From the NCBI GenBank assembly GCA_016937255.1, contig JAFGWG010000199.1:1-38394 (forward strand): a stretch of DNA of 38,394 nucleotides, given 5' to 3'. The stretch's first letter is position 1; each line of letters opens with the position of its first letter. Below, one piece after another: positions 1-38,394 of the stretch. Source of the stretch: Bacteroidales bacterium (lineage in GTDB: Bacteria; Bacteroidota; Bacteroidia; Bacteroidales; DTU049). The notes below the pieces were generated by a model that was not told the DNA's origin, made no database searches, and saw only the letters and a program-made list of their open reading frames with translations. Position numbers and translations under genes: made by a program.

Positions 1-694
1 CAAATCACAACTAACGCCATGAATATCCATGCAGCTACTGAGCTGTTGCAAATATCAAGAAATAATAGAACTAAAGCAAATCACAACTGAGTGCAATGAT
101 GTTTACAGACAAATTGCGCTGTTGCAAATATCAAGAAATAATAGAACTAAAGCAAATCACAACCACTTTCGCGCTCTGTGGTTTGATCGGCTGCTGTTGC
201 AAATATCAAGAAATAATAGAACTAAAGCAAATCACAACAACACGGAGCAGACGTTACGGCAGGGGATAAGCTGTTGCAAATATCAAGAAATAATAGAACT
301 AAAGCAAATCACAACTCCGCTTTCGCAGTTCCCCGATGGATTGAAGCTGTTGCAAATATCAAGAAATAATAGAACTAAAGCAAATCACAACAACAACTGA
401 TCATCTGTCATTGATGATACGCTGTTGCAAATATCAAGAAATAATAGAACTAAAGCAAATCACAACTCAAGTGCTTCGAGTATTTCGATGCATTCCGCTG
501 TTGCAAATATCAAGAAATAATAGAACTAAAGCAAATCACAACCTGTTCTTTACTCCTGTTGAAGTCCTGAATGCTGTTGCAAATATCAAGAAATAATAGA
601 ACTAAAGCAAATCACAACCATGGCGAAGATGTTACGGGTGGCGAAATAGCTGTTGCAAATATCAAGAAATAATAGAACTAAAGCAAATCACAAC
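1..694 (-). CRISPR. Type II-C CRISPR array, 9 full repeats plus one truncated, continuing left of the window
   Basis: Nine identical 46-bp repeats lie at 42, 118, 193, 270, 346, 421, 497, 573 and 649. The last 11 bases of another repeat are at 1-11. They are separated by nine unique spacers of 29-31 bp. On the plus strand the repeat starts GCTGTTGCAAAT and ends AAAGCAAATCACAAC. The first 20 bases of the repeat in crRNA sense after the leading G are the exact complement of the anti-repeat of the tracrRNA at 10183-10202, so crRNAs are read from the minus strand and the repeat follows the spacer guide. The repeat length and its GTTGTGATTTGC start are typical of Bacteroidota II-C arrays. No repeat has drifted, which suggests activity until recently. 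No spacer obviously matches other DNA in the window, though this was checked only by eye. Confidence 0.98.
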
Positions 695-702
695 AAGATA
701 GC

Positions 703-1962
703 TCAATGCAGCGGTAATATTATATTTGATTTATTTGGTCGACATAATTTTTCAGGCTTTGTAAGCCAATCGATTGCGTTTATTTTTTTTATTCCATTAT
801 ATGTACCTGTATCGTAGTCCATTGTAATTAAAATCTTTTCATTGTGGTCAGAAATACTGTTAAATGCGGCTAACTCGCGTTCTAAAGTTGTAGCGCTTTG
901 TACAGTTTGTGCAACTTGTATGTATTGCGTAAAACCTTCGTTGTTGCGAACAACAAAATCTACTTCTAAATTATTGGTCTTCCCTATCCACACCTGATTA
1001 TTTCTGCGTTTTAGCTCAAGAAATATTATATTTTCAAGTAAATGACCTGCATCGCTTGCCAATTCTTTGCCAATTAATGCGTTGCGTAAACCTAAATCCA
1101 CCAAATAATATTTTTCCAGCGTTGCCAAATGTTGTTTGCCCTTAATGTCATAGCGATTTACTTTGTAAAATAAATAGGCTTCAACCAAAGTGTCAATGTA
1201 CTTCGACACCGTTTTGTTGTCGATTTTCTTTTTGTTTGTCGTTAAAACTTTGGCAATACTACCTGCAGAAACTCTTGACCCAACAGAATCAATTAAAAAG
1301 TGTACAACTTCTTGATAGGAATCTTCAGAATAAATAGTGTAGCGATTGGAAATATCGTTTTCGTAAATATTTTTAAAAACCATTCGCAGATATTCATTTG
1401 CAAAATGATTTCCTTCTGCTGAAAGTCTTACGGCTTCGGGAAAACCACCTGTACGCAAATATTCAGCAAAAGTACGATCGGGGTTTGTAGTGTTACCTGT
1501 AAACTCTAAGTATTCAGAAAAAGAAAAAGGCAATACATTAATTTCATAAGCTCTGCCTGTGAGCAAAGTTGCCAATTCGCTCGATAATAAAAATGCGTTT
1601 GAACCGGTAATGTACAAATCTATGTTTGGGTGAACGTATAAGCCTTCCAACAATTTTTCAAATTCGGGAACATTTTGCACTTCGTCGATAAACACATAAT
1701 TATTTGAATTTAGCTTAATATTTTTTAATATGTAATGATATATTTCTTTCCAATTTTTTTCTGATAAAAATCGAAATTCGGGCATATCCATATTAATTGC
1801 CAAAATGGAAACCTTGTTGTTTTCATTTCGCAATAATTCCTGAAATTGCGTCATTAAGGTAGATTTTCCACAACGCCTAACGCCTGTGGCAACCTTAATT
1901 AAATTTTTGTCTTTAAGAACACTTAGTGTATCTAAGTATCGTTTACGTTCTATTATTTTCAT
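703..1962 (-). CDS. AAA ATPase with DUF4143 C-terminal domain
   Basis: This is a 419-residue protein of the AAA_14/DUF4143 family. A Walker A (GVRRCGKST, residues 27-35) and Walker B (VFIDE, 90-94) mark the ATPase half. The C-terminal half carries the family signature LEVDFVV, part of a nuclease-like fold of unknown function. Family members are common, often horizontally moved, and poorly understood. The gene is read from the minus strand and its stop codon lies only 8 bp from the last CRISPR repeat (694). Its other side is bounded by a repeat remnant at 2036-2063, so it looks like a cassette inserted at or in the array. The last seven codons fall where the next 30-bp spacer would be. No clear TAnnTTTG box was found upstream, but a perfect 12-bp inverted repeat lies there. 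A role in CRISPR function is not supported. Confidence 0.9.
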   Translation of the reverse strand: MKIIERKRYLDTLSVLKDKNLIKVATGVRRCGKSTLMTQFQELLRNENNKVSILAINMDMPEFRFLSEKNWKEIYHYILKNIKLNSNNYVFIDEVQNVPEFEKLLEGLYVHPNIDLYITGSNAFLLSSELATLLTGRAYEINVLPFSFSEYLEFTGNTTNPDRTFAEYLRTGGFPEAVRLSAEGNHFANEYLRMVFKNIYENDISNRYTIYSEDSYQEVVHFLIDSVGSRVSAGSIAKVLTTNKKKIDNKTVSKYIDTLVEAYLFYKVNRYDIKGKQHLATLEKYYLVDLGLRNALIGKELASDAGHLLENIIFLELKRRNNQVWIGKTNNLEVDFVVRNNEGFTQYIQVAQTVQSATTLERELAAFNSISDHNEKILITMDYDTGTYNGIKKINAIDWLTKPEKLCRPNKSNIILPLH

Positions 1963-1977
1963 TGCGTAAAGATATAC

Positions 1978-2019
1978 AAATTCCTAAAACTATTTAAAAA
2001 TAAAATCTTTTAGGAATTT
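1978..2019. repeat. 12-bp perfect inverted repeat upstream of the DUF4143 ATPase
   Basis: The arms AAATTCCTAAAA (1978-1989) and TTTTAGGAATTT (2008-2019) are perfect complements around an 18-nt AT-rich centre. The element begins 15 bp before the ATPase start codon. It could be an operator, an mRNA hairpin or the edge of the inserted segment; the sequence does not decide between these. Confidence 0.75.
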
Positions 2020-2035
2020 AATGGCACCAACTTCA

Positions 2036-2063
2036 CTGTTGCCATTATCAAGAAATAATAGAA
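2036..2063 (-). repeat. Remnant of a CRISPR repeat outside the array
   Basis: Twenty-eight bases starting CTGTTGCCATTATC match positions 2-29 of the plus-strand repeat with two changes. The remaining 17 bases of the repeat (the anti-repeat pairing half) are missing. It has the same orientation as the array and ends exactly at the stop codon of the FISUMP gene (2064-2066). It shows that the array, or a copy of its terminal repeat, once reached this point before the ATPase segment intervened. Confidence 0.85.
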
Positions 2064-3052
2064 TCAATCTTTAATACAACGAACTGAGAAACCATTATTT
2101 TTTAGTTCTCCATTAGAATCATAAGTCATACTTCCAGAATCATAATGAACGGATCTTTGCCAAACTCGATTAACATCTTTTTCGGTAGAAGACCACCAAT
2201 TAACAGACTGACCGGTAGGGTTAAAAAGACCTGTATTTGCGCTTCGTGAGCCTGATGCCACAGCCGAAAACTCAACCTCGTTAGTAGCATCTGTATTTGG
2301 TATATTCCAATGAGTATAACCTTCTTCCTTCAATTTTCCACCGGCAATATTCACCCCCCTAAGTAATCACTTAGTTCGGTCCATTCAGCATTAGATGGCA
2401 CATGCCAGCCTAACGGACAAAGCTTATCAGAACTAACAGTATACCAATTATACAATACACCATAAGCATTTCCATAGCCTTGAGAATTTTGAGGCCAACA
2501 ATATGCGGCACTAGAAATATTAATCCATGATAAAGAATCTGTAACTAAAGGAATGCTATTATTATCATTAAACTTAGTAGTCTTCAAATTTTCTGCCATC
2601 CAAACCTGATTTCCGATTTTAACAATATCATACGTATTTCCATCAACATCCGTTAGTATAGCCATTGTAGTAAATGACATAGTACTACCATAACCAACCC
2701 CATAAGAATTTCTTGCATAGGCTCTTACATAATATGTTGAATTTGGAGTAAGATTTGTAATAGTTGAAGAAAATGCACCCGCACCGGAACCTTCATCCGT
2801 TTTACTATCGTTAATAGTCGGTGTCTGATTTGTACTCCAACACACACCCTTTGCGAGCACTGTATATCCTCCATCTGAAAGAACCATACCGCCTGAGGAG
2901 GCAGATTCTTGTAAAACATCTGTTACTTCCAAAGTACTTAACACAGGAAGCTTGGATGTATTATCCTCAGATACTTCTTCTTCTTTTTTACAAGAAGATA
3001 ATAACAGTAAAACCACTAAAAACAGTTGCGAAACAAAATTCAATATTCTCAT
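2064..3052 (-). pseudogene. FISUMP-domain lipoprotein, split by a frameshift in a G6 tract
   Basis: Two adjacent frames make one protein. The first (2351-3052, 233 residues) has a lipoprotein signal peptide (LLLLSSC), a fibronectin-III-like domain and the start of a Fibrobacter succinogenes major paralogous (FISUMP) domain, ending ...DYLGG and stop. The second (2064-2354) continues with VNIAGGKLKEEG, which is what the family shows after LGG, and ends with GFSVRCIKD. The break lies in a run of six G (C at 2354-2359 on the plus strand); seven G would restore the frame. It could be a true pseudogene, a phase-variable tract or a sequencing error. The gene occupies the place between cas1 and the array where cas2 is expected. 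Confidence 0.85.
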
Positions 3053-3082
3053 TGCATTAAAGTATTATTTAATGCAAATTTA
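3053..3082 (-). promoter_or_regulatory. Promoter and palindrome of the FISUMP gene
   Basis: TAAATTTG on the minus strand (3075-3082) fits the Bacteroidota -7 box TAnnTTTG. A perfect 9-bp palindrome (TGCATTAAA, 3053-3061, with its complement at 3068-3076) spans the expected start of transcription and touches the start codon at 3052. No clear -33 TTTG was seen. The palindrome may be an operator or may mask translation initiation. Confidence 0.5.
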
Positions 3083-3155
3083 ATTAAAACATTAATAATA
3101 CATTATAATACACTAACATTTTTTTCATCGAATAAGATTGGAATAAGCAAATAGC

Positions 3156-4052
3156 TTAATGAAGAACCGGATATAAAAGTTTCCGATTTTCTCCCAAAAA
3201 ACAACGCATTAACGAAGCAGTTGTTCTTTGGGCTGCCACCATAAGCGGACTTTTCATACCGTCTATTTCCACATCGAGAACCGGCACTTGCAGCAATTTA
3301 GCTTTAAGGTCTTTGGTGAGGTTTTCGGGAAAATCGAATTTGGGCTCTTTGCAAATATTTTGCACCAATTCATCAACAAAAGGTCGATATGGTTCCATAA
3401 TATCATCGGCTAAACAAAAAGCATTGTATTTGTTGCGATGATGTATGCCCATAGCCGGCAACATGCCGCTTGCCACCAAACTTCGGGCAATAACTGCACG
3501 TAAAATAGCATAGCCATAGTTCAGCATATTATTGGGTGGTAATTCGTATCGCCCTCGGGTAAAAACTTCCAAATCATCGAAAAGAATTTTCCAATAATAC
3601 GCAGCCGCCCTTCCCTCAACATTTTGAGGGTCACCACTTTGTACCTGTTTAACTAGATATTGAAGTCTGGCATCTTCCCTACCCAATTTTTGCAACAATG
3701 CAGCCTGATTTCCAATTTTTGCTTGTATTGTTTGTTTCCACAGATTCTTTTTTAGCGGTTCACTAGCATCCAATTGAAAGCGCATATTTTCAGTAAACGT
3801 ATTATTTCCTTGCATTGGCAAAACCAAACCATGAGGAATATGTTTGCTATTGCAGAACAATACCGCAGCATTGTTTTCAATTAGAGCCTCCATAATACCA
3901 TGGCTTACCGAGGTGCGATAATGGTCGATAACAAGAATTCCAATATCTTCAACCGGAACAGTTTTTTCTTCTTCCGGCTTTTTTATCACCATTTGCTGAT
4001 CGCGCAGATGAATATGCGCTTCATTTCCTATATAAATTGTTTTTTTAATCAT
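3156..4052 (-). CDS. cas1: CRISPR adaptation integrase Cas1 (type II)
   Basis: Cas1 integrates new spacers, normally as a complex with Cas2. The protein from M16 of the open frame starts MIKKTIYIGN, the usual Cas1 opening, so I place the start at 4052. The frame extends 15 residues upstream to 4097, but that part is encoded by a REP-like hairpin and is unlikely to be native. Catalytic residues are present: Glu in VEGRAAAYYW (about residue 146) and His and Asp in GIHHRNKYNAFCLADD (about 205 and 217). At about 298 residues it is full length. No cas2 follows: the next gene is the FISUMP lipoprotein. Upstream it abuts the Y1 transposase gene and, having no visible promoter of its own, is probably transcribed with it and the ATPase at 4752. 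Confidence 0.95.
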   Translation of the reverse strand: MIKKTIYIGNEAHIHLRDQQMVIKKPEEEKTVPVEDIGILVIDHYRTSVSHGIMEALIENNAAVLFCNSKHIPHGLVLPMQGNNTFTENMRFQLDASEPLKKNLWKQTIQAKIGNQAALLQKLGREDARLQYLVKQVQSGDPQNVEGRAAAYYWKILFDDLEVFTRGRYELPPNNMLNYGYAILRAVIARSLVASGMLPAMGIHHRNKYNAFCLADDIMEPYRPFVDELVQNICKEPKFDFPENLTKDLKAKLLQVPVLDVEIDGMKSPLMVAAQRTTASLMRCFLGENRKLLYPVLH

Positions 4053-4073
4053 GGCATCGTGCTTTTTGACATT

Positions 4074-4106
4074 ACTCATCCGCTTACTTTGTGTCATCGG
4101 ATGAGT
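4074..4106. repeat. REP-like palindrome at the transposase/cas1 junction
   Basis: ACTCATCCG (4074-4082) and CGGATGAGT (4098-4106) are perfect complements. The inner sequence partly matches the palindrome at 4456-4494, sharing CATCCG, ACTTTG and GTCATCGGATG. It covers the end of the transposase gene and the region just before the true cas1 start, and encodes the spurious MTQSKRMS leader of the longer cas1 frame. REP elements are the known targets of REP-associated tyrosine transposases. Confidence 0.8.
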
Positions 4107-4737
4107 ATGCGAGTATTAAACCCAAGTCTTCCGCAAGATTTTTATTAACAAACGAATTACTCCTATATCCGGCAAAATCGAAAGCCGAGAAAAATTCCCA
4201 ATCAGCTTCATGATAAACCAAGCCTGCTTTTACGAGATTTTGGTGTATGTAATTAAAACAAGTAAGCAAATACTGTTCCTCCCTATTGCTTATTTCGCCA
4301 GAGCTAAACGAAGGAGTAACCTTAGAGCAATTGACAAATTCGGCTTTGGTTTTTGAACGAAAAAGTGATCCCGAAAATCCTTCCTGCTTATTTATTGCCC
4401 GGGTATATGATCGTAGCATAATTGCTATTGAAGAATTTAGCGTTTGCTGCTTAGTCTTACTCATCCGATGACTTTGAGTCATCGGATGTGTAAGATGTAT
4501 TCCGCATTGAGAGAAGCCCTCATCAACTCGCTCTTTAGGTATCTCTACCTCCCTTACCCGTACCATTAAATAAAAATGATTGGGCATTAAACACCATGCT
4601 AAAATATCAGCATAAGGCAAAACATGCCTCTCGATTTTCTTCATAAAAAACACATAATTCTCTGCCTTGAAAAATATGCGCTGACGGTTATTTCCCTGAT
4701 TGTAAATGTGGTAGATATGTTCCGGTTTAAATTTCAT
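4084..4737 (-). CDS. REP-associated tyrosine transposase (Y1/HUH family)
   Basis: This 217-residue protein belongs to the TnpA_REP/RAYT family of single-strand DNA transposases. Family landmarks are YHIYNQGNNRQRIF (9-22), AWCLMPNHFYLMV (47-59), the likely catalytic tyrosine in RSYTRAINK (Y111), GSLFRSKTKAE and YIHQNLVKAGLV. The HUH motif reads His-Phe-Tyr (54-56) instead of His-x-His, which would remove one metal ligand, so activity is doubtful. Residues 82-94 are encoded exactly by a 39-bp palindrome (4456-4494), an in-frame insertion relative to normal family members. The start lies 14 bp after the ATPase gene at 4752, suggesting co-transcription. The 3' end overlaps the extended cas1 frame by 14 bp. 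Confidence 0.9.
   Translation of the reverse strand: MKFKPEHIYHIYNQGNNRQRIFFKAENYVFFMKKIERHVLPYADILAWCLMPNHFYLMVRVREVEIPKERVDEGFSQCGIHLTHPMTQSHRMSKTKQQTLNSSIAIMLRSYTRAINKQEGFSGSLFRSKTKAEFVNCSKVTPSFSSGEISNREEQYLLTCFNYIHQNLVKAGLVYHEADWEFFSAFDFAGYRSNSFVNKNLAEDLGLILAYSSDDTK
4456..4494. repeat. REP-like 39-bp palindrome inside the transposase gene
   Basis: The arms are 18 nt (CTTACTCATCCGATGACT and its complement) with one T-T mismatch and a 3-nt TTG loop. It is 39 bp, exactly 13 codons (residues 82-94 of the transposase), so it keeps the reading frame. A diverged copy lies at 4074-4106 and a possible collapsed core at 5979-5991. Confidence 0.9.
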
Positions 4738-4751
4738 ATTTCTTTCTGCTT

Positions 4752-5885
4752 TTAATAATATGTCTTTTGCAACCAGCGCATTAAAAATACATCGTAAACA
4801 CGGTAAACAGCTTCACTATCTGTACTTTCTTCCAAAATCATTTCCTTTTCAATCAGTGCATCAACCAATCTTTTGATGGTTGAAGAACTACCGATTTTAT
4901 ATTGCAATGAGAATTTTTTTGAATACAAACGACTCAATTTCTCCTCTTTTGCCAATGCTACCAGCAAATCCCATTGCTTAACCGTGAGCAGCTTACGATA
5001 TTGCAGAAATATAGATTCCTGTTCACTCAATATTGCGGCACATTCGTGCTTGACCACATCGAGTGTTATTTTTTTATTAACATATACTCTATTGCAAACA
5101 AACTGCGTGTAATAGGTATATCCATTGGTATAATGGAGTATAAACTCTAAAGCATCATCGTCAATACTGCGTTTTCCTATTTCAAATTTAGAACGAATAA
5201 AAGCTCTATATTTCTCTCTATCAATGCTTTTCAATATTAGAAACTGAGTACTTGCATAAAAAGGGCGTTTTGCATTGGTAAAAATCTCCATTAGTGTATG
5301 GCTTCTGCTGCCGCTAAAAATAAACTGCACATTTTTCAATTGTTGAATTTGGGTGCGCAAAAGTGCTTCTATATTTTTTTCGGGGTATTCGGCAATTTGC
5401 TGAAATTCATCTATGGCAATAATTACCTGCACCGACTGATTATCGATAAATTGCATCAATTTTTGCAATGTATTTTCCTTATCATAATCCGAATGATAAT
5501 TAAACTGAACCTGCGGCACTCCGCTTATATTATCGTAAGTAAAAACGGGTCTAAATCCTTTAAGAAATTTTATAAAACGCTTTCCAATACTTGTTTTTTC
5601 GGTAAATTTCTGCAAAATGGCATCGGAAAACAGACTGATAAAATCGGCTAAATTTCGAGAGGAATAAATATCAACATATACAGAGGCGAAGTTCTTTTTC
5701 TCCTGTAAAAGCTCAAAAAAACGAAATATTAAGCCTGTTTTTCCCAATCTTCGCGGAGAAATTAAGGTAGTATTGGTATTATTTTCAGCATTTCTAAGCA
5801 ATTTTCTAAGCTCATCTTCCCTATCGCAAAAATATTCTTTAGATACGTAATTGCTTATTAAAAAAGGATTTAACAATACTTTCAT
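4752..5885 (-). CDS. AAA ATPase of the archaeal-type ATPase_2 (PF01637-like) family
   Basis: A 377-residue P-loop ATPase. The N-terminus (NPFLISNYVSKEYFCDRE) is typical of this family, followed by Walker A (SPRRLGKT, 43-50), Walker B (IIAIDE, 155-160) and a sensor-like FIFSGSR. The C-terminal part looks like a winged helix (SIDDDALEFILHYTNG onward), also usual for the family. Members are widespread in Bacteroidota and archaea, frequently in mobile or variable regions, with no settled function. It sits between cas9 and cas1 but has its own strong promoter (5909-5939), so it is an independent unit that may drive the transposase and cas1 downstream. Nothing ties it to CRISPR interference. Confidence 0.88.
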   Translation of the reverse strand: MKVLLNPFLISNYVSKEYFCDREDELRKLLRNAENNTNTTLISPRRLGKTGLIFRFFELLQEKKNFASVYVDIYSSRNLADFISLFSDAILQKFTEKTSIGKRFIKFLKGFRPVFTYDNISGVPQVQFNYHSDYDKENTLQKLMQFIDNQSVQVIIAIDEFQQIAEYPEKNIEALLRTQIQQLKNVQFIFSGSRSHTLMEIFTNAKRPFYASTQFLILKSIDREKYRAFIRSKFEIGKRSIDDDALEFILHYTNGYTYYTQFVCNRVYVNKKITLDVVKHECAAILSEQESIFLQYRKLLTVKQWDLLVALAKEEKLSRLYSKKFSLQYKIGSSSTIKRLVDALIEKEMILEESTDSEAVYRVYDVFLMRWLQKTYY

Positions 5886-5908
5886 TGCTCAAAACTTAAA
5901 ATTTTAAA

Positions 5909-5939
5909 CAAAGATACACCTATTTTTCAATTTCGCAAA
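5909..5939 (-). promoter_or_regulatory. Bacteroidota promoter of the ATPase-transposase-cas1 unit
   Basis: On the minus strand TTTG (5936-5939), 19 bp, then TATCTTTG (5909-5916) is a full match to the Bacteroidota consensus. Transcription would start near 5902, giving a short leader before the ATG at 5885. Confidence 0.75.
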
Positions 5940-5958
5940 ATGCGTTTCGCAAAATGTG
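5931..5958. repeat. Tandem pair of 14-bp repeats overlapping the ATPase promoter
   Basis: TTTCGCAAAATGCG (5931-5944) is followed at once by TTTCGCAAAATGTG (5945-5958). The first copy supplies the -33 TTTG of the promoter on the minus strand; the second copy offers an upstream spare. It may be a regulator site or chance slippage. Confidence 0.7.
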
Positions 5959-5978
5959 AAAAATATCTGAGATAAGAT

Positions 5979-5991
5979 CGATGACTCATCG
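5979..5991. repeat. Possible collapsed REP core downstream of cas9
   Basis: CGATGACTCATCG equals the centre of the 4456-4494 palindrome with its inner TTTGAG removed, and it is followed by TAAG as in that element. The match is short, so common origin is only a suggestion. Confidence 0.35.
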
Positions 5992-6031
5992 TAAGAAATT
6001 TTCACTTTACCCATATTTAACAATTCAATAT

Positions 6032-9000
6032 TTACTCACCTACTTGAACTATTTTGCCGATGTGGTTGATACGGACTTTAACAATATCTTTTATACCACT
6101 TAACCCTTCACGTTTCCATGTAATTCCCTTTAGGGTAGAATTTGTTTCAACATTTGTTTCAAGGTGATGACGAAAAAAATAATCCTTTGTCGCCATTTTC
6201 TGCACTCTAAACAAGTTAGGACTAATAAGAGCATAGTTTTTGGGATCCATTAAATTCATTTGTTTAGGGTCGAAACCGGTTGCTTTATTAGGAAAAACAA
6301 ACAACTCGTTTTGTTTCAAGGTAAATAAAAACTGCCAACCATTTGGATGGTTTACATTAATTACAGGTACACCGGCATTAACTCTCGCCACAGCTTCATA
6401 AAAAGAAACTACTTCTTCCTGTAAATTACCTTCTTCATCTTGGTAAATAGCAACATGATGATTATTTCCGGTGCTCACATAATCAACAGGTATTTCTTTT
6501 CCATTCTTATCTAAGATAGAATTACCTAAATGATCTTTCTTGGTATGAAGTGCTTCAGCGTTACTCACTCCGGAAATAGTTACACTTTTAATTGAAATAC
6601 CTTCTTCTTTATTTAACCAAATAGGATTCTGTTCTAAATTGGAAAATGCTGCTTTTGCATCACCTTTAAAATCTGCAAGGCGTTTTTGTAGTATTTTCTG
6701 AATGCCTTTATCCACAACCTTTTCTATTTTTAAATCAGGAGAAATATCTTTTCTAATTGTATATTGTGTAGAAAACCACACTATTTTTACTTTTTCAGGT
6801 ATTTCTACACCATTTTTTGTTAAAAGAGGTGTTTTTGATAAAGCATTTTTACCTCCGAAAGCCTTCTTAGGATCATTATCAAATTGCTCTAAACGGCATA
6901 TTAAAGCCTCTTTAAATGAACTATTACCAACCATATTTGCCATAGCCAAATCAAAACTACTGCCAATTTTCACTATTTTTGTTTCATATTTTTTTGAGCT
7001 ACCATAAATGGTTTCCTTATGTAGCTGTCCTCTAGGCGTTAAGACAATCTGGTTTTTTTCACTACCTTTAATCTTATTCTTATTGTTTGTAACAACTTTA
7101 TTCTTTGTTTTGTGAGATATTAAAACTTCTTCAAGACATTTCTTTGCAATTTGTCTAAAATTCGGAATGGGTTCTTTAAAAACTCTTTTTCCGTTTACAT
7201 CTTTCTCTGTTTCCTTTTTTTCAATGGCAATTATATTTCCATACTTTTTGTCATTTTCGTTTTTACGTGCATTCAAATTATTAAGGTATTGAATATGAGA
7301 ATGTTTCGTAAAGGCAACTGTTAAAGCATCCATAGCATGATGACGGTGATCATTTCTTTTTGTCCAATCTATAATTTTCTCAATTTTTTGACCATCCTTT
7401 CGTTCTTCAAATTCGGTTAAACCCAATGTTCTAAATTTTGGCAGATTTATTTCTTTCATCGTATTAATCAAACCCCAATCTTCACGCAATCTGCCGGTAA
7501 TACTACCACTGGTTGAAACAACAGTTCTGCAAATTTCGAGCAACATGTCTTTTGCCTTTTTTGCTATATATTGGCTTTCACGCAAATCGCGCTCTATAAA
7601 ACCTTCTCCAATTTCATCACCTCGCTTTTGCAGTTTTAGATACTTTGCCTTACTTATTGCTTCGTCTTTAAATAATTTTTCAATTCTTAATAAGTAATTT
7701 TCAAGAGCTTCATCTCCCAAAACCTTAGAAACATAATCATATGCTGTATCTTCACCTTTTTCAATATTTATACTCTTGAATTCAAGTGTTTTGTTTGAAA
7801 AACTATCATCAAAAAGTCTTGCTTGTGGAATAATATGTTCTATGTCTACTTCTTTTGAAAATAGTAATTCCGGAGATATATATTTGTTCGAATAGAGTGT
7901 TTTATATCCTTCATCTTTCAACTCCTTATATAATTTATATCTTATTATATCATTTCTAGATGGATTTTGAATTCCAAATTCTTTTCTCAGTGTTGTTTTA
8001 ATCTGCTCATGCTCATTAGAAGCTTTATAAACAGCGCTTGTCATATCCGCGCGTTCTTTGGCACTCTTTTTCAAATCTCTGGCAAGCTCTATTCTAATTT
8101 CATCGGGTTTTCCCAAATCAGGATCCTCAATAATCTGATTAATTAGATTTGCCATTTGATTCAGAATTTTTTCTACCACTGGATTTCTCAAACTATTTTT
8201 AGGTAGCACATCAAGTTTTTCTTTTAAAATCCGCTTTTCATTTTCCTCTTTCGTTAGTGAATGAGAATGGTTGTATTCAGCAAGTATGCAAGCTTCACTA
8301 AATTTATTTTCTTTAATATACGGGAAAATTTTTCGGATAGCTTTTGTTGATAAACTTGAATAGTCAGATTCCAGTTCAATATTTAATAAATACTGCGCAT
8401 GCTCTTTTCTAAACCCGTATTTTTCTTCAAGTTTTACAAATATAGCATCATTTCCCGTAGGTGAATTATCACCTTCGTAAGAATATAATAAATGCCATAA
8501 CTGGTAAAAAGACTGTTTTTCAAAATCTTTACCATCTACTTCTGCATTAAACAAAAAAATCTCCTCATTGATTCCTAATCCAAGAAAAAATGAACGAATT
8601 GTTTCCTTAATCTCATTGGAATTAAGTTTATCTATATCAAATCCATCATTTCCCTCATGAACAAGTATGTTTTTATATGCATCATAAAAAGCTCGATTAG
8701 TTTTATTTCCCTCAATGCTTTTATAATTAATATCCCAATCCTTAAAATCATCAAAAAGCAATTTTAAAACATCAGCCTTGTGCAGTTTCCCTTTAACATT
8801 AAGTTCATTGAACAAATAATCCTTTTCCTCAATACTCAAATTACGCTTTTCTCTTGTTTTTTTGTTTTTAACTTCAGCATTACTAAGTATTTGCCATATT
8901 TTAAACTCTTGAAACAATGGAGATGATTTAGGGCATACACGTTGACCTATAGTTTTACTAATTTTTTTTCCGTTAATGACAAATTCGCGTTCACCTCTTT

Positions 9001-10141
9001 CAAATTCACAAAAACTAATGAGCCCTTTCTGTGATTTTAAAGGTCTTTGATAAAAAATAACTAGATCTCTGATTTCTTTTTTTAAATCATCCGTCAACTC
9101 ATTATGAAATAACTTTTGTGTTTCCCATAGTTTTTCAAATTCATCCAAGTAATCCTGCCTGTAAAACACCTGCCCCTTTAATCGAGTATGTCTATTTTTC
9201 TGTATTTGCTTGTACAAATATTGCCCAACAGTCTCATTATTAAAATACAGTTCCTTACTTCTGTCACTTATAGATCCAAGATAACCACTTGATTTATTAA
9301 GATCATTATTAATTTCAACAAGTACATAAGCAACTTCAGAAATATCAAGCTTGTTTTTTATAGCGCTACTTCGCCACTTATATGCCTGTAATTTAACTTC
9401 ATCTCTTTTTCCTTTATTTTCAGCAGTATAAATTCCTTTTATAGCTAAAAATCTTTTTCTACTATTCTGCTGCCCTTGTCCATCTAAAGCCTTCAATAGC
9501 TCATCATCAAAAATATCTGGATAAAATTGTTTTTGAAAGTCCCAAACCAGCTTAAACTCACGCATCAAATCAGATCGATAAAAATCTGGCAGTACTTTTT
9601 TCCCTTTTTGCAATATCTCATATGAATATTGCCCTGGAGTAATATTTCTTTCATACAATTCTTTTGCAATAGCCATTCCGTCAATAACCTGTCCTTCATC
9701 TTCATTCTTGGCCTTTCTGCTGCTTTTGTATCCTCTTTTTTTATTAATTGAAAGTAAAACACGAGCAAACTCATCTTTTTCTATTTTCTCAGAAGCAGCT
9801 CTTGATCGCAATTTAAGTGTTTGAAAAGTAGTGTTTTTACCATCCTCTGCAATAACAGTATTTTCGTTAATGATTATAGCATTTTTTAGAGTTTCTATAA
9901 GTACATTTCGCCTCATCTTGTACCTAAAAAGATTTCTTCTTGCGCCACGTTTTAGAGTCCTATCTGCATTTATACTAATACTCTTTCCTTTTTCGAAATC
10001 TTGTAATTCATCTGTTGATAAAGGGTTAACTCTAACACCAAGTTTGATAATTTCAGATTTTTCAATTTCAGTTTCTGCTTCTTTAACAAAAGCCCAACCA
10101 ATAGAAGTAGTTCCCAAATCCAATCCCAAAATTTTTTTCAT
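6032..10141 (-). CDS. cas9: CRISPR RNA-guided endonuclease Cas9 (type II-C)
   Basis: The 1369-residue protein is intact and typical of large Bacteroidota II-C Cas9 enzymes. RuvC-I is GLDLGTTSIGWAFV with Asp8. The arginine-rich bridge helix is RRNLFRYKMRRNVL (69-81). RuvC-II is EIRIELARDLKK with Glu685. The HNH domain has DIEHIIPQ with His769 and SNKTL with Asn783. RuvC-III is DHRHHAMDAL with His934/935 and Asp938. All nuclease residues are therefore present. It pairs with the tracrRNA encoded divergently 41 bp upstream. The best promoter match lies beyond the tracrRNA (10272-10302), giving a leader of about 120 nt antisense to the tracrRNA. The next gene downstream is an unrelated ATPase rather than cas1. 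Interference should be possible; the PAM cannot be told from the sequence. Confidence 0.98.
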   Translation of the reverse strand: MKKILGLDLGTTSIGWAFVKEAETEIEKSEIIKLGVRVNPLSTDELQDFEKGKSISINADRTLKRGARRNLFRYKMRRNVLIETLKNAIIINENTVIAEDGKNTTFQTLKLRSRAASEKIEKDEFARVLLSINKKRGYKSSRKAKNEDEGQVIDGMAIAKELYERNITPGQYSYEILQKGKKVLPDFYRSDLMREFKLVWDFQKQFYPDIFDDELLKALDGQGQQNSRKRFLAIKGIYTAENKGKRDEVKLQAYKWRSSAIKNKLDISEVAYVLVEINNDLNKSSGYLGSISDRSKELYFNNETVGQYLYKQIQKNRHTRLKGQVFYRQDYLDEFEKLWETQKLFHNELTDDLKKEIRDLVIFYQRPLKSQKGLISFCEFERGEREFVINGKKISKTIGQRVCPKSSPLFQEFKIWQILSNAEVKNKKTREKRNLSIEEKDYLFNELNVKGKLHKADVLKLLFDDFKDWDINYKSIEGNKTNRAFYDAYKNILVHEGNDGFDIDKLNSNEIKETIRSFFLGLGINEEIFLFNAEVDGKDFEKQSFYQLWHLLYSYEGDNSPTGNDAIFVKLEEKYGFRKEHAQYLLNIELESDYSSLSTKAIRKIFPYIKENKFSEACILAEYNHSHSLTKEENEKRILKEKLDVLPKNSLRNPVVEKILNQMANLINQIIEDPDLGKPDEIRIELARDLKKSAKERADMTSAVYKASNEHEQIKTTLRKEFGIQNPSRNDIIRYKLYKELKDEGYKTLYSNKYISPELLFSKEVDIEHIIPQARLFDDSFSNKTLEFKSINIEKGEDTAYDYVSKVLGDEALENYLLRIEKLFKDEAISKAKYLKLQKRGDEIGEGFIERDLRESQYIAKKAKDMLLEICRTVVSTSGSITGRLREDWGLINTMKEINLPKFRTLGLTEFEERKDGQKIEKIIDWTKRNDHRHHAMDALTVAFTKHSHIQYLNNLNARKNENDKKYGNIIAIEKKETEKDVNGKRVFKEPIPNFRQIAKKCLEEVLISHKTKNKVVTNNKNKIKGSEKNQIVLTPRGQLHKETIYGSSKKYETKIVKIGSSFDLAMANMVGNSSFKEALICRLEQFDNDPKKAFGGKNALSKTPLLTKNGVEIPEKVKIVWFSTQYTIRKDISPDLKIEKVVDKGIQKILQKRLADFKGDAKAAFSNLEQNPIWLNKEEGISIKSVTISGVSNAEALHTKKDHLGNSILDKNGKEIPVDYVSTGNNHHVAIYQDEEGNLQEEVVSFYEAVARVNAGVPVINVNHPNGWQFLFTLKQNELFVFPNKATGFDPKQMNLMDPKNYALISPNLFRVQKMATKDYFFRHHLETNVETNSTLKGITWKREGLSGIKDIVKVRINHIGKIVQVGE

Positions 10142-10146
10142 CTTTT

Positions 10147-10178
10147 TTTGTTTTTTTTATTTATTCTATCTATATTTG
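10147..10178 (+). promoter_or_regulatory. Promoter of the tracrRNA
   Basis: TTTG (10147-10150), 20 bp, then TATATTTG (10171-10178) matches the Bacteroidota consensus fully. The start would be near 10185, at the first bases of the anti-repeat. TATATTTGCACCAG (10171-10184) matches GATATTTGCAACAG at the end of the CRISPR repeat (crRNA sense) in 12 of 14 positions. Confidence 0.85.
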
Positions 10179-10182
10179 CACC

Positions 10183-10260
10183 AGAACTAAAGCAAATCAC
10201 AATAAGGATTATTCCGTTGTGAAAACATTTAGCCGCCTCGACTATCTTCGGGGCTTTTTT
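10183..10260 (+). ncRNA. tracrRNA: tracrRNA
   Basis: The anti-repeat AGAACTAAAGCAAATCACAA (10183-10202) is the perfect complement of 20 bases at the 5' end of the crRNA repeat. It is followed by the AAGGATTATTCCGTTGTG segment, including a small nexus-like hairpin (GGA-TTAT-TCC, 10206-10215), and by a terminal hairpin ending in a T run. CACAA (10198-10202) can alternatively pair with TTGTG (10217-10221) when no crRNA is bound. At about 78 nt it is compact, as usual for II-C. It guides processing of the crRNA, usually with RNase III, and forms the Cas9 guide scaffold. It is divergent from cas9. Confidence 0.95.
10235..10260 (+). terminator. Intrinsic terminator of the tracrRNA
   Basis: GCCTCGA (10235-10241) pairs with TCGGGGC (10248-10254), including one G-U pair, around the loop CTATCT. 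Six T follow. The hairpin also serves as the 3' stem of the tracrRNA scaffold. Confidence 0.9.
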
Positions 10261-10271
10261 ATTTATTTTCA

Positions 10272-10302
10272 CAAATTTATCAAAATTTCCGTATTTTACA
10301 AA
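10272..10302 (-). promoter_or_regulatory. Probable cas9 promoter, antisense to the tracrRNA
   Basis: On the minus strand TTTG (10299-10302), exactly 19 bp, then TAAATTTG (10272-10279) is a full consensus match. Transcription would start near 10265, at the T run of the tracrRNA terminator, and run about 124 nt to the cas9 ATG. No TAnnTTTG box exists on the minus strand between the tracrRNA start and cas9. Confidence 0.7.
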
Positions 10303-10441
10303 TATTTTGTATATAGAAGGAATAATTTCACCCTTTCACCATTCCCATTCACCAAAAAAAAGTGCGCCTTCGCCAAAAATCTTCTGGATATAGATATGTA
10401 TTATTGTATTTTTATACTCAGAAACTAAAAATTCACCAGCC

Positions 10442-11476
10442 ATGAAAAAATTAATTCCTTTCAAAGCATTTTTACTGCTTTCAGTGGTAATACTATTTGC
10501 ATCCTGCACAAAAGAAGATGTAGATGATCCTATTGATAACCCAACCGATCAGGTGGGAGATATTGTTTCTACCGTAAACCTGACAGGAATATACGATGTA
10601 GCAGTTTACAGTCATTATGCCTATGTTGGTCAAAATCAGAGCAACCTTTCTGTTATTGACCTCTCCGACATTAATAATCCCGTTGTTGTAAGCACAATTC
10701 AGCCGTACGGAGACATGCGCAAATCATTCATCCACAATGAATTACTCTATATTGCCGGTTATACCGAAGGCTTATATATCTACTCACTAAGCAATCCTGC
10801 CAGTCCGCAATATGTCGATCATATATATCCTGGCGATGAGTGCAGCAATGTATTTCTTACCGATTCATTTCTTATTACTGCAGGCGGAATAAGTGCAAAC
10901 GGGCTTTTGAGTATTTATGACGTAAACACCAGAACGCTCATCGGATCATATACCAATAGTGCTACAGACGAAACAGCAAGGGGGTACCAATGTCTTGATA
11001 TAGTTGGAAACTATATTTATGCCGGTACAAATGCTGGATATATGCATATTATCGACATCAGCAATCCTTCTACCCCAACATTGATTTCAAGATATTATCA
11101 TCCGGGAACTCCTGGTCATGCACCATGGCTACTGGGACTTCAGGTTAGTAATAATACTGCATATCTAGCCGACTGGGGCGCAGGATTTATTTCAGTTGAT
11201 GTAAGCGATATAAATAATCCTACATTATTGCAAGCATTTACCGGAGGTACTGATGGAACTCAAGAATACGATGTGCTCATTGAAGGAAATACTGCATACG
11301 TTGGTAATGGATGGGGAGGCTTATTGGTAATGGACATTACAAACCCCTCGAACATGACGCTCAAATTTGAAGTAAATCCAAATGCTGCCAGTTATATTGA
11401 TATTGCATTGTATGGAAATTATGTACTTGCTGCCGACAATGGCAATCAGATGCTATCGATCATTAAAGTGAAATAG
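10442..11476 (+). CDS. LVIVD-repeat beta-propeller lipoprotein
   Basis: A 344-residue protein with a lipoprotein signal peptide (lipobox LFASC, Cys near 21). The body is made of repeats of about 40 residues, such as LSVIDLSDINNPV, MHIIDISNPSTPT, FISVDVSDINNPT and LLVMDITNPSNMT. These are LVIVD-type repeats predicted to form a beta-propeller on the cell surface or in the periplasm, probably for binding rather than catalysis; the ligand is unknown. The gene stands alone: a tracrRNA lies upstream on the same strand with its own terminator, and a terminator follows at 11497. No exact TAnnTTTG box was found just upstream. Confidence 0.88.
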   Translation: MKKLIPFKAFLLLSVVILFASCTKEDVDDPIDNPTDQVGDIVSTVNLTGIYDVAVYSHYAYVGQNQSNLSVIDLSDINNPVVVSTIQPYGDMRKSFIHNELLYIAGYTEGLYIYSLSNPASPQYVDHIYPGDECSNVFLTDSFLITAGGISANGLLSIYDVNTRTLIGSYTNSATDETARGYQCLDIVGNYIYAGTNAGYMHIIDISNPSTPTLISRYYHPGTPGHAPWLLGLQVSNNTAYLADWGAGFISVDVSDINNPTLLQAFTGGTDGTQEYDVLIEGNTAYVGNGWGGLLVMDITNPSNMTLKFEVNPNAASYIDIALYGNYVLAADNGNQMLSIIKVK

Positions 11477-11496
11477 AATAATAATTTTTGGTTCAG

Positions 11497-11525
11497 AAAA
11501 GCGAGGCATAAGTCTCGCTTTTTTA
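11497..11525 (+). terminator. Intrinsic terminator after the LVIVD lipoprotein gene
   Basis: AAAAGCGAG and CTCGCTTTT pair around GCATAAGT (arms 11497-11505 and 11514-11522) and end in a T run. Confidence 0.88.
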
Positions 11526-11551
11526 TTGATCAAATTGCCAATTTCGTTGAA

Positions 11552-11559
11552 TATTTTTG
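11552..11559 (+). promoter_or_regulatory. Possible -7 box of the arylsulfotransferase-like gene
   Basis: TATTTTTG fits TAnnTTTG and would give a start near 11566, 37 nt before the ATG at 11603. No well-spaced -33 TTTG is visible. Confidence 0.4.
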
Positions 11560-11602
11560 CAGTCTCGTCATTTTATAATGATATTTGTAGAAATATATTA
11601 AC

Positions 11603-13267
11603 ATGAAAATTCTCCTTCCGATATTCATTATTATTCAAATCATTTCTTTGCAATGGGCTAGTGCTCAGCAAACAGTTGGATTATTCCAAAACTCGGCAGA
11701 ATCTTATAACGGCTATACTCTTTTTGCCCCACTGAGTTATACGGAAACCTATTTAATTGATAATTGTGGAAAATTGATTTATAGTTGGTCTAGTTCTTAT
11801 AAACCCGGCAATTCAGTATATCTCACTGATGACGGATATTTATTGCGAACAGGTTGTTTAAACAATACGACTTTTACTTCTGGCGGATCAGGTGGCATTA
11901 TTGAGAAAATTGACAAAAACAACAACATAGTTTGGTCTTATACGATAAGCGACACAAATCAATGCCAACATCACGATATTGCGCTATTACCCAATGGTAA
12001 TATTTTAGCTATTGTGTGGGACAGTTACGCGGAGGCTAACGCAATCGCTAATGGCAGAAATCCCTCTACTGTTAGTGGCAGTCTATGGGCTGAAAAAATT
12101 GTAGAAATAAATCCAACAAACGACAGCATTGTTTGGGAATGGTATGTTTGGGATCACCTTATTCAGGATTACAGTGCGAGCCAGTCTAATTTTGGGGTTC
12201 TTGCTGATCACCCAGAGCTTATTGATATCAATTTCACCAATATGGCTGCGAGCGAAGATTGGCTTCACATGAATGCGATATTTTACAATGTCGAATTCGA
12301 TCAGATTGCAGTGAGCCTTCACAACACACACGAAATTTGGATAATAGATCATAGCACTACTACGGCCGAAGCTACAGGACACTCAGGTGGCAACTATGGC
12401 AAAGGCGGCGACCTCTTATATCGCTGGGGAAATCCGCAAGCCTATGATTGTGGGACAGCCAACGATCAGATGTTTTTCGGGCAGCACGATGTAAGATGGA
12501 TTCCAAATGGATATGAGGGAGAAGGAATGATAATGGTTTATAATAATGGCACAAACCGTCCAGGAGGAAATTACTCAACTATTGATGCATTTATTCCAGC
12601 TGTCGACAGTTTGGGAAATTACACAATGACGCCAGGAAGTGCCTGTCCGCCTACAGCCTTGAGTTGGCAATATATTGCCTCTAATCCCACCGATATATAT
12701 TCTGGATCAATTTCAGGGGCAGAAAGGCTATCCAATGGAAACACACTGATTTGTGAAGGGAATTCTGGTCATTTCTTCGAAGTGGATTCAAATGGTGTTA
12801 TAGTGTGGGATTATGTTAGCCCAGTAAGTATCTTTGGCCCAATGACACAAGGAGATACTCCGGGAGGAATTCCCCCCTCAGGTAGACCAAACGACGTTTT
12901 TCGTTGCAAAAGATATTCTGCAGATTATAGCGGTCTAGCAACCTACGACCTTACACCGGGAGACCCAATAGAGCTCAATCCAATTGCATATTCGTGTACC
13001 ATCTTTTCCTCAATTAATGAGTCATATGTAGAAATTTCAAAAGCATTTCCAAATCCGGCAAGCGATTATATCATTGTTGAAAATCAGAGAAACACTGAAT
13101 CAATAAAGAAAATTGAAATATTTGATATAAACGGCAAAACAATGATAGAAGATTGTCCAGACGAAAATTCTGTACGCGTAAATATATCATCACTTAATTC
13201 GGGAATGTACATTCTCAGAATTAGTTTGGGAAAACAAACAGAATTCCATCAATTCATAGTAGAATAG
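11603..13267 (+). CDS. Secreted arylsulfotransferase-family protein with T9SS sorting domain
   Basis: A 554-residue protein with a signal peptide (cleavage after SAQ, about residue 22). The central part matches the arylsulfotransferase (ASST/Arylsulfotransf_2) beta-propeller family: CQHHDIALLPNGNILAIVWDS (from 121), EDWLHMNAI and FGQHDVRWIPNG, with several propeller-like W-x-Y/W motifs. Family enzymes move sulfate groups between phenolic compounds, but many Bacteroidota members are uncharacterised. The C-terminal 75 residues, beginning AFPNPASDYIIVEN and ending with QFIVE, are a type A T9SS sorting domain, so the protein is expected to cross the outer membrane and be anchored or released. It is a single gene. 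Confidence 0.85.
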   Translation: MKILLPIFIIIQIISLQWASAQQTVGLFQNSAESYNGYTLFAPLSYTETYLIDNCGKLIYSWSSSYKPGNSVYLTDDGYLLRTGCLNNTTFTSGGSGGIIEKIDKNNNIVWSYTISDTNQCQHHDIALLPNGNILAIVWDSYAEANAIANGRNPSTVSGSLWAEKIVEINPTNDSIVWEWYVWDHLIQDYSASQSNFGVLADHPELIDINFTNMAASEDWLHMNAIFYNVEFDQIAVSLHNTHEIWIIDHSTTTAEATGHSGGNYGKGGDLLYRWGNPQAYDCGTANDQMFFGQHDVRWIPNGYEGEGMIMVYNNGTNRPGGNYSTIDAFIPAVDSLGNYTMTPGSACPPTALSWQYIASNPTDIYSGSISGAERLSNGNTLICEGNSGHFFEVDSNGVIVWDYVSPVSIFGPMTQGDTPGGIPPSGRPNDVFRCKRYSADYSGLATYDLTPGDPIELNPIAYSCTIFSSINESYVEISKAFPNPASDYIIVENQRNTESIKKIEIFDINGKTMIEDCPDENSVRVNISSLNSGMYILRISLGKQTEFHQFIVE

Positions 13268-13268
13268 G

Positions 13269-13362
13269 CTGCTAGTTGTCACTTTCAACTTAAAAAAGGG
13301 CTGAGGTTTGTAATTTTATAGAAACCACAGTCATGAAATCAATACTAATAAAACAAATAGCC
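13269..13362 (+). repeat. Copy 1 of a direct repeat carrying the upstream region and first codons of the pirin gene
   Basis: About 95 bp from CTGCTAGTTGTCAC to AAATAGCC match 14144-14239 at roughly seven of eight positions. The copy includes ATG and ten codons (MKSILIKQIA) corresponding to the pirin start. It ends at the stop codon of the minus-strand gene 13362-14036. It appears to be a 5' scar left when the intervening segment arrived or was duplicated. Confidence 0.85.
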
Positions 13363-14036
13363 TATTCATCCATGTCCATCATTTTTTCAAGGGCCGTTAA
13401 ATATATCCAAACAATGTCGGCAGGCATAAGTGTTTCTCGTTTTGTAACTTCGTATGTGGTACCAGAACCATCTTCTTCAGAATGAGTACGACTGCGAAGC
13501 TTTCCAAATTCTTTAACTGTTATTTTTCGATCCCAAAACTTTTTCTTATCCCTATCCTTAACTATTACTTCAAGTGTAATCTTAGGTTTCACTTTAGACC
13601 ATTTATTCTCTCCTATTTGAATAGAAGTTCCACCGCCCATTATATGACCAACAATTTTTATAAAATAATCGGCTTCAGTTTCTTCAATAGCCTGACTTAT
13701 TGTTCCTGCAGGCATACCCACTAGTTCATTTCCTGTTCCTATTGTTGTAATTTTCTCGCCTTTTTTATTTTGACGAAAATAACAACTAACATTCATGTCC
13801 AATTGGGCTGAAAGATATTCCTCGGTATATAACATCAAAGTGTCCATCAAAGAATCAGGAAAAATCTCCTTTTCACTATAACCGTTGAGAAAATTACGAT
13901 CCTTTGTTTCAATAGTGACTTCATCGGTCAGTTCATCATCAACTACAAGACTAATGTAATGAATCACTGCATCCTTTTGAGCAAATCCTGACAAAAAAAA
14001 CATGACCATTGCGATAAAAACAAGTACTTTTTTCAT
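13362..14036 (-). CDS. Exported protein of unknown function
   Basis: A 224-residue protein with a signal peptide (FFLSGFAQ, cleavage about residue 20). I do not recognise the family. It is mixed alpha/beta with a glycine-rich stretch (GHIMGGGTSIQ) and ends acidic (MMDMDE). It lies on the minus strand between two copies of the pirin upstream region (13269-13362 and 14144-14239), so it was probably inserted there. Its stop codon shares bases with the edge of copy 1. Confidence 0.75.
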   Translation of the reverse strand: MKKVLVFIAMVMFFLSGFAQKDAVIHYISLVVDDELTDEVTIETKDRNFLNGYSEKEIFPDSLMDTLMLYTEEYLSAQLDMNVSCYFRQNKKGEKITTIGTGNELVGMPAGTISQAIEETEADYFIKIVGHIMGGGTSIQIGENKWSKVKPKITLEVIVKDRDKKKFWDRKITVKEFGKLRSRTHSEEDGSGTTYEVTKRETLMPADIVWIYLTALEKMMDMDE

Positions 14037-14143
14037 ATTTCTAAATTTGATTAAACAATAAAGACTGAACCTAATAATATATATGCCAAATCTATAAATA
14101 TTTTGGAAACTTTCACAAACACAAATACAAACTCTTTAAAACA

Positions 14144-14239
14144 CTGCTATTTGTCACTTTCAACTTAAAGACAGGGCTGTATTTTGTAATTTTATATAAA
14201 CTACAGTCATGAAATCAATATTACATAAAGCAAATAGCC
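14144..14239 (+). repeat. Copy 2 of the direct repeat, the functional pirin upstream region
   Basis: This copy runs from CTGCTATTTGTCAC into the tenth codon of the pirin gene and matches 13269-13362. It supplies the leader and start of the intact gene. Confidence 0.85.
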
Positions 14240-14919
14240 GCGGATATGCCGATCACGGCTGGTTAAAGACTCATCATAGCTTCAGTTTCGCATCGTGGTA
14301 TAATCCTGAAAGAATGCATTTTGGGAAACTCAGGGTATTAAACGATGATGAAATTGCAGGTGGAGCGGGCTTTGGCACGCACCCTCATGAAAACATGGAG
14401 ATCATAACTATTCCACTGGAAGGCGCACTTGAGCATAAGGACAGCATGGGCAATTCGGGAGTGATTTCTGTTGGGGAAATACAGGTTATGAGTGCCGGAA
14501 CAGGCATTGAACACAGCGAGTACAATCATTTTAAAGATGAAGCTGGAAAGTTTTTACAAATATGGATATTTCCCAAAGAAGAAGATCTAGAGCCACGATA
14601 CCAGCAAAAAAAAATCTTAGCCAATGAAATGCAAAACAGATTTCTGCAAATCGTAGGTCCGAAAAATGAATCTGACGAATTATGGATACACCAAGAATCT
14701 TGGCTCAATATTACTGAAATTGAGCAAGGAAAAACATTAAACTATACTTTAAAAAATCATAAAAACGGAGTATACATTTTTCTAATTGAAGGTCACATCA
14801 TTGTGAATGAAGAGATGCTTGACAAAAGAGATGCTATAGGAATTTGGGAAACAGACCTTATTCAAATTGAATCTCTACAAAAATCAAAAATTCTGCTCAT
14901 TGAAGTACCTATGAAATAA
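14209..14919 (+). CDS. Pirin family protein (YhhW-like cupin)
   Basis: A 236-residue bicupin. The N-terminal half has the pirin signature HHSFSFASWYNPERMHFG and the metal ligands His58 and His60 (GTHPHENMEI) with His102 and Glu104 (GIEHSEYN), in the positions seen in YhhW. Proteins of this type bind iron or another divalent metal, and some act as quercetin dioxygenases; others act as redox-sensing cofactors, so the substrate is open. It is cytoplasmic. Its 5' region is duplicated about 880 bp upstream. Confidence 0.93.
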   Translation: MKSILHKANSRGYADHGWLKTHHSFSFASWYNPERMHFGKLRVLNDDEIAGGAGFGTHPHENMEIITIPLEGALEHKDSMGNSGVISVGEIQVMSAGTGIEHSEYNHFKDEAGKFLQIWIFPKEEDLEPRYQQKKILANEMQNRFLQIVGPKNESDELWIHQESWLNITEIEQGKTLNYTLKNHKNGVYIFLIEGHIIVNEEMLDKRDAIGIWETDLIQIESLQKSKILLIEVPMK

Positions 14920-14947
14920 AATCTTAGGTTCTTTAATGATTTAAAAT

Positions 14948-14955
14948 TACATTTG
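14948..14955 (+). promoter_or_regulatory. -7 box of the PepSY-like lipoprotein gene
   Basis: TACATTTG fits TAnnTTTG, with a predicted start near 14962. The box overlaps an in-frame ATG at 14953, which argues that the downstream ATG at 14986 is the real start. Confidence 0.55.
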
Positions 14956-14985
14956 TTCATTAGAGTAACCAAAAACGAAGAAAAC

Positions 14986-15486
14986 ATGAAAACAATCAAC
15001 TTTTTATCTCTGCTGCTCATTGTTTTAGCTATCAGCTCTTGCGGAGGAAAAAAAGAAAACAATGATACTAAAAAAGACAGCATTCCCGAAGCCGTAACTC
15101 AAGCTTTCAACAAAGAATATCCAACTGCTAAAAATGTGGTTTGGGAAATCGAAGACGATGTATTTGAAGTTGAATTCACAATTAGTGGCAAAGAACTGGA
15201 AGCGTCGTTTGACAAAACTGGAAAATCTTTGACCGATAATGACGGTGAAAACGAAGTTGAAATTAATCCTGCCGATCTCTCACAAGGCATAAAAGATGAT
15301 ATTGAAAGTAGATATCCCGGTGCTGAACTTTTGGAAGCAGACGAAATTAAACTTGAAGATGGCAGCATTACCTACGATGTTGAAATAGAACATAACGGTG
15401 AAGTTTTTGAAGTTATGTACGATTCCGACGCAAAATTCCTTGGAATAGAAGAAGATGACGACGATAATAACGAAGTCGACGACTAA
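14986..15486 (+). CDS. PepSY-like domain lipoprotein
   Basis: A 166-residue lipoprotein. The chosen start gives MKTINFLSLLLIVLAISSC, a clean lipobox; the longer frame from 14953 adds 11 residues that overlap the -7 box. The mature part carries two tandem copies of a PepSY-like (PF11396-type) unit: AVTQAFNKEYPTAKNVVWE and GIKDDIESRYPGAELLEAD, each followed by beta-strands. It ends in a strongly acidic tail (EEDDDDNNEVDD). Such domains are exported and common in Bacteroidota; the function is unknown. It is a single gene with its own promoter and terminator. Confidence 0.85.
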   Translation: MKTINFLSLLLIVLAISSCGGKKENNDTKKDSIPEAVTQAFNKEYPTAKNVVWEIEDDVFEVEFTISGKELEASFDKTGKSLTDNDGENEVEINPADLSQGIKDDIESRYPGAELLEADEIKLEDGSITYDVEIEHNGEVFEVMYDSDAKFLGIEEDDDDNNEVDD

Positions 15487-15510
15487 TCTATTTTCTTAAA
15501 AACTGATTAT

Positions 15511-15532
15511 GGCCACAGTTGGTGGCTTTTTT
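15511..15532 (+). terminator. Intrinsic terminator after the PepSY-like gene
   Basis: GCCAC (15512-15516) and GTGGC (15522-15526) pair around AGTTG and are followed by six T. Confidence 0.85.
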
Positions 15533-15623
15533 AATAATTTCTAAGTTCAGGCATTTATGTTATTAACAATCAATTTTAGAAAAGATTTCATAGATAAATA
15601 TCGATTTTGTAAATAAATTTTTT

Positions 15624-15631
15624 TAGTTTTG
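15624..15631 (+). promoter_or_regulatory. -7 box of the actin-like ATPase gene
   Basis: TAGTTTTG fits TAnnTTTG and predicts a start near 15638, ten bases before the ATG at 15648. This leaves no room for a missing N-terminal segment upstream. A TTTTG lies 14 bp upstream, a short spacing for a -33 element. Confidence 0.5.
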
Positions 15632-15647
15632 AACAAAATATAATAAT

Positions 15648-16712
15648 ATGTTGAAGACATACACCATTCCCAGTGTTATTGAAGCAAATAGTTTTGAACT
15701 AAAACAAGTTGCTCCTGATCTTTTAAAAGGTCTGCGTGTTTATCACAATGAAACGCCTTATTTGGTTGGCGATCTGGCCATTTTGGAAGGATCTTCACCA
15801 CAAAAAACACTGAATAGTTCACCCGAGGAAACGGATTTCAGGCTTTTAGCAAAATCAGCTTTGCTATTGGCTTCCAGCGAAAGCAACGGAGCTATGTATG
15901 TCACTACCGGCTTTCCAAACCTTACCTATCAGCTATACAGAAATGAAGCTGCACAATGGTTACAAAACAATCATAATATCAGATTTGATGCTTCCACATT
16001 TTCAAATGAAGAAATTAAGGATAGCAGTATTAGTGTTGCAAAAGCATACGTAATTCCTGAGCTAGCCGGATGTGATTTAGCTATAAGAAATGCAGATGCT
16101 GCAGTAAGTAACTACTTCATTATTAGTCTTGGATATGGAACTTTCGAAGCAGCTTTAAGCACTCCTGACGGGTTGGTTCAACGCACCATGATTTCTGGAC
16201 AAGGTTTGCGTTATGCCATTACAGCAGCGGCTAAAGAACTAAAAAACTCTCATTATATTGGTCTTAAAACCGAACATCAGATTGATACAGGTTTTAAAAA
16301 TGGTCAATTAACCATCAATCGTAAAATGGTCAATGTAGGTGAGCTGAGAAAAAAATATCTAAGCACTTACTATAAGCAAGTAATTTCTCCTTTACTGTCA
16401 AAAACTTTCAGTGATGCAGATTTTGGCAAAGCCAAAGCTATGATTATTGTTGGTGGCGGTGCCATGTACGATGAATTAATTAATCTTTTCCGCGAAGAAT
16501 TTGAAGGCATCGTTCCTGTTCGCGTATTTGATGAACCAGCGCTTGCTGCTTCAAAAGGATATGCAATTTACAGCAAAAATCATTCAGAAGGATCCAATGT
16601 TAATGCAATTGGAATTGATATTGGTAATGCAACAACGGTATTGTCTGTTGTAAAAAACGACAGTTTTAGTTCTGTAACACCGCCCCCACCCCCAATTACT
16701 AGCGACTTTTAA
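15648..16712 (+). CDS. Actin-like ATPase (ParM/Alp type), apparently circularly permuted
   Basis: A 354-residue protein of the ParM/StbA/Alp actin-like fold. It starts at TIPSVIE, which in relatives follows the first beta-hairpin, then PYLVGDLAIL, a second-domain segment FIISLGYGTFEAAL (157-170), the adenosine motif AMIIVGGGAMYDEL (264-276) and VFDEPALAASKGYAIY, the usual C-terminus. After that comes AIGIDIGNATTVLSVV (320-335), the phosphate-1 hairpin normally found at the very N-terminus, and a PPPPP tail. The second phosphate loop has Ser160 where an Asp is usual. Such proteins form filaments for DNA segregation or positioning; the role here is unknown. The next gene (16775) is a membrane protein 62 bp away. 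Confidence 0.78.
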   Translation: MLKTYTIPSVIEANSFELKQVAPDLLKGLRVYHNETPYLVGDLAILEGSSPQKTLNSSPEETDFRLLAKSALLLASSESNGAMYVTTGFPNLTYQLYRNEAAQWLQNNHNIRFDASTFSNEEIKDSSISVAKAYVIPELAGCDLAIRNADAAVSNYFIISLGYGTFEAALSTPDGLVQRTMISGQGLRYAITAAAKELKNSHYIGLKTEHQIDTGFKNGQLTINRKMVNVGELRKKYLSTYYKQVISPLLSKTFSDADFGKAKAMIIVGGGAMYDELINLFREEFEGIVPVRVFDEPALAASKGYAIYSKNHSEGSNVNAIGIDIGNATTVLSVVKNDSFSSVTPPPPPITSDF

Positions 16713-16774
16713 TTAAGTCTTCATCTTCGTTTCAATAGAGTAATTTGAATACTAATCATATTCAATACTAGTTT

Positions 16775-18139
16775 ATGCGCATTCAAATAAAATTGCTACC
16801 ACATTTTAAGAAACACTACCCTGTTTACTTAAATATAATATTGGCGGTAGTTTCATTATGGATGCTTCTTAAGATTGAAGTTACCCGCGAAATTTGGGCA
16901 AACCTCTGCGACCCGTATGACTATCTTGAACAGTCAAAAAAGCCTCTCGACAGTCAAGATTTTTGGGTGCCAGAAAAAAAGGATATGTTTTATCCACGCC
17001 CATTTACAGTACCTCTTTTCTACAAAATAGCTGGTAGTTTACCTGAAAATATCATTGTAATGCAAAAAATCATGCATTACTTGGCCGTATTCCTGATTTT
17101 TGCCGCTATTTCTTTATTTATAAGAAAAAAAGACATACAGCTAATACTTCTATTCTCTTGGTATTTTTTAATGTCGTGGTGGAACATTATGGGTTGGACC
17201 AACTCTATTCTTTCTGAATCACTAGGTATATCCATGTTTTTCATTTGGCTTGCTTCTTTTCTTTATCTGTTTCAAAAGAAAAAAACAATATATTTTGTTT
17301 TGCATATTCTATGCACGATATTATTTTCATTTACCAGAGATAGCTGGCCGTATTTTTTAATACTATTCTATCTATCAATACTCCTAGTAGTATGGTTCTT
17401 TCACAAAAAAGAGCAAAGAATATATTATTATGTATCGCTGGTTTTGTTTGCAATCATTATTTTCTTCATTCAGCAAAAAACAGCTCAAATTGGAAATCGA
17501 TACAGAATTCCGGTTATGAACAATATAGTATTCCGCATTTTACCATCGGAAGAAAAAACGCAGTGGTTTATTGATCATGGAATGCCAGATGCAGAGCTCA
17601 TTAAAGAAAAATACGGCAATTTAGCCAATTGGAAAGATATTTTTCCCATGTACGACGATACCACCATTACTAGGTTCAACAAATGGGTAATAGAAGATGG
17701 TAAAAGCGTGTATTTCAAGTATTTAATAACCCATCCCAAAAACTTTTTCTTATGGAATGAAAAGAAATCGGATTTGGCAAAAATAATGGCGTATGATTTC
17801 GGATATATTAATCCACCAGAATCATTCAGTATTTATGGCAGCATGGTTTTTCCATTTTTCAAAATTTATGGTTTAATTTTTCTCTTGGTTATTTCCACAT
17901 ATCTATATTTCAGAAAACGAAAGTTCATATTGATTTTCCCATTGATACTCTCTCTTCTATTTTTAGCCAACGTAGTTCTTCTTTATCTTGCCGACTCTTT
18001 GGAAACAGAACGGCATCAATACATGACCATCATGATTGTGCAATTTATCGGAATTTTCAGTTCCGTTCTAATTCTCGATCAAATACCGTATAAGAAAATC
18101 TTTGCAAAAGGTATACTGCTCTTCAAAACAAAAAAATAA
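16775..18139 (+). CDS. Polytopic membrane protein of unknown function
   Basis: A 454-residue protein with about ten hydrophobic segments and basic loops. The first extracytoplasmic loop carries acidic and aromatic residues (DPYDYLEQSKKPLDSQDFW), a layout reminiscent of GT-C membrane glycosyltransferases, but no family-defining motif can be named. A large soluble loop lies at about residues 245-315. It may be co-transcribed with the actin-like gene 62 bp upstream. No function is assigned. Confidence 0.75.
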   Translation: MRIQIKLLPHFKKHYPVYLNIILAVVSLWMLLKIEVTREIWANLCDPYDYLEQSKKPLDSQDFWVPEKKDMFYPRPFTVPLFYKIAGSLPENIIVMQKIMHYLAVFLIFAAISLFIRKKDIQLILLFSWYFLMSWWNIMGWTNSILSESLGISMFFIWLASFLYLFQKKKTIYFVLHILCTILFSFTRDSWPYFLILFYLSILLVVWFFHKKEQRIYYYVSLVLFAIIIFFIQQKTAQIGNRYRIPVMNNIVFRILPSEEKTQWFIDHGMPDAELIKEKYGNLANWKDIFPMYDDTTITRFNKWVIEDGKSVYFKYLITHPKNFFLWNEKKSDLAKIMAYDFGYINPPESFSIYGSMVFPFFKIYGLIFLLVISTYLYFRKRKFILIFPLILSLLFLANVVLLYLADSLETERHQYMTIMIVQFIGIFSSVLILDQIPYKKIFAKGILLFKTKK

Positions 18140-18248
18140 TAGAATATACTTCCACTAACGCGTTTTGCGGTTTAATTAATATTTTGAATACTACACACTG
18201 ATATTCAGGAATCGAATAGCAATAGCTCCTTGTGAGTAAGGAAATACA

Positions 18249-18292
18249 TGTCTGACACCTAAAATTAATAGTGCTGCTTAGGTTGTCGGACA
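18249..18292. repeat. Imperfect stem-loop in the intergenic region
   Basis: TGTCTGACACCTAA (18249-18262) pairs with TTAGGTTGTCGGACA (18278-18292) with one G-U pair and one bulge. It lacks a following T run, so it is not an obvious intrinsic terminator. Confidence 0.65.
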
Positions 18293-18345
18293 GTTATAAA
18301 TAAAGCGAATACGGAGCTCAACATAACTGTTTTAGAATGTTTTTC

Positions 18346-18440
18346 GTCACTCTGAGCCCCGTCGAAGAGTGACAAACGAAATTCATAGTCATGCTTCGAC
18401 ACCCTTCGACAGGCTCAGGACAGGTCCTCTGCATGACGGA
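18346..18440. repeat. Interspersed palindromic repeat, two nested hairpins
   Basis: GTCACTCT (18346-18353) pairs with AGAGTGAC (18366-18373), enclosing GAGCCCCGTCGA. Next to it GTCATGC (18388-18394) pairs with GCATGAC (18431-18437) around CTTCGACACCCTTCGACAGG. A related element is at 20411-20462. Confidence 0.75.
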
Positions 18441-18538
18441 TAAAAGTAAAAAACATCCTCTAATGATGTCTCAAATCCTAACTCAGGTTAATAAATAAAT
18501 GTGAGTAATTCCATATACAAACCGCACAACGGGTTCCG

Positions 18539-20233
18539 CTATAAAGAGGCAATAAAAGAATCGGTGCTTTCTTCGAAATTGGCATTATCACTATCCAATA
18601 CTGAATAATTATCAATACTCCAAAACTGCAAAAACGATTCAAGCAACTGAGTTCGAACGACAAGAACAGCGGGTTTCTGCTCACTGCGAATCTTCTTCAT
18701 AATTGAATACCAACCACCGCCCATGGCTTCCCATGGACCCAATTCATCAATAATAACAATATCAGACTGATGAAAACCCTGCAAAACATGAGTTTTTGCT
18801 TCCTTAACTGCAGATGCTGAAAGAGAATACGGTCCAACCTTTACCAATATATCTTTCACATCATTCCCGGCAAGGATAATTTCTTTGTTCTCTGGTATCA
18901 ATTTCAGACTATATCCAACATGAATGTCATTTTGCTTACGATACAGCATTTCAAAACCACAAAGAACATAATTCTTATCCTTCAAGATCAAAATTACTTT
19001 TTCCAATAATGTTGACTTACCACTACCCTTTTCTCCTGTGATAATTAATATTGGTGCACTTTTCATAGATCTAAACCGAAGAGAATCGACCCAGATAAAT
19101 GAATTGGAAATAAGATTTGATAAAGCCTTTAAAGGGTTTTTGAAAAAAAGCTTAGCCTCAGGAAGATGAGAAATTACCATAGGCAAAGTATCGAATGTAG
19201 CTTCAAGAACTGATGGAATAATACTACCCGATCTAGACAAAAATGCATTGATTTTTGGATGCTTCAATTCCATACTAAAAGAAGCCAGTGCAATAATAAT
19301 AAATACCGCTCTGAAATTCATTTTAACACCAATTATCATCCCTTCATAAAGATTTTCACCCAACAGAAAAGAAGACAACATGGTAATGGCAAGAAAGACA
19401 AGCCAAAATTTCAATTTGGCCAATCTGCGCAAACCTGCTCTATAACGTAGGATCAGAAAAATGATTAACCCGGGAATCATGGTAAACGACACTTCAACGG
19501 GCATTCGGGCAAGCATATACAATGCTGCAATTACAAACAATGGAATAAGTAATGCAAAGTATAGTGAATATTGAAAATCACCTGTACGCTTTTGAGAAAA
19601 GACACTTTGCAAATCGCGTTGTGGTTTTATGTGTGGAATTCGCTTTGATTTTCTCAAACTTCGAATACCAAAAAATGCTGCTACTACACCAATTATAAAA
19701 TAAACTGAAATCAATATAAAGAGCAAACTATTTCCGGAGAAAGACTGCGATCCAAGTTCTTTTGCAGCATAAGAAACCAATTTATCATACAATTCCACTA
19801 CATCGTAGCCGTAATAAAGTAAATAGCCTAATATTAATTGAATGAAATTCCAGGAGATGGATAAACCACCGCCAATGATATACGAAATTTTACGATGTCT
19901 CCCTATTCTACTGGAGAGATCCATAATTGTTCCTTGCATAAAAATTGCCACCATTGGGCCCAGAAGCACGGCACTCGGGCTTACCGATTTCATTAGAGCA
20001 GTTATTAGACCTGCACGCCAAAATACCCCACTCATTTTCCATCGAACGCCAGCAGAAACCATAATCATTACCCCAATTGCAGCAAGAATGCTTCCACGCA
20101 TAGGCACACGAAGATTGTGAAGAAAACTACCCAGCACAATTTCAGAAGCCGCCCAAAGACAAGCCAATGCAGCAGCATATAACCACTTGGTGTTCTTAGT
20201 AAAATCTTTATTGTGCTCTTGGTTTTGATTCAC
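18539..20233 (-). CDS. Membrane protein fused to a THEP1-type nucleoside triphosphatase
   Basis: A 564-residue protein in two parts. Residues 1 to about 340 hold ten or so hydrophobic segments. The first block (YAAALACLWAASEIVLGSF, then VMIMVSAGVRWKMSG and SPSAVLLGPMVAIFMQGTI) resembles an ECF-type substrate-binding S component. The second (YRAGLRRLAKL to LEATFDTLPMVI) is weakly like an ECF T component. The C-terminus is an NTPase_1/THEP1 domain with Walker A GEKGSGKST (400-408) and Walker B DIVIIDELG (491-499). ECF transporters normally use two ABC ATPases, so a THEP1 domain would be unusual. The substrate is unknown, and the S/T comparison is inference. A TACTTTTG box at 20238-20245 lies too close to the start to be certain. 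Confidence 0.8.
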   Translation of the reverse strand: MNQNQEHNKDFTKNTKWLYAAALACLWAASEIVLGSFLHNLRVPMRGSILAAIGVMIMVSAGVRWKMSGVFWRAGLITALMKSVSPSAVLLGPMVAIFMQGTIMDLSSRIGRHRKISYIIGGGLSISWNFIQLILGYLLYYGYDVVELYDKLVSYAAKELGSQSFSGNSLLFILISVYFIIGVVAAFFGIRSLRKSKRIPHIKPQRDLQSVFSQKRTGDFQYSLYFALLIPLFVIAALYMLARMPVEVSFTMIPGLIIFLILRYRAGLRRLAKLKFWLVFLAITMLSSFLLGENLYEGMIIGVKMNFRAVFIIIALASFSMELKHPKINAFLSRSGSIIPSVLEATFDTLPMVISHLPEAKLFFKNPLKALSNLISNSFIWVDSLRFRSMKSAPILIITGEKGSGKSTLLEKVILILKDKNYVLCGFEMLYRKQNDIHVGYSLKLIPENKEIILAGNDVKDILVKVGPYSLSASAVKEAKTHVLQGFHQSDIVIIDELGPWEAMGGGWYSIMKKIRSEQKPAVLVVRTQLLESFLQFWSIDNYSVLDSDNANFEESTDSFIASL

Positions 20234-20410
20234 AAAGCAAAAGTAAGATTTAGTTTATTTCCATCAAAGCGATATGCAAAATATTTCAACTTGAGATATT
20301 TATGTAAACCTAAGTTTGGTTGTAAAACCTTCAAGGTTATGGAAACATTGAAGGTTTGAGCGGCGGCTGCATTTTGCGACTTACAACGCTTGAATCCTTT
20401 GACAAGCACT

Positions 20411-20462
20411 GCATGACGTGTAATAGTACTTTTCGTCACTAAGAGCCCAGTCGAAGAGTGAC
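20411..20462. repeat. Second copy of the interspersed palindromic repeat
   Basis: GTCACT (20435-20440) pairs with the end of AGAGTGAC (20455-20462) around AAGAGCCCAGTCGA, almost the same as 18346-18373. GCATGAC lies at 20411-20417, also as in the other copy but in swapped order. Confidence 0.7.
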
Positions 20463-20524
20463 ACAATTACAGAGAATCAAATAATAATTATTAAATTTAC
20501 CCTCAGTCATAAAAACAAAAGGTC

Positions 20525-21454
20525 ATGAACTCAAAAAATAATTATTTCAATTTAATAGGCCTGGCAGTAATGATTCTTTTTCTCTCTGCTTGCTCAAACA
20601 ATAACCAGTCTGATTCAGAAAACACTTCGAATCATGATTCCAATACTGAGATTTCTGCACCTGAAGCCCTAACACAGGAAGACTTAATCGATAAAGATGC
20701 AGATGAGCTTCTCATTATGCGTAACGAAATTTTTGCTCGTCATGGATATCAATTCAAAAACAATTTTCTAGCTCATTATTTTGCTCAATTCGACTGGTAT
20801 AAGCCGCAATATGATAATGTAGACGAAAAACTTTCTGAAACCGAAAAGAAAAATCTGGAACTGATCATTGATGCAGAAAACAAATTAAAGGGAAAAGATG
20901 TGACTTTTGAGAGTTTAGTTTCTAAATTTAAAGACATCTCAAATTCATCTATTTATCTCAATGGTGAAGAAGTGTTTATTCAAGCAAGTGATATGGCAAA
21001 TGGAGAAATTGAAATTTCTCAGCATGAATTTCTAGATAATATCTATCTAAAAAAATATTTTGACATCAATACCGACGAAATGGAAGAAGGATGCTTTTTC
21101 CAAAGACAGTCGTCTATAGGAATGTTCTATATCCCAGAAACAAATGATCTTGCATTAATTTGCTATGAAACCATTTGCCCGGTTCCTGCCGTTTATTTGG
21201 AATATCCGATATTTGTTTTTGATTTAGACGGCAATATGCATAGTAAATTCAGACTTGCTTATGATGACGGAGGCGCAGGCGATTTCACCCATACTGAAGC
21301 AAAGGTTGAAAATGGAATTATCACAAAATACATCGAACATAAATGGGATGAATGGAAAGAAGGGGCAAACGAGCCTATTTTCCATAATGAAGAATATACA
21401 TTAAAGGTAGTTTACGATTCTAAAACCCATACATTTTCTGAACATAGAGATTAG
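20525..21454 (+). CDS. YARHG-domain lipoprotein
   Basis: A 309-residue lipoprotein (lipobox LFLSAC). Residues of about 60-115 form a YARHG domain: LLIMRNEIFARHGYQF, then FAQFDWYKPQY and a LSETEKKNLELI helix. This domain is extracellular and probably binds cell-wall or peptide ligands; its function is not settled. The C-terminal 190 residues are beta-rich and I do not recognise them. The gene stands alone and is convergent with the Qmo-like operon. Confidence 0.85.
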   Translation: MNSKNNYFNLIGLAVMILFLSACSNNNQSDSENTSNHDSNTEISAPEALTQEDLIDKDADELLIMRNEIFARHGYQFKNNFLAHYFAQFDWYKPQYDNVDEKLSETEKKNLELIIDAENKLKGKDVTFESLVSKFKDISNSSIYLNGEEVFIQASDMANGEIEISQHEFLDNIYLKKYFDINTDEMEEGCFFQRQSSIGMFYIPETNDLALICYETICPVPAVYLEYPIFVFDLDGNMHSKFRLAYDDGGAGDFTHTEAKVENGIITKYIEHKWDEWKEGANEPIFHNEEYTLKVVYDSKTHTFSEHRD

Positions 21455-21460
21455 GGTTAA

Positions 21461-21490
21461 CAAAAAAGCCTGTAGAAAATTCCACAGGCT
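21461..21490 (-). terminator. Intrinsic terminator of the tusA-flpD-hdr-qmoC unit
   Basis: AGCCTGT (21467-21473) and ACAGGCT (21484-21490) pair. On the minus strand the hairpin ends in TTTTTTG, so it stops transcription from the minus-strand operon; it may also affect the convergent YARHG gene. Confidence 0.85.
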
Positions 21491-21516
21491 CCTTGAAAAA
21501 AACAAAGTTCGTGCAC

Positions 21517-22581
21517 TTAGGCTGCATTCAACTTATTCACCTTGTCGAAATACATTGCAAATGATCGGTACAAGAAGTGAGTCCATTTACCAAATGGAAC
21601 GATAATTAATGCCCATTGCACAAGAATTATAACATGGAATAAATAAACCCAGAAATTATCGAGTATGAGTCCAGTATCAACCAGCAGACGAACGGCAAAT
21701 GCTGACACGCCCATAAGGAATAACCAGATTACGAAGAACCAGTCAGACGGATGCGAGAAAGTACTTTTTTCTGATCTTTTTCTAATTCGTCGAATTACGA
21801 AATCGAAGGTTACGATAAATATAATTCCGCTAAACACATATCCCATATAAATAATGAAGGGCACTTCGGTTGCAAACCAGTCGAGAACAACTGTAGTAAA
21901 CAAAAGTGCCAAGTATCCAAATACAAGAATAAAATGTTCGAACCACCAAATTTTATTCTTTGCATCATCGTCGCATTTCAGGGTTCTTTTTTGTGTAAAC
22001 ATATGCACAAGGAGTTCGCCAAAAGCAGAGAAGTAATGTTTAAGTTTGAACCCTTTCTTTTTAGATTGCACTGAGTACAGCCACATTCTAAATATATTTG
22101 GAGTCAAAATGAGTAGAAACACACCCACAATGGCAAGCATTTCGAAATAATGCCCGTAATGAAACCATTCTTCTGTAGTAAATGTATCACTCAAATACGC
22201 ACCAATTACACCTGCAATTACCAGCAGGAAGGAAATAATATAAGCGAGAAGGTTTTTATAGAGTAATCCGCTAAGACCTGTCCAGTCGTAACGAGAAGTT
22301 GCATATCTGCGCAACGACATCATAAGCTCACCAGGTTTGGCTTCCTGCGGGCAATAGGTAGTACACTCACCACAATAATAGCAAAGCCATGGTTTCAAAG
22401 ATCCTTTCACGTCTTCAGAGAGTCCGGTAACGCTAAAACGCACCATTTCTCTTGGGAAAGAATCTTTTTCATCAGACAAAGCACAAACTGCAGTACATGT
22501 TCCGCAATTATAGCAGGCATTGAAATCAATGGCCCCAAATTTCTTTAGCTTTTTTCCGAATTTCAAATCTACCTTTGCCAT
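21517..22581 (-). CDS. QmoC-like membrane subunit (HdrC fused to a cytochrome b-type domain)
   Basis: A 354-residue protein. The N-terminus binds two 4Fe-4S clusters: CYNCGTCTAVC (19-29) and CYYCGECTTYC (67-77), each followed by a further conserved Cys/Pro context, as in HdrC. From about residue 105 there are five or six membrane helices of the nitrate-reductase gamma/HdrE type, with candidate haem histidines. This arrangement is that of QmoC, which links a soluble Hdr-like flavoprotein complex to menaquinone. It is the last gene of the operon; its start overlaps the end of the 90-residue gene upstream by one base. The partner Apr enzyme of known Qmo systems is not in the window. Confidence 0.85.
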   Translation of the reverse strand: MAKVDLKFGKKLKKFGAIDFNACYNCGTCTAVCALSDEKDSFPREMVRFSVTGLSEDVKGSLKPWLCYYCGECTTYCPQEAKPGELMMSLRRYATSRYDWTGLSGLLYKNLLAYIISFLLVIAGVIGAYLSDTFTTEEWFHYGHYFEMLAIVGVFLLILTPNIFRMWLYSVQSKKKGFKLKHYFSAFGELLVHMFTQKRTLKCDDDAKNKIWWFEHFILVFGYLALLFTTVVLDWFATEVPFIIYMGYVFSGIIFIVTFDFVIRRIRKRSEKSTFSHPSDWFFVIWLFLMGVSAFAVRLLVDTGLILDNFWVYLFHVIILVQWALIIVPFGKWTHFLYRSFAMYFDKVNKLNAA

Positions 22582-22853
22582 TATTCCTTAATTTTATAGA
22601 AGTAATACTCGTCCATGTCATCCATAGCGGTGGCCTGGAGTTTATTAAATTTCACAAGAGACATTACATAGTACATGGTCTCTTCTTTGCTCATATCAAT
22701 TTTGTCAGCGATATCGGGAATATTCAACTCCTCTTCTCCGATGGCTTCCAGAATCTTTCTGCGAATTTGATTGAAGGCCTTCAGTTCATCTTTGACCCTC
22801 TGCGATACAGTATGAGTTTCGCGTTTTATCTTAAAAGTTTCTTTTTTTTCCAT
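22581..22853 (-). CDS. Small winged-helix-like protein in the Hdr/Qmo-like operon
   Basis: A 90-residue cytoplasmic protein, charged at the N-terminus (MEKKETFKIKRETH). Residues 29-70 read as a helix-turn-helix (IRRKILEAIGEEELNIPDIADKI and MSKEETMYYVMSLVKF), and the C-terminus is a beta-wing like YYFYKIKE. I cannot name a family. It is locked between hdrA-2 (18 bp upstream) and qmoC (one-base overlap), so it is co-translated with redox subunits and may be a structural or assembly part rather than a transcription factor. Confidence 0.8.
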   Translation of the reverse strand: MEKKETFKIKRETHTVSQRVKDELKAFNQIRRKILEAIGEEELNIPDIADKIDMSKEETMYYVMSLVKFNKLQATAMDDMDEYYFYKIKE

Positions 22854-22871
22854 TTTTCTTCAATTGGAGTT

Positions 22872-24809
22872 TTACAATTCGTTGGCCAAAACATTGATCA
22901 TATTCTCAACCTCATCATCACTAAATGTAATAAGCTGAATAGCATTAGTCGGGCACACAGGCAGACACATTCCACAGCCTTTACAAACAGTATGGTTGAT
23001 AAGAGCTACATCTTTTGATCCAGACTTCACTTTAGAAATCGCATCAAACGGACAGGCAGTTGTACATGCATCGCAATATTGACAAAGATTTTCATCAATC
23101 TTTGCAACAATAGGCTCAACAGACAACTTATCGCTACTTACAAACGAATAAGATTTAATGGATGCCGATAATGCAGAATTAATTGATTCAACTATATTTT
23201 TCGGTCCTTGACAAGCACCGGCAATAGTTACACCATCGATTACCGTTTCCACTGGTCTGAGTTTCATATGAATCTCATTGTAAAACTTATCGCGTCCCTT
23301 AGGAATTTTAAGGATATCACCAATAGTATTATGAGCACGAGGCACCATTCCTGTAACCAACACAACCAAATCGGCTTCAACTTCCAACTCTTTTCTATTG
23401 GTTAGAATATCGTTGATTTTTACGATAGTTTTACCATTCTTATTTTCAACTTTTGTTGGGTCATCGCCATAAGACTGAAAGAAAACATGACCTTGCTTAG
23501 ATGCCTCATGATAGAAAACCTCCTGCTTACCATAGGTTCGCATACCGCGAGTAAAATGGAAATGATTCAGGTTTTTAAACTTATCATTTGATCGAAGAGC
23601 AGTATTGATGGTTGCAGTACAGCAATAACGAGAGCAATACTTATTTTCACCTTCCACCTGACGACTTCCTACACAATAGATATAAGCAACATTTTCAATC
23701 TTCTTACCATTCCATTTCAGTTCACCATTGCTAATAGCAAGCAAACGTTTGTATTGAGAAAGGGTAATAACATTGTCAATAGCTTGATAACCAAATTCAC
23801 CTTCGCCTGGGGTATAAGAATCAAAACCAGTGGCAACGAGCACTGAACCTACTTTCACCTCAACAGTTTCTTCTTTCTGACTTAGGTCAATTTTATCACA
23901 GACCTTTTCACATTCACCGCATCGGGTACAATCGTCCATATTGATAACAGCAGCCTGAGGGTATTCGCTTGGAAAGTTATGATAAATAGCTTTGCGCTTG
24001 GTAATTCCGAAATTAAATTCATCAGGAACTTCAACTGGGCAAACTTCTATTGCTTTTTTAATATTTTCTTTATCATCACAAACATCCGCAACATAGCGAG
24101 GTTTCAGTTTTAGCTGAACATTGAAATTACCTTTACTGCCACCACTACTAACCATCTCTGCACCAGTATAAAGGGTAATATTTTTATTGGCTATAACATC
24201 GGTATAAAGACGAGTAACCAATTCTTTACCTGTTTCTTCAGTTCCACAAAGCACATCCCAATGAGCGATGCGACCACCAATAAAATGTTCGCGTTCTGCA
24301 AGATATACTTGGGTACCCATTTTTGCAAGCGAGATTGCGGCTTTCATTCCAGCAATACCTGCACCTAGAACGAGAACAGCCTGTTGAGTATCAATTTCAA
24401 TGGGCTCAATTGCTTGAGAAAGGCGAACTTTTGCTACAGAAGAACGAACAATTTGAATTGCTTTTTCGGTAGCGCCAATTTTATTATCGGAATGAGGCCA
24501 TGAAACTTGCTCACGAATATTAGCATGAACATAATTATACTTATTCAAGCCGGCACGCTCGGTAACCGCCTGAAAAGTAATCTGATGCAATTTTGGCGAA
24601 CATGATGCTACAACAACTGCATCGAGCTCATTTGCCTTTATATCGGCAACCATTTCCTTTTGATTTGAATCGGCACAGGCAAAGATGGTAGTTTTTGAAA
24701 CGTATACACCATCTTCTTTGGCAAGGACATCTTTCACCTTGTCCACATCAACGTAGTCGGAAATATTTCCGCCACAATGGCAAATATAAACACCTATTTT
24801 CTGCTTCAT
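22872..24809 (-). CDS. HdrA/QmoB-like FAD and iron-sulfur protein
   Basis: A 645-residue HdrA-family protein. The N-terminus has YICHCGGNI (8-16) and ACADSNQ and CSPKLH cysteines. The FAD site is VLGAGIAGMKAA. A 4Fe-4S motif is DDCTRCGECEKVC, and there is a YCSRYCCTATIN cysteine cluster. Two ferredoxin motifs close the protein: CQYCDACTTACP and CKGCGMCLPVCP. This is the full HdrA layout. QmoB of sulfate reducers is an HdrA fused to an MvhD domain; here that domain is the separate gene 26113-26517. The start overlaps the end of the preceding hdrA gene by 4 bp, implying coupled translation. Expected role: flavin-based electron transfer in the cytoplasm, bound to QmoC. Confidence 0.9.
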   Translation of the reverse strand: MKQKIGVYICHCGGNISDYVDVDKVKDVLAKEDGVYVSKTTIFACADSNQKEMVADIKANELDAVVVASCSPKLHQITFQAVTERAGLNKYNYVHANIREQVSWPHSDNKIGATEKAIQIVRSSVAKVRLSQAIEPIEIDTQQAVLVLGAGIAGMKAAISLAKMGTQVYLAEREHFIGGRIAHWDVLCGTEETGKELVTRLYTDVIANKNITLYTGAEMVSSGGSKGNFNVQLKLKPRYVADVCDDKENIKKAIEVCPVEVPDEFNFGITKRKAIYHNFPSEYPQAAVINMDDCTRCGECEKVCDKIDLSQKEETVEVKVGSVLVATGFDSYTPGEGEFGYQAIDNVITLSQYKRLLAISNGELKWNGKKIENVAYIYCVGSRQVEGENKYCSRYCCTATINTALRSNDKFKNLNHFHFTRGMRTYGKQEVFYHEASKQGHVFFQSYGDDPTKVENKNGKTIVKINDILTNRKELEVEADLVVLVTGMVPRAHNTIGDILKIPKGRDKFYNEIHMKLRPVETVIDGVTIAGACQGPKNIVESINSALSASIKSYSFVSSDKLSVEPIVAKIDENLCQYCDACTTACPFDAISKVKSGSKDVALINHTVCKGCGMCLPVCPTNAIQLITFSDDEVENMINVLANEL

Positions 24810-26113
24810 ATCTCTACCTTTGCTTGTTTAATATATCGAATTGCTTCCATAGAGGCTGCACCTGAAGAAAGGATGGTATCTGGAATATCCATTGGGCCAC
24901 TAGTAGTACCAGCAAGAAATACACCATCAATACTACTTAAAGAAGGCGTATAAAACAGGTCTTTCTGTTGTGCAAAAGCAAATTCATCTTGTTTCCATGT
25001 ATCGGCTTTGAACATTGTCTTTGGATCTTCATTAGCCATAGCACCTACAGACAGTACAACCAGATCGTGTTTTGATTCCACAAGTTTACCTTGGTTAATA
25101 TCTTCGTAGCGCACTTTTAGGTCACCATTTTCAAGCTCATCAATTTGGCCAATTTTCCCTTTAACAAAGTTAATACCCATACCTTTAGCCTGTTCGTAAA
25201 ATTCTTCAAATCCTTTACCAAACGAACGAATATTGATGTAATATATAGTTACATCTGCCATTGGTAAAGCACCCATTAATAGTTGAGCCTGTTTAATTGA
25301 ATACATACAGCAAATCTGCGAACAGATTGGATTTCCGACTGTCATATCACGAGATCCTGTACATAGCACATAAGCAATATTATCGGGCATTTTTCCATCA
25401 CCAGGTCGCAAAACGTGATTATACGGACGTGTTGGCGCAAGATGACGCTCCATCTCCATGGATGTAATAACATTTTTAGCTGATCCGTAACTATAGCGAG
25501 GGATTTTCAAAGGATCGAAAAGATTAAAACCTGTAGCAATTACAACAGACTTCACTACAATTTCGTATTCCTTATCTTCCTGTGTAAAATCGATACACTG
25601 AGTAGGGCATGCTTTTTCGCAGGCACCACACAAAGAGCAGTTTTCAATATCGATACTTGCAACACGAGGGCTAGCTATATTAAAAGGTATATAAGCTGCT
25701 TTTCTACCGACCATACCATATTGATACTGATCAGGAACAACAACCGGACAAGCATCTTCGCAAAGCTGACAGCCGGTGCAATTTGAAACATCTACATAAC
25801 GAGCTTTTTCTTTAATCTGAGCCTTGAAATAGTGTTTATCTTGCTTGTCGATATGCAATACCTCAGTATTGGTCATTATCGTAACATTCGGATGACGGTC
25901 AACTTCCGAAATTTTCGGAGTAGTAATACATGCCGAGCAATCAAGTGTAGGAAACACTTTACTCAACATTATCATTTTACCGCCAATCGTCAAATCTTTT
26001 TCAACCAGCAATACCTTCAAACCGTTATTGGCAATATTAATTGCAGATTCTACACCTGCAATTCCTCCACCAACAACGAGGGCATCGAATGATTTTTTTT
26101 CAATGTTTGGCAT
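24806..26113 (-). CDS. HdrA/QmoA-like FAD and iron-sulfur protein
   Basis: A 435-residue short HdrA relative. It starts with an FAD-binding motif, ALVVGGGIAGVESA (11-24), without the long N-terminal extension of the neighbouring HdrA. It has DCSACITTPKI, two ferredoxin motifs (NCTGCQLCEDACP and NCSLCGACEKACP) and a GNPICSQICCMYS cluster, and ends with GVFLAGTTSGPMDIP. Size and layout match QmoA. It overlaps the FlpD-like gene upstream by one base and the larger HdrA downstream by four. It should form a soluble complex with the latter. Confidence 0.9.
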   Translation of the reverse strand: MPNIEKKSFDALVVGGGIAGVESAINIANNGLKVLLVEKDLTIGGKMIMLSKVFPTLDCSACITTPKISEVDRHPNVTIMTNTEVLHIDKQDKHYFKAQIKEKARYVDVSNCTGCQLCEDACPVVVPDQYQYGMVGRKAAYIPFNIASPRVASIDIENCSLCGACEKACPTQCIDFTQEDKEYEIVVKSVVIATGFNLFDPLKIPRYSYGSAKNVITSMEMERHLAPTRPYNHVLRPGDGKMPDNIAYVLCTGSRDMTVGNPICSQICCMYSIKQAQLLMGALPMADVTIYYINIRSFGKGFEEFYEQAKGMGINFVKGKIGQIDELENGDLKVRYEDINQGKLVESKHDLVVLSVGAMANEDPKTMFKADTWKQDEFAFAQQKDLFYTPSLSSIDGVFLAGTTSGPMDIPDTILSSGAASMEAIRYIKQAKVEI

Positions 26114-26517
26114 TATTCGGCATTTTTGTTTTTTATCAATGCTTCATCGAAACTCTTCACCTGCTTTACAAATGACTCACTGCAAACAGAGCAGATAGCA
26201 GCCATTTTCAGACGCATAGGATCAATGTTTTTCTCTTTCATTATATCGTGAGTTCTCTTCACGATATCTCCTGTTTTTTCCGTGCACGATTCACCATAAG
26301 GGCAATCGCTTCCATCGGCGGCAATAAAAACACCATCGAATCCCTGCTCAAAAGCGTGCAGAATCCATTTTGTTTTAACAGCACTAGAACATGGAAGTGG
26401 AATTGTATAGACTTTTGGCGGATAATGCAATTTCAGTAATCCTGCCATATCAATGGCAGGATCTGAAATTTTGTCGGTAGAAAACACTAATATTCGTGCA
26501 TTCAACTTCGAATTCAT
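26113..26517 (-). CDS. FlpD/MvhD-like iron-sulfur subunit
   Basis: A 134-residue protein of the MvhD/FlpD family (PF02662), which carries a 2Fe-2S cluster and passes electrons to HdrA. Its conserved cysteines are in PCSSAV, GSDCPYGESCTEKT and CSVCSESF. In QmoB this domain is fused to HdrA; here it is separate. It lies 4 bp from tusA-2 and overlaps the hdrA gene by one base, so the three are surely co-transcribed. Confidence 0.9.
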   Translation of the reverse strand: MNSKLNARILVFSTDKISDPAIDMAGLLKLHYPPKVYTIPLPCSSAVKTKWILHAFEQGFDGVFIAADGSDCPYGESCTEKTGDIVKRTHDIMKEKNIDPMRLKMAAICSVCSESFVKQVKSFDEALIKNKNAE

Positions 26518-26521
26518 AGTC

Positions 26522-26773
26522 TTAAACTTTTTTTAAGAAAATGCGGAAATACCCATTTTCCTCTAAAGTACCAAGATATTCATGGCCTTGCTTCTTGCAC
26601 CATTTTGGAATATCTACACGGGTACCTTCGTCAGCTGAAAGAACTTCCATGGTTTCGCCACTTCCGAGTCCGCCAATTGCTTTTTTAGCTTCCAATAGTG
26701 GGCCGGGACATGCAGTTCCACGAGCATCAACACTTTTATTCACGCTTAAGGTTTTCAATTCTTCAGTTTCCAT
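26522..26773 (-). CDS. tusA: TusA-family sulfur carrier protein
   Basis: An 83-residue TusA/SirA protein with the persulfide cysteine in the signature RGTACPGPLLEAKKAI (about 19-34). It is cytoplasmic and carries sulfane sulfur between partners. It is the first gene of the unit that encodes FlpD, two HdrA proteins and QmoC, an arrangement implying that it delivers or receives sulfur in connection with this complex. A promoter and an Fnr/Crp-type site lie upstream. A paralogue is at 32530. Confidence 0.92.
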   Translation of the reverse strand: METEELKTLSVNKSVDARGTACPGPLLEAKKAIGGLGSGETMEVLSADEGTRVDIPKWCKKQGHEYLGTLEENGYFRIFLKKV

Positions 26774-26824
26774 TTTTCTATTTTTTAGTTATTTAATCAA
26801 TTTCTGCGCTGCAGAATCACTTAG

Positions 26825-26832
26825 CAAAGATA
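26825..26832 (-). promoter_or_regulatory. -7 box of the tusA-flpD-hdr-qmoC unit
   Basis: TATCTTTG on the minus strand fits TAnnTTTG fully; start expected near 26818, 45 nt before the tusA ATG. No good -33 TTTG was seen, which fits an activator-dependent promoter. Confidence 0.65.
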
Positions 26833-26856
26833 AGCCATGTAATCCCGCATAGATTC

Positions 26857-26871
26857 ACTCATTTTGTGAGT
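26857..26871. promoter_or_regulatory. Possible activator site: ACTCA-N5-TGAGT palindrome
   Basis: ACTCATTTTGTGAGT is centred about 46 bp upstream of the expected start, close to the usual position of a class II Fnr/Crp activator. It differs from the TGTGA-N6-TCACA sites, so the binding protein is unknown. Confidence 0.4.
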
Positions 26872-26908
26872 TTGAAAATTGTTTTCTGTGATAGTGGGAA
26901 AAGAAATA

Positions 26909-26924
26909 TGTGACATAAATCACA
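26909..26924. promoter_or_regulatory. Crp/Fnr-type operator TGTGA-N6-TCACA
   Basis: TGTGACATAAATCACA is a perfect palindrome with half-sites TGTGA and TCACA. It is nearly identical to the site at 34235-34250 in front of the second Crp/Fnr gene. It is about 98 bp upstream of the expected start of the tusA-qmoC unit. Confidence 0.7.
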
Positions 26925-26935
26925 ATTTCGAGATT

Positions 26936-27349
26936 TTAGATGGATATATGGATATCTGCTTCTTTCGCAGCATCGAGATACTGTCCAATTCCACATATTC
27001 CATCAACGATATCGATAAAATCTTCCATTTTCTCACCACCCCACAGTTTACCTGCCAGGCTACAGATATAAAATTTCACATCGGTAAATTCTTTAGCCTG
27101 CTCAAAAAACTCGAGCCAAGATGGAGTGTTAAGTTCTTTCAATTTGCTCAACATTTCCTCTTTCTGCTCTGGATATTCAACGAAAGAGTCTGTTAAACCC
27201 TCGTTGCCCTTCACAAAAGCACGAGCAGCTGTAAGCAACACATATACTTCAATTTCATAATCATCGGCAGCGGCACCAACCATCATAACGCCGGCTCCTG
27301 TAAGTTTATCAATACTTCCCGATGACAATCCAATAGTCATTTTTGCCAT
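26936..27349 (-). CDS. DsrE-like sulfur-transfer family protein
   Basis: I start the gene at MAKMTIGLSSGSIDK (27349), giving about 137 residues; the longer frame adds 12 residues reaching back toward the rhodanese gene. It belongs to the DsrE/DsrF-like superfamily (GVMMVGAAADDYEIEVYVLLTAAR). The likely reactive cysteine is in FYICSLAGKLWGGEK. It is cytoplasmic and expected to exchange sulfur with TusA. It is the last gene of the transport and rhodanese unit, 23 bp after the rhodanese. A close paralogue is at 33699-34130. Confidence 0.85.
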   Translation of the reverse strand: MAKMTIGLSSGSIDKLTGAGVMMVGAAADDYEIEVYVLLTAARAFVKGNEGLTDSFVEYPEQKEEMLSKLKELNTPSWLEFFEQAKEFTDVKFYICSLAGKLWGGEKMEDFIDIVDGICGIGQYLDAAKEADIHISI

Positions 27350-27372
27350 AACAATCTTTTTATTAGTGATTA

Positions 27373-27882
27373 TCATCCACCACAACCACCACCACCGTGG
27401 GATGCAGCGGGTTTATTTTCTTCTGAACCTGAGGGCTCAAGTTGCACGTCTTCAGGATATTTTTCCTGCCACACGTCATAACCCGAATCAATCATAACGG
27501 CTTTCGAGTACTTTAGCTTTGCCATATCATAAACAGCAAGTGCTGAGCGATTGGTATTATTGCAATACACATAAACGGTTTCGCCGCGAGATACTTTATC
27601 TCCGATACTGAACTCCAGTACACCTCTGGGGACATTAATGGCCCCGGGGATGCATGAAATTGCGAATTCTTCAGGTTCACGAACATCAACGATGGTCAAG
27701 TGCTCTGCTTCTGCAAATTCAGTATGAAACTCATCGATACTGATACTAGTAATGTTTTCTTTAGCAAAGCTCACCATCTCGTCGACTGAGCTGTATTGCT
27801 TATCATCGGCCGCATTATTGCATGCAGTGAATGCATACATCAAAGCAATTGCAAAAACAGTAAAAAGAATTCTGTTTTTCAT
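27373..27882 (-). CDS. Single-domain rhodanese lipoprotein with Gly-Cys tail
   Basis: A 169-residue lipoprotein (YAFTAC lipobox). One rhodanese domain is present: VDVREPEEFAISCIPGAINVP, then the active-site loop YCNNTNRSA with the catalytic Cys. The protein ends HGGGGCGG, an exposed cysteine in a glycine tail also found on the rhodanese at 30812. Rhodaneses carry sulfane sulfur as a Cys persulfide. This one should work outside the cytoplasm. Spacing to neighbours is 12-23 bp, so it is in the operon. Confidence 0.9.
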   Translation of the reverse strand: MKNRILFTVFAIALMYAFTACNNAADDKQYSSVDEMVSFAKENITSISIDEFHTEFAEAEHLTIVDVREPEEFAISCIPGAINVPRGVLEFSIGDKVSRGETVYVYCNNTNRSALAVYDMAKLKYSKAVMIDSGYDVWQEKYPEDVQLEPSGSEENKPAASHGGGGCGG

Positions 27883-27894
27883 AATTAACGCCTT

Positions 27895-28680
27895 TTAATT
27901 CCAGGCAGAATAACCGCCATCAAAAACTTTAACATTAGGATAGCTCAGCAATTCATGGAGTATAAACCATGCATAGCTAGCTGAAGAGCTGGTTTTACAA
28001 TACACAATAACCTCTTTATTACTAGTTACACCTTTATTATTAAAAAGGGATGTTAGCTCACCTGAACTTTTCAGTTTGGTTTCAGGGTTATTGAAATACG
28101 CGTAAGGGATATTTACAGCGCCATCGATATGACCAGCATTATAATCAGCTGCTTCACGGGTATCAAGAATTACAGTTGTGGCACTACCCAGTTTTGATGT
28201 TACATAAGCTTTGTCGCATACCATTGCGCTGTTTGAACCAGCAGAGAATGAACCACCACTTTTAGTAGTAGCTTTATTGGTTACAGGATAGCGAGAAGAA
28301 ACCCATCCAGCCATATTTCCATGTAGGCATTTTACATTTGTTGCACCCAGATACTTCAGAATGAAGTACATACGTCCGGCACGAACTCCAGTTTTGCAAT
28401 AAATTACAATTGCACTGTTTTTTGAAACGCCGTTTGATGCAAAAACTGAAGCCATTGCAGAAGCACTTTGCATAGCATTATTTGAGCAAAGAGTTTCCAC
28501 ATCAATATTAATGGCTCCTTTAACGTGAGATTTATTGTAATCGGCAGCACCACGTGCATCGATACAAATAACAGAATTATTGTCTATCTCAGGTTTCAGA
28601 CTTTTTGCTGAAGTCATCTGAGCACTGGCATAACTCAAAAAGGCTATGAATAATACCAGTATTGAAATCGTTTTTTTCAT
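27895..28680 (-). CDS. Exported tandem rhodanese
   Basis: A 261-residue protein with a signal peptide (FLSYASAQ). It has two rhodanese domains, each with an active cysteine: IYCKTGVRAG in the first and VYCKTSSSAS in the second. The CRKGxR-like loop of the first suggests thiosulfate or related donors, but substrate is not proved. It is in the operon (12 bp to the next, 18 bp from the porin). Confidence 0.9.
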   Translation of the reverse strand: MKKTISILVLFIAFLSYASAQMTSAKSLKPEIDNNSVICIDARGAADYNKSHVKGAINIDVETLCSNNAMQSASAMASVFASNGVSKNSAIVIYCKTGVRAGRMYFILKYLGATNVKCLHGNMAGWVSSRYPVTNKATTKSGGSFSAGSNSAMVCDKAYVTSKLGSATTVILDTREAADYNAGHIDGAVNIPYAYFNNPETKLKSSGELTSLFNNKGVTSNKEVIVYCKTSSSASYAWFILHELLSYPNVKVFDGGYSAWN

Positions 28681-28698
28681 GATTTTTTTATTTTTCGG

Positions 28699-29781
28699 TT
28701 AGAATTTTGCCTGCAGCTGAATGATAAGCATATCGTTTGTTACAGCTGTTGGCTCGTTTACATATACATAGTTTATTTGCAAACGTGAGTAATCGTTTAT
28801 GAAATAATTAATTCCAAATGTTAAACGATCACTCCATGCGTTTGATGTATCTGAATCTGCTGTGTATGAGTCGAATTTAATTACAGGCTCAATATTCCAC
28901 GACGTTTTATATGAAATCATAGCGTAATAACCACTTTTGTGATAATCGCCAGCAATTTTTGTATCATACGCTACAATTCCACCGCATCCTCCATAAACAG
29001 GCACCATAGATGGACTGTATAAGCGATCAGTACCCATCATATATTCACCTTGAAACATGAAGTTTTTATAATCGACCTTCACTTCACCAGCATAACGATA
29101 AAGATCATTTTTAACAGAATCTGGATTAGTAGGATTTACTTTTCCCGTTCTGAAACTACCACCAACTTGAAGAAATTCAAGAGGTTTTACCGTTAAACGA
29201 CCTACTAAGTGCTTATTTCCATTGTCATCATAAACACCTAATCCTGTTCCATTCATAAATCCTAAGCTATAGCGAAGCAGAGTGGTATCGTTACCACCGC
29301 TTACCATAACACCAAGATCACGCATAGGACCAGCAAGCTGAGTTACAACGTCGGAACGATTAACGGTATATAATTCTGAACAACCAGTATTCTGTTCCAA
29401 ACTAAATGGAGACTTAAACTGCCCCAAAGAGATTTTCGCATACTTACCGAAGCGCGTATAAGAAACATATGCATCGAGTAAATGCGGTGTAGCTGCCTGG
29501 TTTTTGAAAGGACTAATTTCAGTAAAGAAATAATAGTCTATATCATAAATGATAGATCCCAAAACGCCAAGACGAGCGCGGTTAAACATAAAAGAGTTTT
29601 CATCTAAGCTATTGCCAGCAGCATCATCACCATTAAAATTGTACATGAACTGAGGCTGGATAAACCCTTTTACTTTAGCGCCATCGCCCGAGTCGCCGCC
29701 CATACAACCCTGTGAAAAAACAGCAGTTGAAGAGAACAGCAACACGGCGAAAAGAATGCTTAAATTACGAAAAGTTTTCAT
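28699..29781 (-). CDS. Outer-membrane porin of the OprO/OprP-like family
   Basis: A 360-residue beta-barrel protein with a signal peptide (STAVFSQ) and family features VKGFIQPQFMYNF, FNRARLGVLGSI, LGQFKSPFSLEQ and a C-terminal ending in LQAKF. OprO/P proteins are anion channels (phosphate or related oxyanions). The setting among rhodaneses and a sulfur transporter suggests uptake of a sulfur anion such as thiosulfate, which is inference. Spacing to neighbours is 12-18 bp. Confidence 0.85.
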   Translation of the reverse strand: MKTFRNLSILFAVLLFSSTAVFSQGCMGGDSGDGAKVKGFIQPQFMYNFNGDDAAGNSLDENSFMFNRARLGVLGSIIYDIDYYFFTEISPFKNQAATPHLLDAYVSYTRFGKYAKISLGQFKSPFSLEQNTGCSELYTVNRSDVVTQLAGPMRDLGVMVSGGNDTTLLRYSLGFMNGTGLGVYDDNGNKHLVGRLTVKPLEFLQVGGSFRTGKVNPTNPDSVKNDLYRYAGEVKVDYKNFMFQGEYMMGTDRLYSPSMVPVYGGCGGIVAYDTKIAGDYHKSGYYAMISYKTSWNIEPVIKFDSYTADSDTSNAWSDRLTFGINYFINDYSRLQINYVYVNEPTAVTNDMLIIQLQAKF

Positions 29782-29794
29782 GGCTATCTAAATA

Positions 29795-30769
29795 TTAGTT
29801 GGTTACGTAAGGATATGAGCCTGAAGCAGTCCACTTATGACCTGTCATATTGCTATAAATCATACCATTAGCACCAAACTTCAAACTCTTTGCGGTATAG
29901 CCAAGAATAGTTAGATATGCAGTAATTGCAGATGAAGTTTGTCCGGTATAGCAATAAGTAACAACAGTACCAGCTGAATTCAAATTAAGGAATCCATTGT
30001 CTGTCAAATTCAGAGTTTCTTTAATTCTGTATGCACCAACAATATGACCCATTGCGTTTACATCAGATTCAACCCAATAATTATTGATAAAATAATTGGT
30101 AGGAGTAGTTAAAACATCAGTATTGGTAACACCCTGAAAACCAAGAGTAAGAATGTAATTTACACGCTCTTGAAGGATTCCAGCACCAGTTGTAGCAGTA
30201 CAAGTAAGTGAAGGAGCAGCAAATGTTACAGGAGTTTGAATAGTGTTGGTTGTTGACCAATTTGAATTACCAATTCCAACATCACCAATATTAGTAGTCC
30301 AACTATCAAAATCTGAGTTCCATGCGCTCATACCGAAAAGAAGAATTTTACAATCTGAGTAACCACTTAAACGAAGAGCAACATGCGCCCATGCAGCTGT
30401 TTGTCCTGTATAACATGCAATAACAATAGGAGTTCCATTTGCACTATCGGCAACAGTAAGAATATTTCCTAATGTTGAATTGTGTGCTCCATCAATATGA
30501 CCTAGACCAAAGTCAGTTGAGTTTCTAAGGTCAATTATAAAATAGTTTGCAATTCCAATTGAATCCAAATCATGAGCAGAAATGGTCCAACCTGTTAAAA
30601 CTGAAGTGAGATCCATGCTATTTGCAGCAAGATAAGTTGTTAACTCGCTATGATAGTCAGTTACAACCGGATCAACAATGTCGTCATCATCTTTTCGACA
30701 TGAAGAAATTACCACTGATAAAGCTAATGCAACCAGCATTAAAATGTTTAAAAACTTTTTGTTTTTCAT
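29795..30769 (-). CDS. Tandem rhodanese-like lipoprotein
   Basis: A 324-residue lipoprotein (VVISSC) with an acidic linker (RKDDDDIVDP). Two rhodanese-like domains follow: FIIDLRNSTDFGLGHIDGAHN with loop ACYTGQTAAW, and VESDVNAMGHIVGAYRI with loop YCYTGQTSSA. Both active loops read CYTGQT, a variant loop, so each has a cysteine. It is exported. It starts 41 bp after the preceding rhodanese gene ends. Confidence 0.88.
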   Translation of the reverse strand: MKNKKFLNILMLVALALSVVISSCRKDDDDIVDPVVTDYHSELTTYLAANSMDLTSVLTGWTISAHDLDSIGIANYFIIDLRNSTDFGLGHIDGAHNSTLGNILTVADSANGTPIVIACYTGQTAAWAHVALRLSGYSDCKILLFGMSAWNSDFDSWTTNIGDVGIGNSNWSTTNTIQTPVTFAAPSLTCTATTGAGILQERVNYILTLGFQGVTNTDVLTTPTNYFINNYWVESDVNAMGHIVGAYRIKETLNLTDNGFLNLNSAGTVVTYCYTGQTSSAITAYLTILGYTAKSLKFGANGMIYSNMTGHKWTASGSYPYVTN

Positions 30770-30811
30770 CTTGTTTGTGTTTTATTTGTGTTTGTTTTTA
30801 GTTTCAATTTA

Positions 30812-31297
30812 TCAGCCACCGCAACCACCAGATGAATGGGGTGTAGCTGAAGATTCGTCAAATTCGGGATCAAATGCCATAAATCCTCCTTCGAGGTTCA
30901 CAACATTATTGAAACCCAGTTGATTTAGGGTTTTGGCAGCAAGAATTCCCCTATTACCACTTTTGCAGTATATAATAATTAAGGTAGACTTTTCGGGTGG
31001 ATAGAGATATTGCTCAGACCAAAAATCCGCATCATTGATTTTAAATTCCAGCTGTCCTCTGGGAATATTAACAGATCCCGGAATATTTCCAAGCAGGTAT
31101 TCATTAGACTGACGAACATCGATTAGCACGTACTCATTTTCTGAATCGAGGATGGTTTGCAATTTTGCCACGCCAATTTGCTCTACCTTGTCAACGTTAT
31201 CATTCGCCAATTCAGAGCCATCTTCATAAATTCCTACACAAGAACTTATGCTTAAAGCCAGAAAGGCAATCATTAGAAACCTAAGTATATTTTTCAT
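30812..31297 (-). CDS. Single-domain rhodanese lipoprotein with Gly-Cys tail
   Basis: A 161-residue lipoprotein (LSISSC). One rhodanese domain: VLIDVRQSNEYLLGNIPGSVNIP, active loop IYCKSGNRGI with catalytic Cys. It ends HSSGGCGG, the same tail as the rhodanese at 27373. It lies 12 bp downstream of the YeeE/YedE transporter gene. It may hand sulfur to that transporter. Confidence 0.9.
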   Translation of the reverse strand: MKNILRFLMIAFLALSISSCVGIYEDGSELANDNVDKVEQIGVAKLQTILDSENEYVLIDVRQSNEYLLGNIPGSVNIPRGQLEFKINDADFWSEQYLYPPEKSTLIIIYCKSGNRGILAAKTLNQLGFNNVVNLEGGFMAFDPEFDESSATPHSSGGCGG

Positions 31298-31309
31298 AGC
31301 TGTTTTGTT

Positions 31310-32518
31310 TTAGAAGGCACTGAATTTTCCTGTTTTTTCATTCCATTTGACAAACCAATACCAGAACAAGAGTATGGCAACAACGAGTGCAAAAGAGCCA
31401 CCGTAACCAATATAATCTGGCAAGAAGCTTTTGAATTTCATACTTTGAGGCAGAATTCCATCAACTTTTGGAACAAGAAATAGCTTAGAGATTGGCGCCA
31501 TAAGTAGGAAACCAATACCTGATAACCACAGCTTGAATTGTCCTTCACCAATACGCCATAATGTACCAACGGCGCATCCACCGGCAATGGTCATTCCGAT
31601 ACCGAAAATCACACCACCAATTGCAGCTTTTGCCCAAAAATGTGGAAAAACCCATGTCATTTCACGAGCTCTCAGTGATGTAACATCGACACCAATACCG
31701 AAATATTTAATGGCAGTAAATCCAAAAAGAGCAATCATTAAACCTGCAATTACTCCAACTGCACCGTGAGACTCTCCAGTCATTAATGGATCACGGAAAG
31801 CTTTAACAATACAGAAACGAGAGCGCTGACTAATAAGGCCAAAAAGCGCACCTACTATAACAAACCAAGTCATAGTCTGTAGTGATTTTGTATAGGAATA
31901 AGCTAAAACGCCAACTCCAACCACCATAACCCAACCAAGTATGGTATGTGTACGACCTTTTCCTTTTGCAGAAAACCAGGTATAGCTCTTTCCTGAGCTC
32001 CATTTTGGGAATTTTTCCATTTCCCACATGAGATAACGAAGGGCAACAATTACACCCACCATTAGAGCAAAACTAAATATTATTGCTCCTCCTGAAAGAG
32101 CTGGAACTCCACTAAAAAAAGCACCTATGGTACATCCAAGTCCGATTGTTGCACCAATTGCCATGAGAATACCACCCAAAAGACCTTTTATCATTTCACC
32201 CTTAGGAGGAATACGAAGCGCAAAATCTTTTGAAAACAAAGCTCCAATAAATGAGCCCACAATAATCATCAGACAAAGCATTCCATATAAACTAGCATTG
32301 GTAGCAGTTACATTCTCCAAAGAAAAGACTCCTAGTACAGAATATATGTTTTCACCCCAGTTGCCAATACCACCACTAGCACCCCATGGGCTCTTGATGG
32401 CAAAAAGCAGAATATTTAAAAATCCCAACAAAATACCACCAACCCAAACAGGCCAGTGCTTTCCGAAGAAAGTCTTAAACAACTGAGTCAAAACAGAACC
32501 TTCATTCGTTTTGGACAT
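31310..32518 (-). CDS. YeeE/YedE-family sulfur transporter
   Basis: A 402-residue membrane protein with about nine to ten helices and two repeated halves. Conserved cysteines lie in GLGCTIGAFFSGVPALSGG and AGGCAVGTLWRIGEG, with a further RSRFCIVKAFRDPLM, the signatures of YeeE/YedE (PF04143; TsuA-type) transporters, which pass thiosulfate or other sulfur compounds through the cytoplasmic membrane. A TusA-family gene lies directly upstream (12 bp), a standard partner. It is expected to supply cytoplasmic TusA with sulfur. Confidence 0.92.
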   Translation of the reverse strand: MSKTNEGSVLTQLFKTFFGKHWPVWVGGILLGFLNILLFAIKSPWGASGGIGNWGENIYSVLGVFSLENVTATNASLYGMLCLMIIVGSFIGALFSKDFALRIPPKGEMIKGLLGGILMAIGATIGLGCTIGAFFSGVPALSGGAIIFSFALMVGVIVALRYLMWEMEKFPKWSSGKSYTWFSAKGKGRTHTILGWVMVVGVGVLAYSYTKSLQTMTWFVIVGALFGLISQRSRFCIVKAFRDPLMTGESHGAVGVIAGLMIALFGFTAIKYFGIGVDVTSLRAREMTWVFPHFWAKAAIGGVIFGIGMTIAGGCAVGTLWRIGEGQFKLWLSGIGFLLMAPISKLFLVPKVDGILPQSMKFKSFLPDYIGYGGSFALVVAILLFWYWFVKWNEKTGKFSAF

Positions 32519-32529
32519 GATATAATCTC

Positions 32530-32760
32530 CTATTTTTTCTTAATTAACATGCGGGTTACACCACCTTCAATATCTTCCTGAAGCACAAGTTCATTACCAG
32601 TTTTCTCACACCAGTGTGGCATATCTGACTTGGTTCCAGGATCTGTGCCCAACATTTCAAGTACATCACCTGAGTTCAGCCCTTTCATTGCTTTCGAAAG
32701 TTTCATCATTGGCATTGGACATGAAAGCCCCTTGCAATCTAAAGTCGTAGTAATTTCCAT
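32530..32760 (-). CDS. tusA: TusA-family sulfur carrier protein
   Basis: A 76-residue TusA/SirA protein from the start MEITTTLDCKGLSCPMPM, with the persulfide cysteine in SCPMPMM. The frame extends 26 residues upstream, but that part spans the -7 box and is not native. It is the first gene of the transport and rhodanese unit, next to the YeeE/YedE transporter, so it is likely the acceptor of imported sulfur. A promoter match lies at 32791-32824. Confidence 0.92.
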   Translation of the reverse strand: MEITTTLDCKGLSCPMPMMKLSKAMKGLNSGDVLEMLGTDPGTKSDMPHWCEKTGNELVLQEDIEGGVTRMLIKKK

Positions 32761-32790
32761 AACAATTTGTTTTAAAATTTGTTCATGAAG

Positions 32791-32824
32791 CAAAGATATA
32801 GCAGCATATAACCCTTTATGCAAA
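32791..32824 (-). promoter_or_regulatory. Promoter of the tusA-yeeE-rhodanese unit
   Basis: On the minus strand TTTG (32821-32824), 22 bp, then TATCTTTG (32791-32798) fits the Bacteroidota consensus. The start would be near 32784, 24 nt before the tusA ATG. It is divergent from the Crp/Fnr gene at 32952. Confidence 0.7.
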
Positions 32825-32878
32825 ACTGTTAACGGCATAACAACATCAAATCAAATAAGTACATCATAGAAAAAACTG

Positions 32879-32893
32879 ATTCAGATCATGAAT
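32879..32893. promoter_or_regulatory. Palindrome ATTCA-N5-TGAAT between divergent promoters
   Basis: ATTCAGATCATGAAT lies between the tusA and Crp/Fnr promoters, about 50 bp upstream of the latter's expected start. It may be an operator; the binding protein is unknown. Confidence 0.4.
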
Positions 32894-32901
32894 TTTACTG
32901 A

Positions 32902-32929
32902 TTTGTAGTTGTTATATTTCATATATTTG
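32902..32929 (+). promoter_or_regulatory. Promoter of the first Crp/Fnr-family gene
   Basis: TTTG (32902-32905), 16 bp, then TATATTTG (32922-32929). The -7 box is a full match; the spacing is short. The start would be near 32936, 16 nt before the ATG at 32952. Confidence 0.6.
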
Positions 32930-32951
32930 CTGAACACAAGGATAATGCACA

Positions 32952-33647
32952 ATGAAAGAAAATAGTGGTTTTAGTTCCTGTACACTTTCGTACGACATGA
33001 ATACCTGCTTCGAAAAACTTTCGGATGAGGAATTGATGTTATTTGAAAACAATAAATTAGAAGTTACTTATAAAAAAGGCGAAATCCTATGCAAGCAAGG
33101 GGCATTTGCTTCACATATTACATTTATATGCAACGGATTGGTCAGACTTTATCTGGAAGATGAAGTGAACACTCTAACGCTTCAGCTTATTCCATCGGGA
33201 GGTATTATTGGTCTAACATCGCTTACAAAAAACAGCAACATTTTTCATTACTCTGCTATGGCATATCAGGACACTACTGCGCAACATTTGGATATCAGCA
33301 TGTTTCATCATCTTGTTCAAAGCAATGCCGCCTTTGCAACCGAAATTACAAATGTACTTTGCGATAGCACATTACAAACCTATGGTCGCTTCTTTTCTTT
33401 CATGCACAAACAATCTTATGGAAGAATGGCAGATACGCTTATGTGCCTTGCAACACGGATTTTCAATTCAATGGAATTCGACCTCCCGCTATCCAGAAAA
33501 GAACTTGCCGATTTAACTGGATTATCTCAGGAAAGTGTCATTCGTATCCTTAAGAAATTTAAGGACGAAAACCTAATTGAAATAGAGGGCAAAACATATC
33601 GCATCAACGATGGTGACAAGCTCAATGAAATAAGCCAGCACGGATAA
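32952..33647 (+). CDS. Crp/Fnr-family transcription regulator
   Basis: A 231-residue regulator. The N-terminal cNMP-binding-like fold begins around YKKGEILCKQGAFASH; the C-terminal helix-turn-helix is LPLSRKELADLTGLSQESVIRILKKF. Cysteines at 10, 19, 47 and 60 could allow redox or iron-sulfur sensing, but the FNR pattern is not exact. It is divergent from the tusA-yeeE-rhodanese unit and convergent with dsrE-2, so control of those genes is likely. Confidence 0.9.
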   Translation: MKENSGFSSCTLSYDMNTCFEKLSDEELMLFENNKLEVTYKKGEILCKQGAFASHITFICNGLVRLYLEDEVNTLTLQLIPSGGIIGLTSLTKNSNIFHYSAMAYQDTTAQHLDISMFHHLVQSNAAFATEITNVLCDSTLQTYGRFFSFMHKQSYGRMADTLMCLATRIFNSMEFDLPLSRKELADLTGLSQESVIRILKKFKDENLIEIEGKTYRINDGDKLNEISQHG

Positions 33648-33651
33648 AAAA

Positions 33652-33676
33652 AATCCCGCCCAATTTGGGCAGGATT
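33652..33676 (-). terminator. Terminator between the Crp/Fnr gene and dsrE-2
   Basis: AATCC-C-GCCC and GGGC-A-GGATT pair around AATTT. On the minus strand the hairpin is followed by a run of T, so it should stop the minus-strand dsrE-2 transcript; it may also work on the plus strand less well. Confidence 0.8.
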
Positions 33677-33698
33677 CAAAAAGAATACAGTCTATATT

Positions 33699-34130
33699 TT
33701 ATATAAACAAATGTATATCGGCTTCTTCAGCCTTGGTAATATATTCGCTTATTCCAACAATATCATCGGCAAAATCTACAAAGTCTTCAATTTTTTCTCC
33801 ACCCCAAAGTTTCCCTGCTAAACCGCAAATATGAAACTTTACATTGCCAATTTCTTTTGCTTCTCTAAAAAATTCATGCCATTCCTTCACATTCAAATTC
33901 TTACATGCCTGAATAAATTCTTCTCTGAGTTCACCATTTTCAGCCATATTGATTTTATCTTTATGTTCAGCCACGTCTTTAAGCATTGCTCTCGCACCCT
34001 GCAATAAAACATAAACATCAACGTCCATATCATCAGCAACAGCTCCACTGATAATCACACCGGCTGCAGTCATTTTATCCAAACACCCACTAAATAGAGC
34101 CAGACACATTTTTCTATTTTCCATTTGCAA
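33699..34130 (-). CDS. DsrE-like protein, paralogue of 26936-27349
   Basis: A 143-residue protein. Its core matches the paralogue: GVIISGAVADDMDVDVYVLL and FHICGLAGKLWGGEKIEDF, with a shared cysteine and a common ADIHLFI ending. It is transcribed alone, from a promoter at 34151, in the regulator-rich upstream part of the sulfur locus. Likely role: sulfur relay in the cytoplasm. Confidence 0.85.
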   Translation of the reverse strand: MQMENRKMCLALFSGCLDKMTAAGVIISGAVADDMDVDVYVLLQGARAMLKDVAEHKDKINMAENGELREEFIQACKNLNVKEWHEFFREAKEIGNVKFHICGLAGKLWGGEKIEDFVDFADDIVGISEYITKAEEADIHLFI

Positions 34131-34150
34131 TTGTTTTTAAGTTAACAATA

Positions 34151-34158
34151 CAAAGGTA
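34151..34158 (-). promoter_or_regulatory. -7 box of dsrE-2
   Basis: TACCTTTG on the minus strand fits TAnnTTTG; start near 34144, 14 nt before the ATG at 34130. No clear -33 TTTG is visible, and no perfect TGTGA-N6-TCACA site is near. Confidence 0.55.
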
Positions 34159-34228
34159 TATTCAGATATTGAGATATGTATCTGGTATTTTGTGATGTTT
34201 GGAAAGGCATTATGTGATAAAATAAACG

Positions 34229-34250
34229 TATATTTGTGATCTAAATCACA
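34229..34250 (+). promoter_or_regulatory. -7 box overlapped by a TGTGA-N6-TCACA operator
   Basis: TATATTTG (34229-34236) is a full -7 match. TGTGATCTAAATCACA (34235-34250) overlaps it and the expected start site and ends 5 bp before the ATG at 34256. This position points to repression, probably self-control by the Crp/Fnr protein it precedes. The same site type lies at 26909-26924. Confidence 0.7.
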
Positions 34251-34255
34251 CCTCA

Positions 34256-34933
34256 ATGTATGAGATTTGTACAACATGTGGGAAAAGATCGGCTGCTTCG
34301 AAATTTTTATCGGAAGTAGAACTTGAAAATCAAGCCAATAACTGCGTTGAATTAAAGTTCAATAAAGGAGATAATATTATCCGTCAAGGAACTCTGTCAT
34401 CCAATGTTGCCTTCCTCAAAGAAGGCCTTGTGAAACTTCACATGAAAGGTCCTTTATACGAGCAAATAACAAAGATCACAAAAGCCCCTTCATACCTTGG
34501 ATTACCAACTACTTTTGGCGATAAAATCAATCAGTATTCCGTTACTGCCATTGAAGAATCAATTGTATGTTTTATCGACATGAATGTTTTTAAAACCTTC
34601 ATCACCAATAATCCAAATTTTACTTATCAGCTTTTTATAGAGTTGTGTTTGAACGAACTTACTTCATTTCGCAGATGTGTAAACAGAACACAGAAACAAG
34701 TAAGCGGGAGCCTGGCAGAAAACCTTTTATATTTTGCTAACCAGATTTACGAATCAGATGAATTTACACTCCCTCTAAGTCGTGAAGAATTTGGCAACCT
34801 TGTCGATGCTTCGCGCGAAAGTGTAAGCCGTACCCTAAGCGATTTTCAAGAAGATGGTATTATTAAAATTGACAAAAAAATGATCAAAATACTCAAGAAG
34901 GACAAGTTAGAGATGATTAGTAAGAACGGGTAA
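34256..34933 (+). CDS. Crp/Fnr-family transcription regulator with N-terminal Cys pair
   Basis: A 225-residue Crp/Fnr protein. Its N-terminus, MYEICTTCGKR, has Cys5 and Cys8, with Cys30 further on; such a cysteine set could bind an iron-sulfur cluster or sense redox or sulfur state. The helix-turn-helix is LPLSREEFGNLVDASRESVSRTL. A perfect palindrome overlaps its promoter (self-repression likely) and recurs before tusA-flpD-hdr-qmoC, which makes this protein the best candidate for that unit's regulator. Confidence 0.9.
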   Translation: MYEICTTCGKRSAASKFLSEVELENQANNCVELKFNKGDNIIRQGTLSSNVAFLKEGLVKLHMKGPLYEQITKITKAPSYLGLPTTFGDKINQYSVTAIEESIVCFIDMNVFKTFITNNPNFTYQLFIELCLNELTSFRRCVNRTQKQVSGSLAENLLYFANQIYESDEFTLPLSREEFGNLVDASRESVSRTLSDFQEDGIIKIDKKMIKILKKDKLEMISKNG

Positions 34934-34935
34934 GT

Positions 34936-34966
34936 TTTGTCAAAATCTATTTTTCAGGTATATTTG
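34936..34966 (+). promoter_or_regulatory. Promoter of the large T9SS repeat protein
   Basis: TTTG (34936-34939), exactly 19 bp, then TATATTTG (34959-34966) is a perfect Bacteroidota promoter. The start would be near 34973, with the ATG at 35025. Confidence 0.8.
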
Positions 34967-35024
34967 TTACAGAGAAAACTTCCTTTTGGTACAATAATTG
35001 AAAATCACAGCAAAAAAATTAGCT

Positions 35025-38000
35025 ATGAAAAATATTTTTACATCCATTGTCTTATCAATTTTAATGGGAGGCTTAAGTCTAAACTCTTTTGCATGGACTG
35101 CACCTACACTTAGCTCTCCTTCGAGTGGAAGCTCTGTTTATGCAGGTGTCACCGTTGATTGGTATGCTGTAGCCAGTTCACATGGATATCAGCTACAGGT
35201 TGATACATCGGCCACATTTGATTCGCCGGTTTTATACGAAAAATTTGAAACATATATTAATTCCAGTAGTTCAAACAACGATACCGAAGAATATCTGGAT
35301 AACTTATTTTTCGGAAAAACTTACTACTGGAGGGTCAGAGCCTATCAAACCGGAGATACTTCGGTATGGAGCAGCGCATGGACTTTTATAACCAGAGACT
35401 ATGTTACCTTGTACACCCCTTCAAATGGTTCAACAAACCAGTATACGGGTATAACCCTTGACTGGTACGCCCACACCGGAGTAGATTATTATGATATAGA
35501 AGTAGATACTACTCTGAACTTCAATTCTCCGATGAAAAGATCAGCAACTGACACTTATATCAATTCAAACAGTTCTAATGCTGATACCGATGAGTTTTTC
35601 GACAATTTGCTTTTCGGAACCACTTATTACTGGAGAGTCAGAGCAAGAAATGCAGTAGATACTACTGCATGGAGTACCATTTGGAACTTCAGCACCCGCG
35701 ATTACATTACATTATATACACCAACGAGTGGAAGCACCGCACAATACACGGGAATTACACTCGACTGGTACGCCCATACCGGAGTGGATTATTACGATCT
35801 TGAACTCGATACATCAGCCAGTTTCAATTCGCCACTTTTAATAGCGCATTCAGAAACCTATACCAACTCAAGCAGCTCTAACTCCGATACCGAAGAATAC
35901 TTCGAAAACCTGCTTTTCGGAACTACTTATTACTGGAGGGTTCGCTGCAGAAATTCCATCGACACTTCCGGATGGAGCACAGTATGGACTTTCAGCACAC
36001 GCGATTACATTACATTATACACACCAACGAACGGAAGTACAGCGCAATACACCGGAATTACACTCGACTGGTATGCGCATACAGGCGTGGATTATTATGA
36101 TCTGGAACTCGATACTACAAGCAATTTTAACTCCCCTCTTCTGATAACCCATTCAGAAACATACACAAACTCAAGCAGTTCAAATTCCGATACAGAAGAA
36201 TATTTCGATAATTTGCGTTTCGGAACTACCTATTACTGGAGAGTTCGCTGCAGAAATGCAAATGACACTTCCGGGTGGAGCACAGTATGGACTTTTAGCA
36301 CACGCGACTACATTGCGTTGTATTCTCCAACGAACGGATCCGGTGTATACACCGGAGTTACCCTCGACTGGTATGCACATGCCGGTGTAGATTATTATGA
36401 TCTTGAACTCGACACCTCTGCAAATTTCAATTCAACACTCCTGACTACGCATAGTGATGCATACATCAATTCAAGTAGCTCAAATGCCGACACTGAAGAA
36501 TACTTTGAAAATCTACGCTTCGGGACGACCTATTACTGGAGGGTCCGCTGCAGAAATGCCAACGACACCTCAGGATGGAGTAGCATATGGTCGTTTACTA
36601 CCAGTAACGGACTTAACCTTAATTCCCCCTCAAACGGTTCAAGCAATTACGCAGGGCTAACGCTTGACTGGTACTCTCATTACGGAGTAGATTATTACGA
36701 TGTAGAACTCGATACATCTCTAACTTTTAGTTCCCCTGCACTTAGAACCGGAACCAATGCCTATACGAATAGCAGCAGTTCCAACTCAGATACTGAGAAG
36801 TATTTTGAAGACCTCTATTTCGGAAAAACATATTATTGGAGAGTTCGTTGCCGCAATGCGGTAGATACCTCCAACTGGACCAATTACTGGTCGCTCGATA
36901 CCCGCGATTATGTTTCACTGAATACGCCCGCAAACGGAACCACAAGTGTAAGCACCAGCGGCATTAATCTCGATTGGTACTCGCATTACGGAGTCGATTT
37001 GTATCAGATGCAGCTCGATACTACAAATCTTTTCAATTCGGCAAGTCTTGTGAGTATTGACAAAGTATATATTAATACCAGCAGCAGCAACAGTGACACT
37101 TACCAGCATACCGGAGTGTTACTGAGTAATCAGGTTTATTTTTGGCGTGTACGTGCCATTAATGCAGTAGATACTACTGCATGGACAGAACGCTATTTTA
37201 ATACAGGATCGGGAACAGTATTACTTCCAACAACACCTACATTAAGTTTACCAGCAGATGGTGCAACAGGAATTCCATCTACCGTAACATTAGAATGGAA
37301 TCCTGCCACCAATGCGGATCAATACTGGTACGAATATGCTGATAATGCATCGTTTTTTAGCTCGATTAGTGCCACAACAGCAGACACCTTTGCCCTTGTT
37401 AGTGGACTAAGTTCATCAAACACTACTTATTACTGGAGAGTTCGTGCCATTTCAGGAACCAATATTTACAGCAATTATAGTTCAACTTGGGATTTCACAA
37501 CAGGATGCGCATTGGCTGCACCAACTGTTTCTAGTCCATCACCACTTTGTGATAGTGGGAATGTTACCATTACAGCCAGTGGCAGCACAGGATTGTATAA
37601 TTTTTATGCTTCAGACGGAATAACACTGCTTCATAGTGGAACATCATATTCCCCTCCAACGATTTATAGCACAGATACTTTTTATGTCGCAGCATATGAT
37701 ACAGTTTGTGAAAGTCCACTGAGCATGATTATCGTTCAGATTGTGCCAAGTCCGCCTGTACCAACCATCAATCAAACAGGAAACACTTTATACACCGATG
37801 CCGGATATATGTATCAATGGTATTTGGCGGGAACTCCCGTTGGAGGAGCGAACGGACAATTCTTCGATCCACCGGCAAGTGGAGTATACACGGTTATTGT
37901 TACCGATGGGAATGGCTGCACCACAGAGTCTGCACCCTATAATTTCACTCTTACTGGAATTCAAAGCAGTAGTGACATATCAGCCAGACTATATCCAAAT

Positions 38001-38207
38001 CCGGCGGACAACACTATTTACCTAGAATTTGATGTTGAGAAAGAAGCCATTGTTAAGATTCTGGATTTGAGTGGCAGAGTTATTTCCGAATACGAATTCC
38101 CAGCTCAAAAAATCATGAGTATTGACATCTCTTATCTAAAAGCCGGCTCATATATAATAATATGTGACAGCGATCAGACGACGGTGTTTAGATTTAATAA
38201 GCTTTAA
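35025..38207 (+). CDS. Large T9SS-exported protein with tandem ~100-residue repeats
   Basis: The chosen start gives 1060 residues and a signal peptide (MKNIFTSIVLSILMGGLSLNSFA); the frame reaches a TTG at 34998 that is less likely. About seven repeats of about 100 residues follow, each with YDLELDTS, INSSSSNSDTEEYF, LFGTTYYWRVRCRN and W-x-F-x-TRDYI segments, similar to fibronectin-III folds. An eighth diverged domain and two further beta-domains precede a T9SS type A sorting domain (LYPNPADNTIYLEFD to FRFNKL). It is probably a surface adhesin or matrix protein. The DNA repeats are about 300 bp and highly similar, so copy number may vary. No link to the sulfur genes is visible. Confidence 0.88.
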   Translation: MKNIFTSIVLSILMGGLSLNSFAWTAPTLSSPSSGSSVYAGVTVDWYAVASSHGYQLQVDTSATFDSPVLYEKFETYINSSSSNNDTEEYLDNLFFGKTYYWRVRAYQTGDTSVWSSAWTFITRDYVTLYTPSNGSTNQYTGITLDWYAHTGVDYYDIEVDTTLNFNSPMKRSATDTYINSNSSNADTDEFFDNLLFGTTYYWRVRARNAVDTTAWSTIWNFSTRDYITLYTPTSGSTAQYTGITLDWYAHTGVDYYDLELDTSASFNSPLLIAHSETYTNSSSSNSDTEEYFENLLFGTTYYWRVRCRNSIDTSGWSTVWTFSTRDYITLYTPTNGSTAQYTGITLDWYAHTGVDYYDLELDTTSNFNSPLLITHSETYTNSSSSNSDTEEYFDNLRFGTTYYWRVRCRNANDTSGWSTVWTFSTRDYIALYSPTNGSGVYTGVTLDWYAHAGVDYYDLELDTSANFNSTLLTTHSDAYINSSSSNADTEEYFENLRFGTTYYWRVRCRNANDTSGWSSIWSFTTSNGLNLNSPSNGSSNYAGLTLDWYSHYGVDYYDVELDTSLTFSSPALRTGTNAYTNSSSSNSDTEKYFEDLYFGKTYYWRVRCRNAVDTSNWTNYWSLDTRDYVSLNTPANGTTSVSTSGINLDWYSHYGVDLYQMQLDTTNLFNSASLVSIDKVYINTSSSNSDTYQHTGVLLSNQVYFWRVRAINAVDTTAWTERYFNTGSGTVLLPTTPTLSLPADGATGIPSTVTLEWNPATNADQYWYEYADNASFFSSISATTADTFALVSGLSSSNTTYYWRVRAISGTNIYSNYSSTWDFTTGCALAAPTVSSPSPLCDSGNVTITASGSTGLYNFYASDGITLLHSGTSYSPPTIYSTDTFYVAAYDTVCESPLSMIIVQIVPSPPVPTINQTGNTLYTDAGYMYQWYLAGTPVGGANGQFFDPPASGVYTVIVTDGNGCTTESAPYNFTLTGIQSSSDISARLYPNPADNTIYLEFDVEKEAIVKILDLSGRVISEYEFPAQKIMSIDISYLKAGSYIIICDSDQTTVFRFNKL

Positions 38208-38215
38208 AATATTTA

Positions 38216-38241
38216 GCCTCGCAATTGCGGGGCTTTTTTTA
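38216..38241 (+). terminator. Intrinsic terminator after the repeat protein gene
   Basis: GCCTCGC (38216-38222) and GCGGGGC (38227-38233) pair around AATT and are followed by a run of T. Confidence 0.9.
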
Positions 38242-38296
38242 ATGCTGAGTAGCCTGCCCTGAGCACGACGAAAGGAAGTACGGCAATATTTTTAAT

Positions 38297-38394
38297 ATAA
38301 ATCTGCGCGTTAAACATTCCACCGTCCGCATAGTGAATATTGCAAAACGCGGACATGGAACCGTTTAAGGGGCAGATTTATTTCGCTCCGCTAA
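38297..38394. repeat. Long imperfect palindrome at the window edge
   Basis: From outside in, four arm segments pair in order: ATAAATCTGC (38297-38306) with GCAGATTTAT (38372-38381), TTAAAC with GTTTAA, TTCC with GGAA, and GTCCGC (38324-38329) with GCGGAC (38349-38354). The loop is about 20 nt. A further arm (GGGGCAGATTTA) may form another hairpin beyond the edge. This could be a repeat element of the genome or a recombination site. No gene is seen in 38241-38394. Confidence 0.6.

Follow-up and report, generated by a model that had tools for sequence, protein, structure and literature searches.

Annotation of the window, i.e. the whole analyzed stretch of 38,394 nucleotides (contig JAFGWG010000199.1 of a Bacteroidales bacterium, assembly GCA_016937255.1), revealed a locus composed of two modules, a core operon and a rarer import cassette. 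The core genes are arranged in the order dsrE-tusA-mvhD-qmoA-qmoB-winged helix-qmoC, and a divergent Crp/Fnr gene frequently lies beside them. The import cassette comprises tusA, yeeE, the genes of four exported rhodanese proteins, a porin gene and dsrE. The distinguished features are as follows.

21517..22581, minus strand: qmoC-like HdrC/HdrE membrane subunit (NF038018, 154 bits, below the 300-bit cut-off)
22581..22853, minus strand: winged-helix protein (hyp90), present in 75/80 named loci
22872..24809, minus strand: qmoB-like second HdrA flavoprotein (HdrA2 model, 552 bits, under cut-off)
24806..26113, minus strand: qmoA-like HdrA flavoprotein (HdrA2 model, 459 bits, under the full-length cut-off)
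26113..26517, minus strand: mvhD (FlpD), separate electron-transfer subunit (PF02662, 98.8 bits)
26522..26773, minus strand: tusA2, core TusA (PF01206, 81.6 bits)
26909..26924, no strand: CRP-type palindrome TGTGA-N6-TCACA upstream of tusA2 (motif scan)
26936..27385, minus strand: dsrE1, DsrE-like sulfurtransferase (PF13686, 32.9 bits, cut-off 25)
27373..27882, minus strand: rhoD169, lipobox rhodanese-fold protein (PF00581, 57 bits)
27895..28680, minus strand: rhoT261, exported two-domain rhodanese (PF00581, 135 bits, two stretches)
28699..29781, minus strand: outer-membrane porin (PF07396, 59 bits)
29795..30769, minus strand: rhoL324, lipobox protein with two rhodanese domains (PF00581, 61 bits, second half 22.0)
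30812..31297, minus strand: rho161, lipobox rhodanese (PF00581, 70 bits)
31310..32518, minus strand: yeeE, YeeE/YedE-family importer (PF04143, 170 bits)
32530..32838, minus strand: tusA1, TusA of the import cassette (PF01206, 85.5 bits)
32952..33647, plus strand: crp1, Crp/Fnr regulator divergent from the import cassette
33699..34130, minus strand: dsrE2, DsrE-like sulfurtransferase adjoining a Crp/Fnr gene (PF13686, 35.5 bits, cut-off 25)
34235..34250, no strand: CRP-type palindrome between dsrE2 and crp2
34256..34933, plus strand: crp2, Crp/Fnr regulator adjoining core genes

Pfam and HMM scores confirmed the identity and position of the parts named in a preliminary description of this DNA (two TusA, two DsrE, YeeE, the porin, two HdrA-like proteins and an HdrC/E-like protein). 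Its count of six rhodanese domains is fair: five reach the Pfam cut-off (1+1+2+1), and the sixth, in the second half of rhoL324, scores 22.0 bits against the PF00581 cut-off of 22.2 and keeps a CxTGQ loop in 11/11 sequences. That description did not contain the separate MvhD/FlpD gene, the winged-helix gene, the two CRP-type palindromes or the GGCGG tails presented below.

QmoA contains an FAD domain, two ferredoxin-type motifs and further conserved cysteines in the alignment, and its profile matched HdrA in the PDB (E about 1e-132). QmoB covers positions 1-641 of the 777 of HdrA2 and lacks the C-terminal MvhD part; mvhD of the window is a gene of its own (134 aa), not fused to qmoB, and five cysteines of its product are kept in 110/110 homologs. 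Eight cluster cysteines and histidines 144, 216 and 335 of QmoC are retained in 81/81 sequences. Besides the window protein, three other core-type QmoC fell below the NF038018 cut-off (153.5, 190 and 212 bits), while the Apr-linked controls, three QmoC of the order, passed it (384, 404 and 356 bits). Core and inserted-domain QmoA formed one starred set of 22 rows in the QmoA tree, for which the program warns of long branches, and eight Apr-linked QmoA were placed in another.

The QmoA proteins with an inserted domain occur in seven genomes of the 295-genome order sample beyond the 46 core carriers. The inserted domain is GltD-like (Fer4_20 and Pyr_redox_2 in the two scanned of five proteins of 914-921 aa). 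As QmoA of these relatives contains a domain resembling NAD(P)H oxidoreductases, NAD(P)H may be a further partner of the complex in electron exchange. The winged helix is joined to QmoB in all five examined loci with an inserted-domain QmoA, and the winged-helix protein is a likely subunit of the complex. No particular relationship of this protein to DsrD is proposed: the top Foldseek match was SmtB (E 5e-4), and DsrD 1ucr ranked 30th (E 1e-2). Selenocysteine-containing QmoA was rejected, as the apparent in-frame stops were the terminal stop in full-length ORFs, and the ORF of locus L059 is broken in two.

Among the predicted sulfur carriers, Cys22 of TusA2 is invariant in 107/107 distinct homologs and Cys102 of DsrE2 in 51/51. 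DsrE1, whose nearest solved chain is 2qs7_A (E 5e-17), keeps Cys108 in 14/14 sequences. C35, C40 and C77 of TusA1 are present in 3/3, few homologs having TusA1 as their best match.

YeeE of the cassette matched PDB entry 6leo (E 2e-14). Its cysteines C129, C236 and C315, found in 12/12 sequences, align with those of TsuA, with the halves in swapped order; a role in transport is given for such conserved cysteines in the available text of PMC11582611. Cassette YeeE stays under the curated TsuA cut-offs of 645 and 400 bits, with scores of 77.7 and 98, respectively.

Two of the rhodaneses are lipoprotein-like and carry a newly seen SoxY-like Gly-Cys tail, the cysteine of which is invariant even where the active-site cysteine has been lost. 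In rho161 both the active-site C111 and the tail C159 are kept (each 13/13), while rhoD169 has the tail Cys167 in 15/15 sequences and the rhodanese active-site cysteine in just 3/15. GGCGG occurs within the last 8 residues of 24 of 2,746 ORFs of at least 100 aa, every one a cassette rhodanese. SoxYZ likewise includes an exported protein with a C-terminal glycine-flanked cysteine tail, and the accessible part of PMC6067878 describes the SoxY motif; here, however, the protein bearing the tail has a rhodanese fold, and Pfam finds in it rhodanese only and no SoxY domain. In rhoT261 the second-domain C228 is present in 13/13 sequences and the first-domain cysteine in 4/13, and rhoL324 has C119 and C273 in 11/11. 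The porin has three invariant cysteines (C26, C134 and C266; 11/11), the last within a GGC motif. Its predicted model (pLDDT 77) yielded Foldseek matches to Omp32/OprP, and it scores below the cut-off for the ExtI selenite/tellurite porin (NF040900, 48 bits vs 150). Capture of sulfur compounds outside the cell, suggested in the preliminary description, gains support from these porin cysteines, from the lipoboxes of the rhodaneses, as judged by eye, and from an Asp-rich stretch that follows the lipobox cysteine of rhoL324.

A comparable group of a porin, lipoprotein rhodaneses and YeeE is co-localized in Desulfurivibrio dismutans and proposed to serve sulfur import, according to the available text of PMC12142623. 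Its host differs in having Psr, Dsr and Apr, and the same text describes neither a Qmo-like core beside the group nor a carrier tail.

The CRP-type motif precedes the core in 28 of 75 named loci (mean of 0.04 after shuffling). With one mismatch allowed, the window contains three such palindromes against 1.53 expected, and 18 of 100 shuffles had as many; the window alone is thus not significant, and the palindromes are supported because the motif recurs upstream of the core in other loci. The palindrome upstream of tusA2 suggests that tusA2-qmoC might have a separate promoter. C5, C8 and C105 of Crp2 are conserved in 74/74 sequences, and the sites together with the gene neighbourhood point to probable control of the core by the Crp/Fnr protein.

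The gene grouping on which the preliminary description relied is conserved with respect to the core and is no chance arrangement: core genes again surround QmoA in 45 loci of the order sample and in 80 named loci. All seven were recovered by strict BLAST in 29/45 and 53/80 of these, respectively. Among the named loci, mvhD, qmoA and qmoB were found in 80, dsrE in 77, tusA in 76, the winged helix in 75 and qmoC in 72; these loci were fetched with QmoA. In the clustering, the loci without dsrE (L122, L135 and L164) start just upstream of qmoA, and dsrE is present in L144. Of the 295 genomes sampled from the order, 46 have core QmoA and 16 have cassette YeeE; 12 of the latter also carry the core, as against 34 of the 279 others (Fisher p=6e-8). 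The view that the locus forms one integrated system gives way to that of two modules, given that 34 of the 46 core carriers show no cassette YeeE match; for the same reason the core must work without the cassette. The porin and rhoL324 were not found in two of the six order-sample cassettes (L055 and L079).

The core is present in two cultured bacteria, Prolixibacter denitrificans DSM 27267 and Seramator thermalis. In none of the three further members listed for the host family was core QmoA found; loss explains this equally well, and we do not propose that the core moved between lineages. Core MvhD at E 1e-30 was detected in the host alone among 395 genomes of the phylum, a sample that says little on frequency as few of its listed genomes belong to the order. 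Four loci are labelled Aminicenantes, Chlorobi, Chlorobiota and Krumholzibacteriota (L090, L141, L145 and L147, respectively), labels that may reflect binning error.

As the preliminary description had stated, none of the locus genes was recognized as an Apr, Dsr, HdrB or Sox gene. Its caveat that Apr or Dsr might be encoded elsewhere found no support, for neither AprB (PF12139) nor a PF01077 sulfite reductase was matched genome-wide in the host, whose genome is 96% complete. The sole PF02754 (CCG) protein of the host is a lone ORF of 247-250 aa on another contig (C118), with no hdrA-like ORF in the 15 kb inspected, and the sole PF00384 molybdopterin protein is formate dehydrogenase. The latter point holds for the host only, as 7 of 8 other core carriers searched have 1-4 PF00384 matches. 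Among the 46 core genomes, AprB was found in seven (no match in 14 PF12139 control genomes), six of which have a second, Apr-linked QmoA, and PF01077 was not found in 42.

On the basis of these gene contents we propose, with a little less than even confidence, that the two modules may form a relay that brings sulfane sulfur from outside into the cell and is coupled to an HdrA/Qmo-type complex in the membrane; this complex would most likely dispose of electrons by reducing persulfide to sulfide. At the cell surface, the two-domain rhodanese lipoprotein would encounter polysulfide, S0-derived chains or thiosulfate, and this sulfur would pass the cysteine-bearing porin. In the periplasm, sulfur could be borne covalently on the Gly-Cys tails of rho161 and rhoD169, in a SoxY-like manner to which the invariant tail cysteine points. 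Family roles suggest hand-over to YeeE and, inside the cell, to TusA1 and then to DsrE and TusA2. The TusA2/DsrE persulfide would be the partner of the complex of QmoABC-like proteins, MvhD and winged helix; judging from the conserved adjacency, this carrier may take the place held by AprAB in sulfate reducers. QmoC would connect the complex to menaquinone, and a second electron stream of low potential, from ferredoxin or NAD(P)H, may be merged in at the HdrA flavins. The midpoint potentials of S0/HS- and menaquinone are about -270 mV and -74 mV, respectively; as menaquinol alone would not reduce sulfane sulfur, a second donor would be needed. Respiration of sulfane sulfur through the Qmo-like complex would be plausible.

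The alternative that survives best is the opposite direction, in which electrons from persulfidated TusA/DsrE or from sulfide would reach menaquinone by way of the HdrA-type complex, perhaps with bifurcation to NAD(P)+ or ferredoxin. Its product would be sulfane sulfur or sulfite, finished to sulfate by Apr-Qmo in the few genomes having that system. We consider this direction rather unlikely, although electrons would flow downhill to menaquinone. In the accessible text of PMC6067878, the sHdr system joins Hdr proteins with TusA and DsrE-type proteins in sulfur oxidation, and this oxidative operation speaks against persulfide reduction. The sHdr-LbpA genes resemble the present locus in encoding an HdrA protein with TusA and DsrE-type sulfurtransferases; they differ in that the present locus has no HdrB (CCG) subunit and has a membrane HdrC/HdrE subunit, and no LbpA was seen among the locus genes. 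The lack of HdrB in the locus, with only the lone CCG protein elsewhere, counts against either direction. YeeE-like SoxT1A brings in sulfur for oxidation (PMC11582611, in the part available), and the seven AprB-bearing core genomes fit an oxidative route as well, but 39 of 46 have no AprB. No obvious terminal acceptor enzyme was found among the locus genes, a weak argument against oxidation. The literature searched, with subscription papers and preprints outside its scope, contained no description of the operon or of tailed rhodaneses. The nearest mention concerns Hdr genes of Black Sea isolates from several phyla including Bacteroidota, which the available text of PMC11129491 reads as sulfur oxidation or sulfide detoxification.

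It is improbable that the YeeE-TusA-DsrE cassette feeds an intracellular route of YTD-type sulfur disproportionation with the Qmo-like complex as one branch. The YTD (DsrEFH type II) cluster likewise encodes YeeE, TusA and a DsrE-type protein together (PMC12998232 and PMC13293266, in the portions available), and Desulfurivibrio dismutans, with its similar import group, is a disproportionator. In the cassette, however, DsrE is of the PF13686, 2qs7 type, the genes join a Qmo-like core, and no CHP/DsrFH-like gene was recognized, all cassette genes belonging to other families as judged by family matches. YTD DsrE and CHP1-3 are confined to Desulfobacterota, Nitrospirota and Acidobacteriota in the available part of PMC12998232; that of PMC13293266, which reads YTD as DsrEFH type II, reports the latter in 985 genomes of 20 phyla, so wider spread is possible, and rates the link between cluster and disproportionation as poorly supported. 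Moreover, for an oxidative branch neither AprB nor PF01077 was matched in the host, and most core carriers lack cassette YeeE.

A similarly low probability is assigned to an assimilatory or housekeeping role, in which non-sulfite-reducers would obtain sulfide or persulfide for cysteine, Fe-S clusters and tRNA thiolation with the complex as reductant. Without a PF01077 sulfite reductase the host needs reduced sulfur, and TusA is a known sulfur hub (PMC11582611, available text), but a multi-subunit quinone-linked complex seems heavy for assimilation, an argument rather than data, and the core is dispensable in the three family members in which its QmoA was not found. Selenium trafficking, as by YedE/YedF proteins, is very improbable: YeeE matches the selenium YedE/FdhT model at 135 bits (cut-off 350) and the host encodes SelD (408 bits), but SelD (E up to 1e-40), present in 25/46 core and 6/16 YeeE carriers, was not found in the other 21 and 10, some genomes being incomplete, which disfavours a general role. 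Equally remote is an ordinary QmoABC serving AprAB, with which the core has in common a single operon for a pair of HdrA-type flavoproteins plus an HdrC/HdrE membrane subunit, QmoC being a real though sub-threshold match: the absence of AprB from the host, the QmoC scores and the separate QmoA clade argue against the canonical Apr-linked Qmo, six genomes carry both systems, and the core operon adds TusA, DsrE and the winged-helix gene. Its separate MvhD is a poor discriminator; in Apr-linked QmoB of L169 the VhuD model matches positions 571-703 (66.6 bits, under cut-off), but the Apr-linked cluster L175 of the order likewise encodes QmoB (574 aa) in a frame apart from an MvhD-like ORF.

Related complexes with other partners were found in L188 and L189, which have HdrA-like, QmoC-like, HdrA-like and MvhD genes and a Crp/Fnr gene, but with [NiFe] hydrogenase-like genes (named by eye) in place of TusA/DsrE. 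We tentatively suggest, with more doubt than for the relay itself, that the core may represent an undescribed respiratory complex of the HdrA/Qmo type with the TusA/DsrE persulfide as its dedicated partner. In some lineages it would be wired to NAD(P)H via the GltD-like domain in QmoA, and it could be extended outward by the tailed-rhodanese relay, from porin to YeeE.

The core can be tested directly in the two cultured carriers. If the proposal is true, core-carrying Bacteroidales would participate in an intracellular sulfur redox chemistry that would escape surveys of dsr, apr, sox and psr markers. A further implication would be that Qmo-type complexes form a modular platform linked to quinones, with APS reductase, perhaps hydrogenase, a persulfide carrier and NAD(P)H as interchangeable partners. 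The tailed rhodaneses would then be a protein-level answer to the problem of sulfane sulfur crossing the periplasm without release.

The window, 38,394 bases long, is one entire contig (C86); the genome measures 3.85 Mb and is 96.3% complete. Its main features are as follows.

34.1 to 21.5 kb, minus strand: sulfur/Qmo genes in the order dsrE2; tusA1-yeeE-rho161-rhoL324-porin-rhoT261-rhoD169-dsrE1; tusA2-mvhD-qmoA-qmoB-winged helix-qmoC
32.95 and 34.26 kb, plus strand: two Crp/Fnr genes
6032-10141: type II Cas9
3156-4097: Cas1

A 162-base gap at the dsrE1/tusA2 boundary splits the import genes (tusA1 to dsrE1, the "cassette") from the tusA2-qmoC run, and intergenic spacing within each run is -13 to 42 bases. 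In the remainder of the window, a CRISPR array of nine copies (spacing 75-77 bases) occupies positions 1-694, and Cas9 and Cas1 are separated by an ATPase_2 gene and a 217-aa ORF with no family assignment. A Fib_succ_major domain extends across two overlapping ORFs (2064-3052), likely a frameshifted gene, and a protein of the Arylsulfotransferase (ASST) family with a Por secretion tail is encoded at 11603-13267.

QmoA was searched across 295 genomes of the order to which the host is taken to belong, Bacteroidales, with a close relative defined as one continuous match of at least 57% identity. Such a core QmoA was found in 46 genomes, the host counted (a few matches are cut by a contig end), and seven further genomes encode a QmoA of about 920 aa giving a two-part match at 55-59%. 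Of the host family, the three further members listed gave no core QmoA match. Carriers of the core include the named bacteria Prolixibacter denitrificans DSM 27267 and Seramator thermalis. Gene neighbourhoods were examined in the 45 other core genomes and in the best 80 named loci, two sets with at least 11 contigs in common. Clusters of mvhD and of qmoA/qmoB were present in all 80 named loci, dsrE in 77, tusA in 76, the winged-helix gene in 75 and qmoC in 72; all share the strand of qmoA, save an extra HdrA-like ORF. The three loci without dsrE (L122, L135, L164) start just upstream of qmoA, and the five without the winged-helix gene (L096, L098, L117, L127, L161) stop shortly after qmoA. Under a strict count (all seven core genes detected within 5.5 kb, BLAST threshold 1e-4), the complete set occurs in 29/45 and 53/80 loci. 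This survey of co-occurrence bears out the preliminary description: the locus is real and the gene group conserved.

The other large clusters among the 45 largest ORF clusters were opposite-strand frames over core genes or same-strand overlaps, the unlabelled same-strand clusters having been checked for frame overlap with labelled genes. The exceptions were cassette genes (rhodanese in 10 loci, porin in 9, yeeE in 8) and a few neighbours in 3-8 loci. So was a 122-aa family, DsrE-like as judged by eye, that overlaps no labelled gene and lies on the core strand in 5/80 named loci (e.g. L114 5532-5909). The core operon was also present on contigs labelled Aminicenantes, Chlorobi/Chlorobiota and Krumholzibacteriota (L090, L141, L145, L147), through either transfer or binning error.

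An exact CRP-type palindrome (26909-26924) falls inside the 162-base gap, which makes a dedicated promoter for tusA2-qmoC probable. A second exact palindrome lies between dsrE2 and crp2, with no further one in the window; for the window alone, with one mismatch allowed, enrichment was not significant. TGTGA-N6-TCACA precedes the core in 28/75 named loci (the 80 minus five that lacked a tusA2 match or had too little sequence upstream), whereas 50 mononucleotide shuffles gave 0.04 on average; the exact motif was not seen upstream of the core in the other 47. A Crp/Fnr cluster is found in 58/80 named loci, mostly on the strand opposite to qmoA, and cysteines C5, C8 and C105 of the core Crp protein are conserved in 74/74.

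Searched at E values up to 1e-40, the YeeE of the cassette was detected in 16/295 genomes of the order. Core QmoA is present in 12 of these 16 (12/46 core genomes) versus 34/279 others (Fisher p=6e-8); the four YeeE genomes without it are 66-92% complete. The cassette is itself variable: among six order-sample loci (L041, L053, L055, L059, L070, L079), two showed neither the porin nor rhoL324, the 324-aa rhodanese. One integrated locus had been proposed; its parts are indeed joined in the window, but the locus is made of two modules, with the import cassette separable from the core.

In Apr-linked systems, QmoABC is partnered with APS reductase (AprAB) and aprBA adjoin qmo, whereas the window core has dsrE, tusA and the winged-helix gene instead. 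The layout aprB-aprA-qmoA-qmoB-qmoC was found in genomes of the order (L169-L171, L178, L179), AprA and AprB being identified by NCBIfam for L169 only (880.8 and 207.4 bits) and the other loci named by likeness. AprB is encoded in 7/46 core genomes and 0/14 control genomes. In six of the seven (G176, G083, G007, G153, G052, G098) the Apr-linked QmoA shares 31.5-34.7% identity with the window QmoA, so two Qmo-type systems coexist in each of them; the contig of the remaining genome, G103, stops soon after aprA. Against NF038018 (cut-off 300 bits), three Apr-linked QmoC proteins scored 384, 404 and 356, and four of core type 154, 153.5, 190 and 212. In a 39-sequence tree, 22 sequences, core QmoA together with the 920-aa variants, group as one starred set (100/100), within which core rows L075 and L076 group with the variants, and Apr-linked QmoA forms another starred set of 8 (100/100); as the program gave a long-branch warning, only the core/Apr-linked separation is relied on. 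The QmoB of L169 has an MvhD-like C-terminus (VhuD 66.6 bits, under cut-off), whereas the window MvhD is encoded by its own gene. In the Apr-linked locus L175, QmoB and an MvhD-like ORF are in separate frames, so MvhD fusion is no clean divider of the two types. An ordinary Apr-linked Qmo was rejected for the window: the QmoC encoded there falls under the cut-off, core QmoA belongs to a separate tree set, and neither AprB nor a PF01077 sulfite reductase was found in the host genome at 96.3% completeness, in line with the lack of Apr and Dsr genes first noticed in the window.

Five of the seven genomes with a 920-aa QmoA were fetched (L180-L184). All carry the same operon, with a stretch of about 450 aa inserted in QmoA. 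In the two scanned (L180, L181) this insert matches Fer4_20 and full-length Pyr_redox_2, as in NAD(P)H oxidoreductases of the GltD/NfnB type. In 5/5 the winged-helix model hits QmoB itself (E 1e-17 to 8e-21), and BLAST locates the match at the QmoB C-terminus in L181 and L182. The separate winged-helix protein has the predicted fold (pLDDT 88; best Foldseek match SmtB), no conserved cysteine in the homolog alignment, and invariant residues D78, D79, D81, E82 and Y86 (16 sequences); we read it as a subunit of the complex, not a regulator. By eye, Qmo-like/HdrA/MvhD genes in L188 (547-13001) and L189 (306-13640) adjoin apparent [NiFe]-hydrogenase and hyp genes, and a Crp/Fnr gene is also present; together they may encode an Mvh-type hydrogenase linked to quinone.

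Cysteines are strictly conserved (identical sequences taken once) in TusA2 (C22, 107/107), DsrE2 (C102, 51/51), DsrE1 (C108, 14/14), MvhD (five, 110/110) and QmoC (eight, 81/81). The nearest structure match of DsrE is 2qs7_A (5e-17), presumably a Sulfolobus DsrE3-type protein. YeeE C129, C236 and C315 (12/12) align to cysteines of a TsuA structure, with the two halves in swapped order.

The exported rhodaneses rho161 and rhoD169 (lipobox judged by eye) have G/S-G-C at the C-terminus, with a G after it in nearly every case. The tail cysteine is present in 13/13 and 15/15, respectively; since the active-site cysteine of rhoD169 is kept in 3/15 only, the tail provides its conserved thiol. Of 2,746 ORFs (≥100 aa, 126 loci, some contigs twice), 24 have GGCGG within their last eight residues, and all are rhodaneses of these two types. 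This ending is shared with SoxY, whose GGCGG cysteine binds sulfur according to PMC6067878. Further rhodanese-like proteins with a GGC end are encoded in L070 (1-747), L121 (20097-20714) and L136 (14990-15631), the last adjoining a second YeeE homolog.

Porin cysteines C26, C134 and C266 are invariant (11/11), C266 within GGC. AlphaFold models the porin with 16 barrel strands (mean pLDDT 77, near 60 at 261-270; Foldseek matches Omp32 and OprP), and strand counting places C134 and C266 in long loops on the predicted outside; a C134-C266 disulfide is a plain alternative reading. In rhoL324, at least four of the seven residues straight after the lipobox cysteine are Asp/Glu in 8/10 distinct stretches, versus 0-3 in the other two rhodaneses (a few rows scored from the wrong cysteine). 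We take this stretch to resemble the Bacteroidetes lipoprotein export signal, so rhoL324 is perhaps located at the cell surface.

PF01077 proteins occur in 4/46 core genomes (ORFs of 561-841 aa); the seven core genomes that encode AprB gave no PF01077 sulfite reductase match. The sole PF00384 protein of the host scores 802 bits as formate dehydrogenase alpha (cut-off 666), which leaves the host without a Psr, Phs or Ttr from this family. The absence holds for the host only: 7/8 other carriers searched have 1-4 PF00384 matches, and the Prolixibacter denitrificans genome has two.

The evidence settles the parts and the gene order, not the reaction direction. Sulfur reduction is favoured, because the searches run revealed no other sulfur reductase in the host and a large import chain suits a bulk substrate. 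Menaquinol by itself is too oxidising for this reduction (midpoint potentials), which therefore requires a second electron donor; an NAD(P)H-type part such as the QmoA insertion in relatives would supply the electrons. The strongest rival is the same complex run in the oxidative direction, since Hdr-TusA-DsrE associations in other systems are oxidative (PMC6067878).

A porin-rhodanese-YeeE association like that of the cassette has been noted in Desulfurivibrio dismutans (PMC12142623), and no description of the Qmo-TusA-DsrE operon or the tailed rhodaneses was found in the literature searched. The locus encodes a variant of the Qmo/Hdr-type complex, with a separable import cassette and an inferred function.
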